Shown piece after piece: positions 1 through 64,000 of a DNA stretch of 64,000 nucleotides. The stretch is from positions 110,195 through 174,194 of the forward strand of contig BDIU01000164.1 of NCBI GenBank assembly GCA_002118135.1, read 5' to 3'. The position numbers were made by a program, and so were the translations under genes. Below the pieces are notes generated by a model. That model searched no databases, was not told the origin of the DNA, and worked only from the letters and a program-made list of their open reading frames with translations. The first letter of the stretch is position 1; the number at the start of each line of letters is the position of its first letter. The stretch comes from Trebouxia sp. TZW2008. Taxonomy: Eukaryota > Chlorophyta > Trebouxiophyceae > Trebouxiales > Trebouxiaceae.

Positions 1-3000
1 TTCCAGTACAGACAAGCTTCCCTACTTGCAATGGGCAGGCAATATAAGCATTTGCTGGCATCATAAACATCTTGTCTTATGTGTTTTGCTCCATGGTGCA
101 GGGAGAGCTGAGCAACCCAGGTGTGGTGCCACGTGCCATTCAGGATGTCTTTGACATCATAGAGAAGACTCCTGGCCGAGACTTTCTGCTGAGAATGTCC
201 ATGATGGAGATATACAATGAGGCAAGTCCTCGCACTGCAACATGTCCATCTGCACAATCTGTCAGCTATGTCATGCTCAGCCTTCAACTTTTGCAGCTGG
301 ATCAATTCAAAGGATCATGGCCCTAGGATAGACCTGACCTGAGTCATGTGGATACAATTGTTGCAAATTGCACACTCGAGTCATGCCAAACATAATGATA
401 CGTTCGTCCTCATACCCATAATGAGGATCCAGTAATGATTGCACACCATGCCCTAAACATCTTGCTCTTGGTCTTTCATCTGGGTGATCTGCAAGAAGTG
501 GTCTTGGTTATACATCTAAGCATGATTTGCACATCAATCTGGATACAGGTACTAAATGACCTGCTAGACCCCTCAAGAGCCAATCTGAAGCTGAGGGAAG
601 ATCCAAAGAGAGGATTCTACGTGGAGGGCATCAAGGAAGAAACGCTTGTGTCTGCTGAGCATGCCTTGTCCATCATTGCCATGGGAGTTGCACATCGCAA
701 GGTGCGTCGATGTCATCATGTGTTGTTTTCAGACAATCATGAGGCGTCATGTTCAGCTTTTACTTCGCTGTGTTGGCTTGAGCGCCGCAGTTTCTTGAGA
801 CATGATGCAAGCTACACCAGGCAAAAGTCACCATTTCAGAAACATGCTGCAAGGACTCAAAATTGTGCCATAAGGCAACAGATCTGTATGACTTGCTGTA
901 TTTCAAAAGACACTGCATGTAGGGCACTGAGGACGTCATCACACATGATACATCAGCATATATCATGCTGCTGTCATGTGTGATCGCTACTGTCATGCGT
1001 AAATGCTGCTTACTGACAAAGCGCATGCTGTTAACACCTCTTTCACCACACGATAACTTGCGCAGTGGTATTGGCTTGAAAGTCCATTGGGCAACAATCA
1101 TGTTATCATTAGGTTATATGTTCATGACTAGGCTGTATTTCTGCAGGTTTCTGCTACATCCTTCAATGAGGGTAGCTCGCGTAGCCATACTATCTTGCGC
1201 CTGTCCATTGAGAGCAGCGAGAGGCCAGATGTGGACGCAGATCCTGATTCCAGGGTCGCTCGCACCTTGAGCTTCTTGAACCTCATTGATCTGGCAGGCT
1301 CTGAGTCTGCTAAAGCAGCAGTGAACAAGGGACACAGGACAGAAGGCAGCTACATCAACAAGAGTCTGCTGACTTTGGGTACTGTGATTGCGAAGCTGTC
1401 TGACGGCAATGCAGCACACATTCCCTTCAGAGACTCCAAGCTGACTAGACTGCTACAGGTGGGGATTAAGCACAACCCCAAAATGTGCTGTTTTGTACAC
1501 TGTCCTTTGGTGCAAAGCATGTTATGTTGCCATGCTTCACACGTCTTGACTGAGACTGCGTGCACAACATGCCAGATTGCTAGCTCAAAGCGTAGCAGGT
1601 CTATGCTCTTTTGTCAGTTCATTGCCAAGCTGTCTGATGGCAATGCAGCCCATATTCCCTTCAGAGACTCCAAGTTGACTAGGCTGCTACAGGTGGGGAT
1701 AGGACCTATGCCCTAGCTGGGCTGTTCTGTGTATTGATACTATGCTTTGCACAACCTGTCACTGTACACCAGCCAGTTCAAAGCAAATTGCACCCAGAAT
1801 GTGGCGGATACCCGACAAAATGGCCAGCAAACCTGCGCTTGTTTTGGTTTTAAGCCAGTCATAGACAGACACAAGGGGCAGAATACGTTTGGGTGCAGTC
1901 ATGCAGAATACCTGGGCATGTCAGAGCCTTGGGAGGTTCATGACTGAAGGACCATTGCCAAAGTGTTTAATATGCAGACAGCCTTGAGAAGTGCCTGTGC
2001 ACTGGCAGGCAGCTGCATCCAGAAGTAGAATCTTGTCTGACGACCTGCCTATGGATGTGCTCGTGTTGCCACTGCAGAGCTCCTTGACAGGCAATGGCGC
2101 ACGCATTTCAGTCATGTGTACAGTCACTCCAGCTTCAAGGCAAGCAGAGGAAACCCACAACACCCTCAAGTTTGCGACCTGAGCTGCAGCTTCTAGCATT
2201 TCTGACTTGCTCTGCAACCAGAGTTGCCGTTCATGCCTTGCAGAGCTCCTTGACAGGCAATGGCGCACGCATACCAGTCATCTGCACATTCACTCCAGCT
2301 TCAAGCCAAGCAGAAGAAACCCATAACACCCTCAAGCTTGCGACCAGAGCTGCAGCTTCTAGCATATCTGATTTGCTCTGCTACTGAACTTGCCATTCTT
2401 GCCTTGCAGAGCTCCTTGACAGGCAATGGCGCATGCATAACAGTCATTTGCACAGTCACTCCAGCTTCAAGTCAGGACAGTGGAAACCCACAACACCCTC
2501 AAGTTTGCAATCTGAGCTGCAGCTTCTAGCATCTCTAACTTCCTTTAGTATTGAACATGCAATCCTTGCCTTGCAGAGCTCCTTGACAGGCAATGGGGCT
2601 CGCATATCAGTCATCTGCACAGTCACTCCAGCTTCAAGCCAAGCAGAGGAAACCCACAACACCCTCAAGTTTGCAACTCGAGCAAAGAAGATTGAAATCA
2701 CAGCGCAGCGAAATGAGATTGTAGATCAGGCGTCGCTCATCCGCCGCTATCAGGAAGAGATTCAGACTCTCAGGTCACAACTGGACACGGTGGCAAGAGA
2801 GCGTGGTGGCCAGATTCCCACAGCTGCTTCAGTGCATGATCCTCTGCACCCTGAGGTGCGCCATCAGAATGAAAGCCACAATATGTTACACATTGTAGCA
2901 CAGGTGCTACACATGTATGCCCCGCATGCTGCCTTGTTAGGCATCACAGCATGGACGTATAATGTTCAAGCATTCAAAAGTCAGATATGAGCAGGCTGCA

Positions 3001-6000
3001 GGACTTGCTCGATTGCACGTCAAATTCTCTTCTCTGTTATGTCGACACTGGTGTCAGAGTGTGCCTGAATGCTGGCTGTACTGTGTCCAACTTGGTGTGT
3101 CCCAGCAGCTAATGATTGACTGTTTGATGGCCTGCTTGACTGATTGGATTTGGTACTCGCTGAAAGACATGTCTTGCAGATGCGCAATCTGCGGGAGCGT
3201 TTGGAAGAAGAGCACCAGGCGCTGCTGACAAGGGAGCAAGACAAGGCTGCGCTGGAGCTGCGCATTGGCCGCCTGACTAAGCTCATTCTGCATTCCACCC
3301 GCATCAACACCAGCACAGCTGCGGCCAGGAAACAGCGCATGAACTTGCTGAGGTCTTTCTCAGAGCATCTCTGCCCCACAGTGAGTTTGTCCATCACATC
3401 ACTGGCCTAATGCATTAGCAAAACCTGGATTAGGCTGCACACCTAGCACTTATGTTCATCTCTTTGTTGTACCCATGCAGTAGCTGCCTCACTCAACTCA
3501 TACTGCACTCCACGCGAATTAACACCAGCACAGCTGCCGCTCAGAAGCAGCGCATGAACTTGCTGACATCCTTCTCAGAGCAACTTTGCCCTACAGTGAG
3601 TTTGTCCATCTCTCTGCTGTCAAATGGGTTCAATACTGGCTTTGTCTTATTGCATCAACACAGCACAGCTGCAGCCAGGAAACAGCACATGAACTTGCTG
3701 AGATCCTCGTCAGAGCACCACTCAAGTGAGTGCCCCCATGGTCTCGTAGCAGTGCGTTGTTCACCCCACCAAGCGGCCAACTGCACTCAACTTGCATGCA
3801 GTGATTGGACCCTATTTTTTGTCGTGCGAAGGCAACAGGAATAGCTTTGGCATCAAGACCAGCGCAGCTGCCAGTAGGAGCAGCGCATGAACTTGCTGAC
3901 ACTTTTCTCAGAGCTTGTTCGATACACATCCATTGTCGAAGATTGTGAACTTGTATTGGCGCTGCTTTGCAACTGCTTCAACTAATGGCAGATGCTCACA
4001 TTGTACCGTATCTGCCACTGCTGAAGAGCTTGCATGCGTCAAGCCTGCACTTCCTTCATCTTGATGTTAGCATCACTCCTCTGCAAAAAAGCCTAAGAGC
4101 TCTGCAACACGGCAGTGTCAGCAAATCCTACTGAACACATGGTGTCTTTTTGCAGCCAGAGGCATACAGCAAGCCTGCACTTGCCTTAGTTTGATCCTAG
4201 CATCACCTGTGCGTAAAAGCCTAAGAACCCTGCACTCATGGCAGTGTCAGCAAGTTCTACTGAACACATGTTGTTGTCGTTTTGCAGCCAGAGTCGTCGA
4301 GATCACTGAGCAAGGCGTCTGGGGACGGCAGCACTGTTGGGATCTGCGCAGACAGTAATATACACAACCATGCTCATATGTGCGCATTTCTGGTATAGCC
4401 ATGCTCATTTTCACCATATTTGAGTGGTCGGCTGAATACGCAATGCTGTGTGGCTGCAGCCAGAGTCACTGAGATATTTGCGCAAGGCGTCTGAGGATGG
4501 CAGCGATGTTGGGTATGATGCAGACTGCCATGCCCATTCTGCTGAACAACCACTTAAATTCGCACTGTCGTCTGGCTGCAGCCAGAGTCATTATGATTGC
4601 TGTTCATTGCCTCCAACCAGCTGGTTGACCCACACTGTTTGTCTGCCTGCAGCCAGAGTTGTTTAGGTCGCTACACAAAGCATCTGAGGATGGCAGCAGC
4701 GTTAGCAACGGTGCAGACAGTAGTATGGACAGCCATGTTTTCAATGTCACGTATCTGAAACAGCCATTCTCACATTTAACCTTACCTGAACAGTTGGCTG
4801 AATATGCTGTGATGTGTGTCTGCAGCCAGAGTCATTGAGATCGCTGCACAAAGCCTCTGAGGATGGCAGCGATGTTGGCAATGGTGCAGACAGCCATGTT
4901 CTCACGTTGTGAAGTATCTAGTTCTGCTCAACAACTGAATGAGCACGCTGTTTTCCGGCCATGCTCACATTGCACAACATCTAAATGCTTAGCATGTACT
5001 GGTGTTTGGCTGCAGCCAGAGTCATTGAGATCGCTGCGTAAAGCCTCTGAGGATGGCAGCAGTGTTGGCAATGGTGCAGACAGTCCAATTGTAGCTGGTG
5101 CAACTCCACAGGAGCTACATCACGCCAACTTGAAGGTGGCTTCTTGGACCTCGCAAAGCGGTGAGTCAAACTTCCCTGGCAAAGGCCCAGCTGTTGTAAT
5201 TGAATGCTATGACAGATTTCATCATTTGTGACGAGTGAGGGCTCTACAATCGAAATGCAAATTTGTCTGGCATGATTGCAGCGCTGTGATTGATAGCACA
5301 GCACCACAGTGTAGCACTGCGCTCAGTACCACGCACAGTATGGAAGCACAGCATTGCGGCACAGCATAGCATGGCACTGCGCACAACATTGCGTATCTCA
5401 CAGCGCATTGTCATTGTAGAGCTGTAGCATAGCATAGCATAGCATAGCATAGCATAGCATAGCATAGCATAGCATAGCATAGCATAGCATAGCATAGCAT
5501 AGCATAGCATAGCATAGCATAGCATAGCATAGCGCAGCATGACAGGACACCAATCAAGCTCAGCAGACCTGATGCTGCCTGCAGAGGAGATACAGTCTGA
5601 CATAAGGCTTGCCAGATATTCACAGCACAGCACAGCACAGCATTGAGCGCTGCGTATAGCATGCAACCACATCATAGCATACTGCAAGCCAGCATGGCTC
5701 ACCTGGGCAATTTCAATGCTGCCTGCAGAGAGGGTACAGTCTGACATAGATTTGCCAGGAACCCCTCCAGGGCTGGACGTGGGCGCCCGCCCTAGCCCCC
5801 AGCAGCTGGAAGAAGCCTTGGCTGGCATCAAGTCAGCAGGGGCTTTGTTTCCAGGAAATGCTTTTGTGTGGCAAGTAGGAGCTAAGCAGGTGATCTGCAT
5901 ATATGGCTTGTGGTATTGTGTTCTGAAGGCACAGGGCCATAGTGCATGTGGGGCTGCATTGGTCATGCAAGAACAAAAATATAGCTTGGTGTAGTCTTTG

Positions 6001-9000
6001 TAACTCACGAGCGAAGATTTCTCATCTTTGGTTGAGAATACACAAACAGCAATACAATACAATCAGCAGCATGATGCTCAAGCTGACTCGTGAAGCATGG
6101 CGTTCATTTTCAAAACACAGCGCACCTCATAGCATTCCCAACTTTGTCTCCCACTGATCAGGGTTGCGCTTTGTTTTTGCATCACTTCGCAAGATTCTAG
6201 AGCTGTTTCCATTGACAATGACTCATACTCGCTGGCGTCTGTGCATTCCAGCAGTCTGCCAGCTCCAAGCTCAACATCCTTCCCTGTTGCTGCAGGATGC
6301 GATGTATGCCCCATACGATGCCGAAATTGATTTCCTGCAAGACCAGATCAGCGTTCTGTCAGACGAGCTTGCAGAGCGCGACAAGCACATTGAGAGCTTG
6401 AAGTCTGAAAGGGTGAGCGTTGGTCGTGAGGCTGGGATACTTACAGGGCGGGGTTCTAGGGCTGGGTCAAGGGCAAGTTCTGTAGCAGCCTCTGATGACG
6501 GTGACCGGGATGTTGAGCTTCAGGTAAGTCGTAAGCCACTGCAATTAAGCATGCAGAGCATCTCTAGGACGTGCACTAAGCTGACACAAGGACACATGCA
6601 CTCACACAAAGTAAGGAGCGCCCACTCTGGCAATTCTTGGAAGCTTGCCTATGGGCTTGTAGCACTCTAGCGTGCTCTCAAGAGCAGGCGAAACACCAAG
6701 GCAGCATTTCTACCTTTGCATGAACATGTCAAGCTCAGAGGACATGTCACAACAGTCAACGCTTTTCAGCAGCTTTGTGCACAGCAGCAGAGCAGAGCAG
6801 ACCTTCTCAGCAATACAATGTCCCATGTCATCACAGCATTGTGCACCTGACAAGGTCTGCGCGCTGATCATGAGTTCATTGCACATGCAGGTCCTGTATG
6901 CTGAACGTGAGTTTATGGCAGCGGAAATCAGGAGTGCCAACACCCACAATGCATCTCTTAGCAAAGAAGTGATGTAGCTGAAACAGCACCTGTGCTTTTT
7001 CGGCAACAATACGTCTCAAGACATCACAGCATGTTGCCTTGTGCAGTCTCTGTATGCTGAGCGAGAATTCATGGCAGCTCAGATCAAGAGTGTCAATGTC
7101 CACAATGCCTCTCTCAGCAAAGAAGTGATGCAGCTGAAATAGCAACTGGCAGCACCACAGGAGGGCATACCAAGAGGGCATTCACAAGGTTTTGAGCAAA
7201 ACTGCTTCTTGATCATGGCATTGTGCATTGTGCAGATTCTGTATGCTGAGCGAGAATTCATGGCAGCCCAAATCAAAAGCGCCAACATCCACAATGCGTC
7301 CCTCAGCAAAGAAGTGGCCCAGCTGAAACAGCAACTGGCAGCAGCACAGGAGGCCACACCAAGAGGGCAGTCCCAGGATGCCCTGCTGTCAGGCAGCAGC
7401 TCAGGCAGCATCAGTCATGACATCTTTGCAGATGCAAACAGGTGGGCAGGCATGCATTGTGGTCTTTGCTTCTGTCACTACTGCTTTTGTTCTTCCTGTT
7501 GTTGTGATGAAGGCATGCGTGTTGCATGCAGCAAGTCAGACCTGTCTTGGGGCTACTCATGGTTGTTGTAATAGCTGCTGCTTTTCAACACTGCAGCTCT
7601 CGCTCATGTTTGCGCAGATGCCTCGAGTGTAGTTGGAAGCATATGTGTCATGCAGTCAAAGTCTGTTTCACCCGTTATGAATCTGTGTTGAGCAGATTGA
7701 GGGTCATCGATGATGGCTGATGAGTTGTAACCCTCCTGGACTGCGATGCGATGTGCAAGTTGTAGTTGCTGCTGTCTTGAAGCTGTTGGTGTCCCTTACT
7801 GTGTGCCCAGTCGTTGACATGTTCCAAAAGCTTTGCAGTCTGACTTGCGCTTCCCAAAGCAATCAACACAAATGAGCACCCATTTGTTCAATATATGCAG
7901 GCTGGCAGCTGAACTAGAGAGTGAGGATCTCAGTCAAAAGCCTCTGTGACAATGTCTACTAGGAGCCAAATTTTGAAGCAGTCATCAAGCTTGACCACAT
8001 GTCACTGAAACATGCAGGCTGGCAGCTGAACTAGAGAGTGAGGATCTTGATCAAGAGCCTGCGCTGCAAACAGCCCCTGGGCCTACACAAGCAGCCCCTG
8101 GGGCTGTGCCAGTGGATGAGGAAGTCCTTGAGAGGCTAAGGGGCATGGAGCAGCAGATTCAGATGGCTCTTGTGGAACTGAAGAAGAAGGACCAGCAGCT
8201 GGCAGCAGAGCGCAGCAGCCTTGGCAGATTCAAGGTGACCTTGCTACGCTGATGCAAAACAAATGGCATGCCATTCTTTCCTTGTGCAGCGTGTTGCTTA
8301 TGGCCAGCTCAAGATCCAATGCCTTGTTCTGCTGCATCACAGGAGAGCCAGCCAGCTTTCACAGCATGTTCTTGATGCACTACAGTGTGTTCTGCAGATT
8401 GCTTATGGCCGGCTGACATCTTAGGGCCTGTCATCTTGCCACACTGACATTAGCCAGCTCAACTTTGAGGGCCTTTTGTTGATGCGTCACATTCCTTTCT
8501 GCACGACACACTGCTCATGGCAAGTCCACGTTTTGTAACCTGTGTATGATGCGTTACAGGAGTTGGAAGCCAATGCCACCGCACAGTTGCGCGAAACCTC
8601 AAGCGAGAACCAGGCCTTGAAGAAAGAGCTGTCTCGCTTGGAGGACCGCAACAACCAGTTGCAAGGGTACGGGCTGGACAACATGTCAGCAGATGAGCTC
8701 AGCAACCTCATACAGAGCCTCACTCAGGTATGCCTCACCCTCACTCAGTGGTGGCGCCTATGCAGGTCATAGATGGCTTACATCTGCTAAATGCTAGTCG
8801 TTAGGTCACGGGCAGTAGACCTAGCTGACTGCTGCAACCTGCTCATGTACTCTTGCTGTTCCTCTTCTGGACTCACATGCATAGGAGGGTCAGCGGCAGT
8901 CATTTCAGCTGACTGCTGCAGTATGTCCATGTCTTCTCCTCTTCCCATTCCTCTTGTTCTTTCATCACACGCATTTCCGTCGTGCAGGCTGTTGAGAGGG

Positions 9001-9236
9001 TCCGGATCACTGTGCAGCTAAGGCGGCTTGCAAATAGCTCCAAGCAAGAGTCAGCAGCATCTCCTTTTAGCACCCAAGCCAGCCGAAACAGTCCTGCCCC
9101 TCAAAAGCCCCTGGGCAAAAGCCCCAAGAAGCCTGGAAGGGCCTCGTCAATGAGCCTTGAGTCAATGCGCAGTGTGATGTCCAACTTGAGAAGCAAGGGC
9201 AAATCAAGCGCAGCTGAAGCTGGGAAGAGTAGCTGA
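1..9236 (+). CDS. Kinesin-7-like motor protein (partial, 5' end outside window)
   Basis: Microtubule motor of the kinesin superfamily. Exons I can join: 102-221, 549-701, 1147-1458, 2577-2855, 3180-3380, 5016-5160, 5729-5889, 6296-6523, 7236-7441, 8018-8234, 8560-8727, 8988-9236; phases agree and give about 812 residues after the missing N-terminus. The P-loop lies upstream of the window. Seen: EIYNE and VLNDLLDP, switch I-like SSRSHTI, switch [10 protein letters not shown], then [22 protein letters not shown] and [16 protein letters not shown]. The last, followed by [13 protein letters not shown], resembles the CENP-E/kinesin-7 neck. The remainder is charged coiled coil, then a Ser/Lys-rich tail ending in TGA at 9234-9236. 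The first intron has a GC donor (GCAAGT at 222). Six of its introns hold degenerate copies of the neighbouring exon junction, listed separately. The family call is firm; the subfamily is inferred from the neck sequence. Confidence 0.9.
1618..1708 (+). repeat. Partial copy of kinesin motor exon end (donor side)
   Basis: This stretch repeats the last ~75 nt of exon 1147-1458, its donor and a few intron bases ([24 protein letters not shown] then GTGGGGAT) with only a few, mostly silent, differences. It lies about 235 bp downstream in the same intron and includes no start of the exon, so it looks like a duplicated 3' junction rather than a full alternative exon. Confidence 0.85.
2078..2576 (+). 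repeat. Three tandem partial copies of a kinesin exon (acceptor side)
   Basis: Copies begin at 2078, 2243 and 2410, each straight after a CAG acceptor, and precede the intact exon at 2577. The steps are 165, 167 and 167 bp. Each carries about 106 nt coding for [20 protein letters not shown] and on through HNTLKFAT or a variant, then runs into intron-like sequence shared among the copies (GAGCTGCAGCTTCTAGCAT). The third copy has an altered reading frame in the middle. Only the fourth copy continues into the rest of the exon. Confidence 0.9.
3493..3920 (+). repeat. Three decaying copies of a kinesin exon end (donor side)
   Basis: The intact exon 3180-3380 ends in [20 protein letters not shown] and on to the GTGAGT donor. 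Copies follow at about 3493-3597 (complete junction including GTGAGTTTGTCCAT), 3653-3722 (shorter, still in frame) and 3856-3915 (stops and substitutions). Similarity falls with distance from the intact exon. Confidence 0.85.
4156..5015 (+). repeat. Array of six degenerate acceptor-side copies of a kinesin exon
   Basis: Copies of the GCAG|CCAGAGTC junction start at about 4156 (very short), 4288, 4460, 4582 (truncated), 4653 and 4826, ahead of the intact exon at 5016. They encode variants of [20 protein letters not shown] and end at a shared GCAGACAG. Steps among longer copies are 172, 173 and 190 bp. Intervening intron sequence is also partly shared. Only the 5016 copy reads on to 5160. Confidence 0.88.
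5428..5535. repeat. (AGCAT)n microsatellite in a kinesin intron
   Basis: About 21 nearly perfect copies of the pentamer AGCAT. It produces a spurious MLCYA-repeat open frame on the minus strand. Shorter AGCAC/AGCATT runs flank it (about 5320-5400 and 5618-5645). Confidence 0.97.
5573..5611 (+). repeat. Short acceptor-side copy of kinesin exon 5729-5889
   Basis: CTGCCTGCAGAGG and ACAGTCTGACATA reappear about 145 bp upstream of the real junction at 5729, then similarity is lost. Confidence 0.7.
6891..7160 (+). repeat. Two partial copies of a kinesin coiled-coil exon
   Basis: Copies start at 6891 and 7047, each after a CAG acceptor, before the intact exon at 7236. They encode [10 protein letters not shown] and SLSKEVM but then hit stops (GTGATGTAG; CTGAAATAG). 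The second copy keeps more of the exon (QLKxQLAAPQE-like) than the first, so retention rises toward the true exon. Confidence 0.88.
7901..7931 (+). repeat. Short copy of kinesin exon start at 8018
   Basis: ATGCAG|GCTGGCAGCTGAAC and about 15 further bases occur at 7901 and again 117 bp later at 8018, where the intact exon (to 8234) begins. Confidence 0.85.
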
Positions 9237-10119
9237 CAGAGCAAACAAAGGTTGGTGACTAGGTTGTGTTGATAGTTGTGACCATGGCAGAAGGAGTAAA
9301 AGGTCAAGTCAAACGCTCAGGCAGTTGCGATGACATGTGGGGCATAGCCATTGTGATAGGCAAGCATCATCACAGCCTTGACAAGAATGAGATGGGGAAG
9401 TTCAGTTGCAGCAGCTTTTCAAACAGCAAATAAATGCATAGTTGACCAACACACAGAACCAAGCTAGAGACCAGTCTGCCAGCATGGATCTCAAGGCAGT
9501 GGCTCAGCAGCAGCAAGGCCTGGTGTGAGTTGAGGTTTGCCATTAGAGCCAGTGATTTGGGGAATTTGTCATAGGCTGCAAAACGAATAATGAGTCAAAC
9601 AGATGATCCCAAGCTATTATTTTGTGCAGTACAGCCCACCTCTAGCTTCAGTTTTCAAGCCAACCCAGTTCCACGTAGTTAGAAACTTTTTGTTGCCTGC
9701 TCGTTGCTGTTTGTGCTAGCGTCAAGAATGCAGTGTTTCCCTTTTGCATAAGGTTCAGGATTTGTTCAGCCCTATTGAATTCATTATTCAAGCCCACTGG
9801 CAAGTTGTCACAGATGCAGACAATAATGTTTAGTGCTTGACAACAACGTAATATCTACTGTGAAAAGAGCCTCATTGACAACGTCGCGATTGCACAAGTG
9901 CACATTGTCATGCTGAGCTTCACAAGCAGGCAAATTCAAACTGCTCACAATCTTTTTCACACACCTTGATGATGACTGCATGGTGGCAACGTCAAACCAG
10001 CGGTGGTACGCTCACAGCAGTGCTATTGCAGAGGGCGTAGCATGACAGTTTGCATGTCACGGGAAACTTTTCAGACGCACTGCTGAGTCGGCGAACTGCC
10101 AAACGCGATCCTGAGGGTG
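9237..10119. other. Intergenic stretch, kinesin to clamp gene
   Basis: I see no coding exon on either strand. It should contain the kinesin 3' UTR (an AAATAAATG motif near 9426 is a possible poly(A) signal) and the promoter of the plus-strand gene starting at 10120. Confidence 0.5.
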
Positions 10120-11678
10120 ATGCCGGCCGCTGCTGCAGGGCCGCTGCTGTTCTCTGCCAGCCTCAGAAATGCCGCAAGTTTGAAAGCAGTGCTCGACTTA
10201 GTGGACAAAGACTACAGCCGAGATGCAGGTGCGTGCGTCAGCAAGGCCGACTGCTATACTGAGTTGCGTGCAGCAGGTCAGCATGTCCACGACTGTTGAT
10301 TCTTTGTGGCTTGCGTATGGACAGCAGTCAGCTGACTCAAGCTCAGAGCCTGCAAGCTACTCTCTTGTCAATGAGCTGCTTGCTGTGGACCTGCAGTGTC
10401 CATGCAGATTGACAGGAATGGGCTGCAGATCCACATCATTGATGATGCACAGGTGACCACTCCCAGGGGTGCATTGCCGTCTGATGCACCCCCTGGTCAC
10501 AATTTCTGTGAGGAGCCTACAGCCTATCAAAGTCCCTCCACATGCACCAGTGTGTGCTCATGTGCTTGTGATTACATCTGTGCCTGTGTGCTCGTCACAG
10601 GAGCAAAGTTGCCTGTGCTTTTCAAATTTCAAACTGCGCAGTCAAAGCATACAGCACCTAGCTGAAGCTGCACACATACTTACCACTGGCAACAATGTGC
10701 GAGCTGCAGACCTCCTTTCTGGATGCTTTTTTTCCTGCTGAGAAGTCAGCGTTCTCTCAGTTCAACTGGTAGGTCAGACACATCCCTGATCACTGACACT
10801 GCACTGTCAGCAATTGTTAGCATTTGCGCCCTCATCCTAGCCTGCAAAGTAACGTGGTGTGTTTTCACAGCAAAGCAGAGTTTCTGAAGCTATGGATCAA
10901 ACCAAGCTTCCTGTCAAATGTCCTTAAGACTGGCACTGGCAGTAAGGACAACATCTTGGCTGGTGAGCAAAGTCGTTGAGCCTTTGCGGAATCCTGTGCA
11001 CTAATACTCATGCCAGCCACTATGACATTGTCTGCAAGCCTGTTCTGTAAGGTCCTTCAGAACGCCCTGCAGTACTGTCTAGAGTGCAGGGTCTGATTGC
11101 AGTGAGCACACCCAACTCATTATGCTGATCTTGCTCAGCACGCATTGACTGTCACTGTCACTGTCACTGTCACTGTCACTGTCACTGTCACTGTCACTGT
11201 CACTGTCACTGTCACTGTCACTGTCACTGTCACTGTCACTGCTGTCACTGTCACTGTCACTGTCTCCTGCAGACTCATGGTGATCTTGCCCACAGCATGT
11301 CATTGTTCAAGTCAGATGTGAGTGCACCAGACTGGCCTGGATTGCATAGAGCCTGGGGCTGCTTGACCAACCTTTGCAGGGAGTCAGACTTGATGCACAT
11401 TTGTGTAAGGGACCAAATTGATACTGAGCGGTGTTCAGTGTTGCGCCAAAAGGCAAAATGTGGATGCAGGGGCATGTGTTAACATGGCAGTGCATGAGCC
11501 AGCAGATCATCTGCTGCTGACAGTGGACCCTCTGCTCAGCTCAGGCAAGGCTGGAGCGCGCGTCAAGCACACCATCACACTGCTGAATCCTGCAAATGGT
11601 ATGTCAACCTCCATTTCTGTCAGTGCCCCTGACCTAAAAGCTCCTTCAATCTAGATGCAAAGCTGCAACTGCCAGCTT

Positions 11679-11743
<65 letters not shown>

Positions 11744-11744
11744 A

Positions 11745-11781
<37 letters not shown>

Positions 11782-12956
11782 TGCTGCTCTTGGTGCTGCT
11801 GCCATTGCTGCCACAATGTTGCCAGGCTAAGTGCTGTAAGCTGCAGTGTACAATAGCCATGCTTCACGAAGTGCCCATTCTCTACGCCAAACAACCCTTT
11901 CAAACCTGCAGTAGCGCCACACACAGGCCAGCGCTATGACAGAGCTTCAAGGGTTGACACAACAGCTCAATGCGCCTCCACTGCAGCCTTGCTGATGCTA
12001 GCTGTGTGGCCAACAGGATATGCACATTTGCTGAAGCTCTGCTTTTGTCTGCAGATGAAGACTGCAGCACCATAGTCGATGCCGATGACTTCAGCTTTAC
12101 AGGTGAGCCAGTTTGATAAGCTTACAGTAGCAAGGAAGACAAGCAGCTTCAGGGCGTGTGCTGCTTGCTTAGCCTTGTGTCACTTTGTTCCTCTCAAGGT
12201 ATGCAAGGCGCTAGATCTGAAGTATGTGCTGCGTTTGCAGTGGAAGCCTTTTCAGAGCATCCCAGTCAATTTGCTCAGGTAGGCTCATCGCAGCATGGAG
12301 GGTCCCTGCACATTAGACATGGTCAAAGCTCAGGATGGCCTAAACACTTGACCTGCACAAACGTGGCCTTGCATCAGCAATGCAGAGCCTGCTGCAATAG
12401 AATCTTGTGCGCTGCCAATCCTGTGGGGTTGAGGGTGCACAGTATCATGTCTAGGTGCAGCATTGCCCCCAGATGTCTTGAGGTGGGAAGCGTTCGCAGT
12501 TCTTGCAGGCCATGTGATGCCTCTCCTTTCTGATCAGCACATATGCAGTCTCTGCTGATCTTCAGCAAAACCAATAGCCAGGTTCTTTGTGCTAAGGCAG
12601 TGCATAGTACAACACAGGTGGTGACCCAGCTCAAGTCAACTGGGTGTGAGGAAGTCGAGGTGCAGCTGGACAGCAAAAGGCTAAGCTTCAGATCCAGCAA
12701 GAGCAGCTCCATGATGCACGAAACTGAGATTAACCTGTACCCTGAACCATCTGGCGGCAACCTGTGCCTGTATGCTGAGAGGGATAGTGAGGTCTGCGCA
12801 CGGTATTCATTCAGGCATTTCCAGCGCGTGGGTCGCCTTTGCAAGGCAGGGCGCAAAGTCTTGTTTCAAATGGCGGATGACGCTCCGTTAAGCATCAATT
12901 GCTACCTTGCTGATGGGGGCTCTTGTCAATTGTTCCTGGCTCCACTGCTTGAATGA
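10120..12956 (+). CDS. Divergent PCNA-like sliding clamp protein (PCNA or 9-1-1 subunit family)
   Basis: Ring clamps of this family encircle DNA in replication (PCNA) or damage checkpoint signalling (RAD1/HUS1/RAD9). Exons 10120-10228, 10397-10452, 10710-10768, 10871-10962, 11470-11598, 12056-12103, 12241-12278 and 12618-12956 join in phase to 289 residues, the usual length. Order of clamp-like elements: LKAVLDLVDKDY, IDRNGLQIHIIDDAQ (compare the PCNA stretch SSGVSLQSMDSSHV), ADHLLLTVDPL, FAQVVTQLKSTGCEEVEVQLD and C-terminal DAPLSINCYLADGG then FLAPLLE, which resembles the PCNA ending YYLAPKIE. Identity looks low, so canonical PCNA is unlikely; I cannot choose between a PCNA paralogue and RAD1/HUS1. 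TGTAA occurs 4 nt after the stop. Introns hold CTGTCA and CTG microsatellites. Confidence 0.58.
11147..11271. repeat. (CTGTCA)n hexanucleotide satellite
   Basis: About 20 copies with one 3-bp interruption near 11240, in an intron of the clamp gene. Its minus-strand translation is a run of Ser-Asp with no biological support as protein. Confidence 0.97.
11680..11793. repeat. (CTG)n trinucleotide repeat in an intron
   Basis: Roughly 35 CTG/GCT triplets with an AAT interruption near 11743 and a TTG near 11776. It lies between clamp exons ending at 11598 and starting at 12056, so it is intronic. Poly-Leu, poly-Ala and poly-Ser frames here are by-products. Confidence 0.95.
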
Positions 12957-13150
12957 AGCTGTAATGAAGCAGCAGCAGCAGCAGCACCATGTGGGACGTT
13001 TGATGTGCTACTAAGGCAGTGTCTCCTTGAGGCGTACCGTAAATCTCTTGAGACGTCGACGGCTGATTTCCTGCATGCTGCTGAAGCAGCTTGATGATTT
13101 ACAGAGAGACGATGCATTGTGTTCATGTGTACTGTGACAGACTGAATAAT
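12957..13150. terminator. Convergent 3' region between clamp and DFRP1-like genes
   Basis: The two stops face each other 194 bp apart. TGTAA on the plus strand at 12960-12964 and TGTAA on the minus strand (TTACA at 13097-13101) are placed as green-algal poly(A) signals for the two genes. Confidence 0.5.
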
Positions 13151-16100
13151 CTATTTGACTTTGCTATTGTTCATGCTAGCTTCTAACTGCTCTAACTCAT
13201 CATCAGACAGGTCCCCATCGTCGTCGTCGTCATCTAGGTCTTCATCATCATCGACGTCATCATCATCGTCATCATCAAATAACTGTTGCTGCTCCTCTTC
13301 TGAGAGTTTCAGACTGCTAGAAGCCTTGCCATTTGTGTGAGCATCTGCACCTGAACTTGAGGGGCCAGCTTGCTGTTCTTCAGCTGCTGCCATGTTTTGG
13401 TCTGCATACAAAGTGTTTTGTCTTATTATCGCGCACAACAGGCGGCTAGAGGCATGCGTCATCATTAAGCCTGACATTGCTGGCTGATCAGGAGCAATGT
13501 GCTGGATATGTGACTCCAGTGCTGACAATCACTCTACGACAAGCTTGTCAGTAGCGTACAGCATTGAGATTGACCAGGCCCACTCAACATTCTATTTCAA
13601 GACTGGCTTGCAGCTGCAATGCATAACAAGGGGAAGATGACAGGCTGCAGCTAGCCTGCAAACTGCTATGCCACAAGGCAACTTGCAACTTAACTAGCTA
13701 TGCAAGCATAAGTGTCTGTGCCTTTGCCTGCACATGCAACCTCAAGCAGTCAATGCATTTTCATAAATGTCATAGCAGCACAGGCGGTCAGCAGGCAATG
13801 AAATATGCAGCCAGGCTCCAGCGCACCTTCTTGCAGCGCTGTGATGCCAGCCACATTCTCAGCAGCATTGCGCCGCTCAGCGTTTGCTCGCTCTTGCTCA
13901 AACTCAGCTTCCTCATCAATTTCTCGCTGGTAGTCATCATGCGCATCAAGATCATCTGCTGCCAGGAAGCCCTCCTGCAGAAACAAAATTGATCAATCTG
14001 TGCTTTCCAAATAAGTGCTGTAGCATAGAATGAATGCTGACTCTGGTGCGCGCTCAGCTGCAGTATCTGACACCAACTTTCTTCAGCAGGGTTCAGGTGC
14101 TAGTTGTGTGTCATGGCCTGCTGTAGAAGAAGTGTCACACAGCAATGGCAGAGGACTCAGGTGCAGGCAAAGCACCAGTTGACGTGCAATTCTGATCTGA
14201 TCTGACAGCATCCTGCCAAGTTCAAACACAACAAGCACATGTCAGCAATGCCTCACAACACTTTGCATGGTGCATCCACACAGCCTCTGTTGGGCCAAGG
14301 CATAGCTCCTACAGGCATGCAACAGCATGGACTTTGGTTGCTACAGTGCCCTCATCAGATGATTCACACTTATTGCGCTAGCAATGGCAAAGTATGAAGC
14401 AGAAGCCGGCATTTTGTGCCTGGACATGATCAGGTGATTGCCTTGAATGATTGCAATCAATGATGCTGATGTCCAACCAATGCAATGATGCAAAGGGCTG
14501 CAAGTTGGCTCTTGTTTATTGCAGTACTAACAAAAGCTTGTGTGTTTTGAGGCTTGAGTCTGACCTGTGCAAAGATCTCCCTGCCACTGAGAACGCCTTT
14601 GCGTTTGCGCTCAGCCTGAGCTTCCTCCTGCTGCTTGCGCGCTGCATCCCGCTTCTGGTTGCGCCACTTAGAAAACACCTGCACACACACGTGACAACAC
14701 ATGACAAAAATCTAGCAAGCAGTGCGGTGCCACTGTGACCTGCACACATGCGTGAACGCTGAGGTGATCAGTCTGGCAAGCAGCTTCAGCGTTCTGACAG
14801 AAAATGCTGGATATAACACTTGTAAAGACCTGCATAAGCGTGACAAAGTGTGGCAATATGACCTGCACAGATGCATGATTGACTGTGACAGACAAAGCAG
14901 CAAGCAGAGTGACAAAAATGCAACATGCATCCAGAACAGCAATGCTATTGTTGCCACTGGAGAAGACCTGATGCATGATGTGTTGCATTGCACTACGTGG
15001 GTCATTGCACCCTACACCCATAACCTTTAGGATAAGTTAAATCTAAACACTAAAATCTGAATTGATGTTTTGGGCTGCATTGACAAACCTCTTCTGTGAT
15101 GGGCGTCTTGGCATCAACCTTCTTGCGCTCATTCTCAATCTCCTCCTCAATGCTGACGGCGTTCTTGGCTTCCAGCTCAAGCAACTCCTTCATCTGTGAC
15201 TTGAGCACATACCTGCACTCCACCAAAGCTTATTGCACAAAGGTGAATGACACACGGGTTTCAGACACAAGGGCTCACTGCACAAGGGTTGATCCCTGCA
15301 GCTGATGACACAAGGAGCAATCCTTAATAATAAATAATAATTATAACTACATGTTCCAGCACATACTGCTAGGTATGCGTGGCACAAGTCCTATCTCGCC
15401 AATCGTTGCGACTGCAATACACAAGGGCTTACTGCGAATGAGCTTGTTGTACAATGGCAACAGGGGCTATTTCACAAGGGCCTGTTACACAAGGCAGAAT
15501 GCAGACTCACAGAGGGTTTGTGTGAGCAATGTCCACAGCAATCTTCCTCTGTGATCTGAACTTGGAGGTCTTGATGTAAGTTTGGTCTGCTGTGCAAGGC
15601 AGGCAACTGCTCAAAGAAAGCCTCTGAGATGACATCAATGTGCAGTGTGACATGACAGCATGAAGAGGGCTAAGCTGCTAATCTGGGTGGCTTGCTTCAG
15701 AGCAAAGCTGTGAAGCAAGCGGACCAAATCAGCAGCTTTGCCCTGAAACAAGCTGGCCAGCAGGCAGATGCTGCAACACCGCTGTTGATGTCCTGTGACG
15801 TCGACTGCGAATGGTTGTAAGCCTCAGCAAGTCTCTGACGTGGATCTGAACACATCTGCAGCTGAGAGTGTTCTGACTTGCGCTGTGCTGTTGGCTGAGC
15901 TGCTGCAACACACCTTTTGGCACAGGGGCTAATGAGACAACAGCTCATCAAGGCAGCATCTGGACAAAAATCCATCCGGTGAAAGGCGTTTTTACTATAC
16001 AAGTGAGGCAAGTGCTAAAGATCGGCGCTGTACAGCAGTAGTGAGCATTGGTCACTGATGATTAGTGTATGCCGCTAGGCACAGGGAAGACAGCAAAGCA

Positions 16101-18094
16101 TGGGACGGTCATTGCAAGGCAAAGCTGAGAAGCAGGCAGATGCTACACAGAACACTGTAGCAGTCCAGGAGTGGAAAACACTGTTTGAAGATCTCTCCAG
16201 TCGCCGTATTCAATGCAAAGGCTCCAGGTTAGCACAGGACCAAAATGGTCGGAGACAGTTGATTGCTCCAGTACAGACCCAGCCAGCCCACTGAGCCTGT
16301 CTGGCATGCAGTCTAGATGAATCCATGAAAGGAGTAGAAAGCTCACCCAGGCGGCAAGGCATGTCTGTATTTGCAGTCTTTGCCTCCATTTGGACACTGC
16401 CAGAACCAGCCATACTGCTTCTTCTCTACAGCCTCCAGGAAGAACTTGCAGATGATGTCTGTTTTGTTCGTCTGCTCTGCTGCGTGCTTCTGCTTGACTA
16501 CCTTCTCAAGCTGATCCTGATCCCATTCCTCCATGTTGTCATCCTCATCTTGCCGCCTACAAAATAACAAAACAGATAGAATTACGCAATAATGAAAGAA
16601 ATGATGAAAGAATGAACAACAACAGTGACATCTCAGCGACTTGCAGTCAACTGACAGTAAACATTCTCACGGAGTGCAGATCTGTTTGCTCCTGCGCAGA
16701 CTTATTCACCAGCAGAGGAAGAACTCTTGATCCAGGCTTATTCAACAGCAGAGGAAAAACAAATTCGCATGCTTCAGCCAGCCACCAAGGCTGATCAGTT
16801 GTGCCACGCTGTGGCAATCACTATGTATTGAGCTTCTCAGGCATGCAGACGCAAGCGAAAATTGCATATGCATTGAGTATGCATTGCCTTCCAACTCACT
16901 GTTGGCAAGCCTTTCCATGCATCACCAGAGCTGCTTGATCAAGATTCACACAAATGCACCAGTTTGAGCCCACAGGGCAATACAAATCGATGCAGGATGT
17001 GCATAATTAGGCTCAAAACTTGCACAAGCAGCTCAATCTCAAAGATCAGACTAAGCCTCGAGCGGCTTTCTAGTGCTTGAAGGATGTGCTGGCAATAAGG
17101 CAATGTCTGCAGCAGATGGTGAAAGGTCGAGCAGCACTCACGTGTCAGTGAAAAGGTCAATCTTGCCTCCCTTGCGTTCCACAGCAAGGTCATGACTAAA
17201 TTTGCACTTGAAACCTTTGGTACACTGTCCTGCTCTGAAGTACTCGCACACAATTGACTTTGGGTCAACACCTGCACATGCCGATTGTACGTACGCACCT
17301 GTCCAACTGTCATGGCAAAGCAAGGTTGCTCAAACGTATTGCTGTAGAGTTAGAGTGCGCAGGTACATATGGCATTGAGAAGGTTTGTCAAGGGAGATTT
17401 GCAGCATGGTGTTGCATACCAGGAGGGACTTTCGGCTGCTTGATGGCTATTGCAAACAAGTCATTGAGCTCCTTCTGTCGCTCCTCTTCTGCCTTCTTCT
17501 TGTCCTGAATCAAAATCCTTTGATCAAACCTTGATGGTACAAGTGCAATACCATTGATGACACATTGACGCACAGGAGCAATTTGTGTCCTGTAACATTA
17601 CTCCTTGATCACACCTCAGCTTTATGATCAAGGCACGTCTGATGGAGATGTCACAGCAGCTGAAGCAGCCATCCTGCGAGGATTGAACAGCAAGCAATGA
17701 TGCATGCAAGAGCTGTCAGGCCATTGAAGGTTTTCACCTTCTTTTCCTCATTCTTCTTTGGCTGATTGGCTCCTGCAGACTTCTGTAGCTGTTGCACGTA
17801 CCTGCAATGCAACATAACAGTCACGAGTCTGTGAACAAGTCAGGCATGGAACTGTCGCAGCTGCAAGGCTCAAGCAGGACCTTACCCCTGGACCTTGGCA
17901 CTTTTGCTTTTGTTCTTCAATCCGAAAGTCTTGTCTTCGATAGCCTGCGCATAAAGCCAAGTAAGGCATGTCTTATCGAGGGAAGAACCTGATAGCTGAG
18001 CTCTGTAGAGTGTTGCCTGCACCTTAGCTTTTGCAGCTTGTTTGGTCTTGTCAGACTTGCCGCCTCCTTTCGCCGCACCTTTCTTCGGGGGCAT
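13151..18094 (-). CDS. DRG family regulatory protein 1-like CCCH zinc-finger protein (ZC3H15/DFRP1)
   Basis: DFRP1 binds and stabilises the ribosome-associated GTPase DRG1. Exons (minus): 18023-18094, 17886-17944, 17738-17801, 17420-17504, 17142-17271, 16347-16556, 15089-15212, 14565-14678, 13827-13974, 13151-13401; in-frame, 418 residues. Seen in order: start [13 protein letters not shown], family signature [11 protein letters not shown], then [15 protein letters not shown], first CCCH finger [19 protein letters not shown], second finger from [19 protein letters not shown] to [10 protein letters not shown], then an extended helical region ([22 protein letters not shown]), GFLAADD, and a strongly acidic C-terminus (Asp runs near residue 390). 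Domain order and length match the family. Regulated transcription cannot be read; the start is 1.6 kb from the divergent protease gene. Confidence 0.93.
15310..15420 (+). repeat. Dispersed repeat, copy A
   Basis: AT-rich (TAATAATAA-like) sequence followed by TTCCAGCA, then GTGGCACAAGTCCTATCTCG, also found in inverted orientation at about 59150-59250. Both copies are intronic. No terminal repeats were recognised. Confidence 0.7.
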
Positions 18095-19709
18095 GCCGGG
18101 TTGTAGCGGCCAAGTGAGTATTGGAGCGAGTCGATCTTGGCTCAACGAGCGACGCAGTTACAAGCGCTGGCTTGCTAAAACAACGCAGATCACTTGTATT
18201 GTCGAAGCAGCCAACAACGGAGGCGGCCGAGTGACGCAGAAGGTCTGCAGATTTATATGCAAGATATGCTTGACGGAAACGAGCTCTCAAGGTGTGCCGA
18301 GAACGCAAGATGACGCCACAGAGTCACCGTTTACAGCGATCTCCTCTTCACGTGCAAAGCGCTTGTGACTAAGTTGCCTTGCTAAGTTGACATCAGCGAA
18401 CAACTTGACGCTTGCTCCTTCACGCAGCCGGTGTCTGCACTTCACGTCAGATCATTGTTTTGTTTGGCATTGCCATACTGCAATCGGCGCATTTCTGACC
18501 CTCAGAAGGTCCAACAGCTCGCCCAGGCAACCCATCAGATTGTTGAGCAACTGTTGTCGCCAACTCCAGCATGTCTTCGGTTGCGAACTTCTTCCGCACA
18601 GCACTGCATCAAGAGCCCATCATCATGTGGAGTTGTATGATTTCAGCAGTCGGTAGGTCTCTTGTCTGCACTTGTTTGCTCTCTGCCCTGAGACTCAACA
18701 TAGTGAAAGCGTCATGCAGGCTTCACTCTGCCCATTGTTGTCCCTCCCATTCGAGAAGCTATGTACAAGTCCACACCCAAGTCACCACCACCTGTGAAGC
18801 AGGTAATAAACAGCAGCCAGTGCCAAGCAAGCTTTATCTCATATTGCAACGTGGCTTTGCACTTGCAGATGATACAAGCTGCTTCAGATAGAGCTCAGAG
18901 CGCAAAGCAGTCGAGCTAAAACAGTTCAAGTTCTGCAGCGCTGACTCAGGCAGCATCTCGAAACATACACCAGTTTAGTGCAGCAAACAAGTCTTCTGCA
19001 GCATAAAAGCACAACAGATGTCAATACAGCTGTACATCAAGTCAGTAACTGCAGCGACGCGATTGCAGACTTGAAGTATCTAGCAGCTTTCAGCTCCACA
19101 CCATATCCTGGCTGCATGGTCATGGGCATCTTCCTAAGCTTAGAAACGCCTATTTGCTGGATATCAATAACGTCGCTTGTTTGGACATGAGGTGCCTGCC
19201 AAGCAGAATGATCTCAACATATCATGCAGGCAGCCGTCGTTTCAGCATTGATGCTGCCTACCGTGCAGCGACAATGCTAGCTTTGTGCTCTGAAGGATGT
19301 TGATCTTCTTATGCACTGCCGGATTCTGTCATAGGCTGGCATGTGTTGTCCAATGTGCCCGACGCCAAGCAACAATTTTCTTGTATGCTGCCGGCTAAGC
19401 AGGATGAGAGCTTGTGATGGCTATGGCATGCAACTCCATTGCATTGCACATGATGAAATGCAACAAAGATGAAGATGATCGGAGCGCAGCATACAGCAGG
19501 CAGCATGGCGCTCCAGCTCACACTGCATTCGGACCGGTTTGCACTCTCAGTTGCAGTCTAACACACTCTCGTGTATGGCTGTGAGCCTTCCGCAAGCCTG
19601 TCAAGGCTGACTCCGGTCCCGAGCTGGCCTGATATGCAGTGGCGCAAAATCTGTCGGTTTGAATAATCCTGCGTCTTGAGGCGCAAGCGACCGTGCCTCT
19701 ACGTCGTAG
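18095..19709. promoter_or_regulatory. Divergent intergenic region, DFRP1-like and SUMO protease genes
   Basis: It separates two start codons pointing away from each other and must hold both promoters. I found no convincing exon, RNA gene or repeat in it. Short open frames on both strands lack splice-site and family support. Confidence 0.45.
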
Positions 19710-22700
19710 ATGAAATTCAATCAGCTGTATGCCAGCTTTCCAAAGCTTTTGGAAACGCTTTCTTCGCCATTCAGTAGTCGGAAGCGAAAACGTGAACAGG
19801 CAGACGCACTTGACGATAGTCTGAGCGCACGACCTGCCAAGCAAGCCCCCGTTGCACAGTGCAGCAGTCATCCGGCACCAGTTGTGTCACATCAAAGCAA
19901 CACTCGAGGTCCCGTCACAGCAGCGCGGACGCAAGTCAGCTTGCCACAGCCAGCTGATCCATACAGGGAGGCCACCTCACAGTCAGCTCAAATCATTGCA
20001 AACGCAAATCCAGCTTCTGGATCATCACTGCCGGCTCTGCACTCAGACAGACCAGCTGCTAAGGCCCCTCAGGTGTTGCAAGCTTTGCAAAACCATTTCA
20101 CACAGGCTACATGCTCAGGGTCTTGCTCGGCAGACCTTGTGTCTGGCAAGCGTGCAAGGTGTCTATGCTTGACATGCTACAGCTGTTTCGCAGGCAGCAT
20201 CAAATCAAGGCAGGCATTTGGAAAGCCTCATTGAAGCCACTGAAAGGCAGATGGCAGAGCTTCAACAGAAGCTGAGGGAATACAGGGAACAGCCAGCAGC
20301 ACAAACAAAAGCTGCTGAGGGTGCCACTGTCAACCTGCAGGTATACATAGACGTTGCTGCCTCTACATCTTTGCAGATCGGATCAACACATTGGCCAATG
20401 CAGTAATTTGCATTGATTTGCAGGAGCGTGATCAGTATGACAAGCTCGTAGAGCTGAGCAAACGCCGAGACGCTCACAATGCCATGCAGGTATAAGAGTC
20501 CTGCAACTATTCATGCTGTCCTGTACTCATAACACGAGACTATTGTTTTGTGTCATTGCTGTTCTCAGCGTGACTTACCATTGCCATGCCTTGGTGTTCA
20601 TCTTGCTCAGATTGCATATGAGTTGGGATGGATTTCACTGTTCAAGGCCTAAAGCAGTGTGTTCTTGGTGCCACCTGAAAGCTACACGCACATACTACAT
20701 GCACACACTACACATTGCATATGTACACAGTATGTAAGTTGACGCAGTCTGACTCAAGAGGGGCAAGCAGCTTGTAGTCCAGGTGCCTGACAAAGAAGCT
20801 GTTCTTGCTGCAGCACCATGTTAGACATCAGACGCCCAGGTCAGAAAGACCAATCATTCTGGATGATGCTGAGGAGACCCCACAGCCGCCTCATGCTCAC
20901 GTACATGGCTCGCAACAGCTACAGAATTGCATCAGCCACCAGCATTGGTCACTTGATCATCTGAGCAGTAGGTATAGGACTGCAGGCCAAGATGCTATTG
21001 CTCAATCGCCCAACGTACAGCACAGCTTTCAGCTGAATCCCAGCACAACATACAGCCCTGCTGCAAGAGCCACGTCATTTCTGAGACCCAACTTTGCGCA
21101 CACAGCAACAAACCACAGTCCCTTTGCCAGAAGCCCATTTCATCCCTTTAGGTCACCTCAGTTTGGGAGGCAGTCACAGATACCCAGGCAGAAGCCGATG
21201 ACAGACTCTAATAACACAAAGCTGACTGAGGCACTGCAGGAGCTGAGTATGCATCAGCCATACAATCAGCAATCAGCATTGTCGGCAACTGTCAGCGAAC
21301 AGCACCCACCGACAAAGTCCGCTGCTGCACAAGATCTGGATGAGGTTCTTGCCAGGTACTGTTTGTGTTCAGCACTGATATGCATGCTGGGCGCTTGGCT
21401 CCATTTACTTGTGCTTGGTTGCACGCTGCATGACAGCTGCCTCTTGGCTCTTTAGTACAATCACATGTTGTTGACCTGTGCGGTATGCAGAAAATCATGT
21501 TGCCTTGCTGCTGGGTACGCAATTTCCTTGCATTTCACAATGTTTTGTATGTAGTCTAGCTTGCTTCTCACTTCAACACTTGGTGATTTGCTATTACGCA
21601 CTTTGCTGTTCAAAGCATAAGTATCATTCAGATCAGATCCAATTAGAGACACACCTTGCAAGTCTGTATGCTGAGACAGTAACTGACATGGCATGCTGTA
21701 TCAGCTGTCAAGCTTGTTTACATCTTCAGATTGCAATCTAATCAATGGTGTCTTGCAGGGCCAGAGCAACGGCTTTTGCTGCAAGTCAGAGCTCCATGAG
21801 AGCTGCAACTCAGCAGGCTGAACATATCAAGGATCACAAGAATCTTGTTAGGAGATTTCAGACAGCTGCACAGCCACCCCTGCCTCAAGAAATTGCAAAG
21901 GGCGCCCCCACAGCTGCTCAGCAGAGGTCACGCACTGCTGCAGAGCCACAGAAGGTGAGTCAGATGCTATCAGTCATTTCTGGGCTGCCTCTATGCGCAG
22001 AGGCTCCTGTCATGATGCCTGACTGCGTAAACTGTCCTTGTCTGCTATCAGTCGTTTTCTTGCAATGCTGCCTGCCTAGGTTGCTGATGAAAGGTGAGGG
22101 ATGCACACAGAGGCTGCTGCCAGGACGCCTGGTGACATGTAGTTTGTTGATTGCTGCATGACATACAGTACGCTGCGCTGCTGCAGATCAGCAACAATGC
22201 GCTTTTGCAGGCTTTGGTGTCATGACAAAGTATCGCATGACGTACGGGCATATGCTTCTTTCCACGCATATGCAGCAGCCAGCACAGTATCCAAATCTCC
22301 GGTCGAAGGTCATATGTTATGCAGGGTGCAAAAGGCAGGCAGGCAGAATCAGTCAGGGGCAGGCAGCGAGTAGAAGAGGTGATCGATGAAGCAGGCAGTG
22401 CTGGGTATGAAGAGGAAGAGGAGGGCGTTGATGAGGCAGGCAGTGCTGAGTATGAAGATGGCTATGATGATGAAGAAGGGGTTGAAGATGGAAGCGCATC
22501 AGCCGTGGATTCTTCTGAGCAGGTGACATATGTGACGCAACAAGCACTTTTTGTGAGCTTGCTGGTTGTTGGTATGTGAGCTGTTCTGGTGCTTGACTAA
22601 TTCTTGCAACACGAGTCTTGCATGGAGGTCTGAATCTGTCGCTCACATTCTTGCAGCTACCCTACTCTTCACATGATGTGGTCTCACATACAATGCTGTC

Positions 22701-25700
22701 AGTTTGCTTCATTGCTAGCCCCTCTCCCCATTTCTGTCACAGCATCAAAGCAAAAATCATGTGATGTCGCCTTGTCATGAGAACAGCACTAGCATGTCAA
22801 TTAGGCACACAGAGTCTACATACGGGCACAGCCAGAAGCTTTGCATGTCAGACTGTCACGCGTGCTCCATTTGAACAGACGGCTATGGCACAAAGTCTAT
22901 GCATGTCTACAGGCACAGTCCAACTGTAGCTATGGACAGCCCAGCTTGAACTGTCTGCTATGCACAGAGTCTACGTGTGGCTACAGGCATAACCAAATAG
23001 TAGCTATCAGAATCTGTCATGCATGCTTAGCTTCAACGCTCTGCTATGCAGGAAGAGTCAGGGCTGAGTGAGGCCTTCAGTGAGCTCGGCACCAGGGCAG
23101 GGCGTTTGCAGCCTGTCAGAAAGCCCTCCAGGGCCATGCTAGAAGCCAAAGAAAAGGCCTTTGGCCCTGGGCCTGACACTGACAAGCTGGTGGTGCATGT
23201 CCACTCGGGAGTAGACATCACACGCAAGGATATCAGAACGCTCAAGTCAAGGCAGTGGCTCAACGATGAGATCATGAACTGCTATATGGGCTTGTTGCAG
23301 GTGATAATGCGCAGTCCTGATAAGCAGTCTGTGGACAATCATGAGCCAGAGTAGCATGATGCGCAAAGAACCTCTACTGCACCGCACTTGCATGTGACCT
23401 CAGCCCGCTGTTGGCGGAACTGTTGCTCCAGGCTCTGTCCATTCTGTGCTGTGTGTCCTTGCACATGCTGATAGCTCCCTGGCATGCAAACATGTCTGCT
23501 GCTGGCATCTTGAGGACATTGGGCAGACAATCTTGCTTGCTTCAATCAGATCAGCAAGTGTGCAGCGCAGTCATCACAATCTGTCTCTGTGAGCCCACCT
23601 GTTCCCACGGCTGACTTGCTGCTGACACACAGCATGCAGACACAGCATGCAAACACAAGCTGTAGCTAGCAGGACAGCATTTGCCAGTGAGAAGACTGTT
23701 TTGCTACATTCATGCACTGTGTGTGTCTCTCAAGTATGCTGTTGTCCCGCCTGACATACTGCCTGCATCAGGAGCGGGATGTGAGAATGCGCAAGCTTGG
23801 CGGATTTCCCAAATGCCACTTCTTCAACACCTTTTTCATCAACAAGCTCTATAAGTAAGCTGTGGCCTTGCTACTATTACATTGTGGCGCTCAAATTGCC
23901 TCACACTCACTAAGCTGAGCGTTCTGTGCCTTGGTGTCACAGAAGGCTCAGCTTGTGATGCATTTGGCATACAGTCCTCATCACTGTGCACAGCTGCACT
24001 TACATATCGGTGCCTGATTTTGGAATGCCAGCAATCCCACATAACACAGCATGGTCAGCTTTCTTGCAGTGAATCAGGTTTGCGCAGCATACGTATGATG
24101 CTGTCCAGAAAGCATCAAGCGGCTTCAACTGCACTGTCTGCAATTGGACACAATGTTCATAGTTTGACACCCGAATTGCAGCAGTACGCTGTCAGTGTCA
24201 AGGTGGGGCACATCAGCCGGACAGCTGACTAGAGCAGCGCGTCATGCACTGCAGACAATGTGACTGCATGATTGTGGCTTTGCTGACAGATTTTGCTGGC
24301 CAGATATTATGGTATTTACGGCTTGTATGCAGACATAACAACGCAGTCACACTCGCTTCTCATATCATGCAAGCTGTCACTGTTACCCCCAAGACTGCCA
24401 CTGCATTTCCACAAAGCCGCATGCAAAGAGATACTTCTGCGAAAGTCTCAAGATACATACATTGGAGGTCCTCGTCCTTCTATGACATTTATATCCTCCC
24501 AATGTCTTCTGCAGTGATGACAAGAAGTACTCTTACAACAATGTGAGGCGGTGGACATCCCAAATGCGACTAGACCGATGGGGCCAGCCCAGTGCAACTG
24601 TGTTGGAGTGTGATAAGCTCATCATGCCAGTGCATTTGGGCTGCCACTGGACCTGTGCTGTGATCAATCTCAAGGAGAGAGAAATATGGTATTTTGATTC
24701 CCTTGGGGTGAGCACACCTGATGCTTTACTTGCTTGTGCTACTGCCTGCTTTGGGGTTTTGGGCTCGCATGTTGTCTTTGATCAGCCTTGCATGCCAACT
24801 CAGGCAGTGTACAAGGCAAGGTGGCACTTGTGTCAGTATCAACTGTCAGCATTAAGATGCTTTGCCCTCATGCCTGCCTTTGTGCTACTGTCCAGCACAT
24901 TGCTAAATGTGTGTAAGCAAAGGTTAGATTGTGAGTTTTATTGTGAGCAGAAGTGAGACAAGACCACGCAACCTGCTGAAGCTCATCAAAGATGCAAACA
25001 TTTCTTGCTGTAGTACATTGGCTAGTCCCCAGCTGTTCTAAAATAAAGCCTTCAGCATTGGCAAGGCACTTGGCAGAGAGCATGCATAAATGGCCTACGC
25101 GCAGTACTGATGGGACATGCTGAGCCAGGTATGGCTTTCCTGCAGGGGAAGGAGTACCAGATTGTGGAATCATTAGCGAAGTATGCTGCAGATGAGTACG
25201 ACAACAAGCTCCAACAGAGGGTTGACACAACTGACTGGGCTCGTAGGTATGTGATGTGCAAGCATGCTGTGTTTTTGACTGTGATCTGAATTGCTGCAGT
25301 GAGGGCAGATTGAGGTCTTTGCACCAGTTCTGAAGAGCGGGTTCTGGAACAATCAAAATATGTTTCAGCTGTCACAATGTTTGCTGCTTCTAGAATCAGC
25401 AATGCAATTGTGTGAGCTGCTATGGGCTGCATATTGCCAGCCATCTGCTGCCTTTGAATTAATATGCTTTGCTATTTGCGTATCTTGGCCTGCTTCTTCT
25501 GATGTGGCTCTTGTCATGACGGCCGACGGCATGGACTTTTCTCATCCTGCTGCTGCTCAGTCAGAACCTTTGGTTGCTGCAGATTACCTGATGACATTCC
25601 AAAGCAGCTGAATGGCTGTGATTGTGGAGTCTTTGCTCTGATGTTTGCTGAGCACCAGGCTCGTGGGGCTCCCTTCACCTTTGACCAACGCCACATGGAG

Positions 25701-25772
25701 TATTACAGGCTCAAGGTCGTGGCTGACATCATGGCTCTGCAGGTTGACCTGCCAAAGCAGTCTGCGCTTTGA
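19710..25772 (+). CDS. ULP1/SENP-type SUMO-specific cysteine protease
   Basis: C48 cysteine protease that matures SUMO and removes it from proteins. Exons 19710-20072, 20194-20340, 20424-20489, 20814-21355, 21759-21954, 22325-22522, 23052-23300, 23772-23854, 24515-24707, 25146-25246, 25583-25772 join in phase to about 775 residues. The first ~480 residues are low-complexity, with a basic RKRKRE motif near residue 27 (possible nuclear signal), a short coiled coil (RQMAELQQKLRE) and an acidic stretch. The C-terminal ~240 residues are the catalytic domain: DIRTLKSRQWLNDEIMNCYM, HFFNTFFINKLY, catalytic His in GCHW (codon 24655), Asp in WYFDSLG, Gln in KQLNG and Cys in GCDCGVFAL (codon 25623). All catalytic residues are present. 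Exons in the low-complexity part are less certain than the catalytic ones. Confidence 0.93.
25515..25545 (+). repeat. Intronic repeat shared with 33019-33047
   Basis: TCATGACGGCCGACGGCATG followed by GACTTTTC lies 40 bp before the last exon of the protease gene. A near copy at 33019 differs mainly at codon-third-like positions; both translate as VMTAxGMDFS. Confidence 0.75.
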
Positions 25773-26151
25773 TTTGTGACAATGTAGAGAGAGATCCCTA
25801 CACACACAACGTCATTAAGTTGGATGACGGCAAAAGTCTTTGCAAATGCCGCCATGTGGTCTTCCTTGAAACAGTACCTGTTGCAGCTTGATTGATGTGC
25901 ATGTCTGAGGTTCGGTGCAAGGGCAAGGTCTGAGTCCTGGGCTGGGTCGCATCAATGTGCTTGGCGTTTCGAGCTTCGACCGCTGGTCACGACGTCCAAG
26001 ACGACACTCCTAGGCTCACGGCCTTATCGGCAACGCTCCTGGACATGTTGCTCATAGACGTCTTCGGAACGAGACATATTTCTGGCGGGCGCTCGATCTC
26101 GGGAAGCAGTCCTGCGGGAGCTGCACGTTCCACTTAAGCTTGTTTGCAGAC
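25773..26151. other. Intergenic stretch after SUMO protease gene
   Basis: Nothing coding recognised. It contains the protease 3' end and the presumed promoter of the small gene at 26152. Confidence 0.4.
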
Positions 26152-26885
26152 ATGGCCGCAACAGTTGCAACTCCAGTTGGCTTGTGGGCCGCCCTGATCA
26201 AGGCAGCAGGTGACACTGTGGGCACAGACTCATCATCGGGTGTTTGGCAACAGTCAGTTGAGCCAAAGGCAGAGAAAGCAAGGTCCAAGTCTTTACAGCG
26301 GTCGCGAGTGATCAATTCAAGCAGCCCTCTGGAGGAACTCAGACGGCAAGAAGAGCTTGGCCTTGACAGGCACACTCCTCCCCGCAGACCACTTTGGGAC
26401 ACGCTAGCCTCGTCACTGTTCATTGCCAGTATCTTCTTGGCACCCTTGGTGAGCTGACAACTCTCTGCACAAGAAAGCTAGATCTGCTCTGTTGGTTTTG
26501 TGTCCAAAGCATTTCCAACATCCGCTCGGTTGAGCAAGCTGCTTCATGAGCTCTTTGCATAGTTGCTTGCATTTGCACTGCAAGGGGTCCTGGTAGACTG
26601 ACAATTCGCATTGGGTCAGCACATAATCAAAGTGGTCATTCCATATAGGCAATCATGATGGGCTCTGAACTGCGCCCTTGTGGTAGTGGCTCAAGCAAAA
26701 GGGATGCAGATGCAGTACAAAACAGCCGTAGCTCAAGCAACAAGGGCACAAATGCAGCAAATAACAGACATGGCTCAAGCGATCGAGGTGCCATTGCAGT
26801 CAAGAAGAGCCCTAAGACAAACAAAAAGACCAAGAAGTCGGATGGCGCCGCAAGCAAATCTCGTCAGAACCGCTTTGCATGTTAG
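26152..26885 (+). CDS. Hypothetical single-pass membrane protein
   Basis: Not recognised. ATG at 26152 opens a frame to 26448, where CCCTTG is followed by GTGAGC; a TAG acceptor at 26646-26648 leads in phase to a second frame ending in TAG at 26883-26885. The joined product is about 177 residues. The splice brings LFIASIFLAPL next to AIMMGSELR, extending one hydrophobic helix (around residues 86-103). The N-terminal part is Ser/Arg-rich; the tail is Ser/Asn/Lys-rich and very basic (KKSPKTNKKTKK). Without the splice the first frame ends two codons later. The gene could instead be two unrelated small frames, so confidence is modest. Confidence 0.4.
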
Positions 26886-28170
26886 CATGCATTTGCAGTG
26901 CTCACTTGACCGTGATGTGGCATCAGCATCACCATGCAGCATGCAATGTGCTGGCTCCAAAAGTGTGTTCAACAACGAAACGCACAGCGCTGAATCAGAA
27001 TCATATTTGCAAGAGCAATGAATGTCAGGCCTTTGCACTTGATGCATGCTTTTTGCAAACCTAGAAGGGAGCAGGTGTTGCGTTGCAGCATGTTCAAGTA
27101 TGACTGGGCTGTGAGCATGCCTGCGCATTGTTGATGGCTAAGTACCTGGAAGCCCATGAGCTTGCCCTTTGTGGTTGATGCTGCCTGCAGCGTACACTGG
27201 TTGAGAAGCCTTTTGTTATGTACAGATTAACAATACGGAGAAATACATGCTTGACGCGTCATCTGTCTTAGGCAATACCAAAGTTAGCCATTGCTTGGTG
27301 TGTTCAAGAAAAATTCCTCATGTACAGACAGATTTATTTGTATGTGTTTGAATTGTGCAGCCTACTGACATTATGATGGTCAGACTGTAATGACCTTGCC
27401 TTTGAAGATATAAAGCAGTCCAGGTGGCGGCATCAAGAAGTTCACCCTTTCATCGTGCATTTATAACCGTTACTGTTGAGCATGTTGTAGCCATGGACTG
27501 TGATTGAACTGAGTCTGAGGCTTACGTCTGAGCGCGCTCTCCAAGCAAGCACAAGCACAGGATTGCACATCAATGTAAAGTGCTGACACCTGGCAGCCTT
27601 TGCTGCATTGAAGGCTCACAGGGGAAGCACGCAAGTCAACTCATCAACATCATGTTGCCAGTCGGCGAACGTGCAAGCTGCCAATATGTGTGTAGGGACA
27701 CATACATGAGGGTGAAGCAAAGGAGTCATGCACATACCTGCTTTTGCAGAGGTCTGCACACCCTACACATACATTGTGAGGCGAAATGAATTGACTTGGC
27801 CTGTGTCGGAACAATTAGCACCCAGTCTAATCTGGCACACACTTTACGAGCTGCAATTGACTGCAACAGAACATCATGATGATGGTGTGAGGTGATCTAG
27901 AAGTTGCAGTGACTAAGATGTGACTAAGAAGTCAAACCTGCAGTCAATCCTGACCACGATAGCTCCTGCAACAGCACAATTGCATGTTCGTTGACCAGCG
28001 CGCACCAGATACGAGCCCTGAATTCGTCTGCACAGTTCTTTGCACTGTCAAGAGCACCACTGCGGCACGGCATGCAGAGCACATCATTGGCACCAGACCA
28101 GTGCCTGATCTAGCGCGTCCGACCTTCAAGCCAAACTCTCGAAGCACCACGACGTTTGTCGTTTGCGAGC
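26886..28170. other. Intergenic stretch before ORP gene
   Basis: About 1.3 kb with no exon I can support on either strand, no tRNA and no repeat array. Presumed promoter of the lipid-transfer gene near its right end. Confidence 0.45.
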
Positions 28171-31100
28171 ATGGGCCTGGGTGTTGACGAAGGTGCAGCA
28201 AAAAGCAGCGGCGAGGCAGACGATGCCGCCACCAGCACACAACACAGCGATGCGGGCAGCATCCAAGCTGAGAGCTCACAGAGCAGCTCCGGCAGCCGTG
28301 ACAAGGACTGGATCAGGCAAGTTTCCGTGCTTGTTATACATCTTGAAGCGCAAGCACGTGCCATCATTGTATTGTCTAGCGCAGGCACCGTATGCATGCT
28401 CATGTTAAGGTCTGCACTCTGATGTATTGCTGAGCTGCCCAAGGTGCTTGACAATGGGCAAGATGTATTGCAGTGGTCTGTGCTTGCAGCAGCTCAAAAA
28501 GTGCAGCAGCGTCATTGCCAAACATGTCAAACATGACGAGCGCCTTCTCCCATTTATGCTGACAGCCACTGCAAAACTGAATGCAAACGTTGCAGTCTGC
28601 ACTTATCCCAAAATTGAACAGTATGCACAAGCAGATACCCCTCACATGATAAAGCTAATCATCAATGCTGCAACCAGCATTTGCCCCATGCATTCCAGGC
28701 TCTGCAGTGTCCATTCAATTTAGCAGTTGTCAATAAAAAAATGTGTCCCCAACCAAATTGACAAGCATACAGCCCTTCACGTTCAAGACCCATTGCCTGT
28801 GCATTATCTCTCGTGACTGACAGCACAGCTCAGATGCATCTTCAGCTGCTAACAGCTTCATATCCACTTGACAGATCTGCTGAGGCATTTTGGTTGCCAT
28901 TCACGTCATGTGACATCATCAAACCCATTGACATCTGCCAAGACTGACGCCTGTCTCTTCTCTTGCACAGAGAGATGGACTCACCTCCTAAAAGGAGGGA
29001 AGCCCTACCCACCCCCAAGCAGAAGGATGACAACAGCAGCATATGGTCCATCATGTGGTCCATTTTGAAGGAATCCTTAGGCAAAGACCTGACCCATATC
29101 ACCTTGCCGTTCTTCTTCAATGAGCCACTGTCTGTCCTCCAGAAGACCATGGAAGACCTTGAATATGCCAACTTGCTCAACAAGGTCAGAGTCTCAAGTT
29201 ATGCCCAGACCTTGACGCTAGACATGGATGTTCATGACGTCACTGTGCTCATCAAGGGATAAAACATGCGTTTTGACATCACTGTGCTCAAGGGACAGTG
29301 AAGCACATACAGCAGCATCAATGCACTCCAATGCACTCAGTCACAGCAGCTTTCAAGCCCGGTTCCCTGCGTGCCTCTAAAACGGTGTGACCCTGTTGAC
29401 CAGAAGTGAGTGTGGTGCAACGTCCTTCCCACAGGGGCTTTCTACAAGCCATGCATGCATCCATGTCAGGCAATGCTGCACGTCACAGACATAATTGCAG
29501 GCAGCAATGTGCCCAGCATGAGCACTCTTTTATCTGCAACGTCATCACCCGAATGACCTCAAAAGTGAAGATAGACTCACATAAGTACAGACACATGTTT
29601 TGCAAGCAAGGCCCACACCTTTGGACGTGCAGCAGCAGAGTGCAACCAAAGTGTCTATTGTACAGGCAGCAAGCAAGCCCCCACAGACAATGCATGCTGT
29701 ACCTGGCAGCCTTTGCAGTGTTACCCTACTCAGGCACCGATAAACAATTTTTGAAGCCAATCAAACCCCTGCTTGCAAAATAGGCAGGAAATGATGGAAA
29801 AGCATCAGCACAGTGTCATACAGCTTTTGTATGTTGCAGGCAGCAAGCAAACCCCCACAGAGCATTGAGCGCATGCTGTATGTCGCGGCCTTTGCAGTGT
29901 CATCCTACTCAGGCACCAACAACCGCTACCTGAAGCCGTTCAATCCTCTGCTTGGAGAGACCTTTGAGTTTGAGTATCCAGAGCAGAATTGGAGAGGCAT
30001 TGCTGAAAAGGTGCTGCTTGCCAGACTGTTATCCTGTTTGCTTGTTCCTGGGCTCCACTACTTCAAGCTGATGTGACATATGCTGTGGCCCATGCAGCCT
30101 ACTGCATACACACTAGCAGGCCCTGGGACACAGTCTCTTGCCCAAGATGACAGAGTGCAATGCTGCTGTAACAAAGCTACACGCCAACTTTCATGAAAAT
30201 GTTAATCTTTCAAAGCTATTCCTGAGATCGCAATTGACCAAGTGATCACTGACAAGCTTGCCTACTGCTGTCAGCAATCACAAGACAGCATGCATGCTTT
30301 CCTGTCACCATGCACTGACTACCATACCTGCTGACACACAGGTGAAGCATCATCCAACATCTTTGCAATCCATAGCAAGGGTGACAGCTGGAGCTTTGCA
30401 GCAGATAGACTTTGCACTGAACACCTTAAGTGCTGACACACAGGCGGTGCACCACTCCACCATCGTTGCAATGCATGGTGAAGGCGAGAGCTGGAGCTCT
30501 GCAGCAGATGTAGATGTGCTGATCATTAGACCTGCTGCTAAGCAGGTGGTGCACCACATCATCTTCACAATATGCACAGCAAAAGCGCACATGCGATGTG
30601 TTATGTGCTGACTCGTACACCTGCTGATACACAGGTGGTGCATCATCCAACGATCATTGCAATGCATGGTGAAGGCGAGAGCTGGAGCTTTGCAGCAGAT
30701 GCAGATGTGCGAGCCAAGTTCTGGGGTCGATCTGTTGAGCTGGCTCCTGTTGGGCTCATCAGACTCAAGTTTGACGATGGAGATGAGTACAATTGGGCAA
30801 AGGTGAGCAAAACAAACGATTGAGTCAGATTTATGATTGTTTGTGTGAAATTGCAGATTGCAGGCCAACTTTAATGGTGGGAGTTGATATAAACTTTATA
30901 TTATAAAAGTATGCAGCTTGCTGCTCACGCATGCAACGTAGGGCTCACGCAGCATTGCTTAATGTCAACTCAGGGACTTAATGCCAGCAGCGTCCTGCAT
31001 ACATTGGCATGGACACTCTCAGCTGTATCTCAGTTCTGGTCGGATCGTAAGTGCATTTGCAGGTGACTTTCAAGTGCAAGTTAAGGACAAGAGCAAGTTG

Positions 31101-33362
31101 TGGACAAGTGCAAGTTATGGACACTCTCAGCTGCTTCGTTACCAGCATCAAGTTGTGATTGTTTCTACAGGTCACATCGCAGCTACACATCATGGGCAAG
31201 CCGCACATTGAACATGCTGGCATCATGAAGATCATCAACTTGCAGTCTAGTCTAGTGGCCAAGATCAAGTTTGAGGCTTCAAGCAGACTCTCCTGGAGCG
31301 AAACACACCAGGTACTTGTTCAAATGTCCTGTGCAGAAGGGGAAACATGGCCTTCCAATGCTATCATGATGCATCATAACCCATTTCCTACCTGCCATCG
31401 TGTGCACCTATGACTTGATGCATGTATGATTGTCATATCAGCATGGTGTGGCACACATTGCATAAGCATTGCACTTGTGATCAGGCTGTCAGGACAGCTT
31501 ATAGCAAAGCTGCAGCATCTGCAACATGACAGTGACATGTGCACAGCAAAGTGGCTGCTGACAGCTATGCTGCTGCTTGTCCCAAGATCACATGCCCTTG
31601 GTTGCACTTGCAGGTCGACAGTGAATTGCACAGGGGCACAGAAAAGCTGGCAATGAGTTTGCCTGGCATTGATTTTGTTGTCTATCTCAATCCTGTGTAA
31701 TTTTGTTTGTAGGTCACTGGAGAGTTTCACAGGGGTACAGAAAAGCTGCCCTGCACGCTGACTGGCACTTGGGACAAGGAGCTCAGTGTGGCTATGCCCA
31801 ATGGCACCAAGCGTAAGATCTGGCAGACCTACCCTATGCCTGAGGCTGAAAGCAGGCAAGTCTCTTTTCCCTCATGGCATGATTGCAGGTTTGATGGCAT
31901 GATATTGTTTCTGGGCTTGGCCTGCTCTGCTCTGGAATCGTTGAGGTTTGGAAGGCAAGAGCAGTCTGGCAAGATGCGAGGCGCACATATGTATTCATGC
32001 ATCTGTTGCCATGCTGCATGCTTTATGACATACAGTGTTAAAGCAAGCATTTGAAGCCTCATCGGGGCATTACTCAACGTCAGTCAGTCTATAGTGACAG
32101 CTACAGGTTGCTGGGGAGATCATTGCTTGAGCTGCACGACTGTGCATCTTTTCCATCTCTCATCCTCCTTCTGACTATTTGCTGGCCATTGCATTCTGCA
32201 GGTACAACATGACCAAGTTTGCAATTTATCTGAATGAGCTGACGCCAGGCTTGAAAGACAAGGTCGCGCCAACAGACTCTCGCCTACGACCTGACCAGCA
32301 TGCCTTGGAAGAAGGCGTATATGATCAGGTACAATATCATCTCTTCATAGTAACTGCATTGGTTACTGAGAAGATTGTCCTTCACCAAATTGTACTTGCT
32401 CTGAGATTACCACTGTAGTCAGATTGCAGGGAATGGTTCCGATTTGCCTTGCCCTTGTATCAAGCATGTCCTGTTACCCAAGTGTCTCTACACAAGAAAT
32501 TACTGTATACTTTGTTGTTTGTTTGCCAGCTGACTACTTTTTGGATATTGCCCTTGCTGAGCTCTGTGATGTCAGTTTGTCACGGGTTTGCAACATATGG
32601 TCTATTTGCGAGATGCAGTGTGCACACTGTTTCCAGCATGTTATGCCCATTGATTTTCATGCTGACATCTTGCCGCACACACGGCCAATTCATCGCATTG
32701 CATACAGAACCGTTGACTGCCTCACATGTTGCCAACACAGTGCTGTCATGTCATAATATTTGCAACAGCAGTCAATGGCGATGTGCAACACTCTGCTGTC
32801 ATGTCATATTGTTTGCAAAGGCAGTCATCATTGAGGTTTGCAGAGCATACACCTCTGCTGACTAATTGACATGGATGCACCACATGTGTGCATGCTCTGT
32901 GGCAGCAATGCACAGGTCAGCAGTCATGCAGCACTAGCAATCTGCAGCATGCCTTTGAATGTTCAAAGTGTACACATGCCTGGCTTCCTGGGCTGCCTCT
33001 ACAAACAGAGGCTTTTGTTATGACGGCTAACGGTATGGACTTTTCTTTTCTGCCTGGGGGTCCATTATGGTTATTTATCCTGTTCTCTTTGCCTTCTGTG
33101 TGCATGTGTGGCGATTGGCTTCAGATGTAAACGCTATTTTGTTCAGGCAAAAGCAGAGAAGAAGAGACTGGAGGTAAAGCAAAGGGCTGTCAGGAAGGCA
33201 GCAGAAGAGCAGAAGGACCCGCTTGACCCTAGATGGTTTAAGAAGGTACCTAACGGTAAAGCTGGAGAGTCAGCAATGTACGAGTACACAGGCGGTTACT
33301 GGGACGCCCGCAAAAATGGCAATTGGAAGGGTTGTCGCGACATTTTTGGTCGCATGTCATAG
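28171..33362 (+). CDS. Oxysterol-binding protein-related protein (ORP), short type
   Basis: Lipid transfer/sensor proteins of this family move sterols or phosphatidylserine against PI4P at membrane contact sites. Exons 28171-28316, 28971-29184, 29840-30010, 30635-30802, 31171-31311, 31713-31855, 32202-32328, 33147-33362 join in phase to 441 residues. Seen: [57 protein letters not shown], the signature with paired His (KVVHHPTI; family EQVSHHPP), and [28 protein letters not shown] and [11 protein letters not shown]. No PH domain or FFAT motif is visible, as in short plant ORPs. Two introns use GC donors (28317, 31856). Three introns contain partial copies of the following exon. Confidence 0.95.
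29667..29783 (+). repeat. Frameshifted copy of ORP exon 29840-30010
   Basis: Begins after a CAG acceptor with GCAGCAAGCAAGCCCCCACA as in the real exon, loses 5 nt, then resumes similarity ([23 protein letters not shown]) and ends in TAG. The real junction is 173 bp downstream. Confidence 0.9.
30343..30580 (+). repeat. Three partial copies of ORP exon 30635-30802
   Basis: Copies after ACACAG or AGCAG acceptors at 30343, 30444 and 30546 repeat the [20 protein letters not shown] segment with increasing then truncated similarity; the functional exon begins at 30635. Steps are about 101, 102 and 89 bp. Confidence 0.88.
31614..31660 (+). repeat. Partial copy of ORP exon 31713-31855
   Basis: After TGCAG, the sequence repeats GAATTGCACAGGGGCACAG and AAAAGCTG of the next exon start, 99 bp upstream of it, then diverges. 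Confidence 0.85.
33019..33047 (+). repeat. Intronic repeat shared with 25515-25545
   Basis: TTATGACGGCTAACGGTATG then GACTTTTC, in the last ORP intron 100 bp before the final exon, same orientation as the copy in the SUMO protease gene's last intron. Confidence 0.75.
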
Positions 33363-34282
33363 TATGCAAGATTACAGTTTTTCCCCGTATGCTGCAGACG
33401 AAGTGTCACTGATTGCAACAAGCCTCCAGGCCGTACTCCTTCACTGCAGTCTTTGGTCAACACCTTCACCATGCGCTCACCTCATGAGCTGCACTGATTG
33501 TACTTGATAACCCAGGCAGTTGCTGCATGTTACTAGATTTCTGGCTAGAAGCAGTGGCTTAGATGGCAGGTTGGCAGGATGCGTGTAAATCATAGCTAGG
33601 TGGGTTGTCCCATGTATTGAAATCTTTGGTATATTTTGAGTGGCAGTTTGCTGTGTCAAGCAAGGGTCGAACGCAGACAAATCCCAAGCTGGTGGGTGTA
33701 TTTGTGTTTGACAGGCAGTCATTTCCAAAGCGGTCGTGTTTAGGGTCTTTGCTTGAGCAGCTGAGCTTTGCACCCTCTTGAGTCATTGCACATGACTACT
33801 GCTCTGGTCAGCGGCGTCTTGTACATTCTTTCATGTCCATCAGCTTGCAAGGCCTCAAGCTTGAGCAGCATGGCAGCAGCTGGATGTTTTGTGAAGCTCG
33901 ATTTTTGTTTCTGATGCCTTTGTGTGTTTGACCGCAATCGCACTCATTCTTGAGGAAATTGGGCTAGCATACGAGGCTTGCTTTGTAAGCTGTAAAGCTA
34001 CTCCAGGACGGCTTCGAGCGCAGGCTCAGCTGACAACGTGTTGTTACATGAGGGTCAGCCAACCAAGCTCAAAATTTTGCAGGTTGGGCGCCCCACTTTG
34101 CACTGGTGCTCCAGGGTCAGAAAGAAACACCACCGGAAATTGCCGGAAAGCTCATGTCAGTGCACCTACATCGGAGCGCATGCCTGCCTGTATTGGACAA
34201 TGTCTAAGCTGCCCTCACTGACGATGCAAGCAGTGCGTGCTGTCTGCATGTCACAAGCGACGGTCGCGGTGTGATCAACGGC
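33363..34282. other. Intergenic stretch, ORP to SDR
   Basis: TGTAA at about 33586 is a candidate poly(A) signal for the ORP gene. I see no exon; the right end should be the promoter of the dehydrogenase. Confidence 0.45.
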
Positions 34283-36495
34283 ATGTCAGAGCGCCTTGCT
34301 GGCCGAGTGGCCGTCGTGACCGGCGGAGCTGCAGGCATCGGTGCAGCAATTTGCCACAAACTTGCACAAGAAGGCGCTAAAGTCGTTGTTGCAGACATAG
34401 ATGGCCCAGCTGCTGAAAGAGTCGCACAAGACTTGCCACGAGGCAAGCAGCACCGGTGGCATCGCTCGTATCAGGTGAACAGCGCTTGCTCGCATCGGCT
34501 CTCACTTCAGCAGACAAAACGTTGCCACTTGCCATTGTAGGTCGACATGGCAAACGAGAGCGAGATCGAGACTTTGGTGACCACGACTGTAAAGTGGGGT
34601 GGCCATCTGGACGTGTGGGTCAACAATGCTGCCGTGTTTCAGTTTGGTTCAGCAACTGAAGCAAGCAGTGCAGGTCACACATTTTGAGCTCCCTATGCAA
34701 TGTATAGAAAGTCAATACTGTGCTGACAGTTGTTGGGACCTATGTTTGCCAACTAAATGAAAGCTGCATGTTTCATACTTAGCTGACTTGAAAGAATGCT
34801 TGAAACGAGCATGCCATGCGCAGTTCAGATGTGGCCAGATACCATGCCTTGCGCTGTGCCTTCAAACGACTTGCCCCTTTGATGCAGGTCCTTGTTGATG
34901 CAGACTGGGACAAGGCGCTCGGGATCAATGTCAAAGGCTACGCCGCAGGCATCAAACATGCTTCCCGTGCCATGCTGAACTACAGGCAACAAGTTCATAG
35001 CTCAGAGAGCAGCAGCAGGGATCCAAAAGCTGACAGCACTCCAGGCCAGGCCATAGTCAATGTGTCATCCATCAGTGCCTTTATAGCCCAGCCAGATTTT
35101 CTGCCCTACAGCGCAACAAAGGGAGCCATCAATCAAATCACAAAATGCTGTGCCTTGGACCTTGGCCAGTACAATATACGGTAAAACGCATATGGCTGGT
35201 TGCAAGCCATCATACATGATGTTGCATGTAGTCAACACATTGCTGCTGTTGCAAAGAACATCATGGCTGCATGATTTTGATTTCTGCATTAATGGCTGCC
35301 CATGCTGCTTGGTGCCAATGCTACATGAGTTTCTTTACCTGCCAAGTTGCGCTTGTACTGCCCAGAGTTTGCCCCAGAGAGAGAGATACACTTTTACATG
35401 CATCAGTCAGACAACAATCCTGACCGCACGTGCCATAAATTGGCAATGAAAGTATGTCCATGACATCAATCCATGATCAGCAATGCAACAAGTCAAGCCA
35501 TTTGTCTGGTCTGCTTGCTATGACTGCATGCCACCTTGATGCAGCATGTGGTGTCTGACGATGTCATTTGCTGTCAGCCTGGCATCAACAGCTTTCCCAT
35601 TCTGGACATCAGTTTACAAATACAGAGTCATACCTCTGTGAGACAGTTACTGCTGCTTTTGGAAGTGGTCTTCAGATAAATGGTTCAGGTTTGCACAGGA
35701 CCAGACTTGGAGAGAGTTGGTTGCCCGAGTGCGTACCTAGCTGGGCCTATTGAGCCTGGCTAGCATGCGAGTTAATGCATAAAAGAATGAATCAAGGTAA
35801 ATGTGATGCAGTGTGAATGCTGTATGCCCTGGACCCGTCCTGACAGATGCTACCAAAAAGCATGCAGCACTCCAAGGCATCTCAATTGAAGCAGCTGTGG
35901 AGAAGATGACAGGGCACATGATCATACCAAGGTACTGTGAGTCACCATATAGTCAATTGCAGTGATTGATACCTTCAACAGACTTCTGTGTTGAGGACTG
36001 CGTGTTGGTAATGATGTATTGCATATTGCACTGCATTTCAGTGGTTCATACTCTTGAACGCTATGTGTGTTGTGATAATTGTTGAATATGGTGATACGCT
36101 GCCAAGATATGTTCTGAGAAGGTGTCAACATTGGTAGGGCCCATCACATCTTGACAATTTACCTGAAGAACAGTCAAATTGGGACCAGACTTAACAACAA
36201 AGTATTGCGCTAAACGCAAATATGACTATCAGGACCGCTGCTCCAGCTCAAAGCTCTCTGCTCAGCAAGCACACTAACACACTTTTCATGATTGCATATA
36301 TACGCAGTCATCATTGCCCACTACTAAGCAATGCCATGCTTGTCAACATACAGCAGCTGAGGTCAAAATGGCTTTGCTTGCAGAATGGGGCGTGCAGAGG
36401 AGGTGGCAGCTGCTGTTGCATTCTTGGTCTCTGATGATGCAAGTTTCATCACTGGAACGACGCTGAATGTTGACGGTGGCTACCTGGCTGTGTAG
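34283..36495 (+). CDS. Classical short-chain dehydrogenase/reductase (SDR)
   Basis: NAD(P)-dependent oxidoreductase; substrate unknown. Exons 34283-34474, 34541-34660, 34888-35180, 35812-35931, 36384-36495 join in phase to 278 residues, typical for classical SDRs. Seen: cofactor motif TGGAAGIG near residue 14, acidic ADID after beta-2 (favours NAD), NNAA, catalytic Ser in NVSSIS, YSATK (Tyr and Lys), CPGPVLTD, and the C-terminal DGGYLAV. The second intron has a GC donor (GCAAGC at 34661). The stretch HRWHRSYQ at the end of exon 1 is unlike the usual GGIA-type sequence that would be read in the next frame, so a small splice or frame error there is possible. MITE copy 1 begins 36 bp after the stop. 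Confidence 0.93.
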
Positions 36496-36531
36496 TGCAA
36501 TCAGGGCATGGCCTGCTGCAGGCTAACTGCA

Positions 36532-36710
36532 TACGGTGACTTCTCGTGTCAAGGACACTCGATGTAAGGATTTGCTTGATATATGGACAATGCTATCGGG
36601 AACCGATCACTGTGTTTTTGACTGCAACGGCAGCTCCCAGTGAGAACAATTCAGAGCAAGGATAGTTTACCTGGTACCCAAAGCAGTCGTTGCAAAGAGA
36701 AGTCACTGTA
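36532..36710 (+). mobile_element. MITE copy 1 (TA-flanked, mariner/pogo-like)
   Basis: Left end TACGGTGACTTCTCGTGTC, right end reverse complement TACAGTGACTTCTCTTTGC; 179 bp. Internal GTAAGGA-type blocks (AAGGACACTCGATG) and GGGAACCGATCACTG match the other copies. It lies between the SDR stop and the convergent ARL16-like gene. Confidence 0.8.
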
Positions 36711-37022
36711 ACTGCAGTGACGATACTCTGTGCAAGTTATGTGGCATATGCATCAGCTTAGGAGTGAGTGATGTCGCAGATACTCTCGTGCCCAAATGAC
36801 CTTGAGTTTTGCCACTGCATGGCCAACCGTGTTGTGTACCACATGTTCAAGCACAGCAAAACGGATGCTGCTGCACGTGCAGCACCTTGAATGGAAACCT
36901 GTTGCAGACGCTGGGCAGCAACTTGACACGATTTGACGCAAGTCATGTTAGCATCACAAGAGACACAGCGCTTTGAAAATGGCTTCAATCTGGATGCTTG
37001 GCAGCGATCTGATTGCCTGCTG
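36711..37022. other. Convergent intergenic stretch
   Basis: Nothing recognised between the MITE and the ARL16-like stop. Confidence 0.4.
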
Positions 37023-38160
37023 TCAAGACCAAGTCTGCTGTTTAATCCACTGTAACAGCGGACGCAATGCAACACTTTCAGCACTTGATACATGCACAAC
37101 AGTCACTTGGCCAGGGTACAGAGCGTGCAGGCTGTCTATGTCCAGCAGATGATCCAGCAAGCCTGATCTCAGCTTGGTCTTGTCAGGTGACTGCCTTTGC
37201 AACACCAGGCACACTGCCTTATCCTGCAGCAGGAAGAACAATCCTCACATGTGTCAAAATTGCTGCAGCAAAGCTGCGGACTGCCTTGAGTAAAGCAGTG
37301 CAGCACTTCTCTGCTGATGAATGCTGCATAGCCTCGCTGCACTGGATTTGATTTTGTTGGGCAGTAGCTTGCAGCTAGACCATACATGCTGCCACAATAC
37401 ACCTGAATCCTGATCGTCAGTTCATGAGCTGATGCACATCTGCAACATGAGGGTGCAACATGCAAGCCGCCAGGATGGAAATACCTGCATGTTTGGCTGC
37501 TGCAATGTGTTGTGCAGCTCAATTATGGCTTCAGCCAGCATTTCAATTCTGGTGATGTCCATCACATAGACAAGAGCATGTGCGCTGTCATAGTATTGCG
37601 GCCAGACTGGAAGCATGCAACCCCCAACTTCCCTGTCAGACAGGTACAATGTCAATCACTAGCTTATAGGCAAGCTGCTGTCACCAAATTGGGGGTACCT
37701 GAGCTAGGATGCTGTGGGGTCAAGCATGACAAACTCTGGACACAGAAAGTTTAGACTTTGCTCACCGTGCTTTCACTGCATGACTCTGATATCTGCCAGT
37801 GACTTTGATATTGTAGAGCTCAATACCCACTGTTGGCTGAATATGAGATAATGGCTTCTCAGCTTTGTTGGCAAGATCTGCGTGGCATGAGGGACTCAGC
37901 TGCAGGTCACCTGGCTCAGCTGAGGGTTGCAACTTTGCTGGCTTACTGCAGAGCTGGCGCATCAACAAGGACTTCCCTGCACCCTGCAGTATGAACAGCA
38001 TCGATGAGTGTTGAGTATCACCCTTGCAAGCAGGCGCTACTGTCGACTGACTGATCACCTGCAGCCCTAACACCAACAGCTCCTGGTTTCTTGGCTGAAG
38101 GGGACGGTGCTTGTTTGCGTGAGCATGGCCGCAACTACAACATCCCAAGCAGGAGGACAT
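37023..38160 (-). CDS. ARL16-like atypical small GTPase
   Basis: ARF-like GTPase, linked in animals to ciliary and RNA-sensing roles. Exons (minus): 38059-38160, 37766-37983, 37485-37632, 37023-37223; in-frame, 222 residues. Seen: ELLVLGLQGAGKS (P-loop, split by the first intron after GLQ), QPTVGIE (switch I Thr), REVGGCMLPVWPQYYDSAHALVYVMD. The G3 motif is EVGG rather than DxxG and the NKxD motif is replaced (VLQRQSPD), both typical of or beyond ARL16 divergence, so nucleotide handling may be unusual. The first intron is 75 nt, a multiple of three, without a stop, so retention would add 25 residues inside the P-loop. Divergent from the SFI1-like gene with 479 bp between starts. Confidence 0.82.
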
Positions 38161-38639
38161 GCGCCTGACTGGCCCGCGCCTACGTCATCAGCTGCCGCTG
38201 AAAACTTGCGGCAGTCTGCACAGGCTAGCTCCCTGCCTTTCCCGCGTTGACCAGATTTCCGCTCGATAGGTTTGACTTTCAGACTTTGCACCAGGTCACT
38301 GCACTAAACTCACCCGTCCAATTGTCAGTTTCCAACAGTTGTCGTCTGAGTCGGTCAGAGGAAAAGAAGTTAACTCTTGCTTGGCGCTTCGACGGTTAAC
38401 TTTGTGTCCTGCAGCAAATTTGTTGCTGCCTCTCTGAACAGATGCCAACAGGCGCTGCTTCTAGAGCGTTTGTAGCGCTGCGTTGAGCATCTTCGAAGTG
38501 CTGACAGTGTTGAGCTTGTGCGGGTATGCCACCTGGTGTTGCTGTCAAAGACAGGCGGCCCTGACTCGTGGGAATTAGTTGTGCGTGCTACACTCAGGAC
38601 TTCAAGCTTGTTGTTGCTTCTGCAGAGGGACTGTGCACC
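38161..38639. promoter_or_regulatory. Divergent promoter region, ARL16-like and SFI1-like genes
   Basis: Short region between two outward start codons. Both neighbours belong to families with ciliary or centrosomal roles in other eukaryotes, so joint control is plausible but only inferred. No motif recognised. Confidence 0.4.
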
Positions 38640-41600
38640 ATGGACGAAGCGGCTGACAGCACTGGTGTTCCATATGGTGCAGCAGATCAGCAAGGACCTG
38701 TTCTGCAGCAGCAGCCACCAGATACAGTCAGTAATGCGCAAGCAGCTGGGGACAGGTTGACGCCTGAAGGAGCTGCAGCTCCAAGCACAAGCAACAGGTA
38801 CTTCAGCCTTTTGCTCCAGCTTTGTTTCAGCTTGAACACACCTCTACCTACGCGCAGCTGCCAGAAAATATGCCTTGTGTCGTGCTGTACGCTATAATCA
38901 TGTCCCACCCTGCTAGCCGAGCATCTGGTCACCCTTTCAAGGAAAGTTCTGGAAACTCTCACACCCACAAGCACCTCACTGGCATTCTCCATGAGTGCAG
39001 GCCGCCCCCAGTGCCACGATTGAAGAACTCAGGCACTCAGTCCCAGCTCAGGGTCACAGAGTTTGATGAAGATGTGTCAAATTGGGGTCGGCAAGCCATG
39101 GAGGATCAGGTCTGTCACTTGAGCCTAATTGCATCAATGCAACACCTGCAACAATGAAAACCTCATCCAATTGGCCAATCATGCAATATCATGTTGCACC
39201 CTGGCCAGTCCAAGTGAACTTGTAACACATTGGGGACTGCATAATTTATCGAAAGTCTTGCAAACAGGCTGTATGCACCAACTTGACTGCAACCTCTTGA
39301 GGCCCCAAATTGGGAGAATGTGAATACTGTGCTATTTGACTTTCTGCAAGCAGCCTAGCTGCATGTGTGGAGAACATCAAGGTCCTTATTATCTCAGCAA
39401 CGGCCACCACAGTCAGGCTCATGGCCTGATTGACTGCATGCATTCAAGGCGTATGCTGAAGCAATGAGCAGTCTCTCAGTTTGTCCTCTTCAGGACTATG
39501 AGGACGATGAGATGTCCCACGCCAGCCTGAGCAGCGGGCTGAGCCCCAGGGAGTCTAGGCCCCGCACCAAGCCTTGGGACCTACAAGATGGCTACAAGGT
39601 AGTCTGTGCCAAGTTGCTTGCTTTTTTGGGGCACGTTCAAGACATGCATGATATGCAGGCAAATCTGACCATGCCTCTTTCATCATGATCTCAAAAATTG
39701 TCAAGCATGTCACAAGATTTGTCGGAATGAAAGTTCCTGCGGCAGTATCGCCATGTGGAGCAAATCCTGGATCAACAGGGCGACAGCTTCTTCAAGCATA
39801 TGCCAGCATGGAATGTTGCATGCTGCTGTGACCGGGCTCACGTTGCCTGTTGGCTACTCCTCAACTCGTCCAAAGCAACACCTATATTGGCCCTAAGCAA
39901 ACAGTCACAGACAGGTGCACTAAGCAGATTGGCAGTCAGCATAATGCTTACAAGCGCAATGACCAAGCTGCTTGTGGACGCAGACACTTCCATTACAGTG
40001 CTTGACAGCTTAGATTTTTCTGGTCTGTTTGGTCGTGCCCAACATGCACTGCATTGTGTACATACATGAATGCCTTGCACCGTCGCCACACACATGCAGC
40101 ACTCAAGCCCTGCTACTTGCAGAATCTGTCATAACATTTGCGCTGTACAGCAGGGCTCAAGCCATGCAAAAAGAGGACAAGTCCCCAGCTAACATTGGCA
40201 TGGCGGAAGACCTGCCAATGCGCTTGGCAGCAGAGCAGCTGCAGGCCCTTGTCGGCATTACAATCGTGCCTTAGGGTACCAAACATTCACTACTTACTGT
40301 CTGCAGAGTCTGGCATATCACTCAGCCCTGTACAGCCGGGCTGAAGCCATGCGCAAAAACGGCGAGTCCTCAGTCAACATGGGCATGGCAGATGAGTTGC
40401 CAATGCGCTTGGCAGCAGAACAGCTGCATGCCCTTGCTGTTACATTGTTCACTGGGGCACGTACTGCTTGCAGAGTCTGGCATACCACTCAGCGTTGTAC
40501 AGTCGGGCCCAAGCCATGCGAAAAAACGGCGAGTCCCCAGCTAACATGGGCATGGCAGATGATTTGCCAATGCGCTTGGCAGCAGAACAGCTGCATGCTC
40601 TTGCTGGCATGTCCCAGAAGGTGCAGGAGGCCTTAGTGCACAGCCAGAAGGCTTTTGAGCACCAGCATCTGCTGGCAGGAAAGGCCCTCTTGAGAAAGGT
40701 GGTCAAGGGCTGGCTGGGAGTCAAGTAAGTGCTTTTGCATGATGCTCTCGAAGGGCTGTCAAGCCTGTGTGCGCGTCACTTGAATTGCTGACTTGTTCTC
40801 TGTCTGGTTGTCTGACAGCATGCCTTCCTGGCTGACCCAGTATAGGTAGTGCTGCAGAAATGCAGTGAGCTGAGGGAAGAGTGTATCAATTCAGTGACCA
40901 GTGTGCACAGAGGCAACAACAAAGTAGCAGAGCTACAGCGAATGCATTGTGCATTGTCACTAGTGTCACTAGCCACAGCTTGCAGTATACATATGCGCTC
41001 TGACAAGGCCAGAATTTGCAAAAGTTACAATCAGCAGAAGCTTTGCTGCGCTCTCAGTCCAGAGCCAGTTAGGTGCAAAGGGCATATGTCATATATGATT
41101 GCAGCTAGATTGCAGCCAGAAGCGAAGATATAGGTGCATGCAGAAGATCGTAGCAATTGTGCATGAAGGTGGAGTGCAGCCAAAACAAGACAGTACGTGC
41201 TACTCACCATGTGAGCAAGTACTTTGCAATGCAGCTTAGCGCATTGCAAACCAGTTCTGGTGTTCCTGGCAGTGATCAATGAAGCAGCTGCATTAAGTGC
41301 TCAGATTCATCATATCCTTGGGCAGCAGAGGTAGATTGCAAGCCTGGCTTATACGTGAATAAGGATCCGGATATTCACGACATTGCGAGTGTCCTCGAGG
41401 GTGCCTTGCAAGCCAAGACTTTGACTTGCAAGGTGCGACTTAACATTTCGATGCAATCAGACTTGTCTGCAAATGCACAGTAGGCTACACAGTGTAGTCT
41501 TGTGGTTTCGTAGAGACAGCTGCCTGTTGCTGTTGACAGCTGTTGCTACTAAACCTAAGTATACCCAATATATAGCCTACTGCAATGTTGATGGCAAGTC

Positions 41601-44600
41601 TTGTTGCGCCAAGACTTGTACCCTTTGAGGGGACTCCTCAGTTCAAGAAGACCTGAGTCTGACCATTTTATATCGACCAGGGCCACAACCTACCTCTGTT
41701 GTCCTGCTTTGTGTGTCTGGTGCGCAACTTTGTTGCCGTGGCTCTCTAATCTTGCTTAAGCAAAACACTGAAGGCAACCACGACGCCTTAGCACTCTGTT
41801 GCTGCTTAAGCAAAACTTTGAAGACATCTGCAAAGCCTCAGCACTCTCATGTTGCTTGAGCAACATTCCAGAGGATGTCTTTCACCCTCAGCTTCCCAAG
41901 TGATCTTGGTTGAGCAAAGCTCTGAAGGCTTCTTTGGTGTTGCAGGCAGCGTCACTTCAACAAGCGCAGGGTGTTGGAGCGTGCTATACAGCGCATGCGC
42001 CGCAGTGAGCTGTCGCGCTGCTTCTACCTGTGGAAGGACCGCTTTGGTGAAGTTGATGACTACGCCAGGAAGCGGCGCAAGGTACTGATTTTCTGCTCAA
42101 GTTTTTTCGCATTTGCTGTGTTTGTGAGGCCCTTTGGCCATGGGGTGTTCATGTTTGCGGACTCATCCACAGCTTGTTCAGAATTAGCTCATGCTCATTG
42201 CTTGCGGTTGGAAAGGCACAGGGCACTGAACATGACTCATTGTGTGCATCAGGTCTGTCGTGGCAGACCTGTGCTCACAATCATCCTTGCTACTGAGCAG
42301 GTGACCTTGCAATGTGAGAGTGCTGCGAGATGGTCCGAAAACAAATTGTATCAGCTACTTAACCCCGGCATGGCAACATCTTGTGCTGCAAGATGCAGTT
42401 GCCGTCTTGATGTCAATGGCATGCAAGCAAGCTGCTGCTGCTGAAGTAAAAGGTCCATATGTCCACCAAATCTTGCCCATGTAACTCACACACCTTACTT
42501 GCAGTTCAAGTGCCCAATGAGGTAGCTCAACAATGTGTTCTGTGCCAGCCTTGTAGTGCCAAAAGAGTTCAGAAACTGTGCCGCAAGTCTCATCAGCTTT
42601 CATTGTGACAATTGTAAGCAAGCTGCTAATGCAGTGTGAAGTGCTGATCCGGCAAGGCTTGGTCAGGCGTGTCTTTGCTGAGTGGCAGCGCCTATGCCAA
42701 GAGAGAGACTGGAAGACACAGCTGGCCACAAGGGACAATGAGATCAAGCGCATGGACAGAGAGGTTTGTTTGAGAGCTACCATCAGCATGCCATGAACAG
42801 CCCAATGCTCAGTGCTCACATCACGCGTGCTCATGAAGCTGTCTTAGACATGCAGACTGTGTGTTAGCAATTGTGCACGTTTGCTGTCAATGATGATGCT
42901 GCTTCATGCGTCAAATTGCAGACAACCTCCTGTCATTGTGCTTTGCTTTGTTCAAGACATTGATGTAACTTCAACGATGCTGCATGAAAGCCTCTTTGAC
43001 TGCCATCCTTTCTGCTTCCAGCTCAGGCTCAAGGCTCAGATGCACTCACCGCATGTGTTTGTAAAAAATTACCAACGCTTTCCTTCCTATTGCAGTATCG
43101 CAAGCTGGAGTCACGACCCATCTTTGTCATGGCAAAGAAGAGGCTGAGGCGGGTGTTTGACGAGTGGCAGGCAGCAGCACAAGACAAGCAGGCTGCCCGC
43201 CATTGGGATACTGCGCTCATAAGACATGCTCACCACAAGATCCTGAAAAAGGCTTGGCTGAGCTGGTAAGCAGCCATGACCTGCGTTGCACTTGTGACAG
43301 CTGTCAAGAGTATATGCAGCATGCATACTAGGCGTCGGAAACAAGTCTGGTCTGTCGAGGCTGACTTGCTCATGGTGTTGCTGGTGTCACATTTTTGCTC
43401 AGCAGCAAGGGTCATATAACAGAGGCAGCAGACAATCAAACAGGCAGACAGACAGATGGATGTGGTCGTGTCAAAAATCAGAAGATGGTCTCATGGGCTC
43501 TGTATCAGCTCATGTTTTCAGGCTGGACTCAGCTGGCGAGCAGCCTCTGCAGAGCAGCATAAGCAGCAGAGCTCAGCCTTGCATCTGTAGAGAGTCTTGA
43601 CGAGCACATGAGCTTGTTTTAGGGCCATCCAGCTGTTTGCCTGCACCTTCAACTCTGGACTTGCCAAAAAGCCGTTTCAGGCACGTTTGCCAAACAAATG
43701 CAACAGCTGTACGAAGTCTCTTGTGCTTTTGCCCTGCCTTTGCCACTCTCAGCAGAAGCATTTCATCATGCCAATTGCCAGTGCTGAGTTATCAAATGCC
43801 CTGCAGGCATCGAGGATCAAAAGAGCAGCACCAGCAGAATGCTTTCTTCAAGAGGACCACACAGCGGTTGGCCAAACTGAAGCTGCACCGCATCTTCCTG
43901 CAGTGGGCAGATCTAGTGGGCAATAGGGCACGGAAGCAAGTCAATGCTCAGCATGTTCAGCAGCATTACTGCCGCCATCAGCAGGTACAGTGATGCTGTA
44001 ATGTACAGTGATTTCTCCTTGTGACAACTGCTGTGGTTCCCATTAAAAATTGTCCTTACACTGAGTTGTCCTTACTGAGAGGTGCCATTGCAGTCAGAAT
44101 ACAGTGATTGTTTCACAGCGGCACTGTCCTTACACCGAAACTGTCTCTACATCAAGTGTCCTTACAAAGAAAACTTACTGCACTGTTTTGCATTGGACAG
44201 CCTATGCAGACAGTGCCCAGCTTTATGAGTTTGTATTTGCCTACAATGATAGCTCTGCAAGTCTCATGCAAAGCTCAAATGCAAACAAAGGTGATACACA
44301 GCGTCACAGAGGTTGTATGCTGAGAGTGCTCGCATCCGACGCATTACTGCAATGCACTGTATGCGCGTTGTTGATCAGTGTACTGTGATGCACACTGACA
44401 TGCAGCCAGTACAGTGTCATAGCATATGCAGCATGATTCACAGCTACATTGTACTGTGTGATGCAGGCAAAAGCATGGATTCGGTGGAAGCAGTACCACA
44501 TCAGAGCACATAGGCGGAAAAAGGCAGAGCAGAAAGGGCAGAATGCACTGTTGAGAATGGTGTTTCCTGCCTGGCGTCGCTGGGCTGGCAAGCTGCATCC

Positions 44601-47600
44601 TGTCAAGGCCCTTGCAAAGCGTTTGGCTGCTCAGCAGCAGCACAGGTGGGTGATGGCTTGTACTGAGAACTGCTGCACATTGCTGACCTTCCTGCTTCAA
44701 TTGAGAGTGCATAGGCACCTGTGGCTGCAGCACATGTTATGCTTTGCCCTGCAAAGTGTGAGAAGGCTGGAAACCGCCTGCTTTTGCTAAGTGCCCGAAT
44801 GCTGCACGTCACAGATGGCTGGTGAGCAACTCCAAAGCTTGGCGGCAGGCAGCTGACAAGCTGTCCCAGCAAGCCTTAGCTATGAGTAGATAGCGACTCA
44901 TTACAGCTGCTTAAGCACTCAGCTGCTCAGTCACAAGTCCTTATGCTAACTGCCCAGATGCTGCACATCACAGGTTGCTAGGCAGTTGCTTCAGAGGGTG
45001 GCGGCAGGCAGCAGACAAGCTGTGTCAACAGACTTTGGCTAACGGCTACGAAGAGGTCTCTTCGCAAGTGGCTGCTATGAAGGCTGAGAATGACCGGCTG
45101 AGGAGGGACAATGAGCGCTTTGTGCGATTGATTGACAGCGGGGAGTGGGGCAGAGGCCGCGTGGCTGAGCTCACACGCGCTGGTAAGCTGGCATGTTACA
45201 GAAATCATGTTGAATAAGGCTGAGAGATCATGCTCAGGGTGGCAGTATACAGGCCATGTCCTGTTGTCAAACTTGTACACAGTCATATGAGGGTATAGCA
45301 CAGTACACAGTCCTTTCATGCACAAGTGCCACAAGCAGGTCCCTGCCATTTCATATGGACATACTCTCAGCAGGACACCAAATCTGGCCAATGTGTGCGG
45401 CAGGTCATGCCTGCATGTACACTCATCTTCTACGAAACCCATCACCATTGCCACAGACAGGTATTGTTACAGCATGGCAGGCTCTATACAGCAGTTATGT
45501 AAATGAAAGGCCTGATGTTACCTGTAGCTGAGACAGGCTAAGAGACAGCAGAGTTGCCAGCAGGCGCTGAGACTGTCTGGCTAAGCTTACATGAGCGGAG
45601 TGATCACAGCAGCAGCATGCAGCAGTTATGTTGTGCCTGATATTTGACGGCTCTCAGTGCATGATTGCAGGGGAGGTGATGCAAGGTGAAAGGGACGCAC
45701 TGCTCAAGCTGATCCAGAGCCTGCGACATGAGTACGAAGCCGTCCAAGCTGCCAAGCTGGGGCAGGAATCTGAGCTTCAGGGCCTCAAGGTACAGCCCTG
45801 CCCTTCAAAGCTCTGTACATGTAGCACAACGGCATGAATTTCAGCTGTTGATGACTAGAGCCATAGGTAACAGACCTTTATGAAGAAAATGTCCTGTGCA
45901 TGCTATCATGAAGCGTCATGCACTCCAAATGGAATGCAGCAAGACTCCCGTTTGTCAACAAGGAAACAGCGTCAGCGCACAGAGGAAAAGTACCTAGTTG
46001 ACAATTGATGGCAATCTTCGCAGGAGAAGATGGTTCTAGGGGGTGCAGCACGCAACCGCATGCTCATCAAGGGAGGTAGCTCCTTCAATGCCCTAGTCAG
46101 AGCCCTCAAGCAGGACGTCGTCACTGGGGCTGCACCCACTACCACTGCAAATGAGAAGCTCATGTATGAAGTTGACAAGGTGAGCCCTGCATGCATCACA
46201 CGCAGTCAGCTGTTTTGGCTGGCTGTCATCAACATGGCTTTGAGAATGTTTCCATCATGTAATAGCACTTGTCAGTGCTTTAGAGACACCTGGCAATCAT
46301 TGTCACCATTTGTGCTGCAATGACAGCAGCAAAAGCAGCACCAGCAGCAATTGCAGAAGGAGGGGCAGGTCAGCCAACCTGCAATTCTTGCAAACCTTCT
46401 CTCGCGATAACATTGACTGTGCAACAACATCACGGCATGATCATGTCTTGCACACACCGGCCAGGGTTTGGCGCAATAGACCACAACGTTTTACTCTGCT
46501 GATGTCAAGGCAAACATAGGCCCATTTTACCGAGCTCAATATGTTCTGCATGCGTAAGTCAAGCAGACGGATGAGCACCTCTGTCATGATTTCTTACCCT
46601 GATGTTTCAGGCCTGTTGCAAGAAAGTCAGCCTGTCGTAAGCCGCATGCTCTGAACGCAGTTTTCCATGAACCATGTGCAAATGTTTCCAGATGGGGCGC
46701 TGAATGTGCAAGCAGCTGCTAGCAGAGACACCTCGCCTGCCTATGTGCGGCCTTGTTGCCTGACAGCGTGCCTCTTATGTGCTGCATGAACACAATTGCT
46801 GAGCATGGGGCTTGCGGTGCAGTTGTCAATGGATCATGTGCAAGTGTTCCCAGATGGAGAGCTGAATGTCCAAGCAGCTGCCAGCAGAGACACCTCGCCT
46901 GCCTTTGTGCGGCCTGTTGCCAAGAGTCAACAGCACAGATCCCCTCAGATGCAGAGAGCGTCGCCACAGCAAAGCCCTTCAAGGTGAGACCAACCGTTCC
47001 CCTGCACCCCTTCCTGCATTCCAGGATCACTCTACTGGGGAAAAGTACAGGGGCAGTGGTCAATGACTGCTGCTGGGGCTACTGCAATGATGCCAAAAGA
47101 TGCCTGCAGCTTGAAGTTCACTATGAAGGTTCCCAGCATCCTGATGTGCTGCCTCCAATGCTGAAGGCAAGTGTTTGCAGTGTTCCTAGCATTGATTTGC
47201 AAACCCTGAGGAGGAGCCAAAGCCAATGCAGAACTGCATGAATGCAAGTTATCTGCCTGTTGTGCCTAAGTGTGACCCTTTTGCAAATTTGGGATGCCGT
47301 GATGCATGCAGACCAAGTCTGTAAACTTTGCCAGATTGCCTGCTGTGACGCAAGCTCTCTAAAGCTGTGAGCTTTGCCACACATTGTGTGCTTTGTTGTC
47401 TGCAGCGCACAAGGCTCGGCACTGCAAGGCAGCTCATGGTAGGTGGCTGCAACCATGCAACATGTGTGATCTTTTCCCAACGTGTGTGCTCATCTGCCTG
47501 CAGTGCACAGGACGCCTTGAGGCTCAGCACTGCAAGGCAGCTCATGATAGGAGGCCGCAGCCATGCAGTAGGCCGCACCAGCCGCCCGTCATCAGCCCTT

Positions 47601-47891
47601 TCTAGACAACAAGATGCAGCCAACCGCACTAGCCTGCCTTCACCAGCCCTTCCTCGACAACCACAAGATGCAGCCAATGCAGCAGTTCAGCAGTCACCCA
47701 CAGCAAGGCCAGCGTCTGGATCGTCTACCCCAGTCAAGTCAGGGTCAGTCACTCCTCATAGGGGTGGTGGCGTGGTGAGGAAGGGTAATGGCAGCAGTGC
47801 TCAGGCAGTGGTGGATGCTTTGGGCAGGTTGTCTCCCCAGGAGGTGGACAGATTGCAGCGCGTGTTGCAGCAAGGCAGCACGCCACAATGA
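38640..47891 (+). CDS. SFI1-like centrin-binding repeat protein
   Basis: SFI1 proteins form a long helix that binds centrin at basal bodies/spindle poles. Exons 38640-38797, 38917-39109, 39494-39598, 39746-39814 (weak donor GTTGCA), 40474-40724, 41946-42081, 42635-42763, 43096-43265, 43807-43984, 44467-44645, 44974-45182, 45671-45789, 46024-46179, 46823-46983, 47504-47891 join in phase to 866 residues. At least eight Sfi1-type L/V-x2-F-x2-W units are visible: CFYLWKDRF, VFAEWQRL, VFDEWQAA, AWLSWHRG, IFLQWADL, AWIRWKQY, VFPAWRRW, CFRGWRQA. A coiled coil (MKAENDRLRRDNERF) and a Ser/Pro/Arg-rich tail follow. TGTAA is at 48101. Four introns contain partial exon copies, and one contains MITE copy 2. 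Confidence 0.83.
40123..40473 (+). repeat. Two partial copies of SFI1-like exon 40474-40724
   Basis: Copies begin after TTGCAG/CTGCAG at 40123 and 40307, each about 138 nt (ALYSRAxAMxK, NxGMAxxLPMRLAAEQL), then break off. Steps are 184 and 167 bp. The second copy, nearest the true exon, is the better preserved and remains open. Confidence 0.92.
43985..44182 (-). mobile_element. MITE copy 2 plus a terminus-like splice donor
   Basis: The element proper is 44004-44182 in inverted orientation: plus-strand left end TACAGTGATTTCTCCTTGTG; right end reads, on the minus strand, GCAGTAAGTTTTCTTTGT then AAGGACACTTGATG. The splice donor 19 bp to the left (43985) is GTACAGTGATG, matching the element end. 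Located in an SFI1-like intron. Confidence 0.8.
44815..44888 (+). repeat. Partial copy of SFI1-like exon 44974-45182
   Basis: About 74 nt after ACAG (WRQAADKLSQQALA) repeated 159 bp upstream of the real junction. The preceding ~28 nt of intron (TGCCCxxATGCTGCAC) are duplicated too, so the unit spans the intron-exon boundary. Confidence 0.9.
46661..46770 (+). repeat. Partial copy of SFI1-like exon 46823-46983
   Basis: Begins after CGCAG and repeats MNHVQMFPDGALNVQAAASR and DTSPAYVRP, then diverges; 162 bp upstream of the intact exon. Confidence 0.92.
47406..47460 (+). repeat. Partial copy of the last SFI1-like exon start
   Basis: CTGCAG|CGCACAAGGCTC and GCACTGCAAGGCAGCTCATG with a small deletion relative to the real exon at 47504, 98 bp away. 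Confidence 0.88.
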
Positions 47892-49691
47892 ACATCTTTT
47901 TGTCTAGTGATTGCTATGTCCCCTCATGTGCCCTCTATGTGCTGATACCAACAACGTCTATGCACAGCATCTCACACGCAAATCAGCGGCATTGTGACCA
48001 GACTGTGACACACGATTGCTGGCGCCTCCTGGTCATGCATTTGTGGGGCCCAAAGCGCCATTGCAGCTATGCAAACTCCCAAGTGTATCACCTGGGCTTG
48101 TGTAACACTCATCAGGCTTGTGGTGATCTGGAGTACTCCTGATTCGTCAATGTACAGACAATGCATGCCTTAGATTTGAGTTTTTGAATAGCGAGTGCAG
48201 CTGATGACATCTCAGTGGTGTCATGCCTACAGCGGCGCAATCCAGGTCAGCAAAACTTGTAGCAGCAAGAGATGTCCAATCAATCAATCAATTTACTTCA
48301 CTGTCTTTGGGATCTGGCAGGGGGGGCAACAGACAATGTCAACAATGAATCAATACAAAACAGACAACTAAACTAAAACGGATGCGCTCAATTGTCTTGG
48401 CATTCGTCAACAAAGCACCTAGATAGCTAGGGAAACCCACCAAGCTTTGCATATGGCATAGGCACAACCTGCATGGGAATAAGTTTGTCTGAGTGTCCAC
48501 TGGATATACCTGTTCTTGCCTCTGCCCACAGCTGCTTCTGTTCTACGTATGTGAAACGGTTGGTCCTGCAAGGTTCTGAGCACTTGTTCACTTAGACATT
48601 TCAAATGAAGTTCATGAAGTGCAGCGTGCTGTTTTGGTGTGAGTGCAATGCAGCATTTGAGACCCCACACCCTGGTTCACGTCTTGTGTTGCATTGCTTG
48701 TAATGTGTGTGTATCTGCTGCTGTGCCACAACTCAGACGCCCTTTGCAGGCTGTTCAACAGGGCTGCTCTGCTGGTGGTTATTGCTGTCTTGCTGCGCAA
48801 TCTGCACAGAGTTTTCCCAAGATGCAACATAGCACGTTGTGTGCATGGCTCAGAGGTATACATAGTAACCCAAAATATTGGCAGGTGTCTAGTTTCTGTG
48901 CACTGAAGTAGAGCAACAGCTACCCCAAACACAGAACATGGCGCGCAAACGCAAGTGCAAACAGAATCATTGCCACAGCTGCCAGGCTCATGCAAAGTTC
49001 ACTGGCGTCCTGTACCATATGCATGTACCTTAGCCTACAAGCTCACTCTCAACATCTGGCAGCCTGATGCAACGTGGAGCTTACAACTGTAGCTTACAAG
49101 CGGATCAAGTTGCAGAATATACAGCTAAAACAATCCGAAAACAGCTCCACATGCCATGCACTACTGAGCAGATATGAGATTCACGCACTGGCAGCTCCCA
49201 GATGCCTGTGGTTATGAAGCAAACAAGCTACTGACATCAGTTTTTAATCAAAAGCCCATTTCGACAGGCGTGTACATGTACTGACCAAAGCAGGTCGATT
49301 CAGCAAGCAATCAACACAGTACATGGCTTGCGACAGTAAAAGAACCTTGAATACTATACACAGATCCAACCGACGCGCGGCTGAATGCCTTTCTTGTAAA
49401 CACATTGCACCCGTACAGCAGAAAAGCTCAACCCGACAGGTGCTCTTTGCTCTCAAGTATGACATCAAAACAACTCATCTTAGACTATTTGTTCAGTATT
49501 GGCAATACCTCACACAGCTCTTCAATCAGTCAGTGCAAGTCTTCACATCTGTAGCACAAAATAGTATAGTGCACCGCAGCACCCACCTTATAGTACATCA
49601 GCGCTCATGCAATTCTCACAGTACCTAAGTTCCCAGTCAACAAGACAAATTAGCTGCATGTGTTTAGGCTGAATTTTCTCACCCACCAAGT
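47892..49691. other. Convergent intergenic region, SFI1-like and FET4-like genes
   Basis: About 1.8 kb between facing stops. It holds TGTAA at 48101 (+), a short CAAT run at 48278-48292, and no exon, RNA gene or element I can support. Confidence 0.45.
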
Positions 49692-52600
49692 TCAAGGCTG
49701 CTCTGCCTTTTTTTCCATCGGCACCGGCAGGCTCTGCAAATTAATGTGCTGGCAGTCAAATGCTGCTTGAAACCCAACGCGCCTCTGCAGAAACGTCTGA
49801 AGCCTGGCACGCATGTACTGATGGCTGGCCATGTGTGCCATCATCAGCACCAGTAGCATCCCCCCTTCAATGATCATGGTTGGGGTATTGCACAACAGCT
49901 GGGCTGTGGTGGTCCAGGACATTGCTGTGGCTGTCACCAGCAGCGCTATGACGACAGCCCCAGCCAGAAACACTGCCAGAATGTGCCCTGCACACTGACC
50001 CACTCGATGACTGATGCGCCCAAAAAAGGACGGAATGTCAAAGTCAGGAGCAGCAATCTGCGGCAGTCTGAGGACGGCTGCCAGCTGCTGGTCGGTCTTG
50101 TCTAGCGCATCACAGTGCTGTAGAATGGCCGTGGTTTGGCGCCTCATGCAGTTCCTCAGGACGAAAGCATCAATGAAGCCTGCCTGCGGCAAACCTCTGT
50201 TGTCAACTTGTGATGCCTCAGCATGCTTCACTCAAAGACAAGCTTTGCAGGGGGACTGAGGTGTCTGACAAACGCTGACATGTAGCTTGGCAATGTCTTC
50301 AAGGCAGCAATATATGTAGTGCGCGGGCTGAAGCAAGCGAATTAGCACTGGATGAGCATTTTGTTGGTATACAATTGTGATTGTTGATGACGCATTTTTG
50401 CAGCGAGATGTCAGAGCCTGCAGTACTACATCAGCTCCCTCCTTCCCCCTTGCAAGAAGCCCTTTGCAGCAGCAACACTGCAATTACTGAGAACATGTTG
50501 CGACAGGAAGGTTGAACGCACCAAAACTGTTTTGCAGCTTCTTTGCAACTAGACACTCAGCAGCTTTGCAGTTGCTGCATCTGCTGCCACAGCAGCAGAA
50601 ATGATCTTCAGCATGCTCCGAGTGCAGCAGCAGCATTTCACACATTGTGGGTTTAGGGGTCAAACTAAACCCTAAACCCTGAACCCTAAACCCTAAACCC
50701 AGCATGCAAAGTATCAGCTGAACGCTGTGATTCTTCATCATGCCAGCTCTCATACGTCAATCGCTGCAACACAGAAGGTCGCTTTTTGACCAGACTCACC
50801 AAATGGCAAATTGGGGCAATCCAATTGGTTTCAAAAGCATGACTTGCTACTGACCAGGCTGGTGCGAGCGCCAAAGATGAGCAACTACTTAGCATCGTCA
50901 AACAGCACTGGCTGTCGCAGCAATAGCGTGAAGCTGTGGGCAATGAACAATAAGACAGCAGAAGCTTGTCAGACCAATGTAGGTGCCAGTGATGGGCTCC
51001 CAATTCATGCCAGACATGAATGGCTGTTACAGTGTCTTCTGGGCTTGAGCAAACAGATCACTGCAATCTGACTGCAAAAGTACTTCTGAGTGAGGAGAAA
51101 TCAATGTCAAGGACAATTGGATATAAAAACAAGTCTCTTGGGAATCCAATGCAGTGACTATATCCAGATGTGCAACAGCGTGAGGCCGTGAGCAGAAGCA
51201 ATGAGGCGGCCGCAGCTTACCAAGCCCGTGTAAGTGCCAATGATGAGCCACCAATTGGCATTTCCATAGCCCATGATGGAACCGATGACCAACCAAATTG
51301 CCAGCAGAATAATGCTGAGGCAGATGCCACCAATGGAACCAATGAAATTTGCATACCGATCCACAATGACGTACAAGCCAAAGTGGCGCTTCCAGAAGCC
51401 GATGCTGGTTTGTTGCTTGGGGACGACTGGTTCAGTCAGTGTGGACTGCTCTGAATGTAGCTCCTGCAGTAGTGAATGTAGTAGCGGTGCATACAGCAAT
51501 ACTGCATATAGCAGCAGTGTGTGTAACACTACAGCAAACTCTCTTTGTAAGGACACTTGATGTAAGGACAATCTCGATGTAAGGACAACGCCATTGGTAA
51601 CCAATCACTGCATTCTGAATGCACTGGTCCCCCTGAGTAAGGACGATTCGATGTAAGGACAAGTTTCTTGGTGACCAAAGCAGTCGTCACAAAAAGACTT
51701 TACTGTACTGTGTGCAGCAGTGATGCATGCATCACATTTTGCATAGAGCAGCAGTGCATACAGCAACACTGCATATAGCAGCAGTGCTGTAACAGTACTG
51801 TCTGTAGCAATGACGCATGCATCAAACTTTGCATGGAGCAGCAGTGCATACAGCGCCAGTGCACGTAGCAGGATTGCATATGGCAGCAGCATATTACAGA
51901 CTGCGTGTAGCAGTCTGTAATAGCCATAATGTAGTATATGGGGCGCAAAGGTGTATCCAGAGTACCCTCCTAACCCCCGAGAAGCAACATGACATGTACT
52001 GGGGCGCACGCACTGGACTCCATGCCTTGGCAGAGGCGCCACCCTCCCCAAGAGCTTTGGCAGCAGCCCCACCAGCCTGCTCAGGGCCCTGAGTAGCAAG
52101 CTAAAAGTGCATTTCTGTGTGACTTTCACCATATGCAAGTTGTAGCAGCAAGATGTACCTGGCAGTCTTTGGTGGCTGCGACAAGACGCTCTTCCAGCTG
52201 TTGATCTAGGCCCGCCAGCAGTGCAGAGCAGCAATGCATGTATGAACGGTGGCGGCGCTTGGTGTTCTGCAGAAAGGTGGTCATCACCATCAGCTCCACA
52301 GCTGTGGCCGTGTTGGCGTCTAGCTGCCAGTTGTCACCAAAGCCCATGTGGCGACCCAAGGCAAGCCAAGCCACAATCCCAGCTGCATTGCCATGTTTCC
52401 GTTAGTCTATTTATCAGCTCCACATGTCAGTGACAGTCCATGCTAGCTGTCAGCGCTGTGGGCAATCAGCAGTTAGCAGTTATGCAGCTCAGATGCAACA
52501 CATATAGCTTCAGCTACAGACCACACCAGACCTCATATTGTAACAATTTTTGGCATTTGCATAACCCTGGCGTCAGTGCTATGACGCAAACATTACCACA

Positions 52601-55548
52601 TCAGGGGAACCTTTGAGTCAGATCCCAGCTGCATTGTGCACACCACTTCTCACTGATCAAGTGCTGATGGAAACACCTCTGAAATGGATCTAGTTGCGAC
52701 CTTGTGCATTGTAAGAAGGATGCAGGGCAGACCTATTTGAGCTGTCAGCACGACTGGGAAATTTTTGTCAGGGCAGTTCTGCATTTGGCTCTTGATGAGA
52801 ATGTGATTTGAGAATTTTGCAAATTGATGTTAAAGGGCAGTATGCACTCTGGATAGCTCAAGAACGTATATAAAGCATCATCAAACACCACTACGATTGT
52901 GCCTGGCTTGCACCTCCGCTGGCTGACTGACTTGCTGATTCACTCACCCACCCACTCACCCACCCAAGCACCCACTCACTCACCCATTCAAGCACAAAAG
53001 AGGACCAATTGGGTCCAACGTGTTCATACATGCGTGATACTGAGGTTTGAGGACCCAGCTAGCTGCACGCAGAGGCATCAAAAAGTCTCCAAACAGTTGG
53101 ATTGTCTCCACGCAGAGAGTAGACTTGCCTGGCTGTGTGTGTAACATGTACAAAATCAAATGGCTCAGTAAATGGCTGAGATGTGTAGGCAGGCTCCATC
53201 AGCATGCATGCGGCAGCTGCAGCTGCACAATGTTGTTCTTAGTGTGTTACTTGCTAGATGGCAAATTGCATACTTTTCTGACTCTACTAAAGCAGCGAAA
53301 TGCAGTACATATGGCTTTAGCAAAATGATATTGCCAAGTGACCAAGCTACTTGCAGAGCCTGTTATGCAACCAGCAATGCCTCCATGGCTTACCCCAGTA
53401 GATGGCTTGGATGAAAGGTGAGCCGGCAAGCTCGCTGGCAGCATCTGCCCACCTGTCATACCTGGAGGCACACACACCACATGGGCACCATTGGCATCAG
53501 ACAGCTCAGACTGCATTGCTCAGGACGTTTGTGGTGAGACGGGCTGCCCCTGAGCATTGCAGGGCATTGATCAACAAGCATCATTCATTCATTCATTCAT
53601 TCATTGTAAACGTGGGCTACGCAGGCTCAGCAGGCCCATCTAGGTACATACAGCAGCAATCAACTGTCTCCAACCAGTGCGATTATGTGCTAACCTGAAC
53701 CATTTGTACTGGACACGGAGGGCGGAGAGGTCCTTGTACACAGTTGACTGCCAAGTATCTCTGGGTCTACAGGTCTGGGTAACGAGCATCGGCAAGGCCA
53801 GATTTCAATCACTCATACTCGTGAGTGGCATGCATGCGGAATGTGATGATGCTGGCAAATTCCAGTGGCTTACATTTAGGCGCAGCAGGTTACCAACAAA
53901 CAACCATGATTGTGTTGTGTTGCATCAGCAAACTCAATGCCATGGCTGCTCCACACCTCTCGGCATCCAGTCATGTGCTTAACAGCTTTTATTTTTTTGT
54001 GAACGTGGGCTAGGCAGGCTCAGCAGGCCCATCTAGGTATATATGGGCCTGCTGAGCCTGCCTAGCCCAACTATACAAAAACAAAAACAAAAAAAACAAA
54101 ATGACAAGCTGAACTGCAACGTGAGGATCATTGAAGGTGTTTACCATGACTTCTGTGGCAGACTTCTGTAGCCAATCTTGGGGTGATCAGGATCTGGCTC
54201 CAGCCTGACCATGTGATGTATGGCTGGAAGAGCGCTGAAACCATTTTGTTCTTTGGCCAGGCGGCAAAGCAGGCGCAGCTGTCTTGTGCCGCTGGCCTGT
54301 AACTTGAAGCAGAGCGCATTTCAGAGGGTGACGAGGATAGAATTGGGCTTTTGATGAAAGGATGCTCAACGTAAGGACAAGCTTGCTGCAAGGAAAGTGC
54401 AGCTGAGCACGTACGCCTGTATTCTGACAAAAGAGCTACTTCTGAGCGGTGATGGTTTGATGCAAGGATAAATACACAATTGCTGTACCAAAACACTTTA
54501 CAGTGATGACACTTTAGATGACACACAACCTAGCAACAAGCGCTCTATCTGTAGTTCAGCTAAAGCAAAGCCTGATGCGTTTGCTTCATAGGATGTCAAG
54601 TCAAAGCATGCACTCAAATACGTAACATGCAGACACCATCTGACTGAGGAATGGCGTCAAAGTCTCAAGCAGGATATGCATGGATTTACATTGGCAACAG
54701 GATTAGCAGACACAGACAGTCACGATGACGACATAGGCGGCAGCAGCACGGAACTGACCATAGTGCAAAACATGGATGTGATTCTGAGTGCAAGGGCACC
54801 TGTAGAAGGGCAATCTGTCTGGCAAGTTCTCTGTTATCCTGCTGCTGAGCAAACAAAAGGGTGATGTCCCACAGGTAGCACCCAATGGAACTCACATCCT
54901 GCAGCAACATAGCTAACATAGCAACATAGCACTAGAGAGGCTGCAGACCTGTGTGTCATATCTGACACATATGAGTCATTGTGTAGTCACAGGACTTATT
55001 TGCTTTGCAGCTGTTGCACTATGTGTGCAAGTCAAAATGAACTGCGCCCATTCAATCACAATACCATCTTGCTTGCTTTGTTCAGGAGGGCAGTGACATG
55101 TGATGCCTGTTAACATGAGTGTTCTTAGTAGATGCTGCTCCTGCATGTCCACATACTGCTCATACCTGCATTGATATCTGCCAAATTTCCTGTCCTGACA
55201 CCCACGCTGCAGAAATGGCCCATCCCAGCACCAGGCATATGACAACAACGAATGTCACACTTGAACCGGCACACGTTGCCAGGGTGTTCAGGACCAGTGC
55301 AGATGCTTTGTCCCACTTCCTCTGCAGGCGTGAGCGGTTGCTGAACAGGGTTTTCTGCAAAGATCGACACAATGTCAGTGCTGCCTGCAGCAGTGCACAT
55401 AATTGTTGTTCAAAAAAGGCAACTGGCTTTCAGAAATGATTTATTTGCTAGCCCATTGCAGAGCCCAAAATTTCTGAAGTCTATGTACAAGCAGCACTCG
55501 GACCTCTGCAGATGTTAATGTCTCATTGGATGGCGACGATGACGACAT
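49692..55548 (-). CDS. FET4-type low-affinity iron/divalent metal permease
   Basis: Plasma-membrane permease family; yeast Fet4 takes up Fe(II) and also Co, Zn, Cu and Cd ions. Exons (minus): 55504-55548, 55166-55354, 54800-54898, 54145-54296, 53394-53461, 52159-52382, 51221-51463, 49692-50183; in-frame, 503 residues. Seen: a hydrophobic segment near residue 40 (FVVVICLVLGWAI), IWQISMQDVSSIG, the FET4 element FGDNWQLDANTATAVELMV then TFLQNTKRRH, a second copy-like half with YANFIGSIGGICLSIILL and NWWLIIGTYTGL joined to AGFIDAFVLRN, and C-terminal segments HILAVFLAGAVVIALLV and MIIEGGMLLVLMM. Length and motif order match the family. The gene is divergent from nitrile hydratase. Introns carry MITE copies 3 and 5, a perfect hairpin, telomere-like repeats and an exon-end copy. 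Confidence 0.9.
50650..50701. repeat. Interstitial telomere-like repeat (inverted arrangement)
   Basis: GGGTTTAGGGG followed 12 bp later by four to five CCCTAAA units, one a CCCTGAA variant. Both telomere orientations are present head to head inside the last intron of the FET4-like gene. TTTAGGG is the plant/chlorophyte telomere unit. Confidence 0.9.
50962..51005 (-). repeat. Partial copy of FET4-like exon 51221-51463 end
   Basis: On the minus strand this repeats the exon's NWxxIxGTYxG end (ATTGGGAGCCCATCACTGGC), about 250 bp downstream of the real donor in the same intron. It is a donor-side copy. Confidence 0.75.
51530..51707 (+). mobile_element. MITE copy 3
   Basis: 178 bp. Left end TACAGCAAACTCTCTTTGT; right end reverse complement TACAGTAAAGTCTTTTTGT. 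Inside are four GTAAGGACA-type blocks and two GGTRACCAA motifs. It lies in an intron of the FET4-like gene and is the cleanest copy for defining the TIRs. Confidence 0.9.
51717..51905. repeat. Tandem repeat of about 89 bp, two units
   Basis: GCATGCATCA, TTTGCAT and GAGCAGCAGTGCATACAGC recur 89 bp apart, with further AGCAGCAGTGCATA echoes at 51480-51520. Intronic, no coding sense. Confidence 0.7.
52935..52996. repeat. CACCCA/CACTCA-rich simple repeat
   Basis: Degenerate run of CACCCACTCACCCACCCA type in a FET4-like intron. A shorter (CATT)n run is at 53583-53606. Confidence 0.85.
53610..53644 (+). repeat. Single-arm copy of the hairpin at 54006-54069
   Basis: GTGGGCTACGCAGGCTCAGC followed by AGGCCCATCTAGGTA matches the left arm and loop start of the downstream hairpin with one mismatch, without the right arm. 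Confidence 0.85.
54006..54069. repeat. Perfect 27-bp inverted repeat (hairpin)
   Basis: Left arm 54006-54032 (TGGGCTAGGCAGGCTCAGCA...) is exactly complementary to 54043-54069 with a 10-bp loop. T-rich sequence on the left and A-rich on the right (CAAAAACAAAAAC) extend the pairing imperfectly. Intronic in the FET4-like gene. Confidence 0.97.
54345..54506 (+). mobile_element. Degenerate MITE copy 5
   Basis: Shares AACGTAAGGACAAG, a TGATGCAAGGATAA block and a GTACCAAAACA then CTTTACAGTG end with the other copies, but the TIRs are eroded and there is an internal deletion near the right end. Confidence 0.55.
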
Positions 55549-56421
55549 ATGCCGGTGCGATAGGAGGCACAAACGCAGCTGGGAAGCTTGAAGAAATGGC
55601 GATCACAACGCAGCCCGCTCAAAGCTTATGGTGTCAGTGCAAGAAGTCTGACGTCGCGAAGGACACGACGGCAATCAGGTGCAAAGGATAGCGTGTGTGT
55701 GACGACATCAGCGTTTCAGCTGCGACTGCGGAGACGCATCAGACCCACAAGCCTTGAAAGCCTATGCCACAGTTGGATGCGACGATCACTGGAAATCTAC
55801 AGCTGTGCGTGAAGAGAGGCGCCGTACGGGAAATGCTCGTACAACTCGATGGGCCTGCGTCGATCTGCTCTGCGACAAGAAGAGGAACTGATCGGTGTTT
55901 GGCAAGTCTCAAAGCATGTGTGCACAGGGCCGAGCCTCTGCTACTTGTGATACACTACCAAACAGTGAGCACTGACGCCACCAGCAAGACATGTCAACTG
56001 ACTCATGTCAATGCTGCATAGTGCCAGCGCCTGCTGCATACTGTGAGGGGGTCCATTTTTGACGCTTGACCTTGCATCGCTGGTGATTATCTTGGGCAGA
56101 CATCTTTTCTGCCCTGAATCTCACATGACCCTAATGAGTCATCGCCAGGGCGAAATGCAGTGCCCTGTTACAAATCGCCTTCACTGATTGCACTTGCTTC
56201 AGGACTGGCACAGCGGATCCGCCCTGCACATGCAGGAGATGACCTAAGAGCGTATTTTAGTCAATCATTGGTCATTGTGAATCATTCGAACCTCTACAGC
56301 TAGGTCAAAATTGAGGGCACAAAGTGCGTTGAACCAAATCTGACAGCCATCTGCATCTCATCAAAGTGCAACTCGCTTGCTTGTCACAACACAACTGTTG
56401 ACCTGCGGTGATATTGCAAGT
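55549..56421. promoter_or_regulatory. Divergent promoter region, FET4-like permease and nitrile hydratase
   Basis: 873 bp between the outward-facing starts at 55548 (-) and 56422 (+). It is a little more GC-rich near 55590-55760. No coding exon is supported. The 74-codon frame at 55588 has no family resemblance. Shared control of the two genes is possible from the layout, but no metal-response motif was recognised. Confidence 0.5.
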
Positions 56422-59400
56422 ATGGCACCTCCTGCCTATGCCATCGACAACATGCAGGACGTTGGAGGACTGGGTTTTGGCCCAGATTCTGACAAGTTTG
56501 CCCTGACCACGGACACGGTCGATGCGCCGCTGTCTGTCGCCATCGAAAAGTCTGGCAAGCCAGTGAAATACTGGGAGTGAGCGCTATGCAGTTGCTGTGC
56601 TTGTAGCGGATTTGCTGCCCGTGGCATTTATGCTGATGTCGTTTTGACTCCGCTGATTGCACTGCTCCGACAGGTATCAAGTGCACGCTCTGTCTTCGTT
56701 GCTGGTCGGTAATGGACATGTCAGGCCCGGCGAGATGCGGCGTGCCATTGAGTTCTTGCCCACGACCGCGTTTTCCACCAAGACCTATTGTGAGTGCTAA
56801 TCTGTATGCGTGCGTTCGCGCTGTGTGGTATCCAAACTCTGCATGAAGTATTTTGGCTGGTGCGTGCGATCAAAAGTATTCAGCTTGACACGCGCTTGCA
56901 TCCATATTTCCCCCAGCGAAAAACTTGAACGTGCTGCAGCAGCAGCTGATCACTGGAGGTCGATGGAGTTTCTTACGGTGGCTGTTTTTTCTGCAGACGA
57001 GAAATGGGCCTCGGCCATTGCTACCACCATGATTGAGCGAAAGACGATTACGCAACCAGAGCTGGACGCCGAGCTTGGTCTCGAAACCGAGGAACCCCCT
57101 GTCAAGTGAGTCAACGCCTCATCTTTGACGAGCATGCAGCAAGACAATGCGCACTGGAACCGTGTTCGCGTTGTTGGGCGTTTTCAGGATGATGTTTGCA
57201 AACGTGACGTGCGCATCGCTTGGGCCTGAACGTGACAACATCGTGTCACATGCAGATACGGGCCAGGCAGCTATGTCAGAGTGAAGCCTGAGGATGCTGC
57301 AGTGCGCTACCGCAAGCCTCATCTGCGAGTTCCAGGTCAGCATTTTTTGCAGCGATTGCACTGTTGCTGCCTGCAACTTGCTGTGGACTGCATGGAGGCT
57401 GTGAACCCCTCAGCTTTTCAAAACTCACTTGCGCGTGAAGGGTGCGGCGTTATACGATATTGCTGAAAGCTAGCATGTATGCGCATACATGGATGGCTTC
57501 ACAGTATGCTCCAGAACTGCTTTGTGCTGACTTGCAGGGTACTTGTATGGCGTTGTTGGCAGAATTGACACGGTAAGTTGCGACAAAGAGCTGCATGAGA
57601 GCTATGTTGTGTTTGCAAGTGCCTGTATTGGTATGCCTGCCATTGATGCTCAGGCTGCTGGCTGCATGTCATTGCTGCATTGTCTTGCTGTACAAGTATG
57701 CCTCCTTTGAGCAGCACGCCTTGCCATGATTTTGTACTTGTTACAGTGCACATCAACCGACTGGGTTTTTCCATGCAGCCCACCATTGGTTATGTGGAGG
57801 AGCCTGACATTGATGCCTTCCAGTGAGTAGTCACAACTTACTCGATGCTACAGCTGCTGCAACTTTGTCTGCGCGTTGGCTTGAAGAGTTTCTATACAGG
57901 GCTGTGTAGGCTGTCTCAAAACATGAAAGTCAGCAGTTCCGTTTGATGTTCGCCAAACGCTTGATGCACCCAGTCAAAAGTGAAACCAGCACATGCTCAA
58001 GACTTGTGTTGCCAGCTCACAGCAACATCTGCATGTGTCAGTACATCTTTGCTTGTCCACTGTATCAAACTCCTGGCATTAGCGCCGTCACTATCACTCT
58101 GGAAAGTGCGGACCGAGCATGCGTGCATAGGCATTTCTCTTTCTCATCACCAACATTTGGCATATAACTGACTGTGCATGTGTGTGTAGCTATGTGGAGG
58201 GTCCTCAACAGCCAGTGTACAGAGTGGTGTTCTATCAAAAAGACTTGTGGGAGGGTTACCATGGCACTGACTCTGACAACCTGGAGATTGAGGTAACATC
58301 TGACTAAAGCTTTGCCTCTGACCAAGTCTGACTGACTGAGACAACATGTGAATGGAGATCACATCTGAGTTTGGTTTTGACAGACTTGGACGCTCAAGTG
58401 TCTAGCTCTGCTTTAGAGATGAGAAAGTCTAGACACCAGGGTTGCATCTGACTGCATTGTGACCTTCTGACTTTGACTTTTAGATTCCTTTATGTTCTTA
58501 CAATACTTGACGATTCATTGATGATCATTTGATGTTACTGATAAATGTGACAACTTGCTTGCATGCTGCCGCAGCTTTTGCAATGTACCTGACTGGATGT
58601 GACTGCATTGCAGATCTGGCAGTCCTGGCTCCTTGACTCATCAGAAGAAGAGTTCAAGAAGCAGCAGGCCAACCGCCTCAAGCCTCCTGAGGGTTTTCAC
58701 CCTGACGGTCACAGCCACAGCCATGACCACGACCATGGACACTCTCACGAGGAGCGCGAGCAGGTGGAACTGAACGCTATCAAGGCTGAGGGGGACGATG
58801 CTGAAAAAGCTCGCCTCATCCAAGCACTCATCAAGGTTGGCCCTTAGCTGCTTCTCCTCAACAAACTACATTGACAGTATGAATGACGTGGTGTCAATCA
58901 TGATTGTGGGCACCAAAATCTGCATTGGGAGCATGTGCAAGTGCAGTGGGTCTCAATAAGATTGATGGAAACGGTGCTGGGGAGACTGGCATCAATCAGC
59001 CCCTCATCAAGGTTTGCCCCTTTGCAGCAATCCTGACCAGTGAGAAGCTGAGTGGTACAGGCTGATAGGTGACCAGCATCCATGTAGGCAAGAGCTGCTG
59101 CATCCTTTTGTCTGACTTTCAACAGTTGAACATCAGGCGTCCATGTCGCGATGCTCAAGACAAGCCTGCCTGGCGAGATAGGACTTGTGCCACACATCCC
59201 TAGCAGTTTCTGCTGGAATATGTTACTGTTATTATTATTATGAGCACAATCGACATTGCATGCGGCTAGGCATGTACATCATGTGTTGTGGTTTTCAAGA
59301 GCTATAATTTCATTGCAGGAAGCCAAGCAGATTGTGACAGCAGCAGCCACAACTGCCCACATTGCAAGGCTGAAACCAAATGGCAGCAATGCTTCTGGTT

Positions 59401-62400
59401 GTACATAGTTGCAAGGTCAGCATGACCTCTTGCAAGCTTTGACCTGTTTCCTGGTGGTGCTTGGATGCAGACTTTGACAGCCAAGAAAGTGGTCACAGCA
59501 GCTGACATCACTGCCCAAGCGAAAGTCATATAGCATTTGGGGCCTGGGACCTCATTTCCATTGTACTGTGCCGCATCAATATGAACTGTGCTTGTTTGCA
59601 GATCCTGACAGCCAAAAAAGTGGTAACAGCAGCTGACATCACTGCTCACATTGAAGAGCTGGAGTCATATGGCAGTCGGGGCCTGGGGCCTCGGGTGATT
59701 GCTCGGGCCTGGACCGACCCGGAGTTCAAGAAGCGCCTGCTCAAGGATGGTGTTGAAGCTGTGAATGAGCTGGGTATTGAGGCTGGTGGTTGGCTGCCTT
59801 ATGGTGGAGTCACTGGTATGCAGCTCACACTTGTGTCGGTACAGAAACAGGTTTTCATGAGATCATGTACTCAGCCAAAACCTTGCTGCACAAGCTGGCA
59901 ACCATTACTTCAGCTTGAGAGCTGTTCCATGGCAGGCGTCAGCTGACCAGCATGGTGCGCAACTGACAGTAAGCTGTGGCGTGGAATTCCTGATTTAGTG
60001 ATCATGTCATATGCTTGTTGTGTGTTGTTGCGCCATGTGGAGCCCGATAGCCAGCTGATCTGCACCTTTCAGGACATACCAAGCCTGAGTTGGCCAAAAG
60101 CCATGCCAACAGCTTCCCAACAAATCTGCATACATGGCGTTGAATGCTCATCAGGCAACAGCCCGAAGTTAACAGCACTGATCCAGTTTCTGGCAACATG
60201 TTGTCAGCAGAACCAGCATTCATACTGGTCACTCCAACTGTGGTCCTCACCACAGCTGCGCCTACAGCTGCTGTGGATGCATGCGGCAAACCACAGTATC
60301 TGGGTCTCAGAACTGCAGACACTGCCGCAGGCATGATGTACTCTTCTGTGGCATGCAGAGTCTCGTAACCAGCTGTCAAAGCTTTCTTCTGGTTCAGTTG
60401 TTGACTGGCAGCCTACATATGCTTCAGATTGATTGTTTGCTTGCGTGAAAAGGGTAATTACCCTTACCTGGCGGTTTGACATTTATCAATAATGTTGTTT
60501 TTCACACTGTAAGATATCGTGCAAACAGTATGCAGTTTGATGCGGCAGCAAGGCCTAGCTAGGGCGTCAGCCAAGATCACACTGACAGCAGATTGAGAAG
60601 TTACTGCTGTTGCTTGTAGAGGCCAATGCTCAGCTGTCAGGCATCATTTTGAAGGTTGTGGAGAACAAGCCTGGTGTGCACCACCTACTGGTGTGCACGC
60701 TGTGCTCCTGCTACCCCATCTCAGTCCTGGGCATGGCTCCTTCCTGGTACAGTGTTTCCTCTTTACAAGGACACTCGGTATAAGGACATTCTCGTTGTAG
60801 GGACAATGCATTTGGGAACCAATCACTGCATTTTGACTGTAGTGGTATTTCTGAGTAGGAACAATTCAATGTAAGGACAATTATCCTGGTAAGCAATGCA
60901 GTTGTTATAAAGAGAAATTACTGTAAATGCGCTCTCGTACGTCATGCCTTCTGTAATGCCTTGCAATTGATGCCTTCTGCGCTTATTCCTCGTGAGTGCC
61001 TTTGTCTTCTGCTATCAGCTTCTTGCTCTTCACTTGCGCTCTTAGTCAGCTGCTCTTGCTAATCCATGTCAGCCTTGCGCATGGCTCCTTCCCAGAGATT
61101 CCCTTTTGCCCCATGTTCTGCCTTCTGCTGACGCCTTTCAGTCGTTCTTCTTGTGCTAAGTGCATTCGCCTCCGGCTGTCAGCTGTTTGCTCTTTGTTGG
61201 TGCTGTTTTGCTCCGTTCTGCTGCTACCCCATCTCAATTCTGGACATGGTCCTTGCAGAAATTATTTTCCATGTCATGTCATGTCGTGCTTTTTTACAGT
61301 TGAGGTGTTTGTCTTGTCGTTTTTGCCATCAGCTTTTCATCTTGTGCTTTTTTGCCAAGGGACTCCTGCAACCCCATCTCAGGCTGGGGTGTGGCGCATT
61401 CCTGTTGACTCCTCTCCTACCCCCTTCACCACTCTCTCTCGCTCTTGCAAATTGGACTTCCTGACCCTGACAATTTTTGTCTTTCAACAAACGGCTTCTG
61501 CCTTGCTGTCAAGTGCCTTTCCCTGTCACTAAAGCTTGTCTGGTCATGGCCCACACCTGACATTGCCCTCAAAGCCTGTATGATTCATCCCTTTGCCTTA
61601 TGCTGTTTTGCTGCTGCTGCTCTTTGTTGTCTTGTGATGAAGGCCGGGGCGATGTCCTTTTGCTTTTTTCTTCCTGCCGTGGTCTTTGTCAAAGTGATGG
61701 AGCCTGTTTTGCACCCTTTCTGCCAGTCTCCTGTGATGATGCCCATTCTAAATTCCTTGCATCCCTTCACATCTGTGTTTTCCGCCCTATCCTTCCTGCC
61801 CTGAAGCTCACTGAAGCTTAATTCAGCTGTGTCCTGTTTCAGTTCCGCTCCGCTCATTCAGATCATTTCACTTCATTTCAGTCCAGTTCATTTCAGCACA
61901 GCAATTTTGAGCATGTGACCCCTGTTTGGCGACCTGCATGTATCCTGTCAGGGGGCCACAACTGCATCCTGCCTCGTCTCGTCTGTCCTGCAGTTCATTC
62001 TAGTCTAACCAATGTCCACTACAGCATAGTCCAGTGCAGTTCAACTGCACAGCATTCAGTCTAGTTCCGCTCAGTTCAGTGCAGATGAGACTGGTGCGGT
62101 GCGAGTGAGTTGTGTGCCGTCCATTGCACTTCATTTTGTTTCAATCAGCTCAGCCCAGTTGTAATGATCCTTTCGCAATTCGAACCAACGACCTGTTGAT
62201 TCGCCGTCTGCCACGTTAACCCCTTGGCTAAAAGGCGGATTTCTGATGTGGATCCATGTAACCCAACCTTTACACCAATTCAGTGCAGTGCAAAGCAGTT
62301 CAGTTCAGATTAGCGCAAAGCAGTTCAGTTCAGTTCAGTTCAGTTCAGTTCAGTTCAGTTCAGTTCAGTTCAGTTCAGTTCAGTTCAGTTCAGTTCAGTT

Positions 62401-63662
62401 CAGTTCAGTTCTTTTCAGTACCGGTACAGCCTGATTGTCTTCATTTCTGTTGATTGATTGCAGAACATCTCCCATCCAGATATCTTAGCAACATCACTTG
62501 ACCCCACCTGCAAATCTGCCTCTGCACTTCCATGTGGTCGCTGCCCTGCAGTGTAGCCTGAGTTGCTGCTTCGCTTCAGCAAGGGACGCATATTTGCCTA
62601 CTTATGGTTTAGGGCAAATACACCCTAAACCCTATAAACCCTAAACCCATACAGCGTATATATTTGCTGATAGTCTGCATGAACTGCACGCTATGCACGG
62701 CGCAGGTACAAAGCGCGCAGCTATCGCGCTCGCAGTGTGCGTGACCCTCGGGCTGTACTGAAGGAATTTGGACTGGAGCTGCCTGCTGACACCATCATCC
62801 AGGTCTTGGACTCCAACGCTGACACCAGGTGAGACCTTGCACACTTTCTCCCATTCCTTTTTGTGTTTCATCTTGTTCAAATCTGTTTTTCATATTTAAT
62901 CAAGCTTTGAACAGCTTTGTGCGTTTTGACATTTCTCTAGCAAATGCAAAGCATAAATCAGCCTAGTTCAACACAAATATGATCTACAGATTCATAACCA
63001 CTGCTGTAAGACCTGAGGGGAACGAAGGCTGGACAGAGAGAGCCAAGTGCAGGTACTGAACACCAGGACAACATCTCATCATATGAAAGAATTCACACTG
63101 AGTCTGTGCCAGAACATTAATATGTATATGCAAAAGGACAGCGTGTTGACACTGCTATTTGTTCACCAACTTTCCTTTGCAGGGTCTTGACCACTCCGCT
63201 GAGGCCTGAGGGCATAGAGGGCTGGACAGAGGGGCAATTGCAGGACTTAGTCACCCGGGACATTAGTCACTTTTGCCATGTTGGCAGTTGCAGATGACAC
63301 ATGCAATAGTCAATGTTAGGGTTGTGTGCAGGTTCCTGAGCATTCCCTTGAGGCCTGAGGGACAGAGGGCTGGACAGAGGGGCAATTGCAGGGCTTAGTT
63401 ACCCGGGATATCATCTTGCCATGCTGGCAGTTGCACATGACACATGCAAAAGTCAATGTTAGGGTTTGTGTACAGGTTCTTGAGCATTCCCATGAGGCCT
63501 GAGGGGACAGAGGGCTGGACCGAGGGGCAGTTGCAGGCCTTAGTCACCCGGGACAGCATTGTCGGGGTGGGGTTGCCCAAAACCCCTGCCCAGCTCAAGA
63601 AGGATGGGGGGGTGTTCTACCCCAAAAGTGAGGGGTACAAGGGCCGCTTCATCTACCAGTGA
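56422..63662 (+). CDS. Nitrile hydratase, beta-alpha subunit fusion (cobalt type)
   Basis: Hydrates nitriles to amides. Exons 56422-56576, 56674-56793, 56917-57105, 57256-57335, 57538-57572, 57779-57822, 58190-58292, 58614-58835, 59602-59815, 60620-60746, 62706-62828, 63476-63662; 532 residues. Beta part first: MQDVGGLGFG, then QPVYRVVFYQKDLW and IWQSWLLD. A linker with eight His (GHSHSHDHDHGHSH, codons 58698-58749) follows. Alpha part: LGPRVIARAWTDPEFKKRLL, the metal site VCTLCSC (60691-60711; Thr after the first Cys marks the cobalt class), PSWYK, SVRDPRAVLKEFGLELP, GTEGWTEGQLQALVTRDSIVGVGLP. The usual CYPW is CYPI here. Intron 2 needs the weaker donor GTGCTA at 56794 to keep frame; GTGAGT at 56790 would shift it. 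Fusions of this order with a His-rich linker are known in choanoflagellates. MITE copy 4 begins at the exon 10 donor. Confidence 0.95.
58985..59012 (+). repeat. Donor-side copy of nitrile hydratase exon 8 end
   Basis: CATCAATCAGCCCCTCATCA then AGGTTTGCCCC mirrors the exon end CATCCAAGCACTCATCAAG and its GTTGGCCC donor, about 175 bp downstream. Confidence 0.65.
59150..59250 (-). repeat. Dispersed repeat, copy B (inverted)
   Basis: Reverse complement contains TTCCAGCAGAAACTGCTAGG then GTGGCACAAGTCCTATCTCG, preceded by TAATAATAA, matching 15310-15420. Confidence 0.7.
59315..59601 (+). repeat. Two decayed copies of nitrile hydratase exon 9 start
   Basis: Copies after CAG at about 59319 (weak: AKQIVTAAATTAHIARL) and 59471 (TLTAKKVVTAADITAQ, then a deletion and stop) precede the intact exon at 59602. 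The nearer copy is much closer to the original. Confidence 0.85.
60748..60925 (+). mobile_element. MITE copy 4, starting at a splice donor of nitrile hydratase
   Basis: 178 bp. Left end TACAGTGTTTCCTCTTTAC; right end reverse complement TACAGTAATTTCTCTTTATA. Exon 10 ends at 60746 (PSW, TCCTG) and the donor is G|TACAG..., so the donor T is the first base of the element. The next exon resumes with TACAAA (Tyr-Lys) at 62707. Confidence 0.9.
60926..61860 (+). repeat. T/C-rich intron region with degenerate copies of the metal-site exon
   Basis: Around 61200-61257 the sequence CTGCTACCCCATCTCAATTC then TGGACATGG copies the end of exon 10 (CTGCTACCCCATCTCAGTCC then TGGGCATGG). Weaker echoes are near 61072 (GCATGGCTCCTTCCCAG) and 61366 (CCTGCAACCCCATCTCAGGC). 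Long open frames here are Phe/Leu/Cys-rich and not credible genes. Confidence 0.65.
62160..62240 (-). tRNA. tRNA-like sequence (probable pseudogene or SINE head)
   Basis: The minus strand has an A-box-like TAGCCAAGGGG, a perfect D-stem pair GCCA...TGGC, and a B-box GGTTCGAAT. The anticodon stem does not pair properly and the acceptor stem pairs for only about four bases (ATCC/GGAT), so a working tRNA is doubtful. It sits inside the 10th nitrile hydratase intron. Confidence 0.35.
62317..62412. repeat. (GTTCA)n pentanucleotide satellite
   Basis: About 18 perfect copies, preceded by 450 bp of degenerate CAGTTCA/TTCAGTC-like sequence (61850-62316) that may be its older, decayed part. Confidence 0.97.
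62607..62649. repeat. Interstitial telomere-like repeat (inverted arrangement)
   Basis: GGTTTAGGGC, 8 bp, then three CCCTAAACCC-type units, about 60 bp before nitrile hydratase exon 11. Same head-to-head layout as 50650-50701. Confidence 0.9.
62990..63475 (+). repeat. Three copies of the last nitrile hydratase exon start
   Basis: Copies at about 62995-63055, 63183-63267 and 63332-63412 repeat TxPLRPEGxEGWTEGQLQ and VTRD; the intact exon begins at 63476. Steps are 149 and 144 bp for the nearer ones. Upstream intron (ACATGCAAxAGTCAATGTTA then GGGTT) is duplicated too. The nearest copy has a 1-nt deletion in GAGGGACAGAGG, so it would shift frame if used. Confidence 0.92.
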
Positions 63663-64000
63663 TTCAGGTACATCTGCCTAAGAGTACAGGCAAAATGACA
63701 TGTCAACAGGTTTTGCAAAAGATGCGTCAAACTGCATGTCAGCTGAAATCAGCAGGGAGACCCTTCACCCCTAAAAATGCAATGTATACGGCTTCTTCAT
63801 TGATTAGTGATCCAGCTGCAGCCTCCCTTTCAAGCTCAGGTGAGTGAAGCACCTGCCTGCTACAGCAGCATATCAGCTGCGGCTGCTTGCAAGCTCAGCA
63901 ATCACCAAAACTGAGAAAGCAGTGAAGGCACATCATGATGGCAATGGCAATGGCAATGGCAATGGCAATGGCAATGGCAATGGCAATGGCAATGGCAATG
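63663..64000. other. 3' flank with an exon echo and (GGCAAT)n satellite
   Basis: 63735-63785 (CQLKSAGRPFTPKNAMYT) is a degraded copy of the final exon's AQLKKDGGVFYPKSEGYK. A GGCAAT hexamer array runs from about 63939 to the window edge at 64000 and probably continues. Confidence 0.75.

Follow-up and report, generated by a model that had tools for sequence, protein, structure and literature searches.

Introns of the alga analysed here contain partial copies of the exon edges that adjoin them, and the copies obey a strict rule of side: copies of exon starts are found upstream of the exon concerned, those of exon ends downstream of it. In a sample of 34 kinesin gene regions (169 modelled introns, 338 splice junctions, median intron 395 bp, 73,967 intron bases) we found 86 such copies at 47 junctions, comprising 30 acceptors and 17 donors, in 39 introns. 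In this sample 88 repeat pairs join exon to intron with a score of at least 45 bits; all of them are direct, lie in the adjoining intron and follow the rule of side, just as the original prediction had it, and each array copies its own exon edge.

The window, a stretch of 64,000 nucleotides at the end of one contig, comes from a draft assembly of 68.5 Mb in 527 contigs. Its GC content is 48-52%, and the sections of two reports on published Trebouxia genomes that give size and GC content list comparable values (PMC12712428, PMC11523091). The top named homologues of the window's kinesin are proteins of Trebouxia sp. C0004 and C0009, and on such similarity we treated the host as a Trebouxia-like green alga, presumably near a common lichen partner. 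A viral-contig scan gave no result. The scope of all tests is one genome, in which arrays that share a gene are non-independent, and the thresholds and simulation parameters were our choice. Gene models were built with our own splice-aware aligner, the kinesins without RNA. For the first 9.2 kb of the window, spliced alignment to a Trebouxia-like homologue (P0004) gave consecutive GT/GC-AG exons of a kinesin gene, KIN7; a short terminal exon at 13792 was dropped from the model as an alignment end effect. The ORP gene, modelled from the protein P0121, has eight exons and seven introns in 5.2 kb, and its spliced translation is identical to P0121 at 441/441 residues; as the contig of P0121 comprises 2117 nt, against a 5.2-kb gene with seven introns, it probably represents spliced RNA. 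GC-AG introns occur in KIN7 and ORP at window positions 222, 28317 and 31856 (GAG|GCAAGT once and CAG|GCAAGT twice). An intron-rich eukaryotic nitrile hydratase gene occupies positions 56735-60780; its model, based on P0241, covers residues 1-340 of 431 with 269 identities, 71 mismatches and 92 gap positions. Three homologues of this protein were detected at E<=1e-30 among 3204 candidates, one of them from Trebouxia sp. C0010.

Self-BLAST of the window revealed 52 repeat pairs, 39 of which are direct and less than 6 kb apart. The KIN7 repeats lie in introns adjoining the copied exon and amount, under the P0004 model, to 14 copies at 7 junctions (Table 1). Eleven further direct pairs in this gene comprise two exon-to-copy, eight copy-to-copy and one intron-only pair; the former two connect exon end 3380 with 3652-3717 and 3850-3914, which escaped our copy rule because the matches stop 14-15 nt before the exon edge. 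ORP contributes three exon-start copies, and nitrile hydratase one exon-start and one exon-end copy. The array at 2073-2677 matched only itself among the best genomic candidates scored. Exon models thus bear out, for kinesin, ORP and nitrile hydratase, the earlier claim that window introns hold copies of adjoining exon edges. For the SFI1-like and FET4-like genes, which were scored without a homologue-based exon model, the repeats themselves were recovered (p=0.002 for FET4-like), and the last copy of the SFI1-like array runs on as an open frame. The places named at the time correspond to individual copies: 1618 to 1621-1700, a copy of exon end 1458; 3493-3920 to the copies of exon end 3380; 50962 to 50920-51023 (p=0.002); and 58985 to 58958-59025 (p=0.003).

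Table 1. Exon edges and their copies in the window (positions are those of the whole stretch).
Feature	Position	Strand	Basis
KIN7 exon, functional end 1458	1147..1458	+	spliced alignment to P0004
Copy of exon end 1458 with 8 intron nt; identity 92.5% at an offset of 234 bp	1621..1700	+	
Three start copies of exon 2577-2855; offsets 166, 332 and 499 bp	2073..2576	+	
KIN7 exon, functional start	2577..2855	+	P0004 alignment
KIN7 exon, functional end 3380	3180..3380	+	P0004 alignment
Three end copies of exon 3180-3380 (3477-3610, 3652-3717, 3850-3914)	3477..3914	+	
Tandem pair, intron-only (4032-4161, 4162-4293)	4032..4293	+	
Five start copies of exon 5016-5160	4283..4893	+	
KIN7 exon, functional start	5016..5160	+	P0004 alignment
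One copy of the start of exon 5729-5889	5572..5615	+	
Two start copies of exon 7236-7441	6886..7186	+	
One copy of the start of exon 8018-8234	7895..7943	+	
One start copy of ORP exon 29840-30010	29629..29775	+	
Two start copies of ORP exon 30635-30802	30311..30519	+	
Two start copies of SFI1-like exon (~40464), without homologue-based model	40113..40440	+	
Copy of FET4-like exon end region (51172-51279), p=0.002, without homologue-based model	50920..51023	-	
End copy of nitrile hydratase exon 58614-58835; 47/67 aligned bases identical, p=0.003	58958..59025	+	
One start copy of nitrile hydratase exon 59602-59815	59457..59553	+	

The window also carries repeats of other kinds. A dispersed repeat of about 160-185 bp is present at four places (36532-36715, 44001-44187, 51525-51708 and 60748-60930), 71-78% identical and inverted at one of them, and is possibly a short mobile element. 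Simple arrays with units of 5-6 bp (TAGCA, ACTGTC, CAGTT, ATGGCA) lie at 5425-5533, 11148-11264, 62296-62419 and 63938-64000, the last being the contig end. Repeats of the CTAAACC type, which we take to resemble plant-type telomere repeats, are found within the contig, at window positions 50665-50700 and 62618-62648.

The kinesin sample was assembled from 146 exon matches of PF00225 in the genome; it includes the window's gene and leaves out three single-hit contigs, and its exons were modelled with a profile made from the genome's own kinesin exons. With this genome-profile model the window's gene accounts for 3 of the 47 junctions. Self-BLAST inside the modelled spans (E<=1e-3) yielded 153 direct pairs with an offset of at least 40 and 19 inverted pairs. 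None of the 153 direct pairs joins two exons, neither of the two inverted pairs of at least 45 bits touches an exon, and at the same score there are 12 intron-only pairs in 7 clusters. The nearest copy lies 73-358 bp away (median 145), copies are 65-97% identical across the matched stretch, and the matched stretches contain 26-147 bases of exon. Tests on the wrong side of junctions reached p<=0.01 in 3/163 cases, against about 1.6 expected, and tests on the right side of junctions without a detected array did so in 11/277 cases, against about 3 expected; thus a few weaker copies were missed, yet most junctions show none. Chance is excluded as the source of the pattern.

Similar repeats were found beyond the kinesins. 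Chaperonin genes, for which profile hits served as exon proxies, contain 27 direct and 8 inverted pairs; exon-to-non-exon pairs are on the expected side in 11 of 12 cases, and 15 more direct pairs touch no hit. The profile-hit table for two HSP70 genes points the same way, with starts repeated before the full exon on contig C150 and an end repeated after it on C165. In both genes hits overlap in model position (C150:63970-64534, C165:299000-299534), the copies being listed as exon matches. Since profile searches report some copies in this manner, the copies can mislead gene prediction. The wide occurrence originally foreseen holds for the kinesin sample, with recurrence in the chaperonin and HSP70 genes, though not for most introns, as 130 of the 169 kinesin introns contain no detected copy. 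The arrays are moreover clustered by gene (none in 16 of the 34 regions, eight in a single one, C79; p=0.00015), for which expression, location or age may be responsible. We regard it as most improbable that the copies are an artefact of assembly: its 527-contig draft state is the only point we found in favour of this explanation, whereas the copies differ from their exons to the extent given above, the spacers between them have often diverged, the pattern recurs in unrelated genes, and the ORP exons match an independent transcript-derived protein.

Codon positions show how exons and copies evolve. Where an array has two or more copies, the changes shared by all of them relative to the used exon number 8, 3 and 29 at codon positions 1, 2 and 3 (p=6e-7), while changes private to one copy number 41, 45 and 59 (p=0.15) and those of the farthest copy 45, 38 and 54 (p=0.24). 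The used exon is thus constrained, and the copies evolve neutrally. It has been proposed that they could provide decoy splice sites, and decoys are indeed possible, because at the projected splice position AG is kept in 25 of 56 copies and GT in 17 of 30. These retained signals, together with the clustering of arrays in some genes, would also suit a broader explanation, namely that copies are retained for a function, e.g. as decoy sites or as platforms for splicing factors. We consider such retention improbable, as changes in the copies lack a significant bias by codon position, such as coding constraint on a functional alternative exon would leave, the exon-edge copies (islands) and the spacers diverge at similar rates, and the transcript-derived ORP protein P0121, the one gene checked, uses none of the intron copies.

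The effect on intron size is pronounced. Introns that host arrays (n=39) have a median of 644 bp, compared to 345.5 bp for non-hosts (n=130; p=2e-13), although host introns were perhaps longer beforehand and longer introns may be hit more often. After subtraction of the distance to the outermost copy the host median becomes 356 bp, indistinguishable from non-hosts (p=0.93), whereas subtraction of the islands alone leaves 434 bp (p=0.001 vs 345.5). Arrays cover 18.2% of all intron bases in the sample. The medians therefore agree that arrays lengthen their introns, by about the extent of the array, as had been predicted.

Analysis of array architecture reveals traits of tandem arrays combined with others that a plain tandem duplication does not produce. 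In 16 of 39 comparisons, consecutive spacings differ by no more than 5 bp (3.8 expected, p=5e-5), so the period is often constant and specific to the array, while the majority of spacings are less regular. Of 33 spacer pairs inside arrays, 18 are related (p<=0.05). By the same threshold, however, sequence beyond the outermost copy is related to the spacer in just 1 of 20 multi-copy arrays and 6 of 25 single-copy ones, and the arrays consequently have the form island-(spacer-island)n. Duplication of the whole unit including the spacer was found only in a minority, which indicates that the arrays work like tandem arrays without all being plain tandem duplications. Repair-mediated duplication would give interspersed copies with unrelated spacers and in either orientation; here the spacer is unrelated in the majority, but the orientation is exclusively direct. 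Homology on the intron side mostly ends no more than some tens of bases from the junction, and in arrays without spacer homology the match spans from just before the junction to some tens of intron bases. In comparisons of copy with copy (54 pairs) the exon-derived part is 83% identical and the intron-derived part 60%, against 55% for unrelated intron pieces. Among unit pairs with related spacers, islands diverge less than spacers (0.136 vs 0.187; lower in 16 of 21, p=0.02), with no consistent divergence gradient along the islands. We also divided the arrays by hand into classes with and without spacer homology, for descriptive use only; exon-part divergence at codon positions 1 and 2 is alike in both (0.081 and 0.101). 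The possibility that spacers are hidden exon copies was rejected, as 5 of 43 qualified at p<=0.05; for acceptor 3 of C112 the spacer matches sequence just beyond the modelled domain end, so its exon part is underestimated. The predicted decay of copies with distance proved weak: in 21 arrays the farthest copy is the less similar one 12 times and the more similar one 7 times, with 2 ties.

The simplest account, i.e. random tandem duplication followed by neutral decay, with the junction focus due to ascertainment and exon-internal duplications purged, would explain the side, the orientation, the missing exon-exon pairs and the neutrality of the copies, and intron-only duplications do exist. We nevertheless judge it unlikely, because uniform tandem duplication with neutral decay, when simulated, fitted poorly. 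The simulated intron part of a copy has a median of about 70 bp at >=84% identity, compared to the observed 10 (from the 23 of 47 nearest copies with at least that identity, 19 of which have <=31). Intron-side homology at p<=0.01 is detected in 14 of 43 arrays, against about 39 expected from tandem duplication with equal neutral decay in power-matched comparison, and junction arrays outnumber intron-only clusters 47:7, against about 1.7:1 in the simulation.

We put about even confidence in an explanation in which introns grow by local direct duplications that overlap junctions, followed by exchange-driven expansion of arrays. The founding event would be a local direct duplication overlapping one splice junction, and the duplicate would persist solely if the mature protein is unchanged, which places a start copy upstream and an end copy downstream, as observed. 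Since any protein-preserving direct duplication over one junction must give the observed side, neither side nor orientation calls for targeting; of the junction-centred process originally suggested, the widespread edge copies and the lengthened introns hold, while targeting to junctions is no more than possible. Retention of the protein does not, for its part, account for intron-side homology that ends so close to the junction. The copy would be removed with the intron, as in ORP, and would then decay neutrally beside a constrained exon; because one partner is constrained, exon-edge copies should stay recognisable longer. Unequal exchange between islands may multiply spacer-plus-island units and so generate the periodic arrays, whose period and architecture are as described. 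The founder was probably a tandem duplication, of which the outer spacer has since diverged beyond recognition, and exchange with each other and with the constrained exon may keep the islands alike. The sharp intron-side boundary implies either that the founding spacer is lost faster than the islands, or that the founding event copies the exon edge only. The former option agrees with the intron lengths (356 rather than 434), with the related flanks of some single arrays and with the lower divergence of islands, and conflicts with the rarity of related outer flanks, with the island-(spacer-island)n form, with the deficit of intron-side homology, with the low identity of intron-derived parts between copies and with the 47:7 excess of junction arrays. 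To rescue it, the islands must have been refreshed, for which the observations provide mild support. Strong gene conversion, considered since copies seemed too young for their spacers, was rejected in view of the small divergence difference and the absence of a consistent island gradient.

The latter option corresponds to junction-anchored copying, the main rival, in which repair or template switching puts the exon edge alone (tens of exon bases with a short stretch of intron), perhaps from a pre-mRNA fragment, into the adjoining intron without a duplicated spacer, and arrays then expand through exchange between islands. It readily accommodates the array form, the intron-side boundary near the junction, seen in many donor as well as many acceptor copies, and the paucity of spacer matches (a local match for 8 of 30 spacers from arrays hand-classed as lacking spacer homology; relation to the outer side, at p<=0.05, for 16 of 43 spacers). 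It also fits the observation that intron-only pairs are mostly near-complete tandems, while in the 26 single junction arrays the median copy length is 0.46 of the offset. However, it does not by itself predict the exclusively direct orientation and the strict rule of side, the host intron lengths fit tandem duplication better, and outer flanks are related in 5 of 25 single arrays at p<=0.01. That such copying occurs at all is a tentative proposition, and we are equally reserved about its full form, in which copying from DNA or pre-mRNA recurs and island exchange builds periodic arrays, with about a quarter of the sampled introns lengthened as a result. We lean towards tandem founding combined with exchange between islands.

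In our view, transposon-independent lengthening of introns in compact genomes still lacks a good explanation. Human introns have reportedly been derived from tandem arrays, with tandem repeats spanning exon-intron boundaries (Zhuo 2007). Exon-edge arrays offer a concrete route of intron growth, as the extra length of host introns is matched by that of the array; because sides, periods and relative ages are measurable, the growth mechanism can be tested across strains of one genus. No earlier report of the pattern was found in the portions of the literature searched, among them passages on introns and exons in Trebouxia or lichen-alga genome papers. Several known systems share some of its features, as far as the consulted sections of the respective papers describe them. 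Intron gain by tandem genomic duplication (PMC4974935) likewise involves local tandem duplication with splice signals and an unchanged mRNA, but the new intron arises inside an exon, whereas the Trebouxia copies sit in introns already present. Repair-mediated duplication by capture of proximal DNA (PMC2671141) also generates short local copies that include exons and splice sites, and two copied exons described there lack coding constraint. In the human set of that study, however, partial exon/intron donors account for 4/824, and any insertion within 50 bp of its template was discarded as tandem, whereas the Trebouxia copies are mainly exon edges, direct, one-sided and often arranged in periodic arrays. 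Internal tandem repeats of human paralogues (PMC2812944) span exon-intron boundaries as well, but their effect, in young paralogues, is to change splicing or give rise to introns, while the Trebouxia copies are intronic and ageing. Relatives of Chlamydomonas with unusually long introns (PMC8226300) provide a parallel among green algae; the sections concerned leave the mechanism behind intron length open and, unlike the situation in the Trebouxia-like genome, report no exon-edge copies. Finally, introner elements and transposons would place the same sequence at many unrelated loci; each Trebouxia array in the kinesin sample copies the exon edge beside it.
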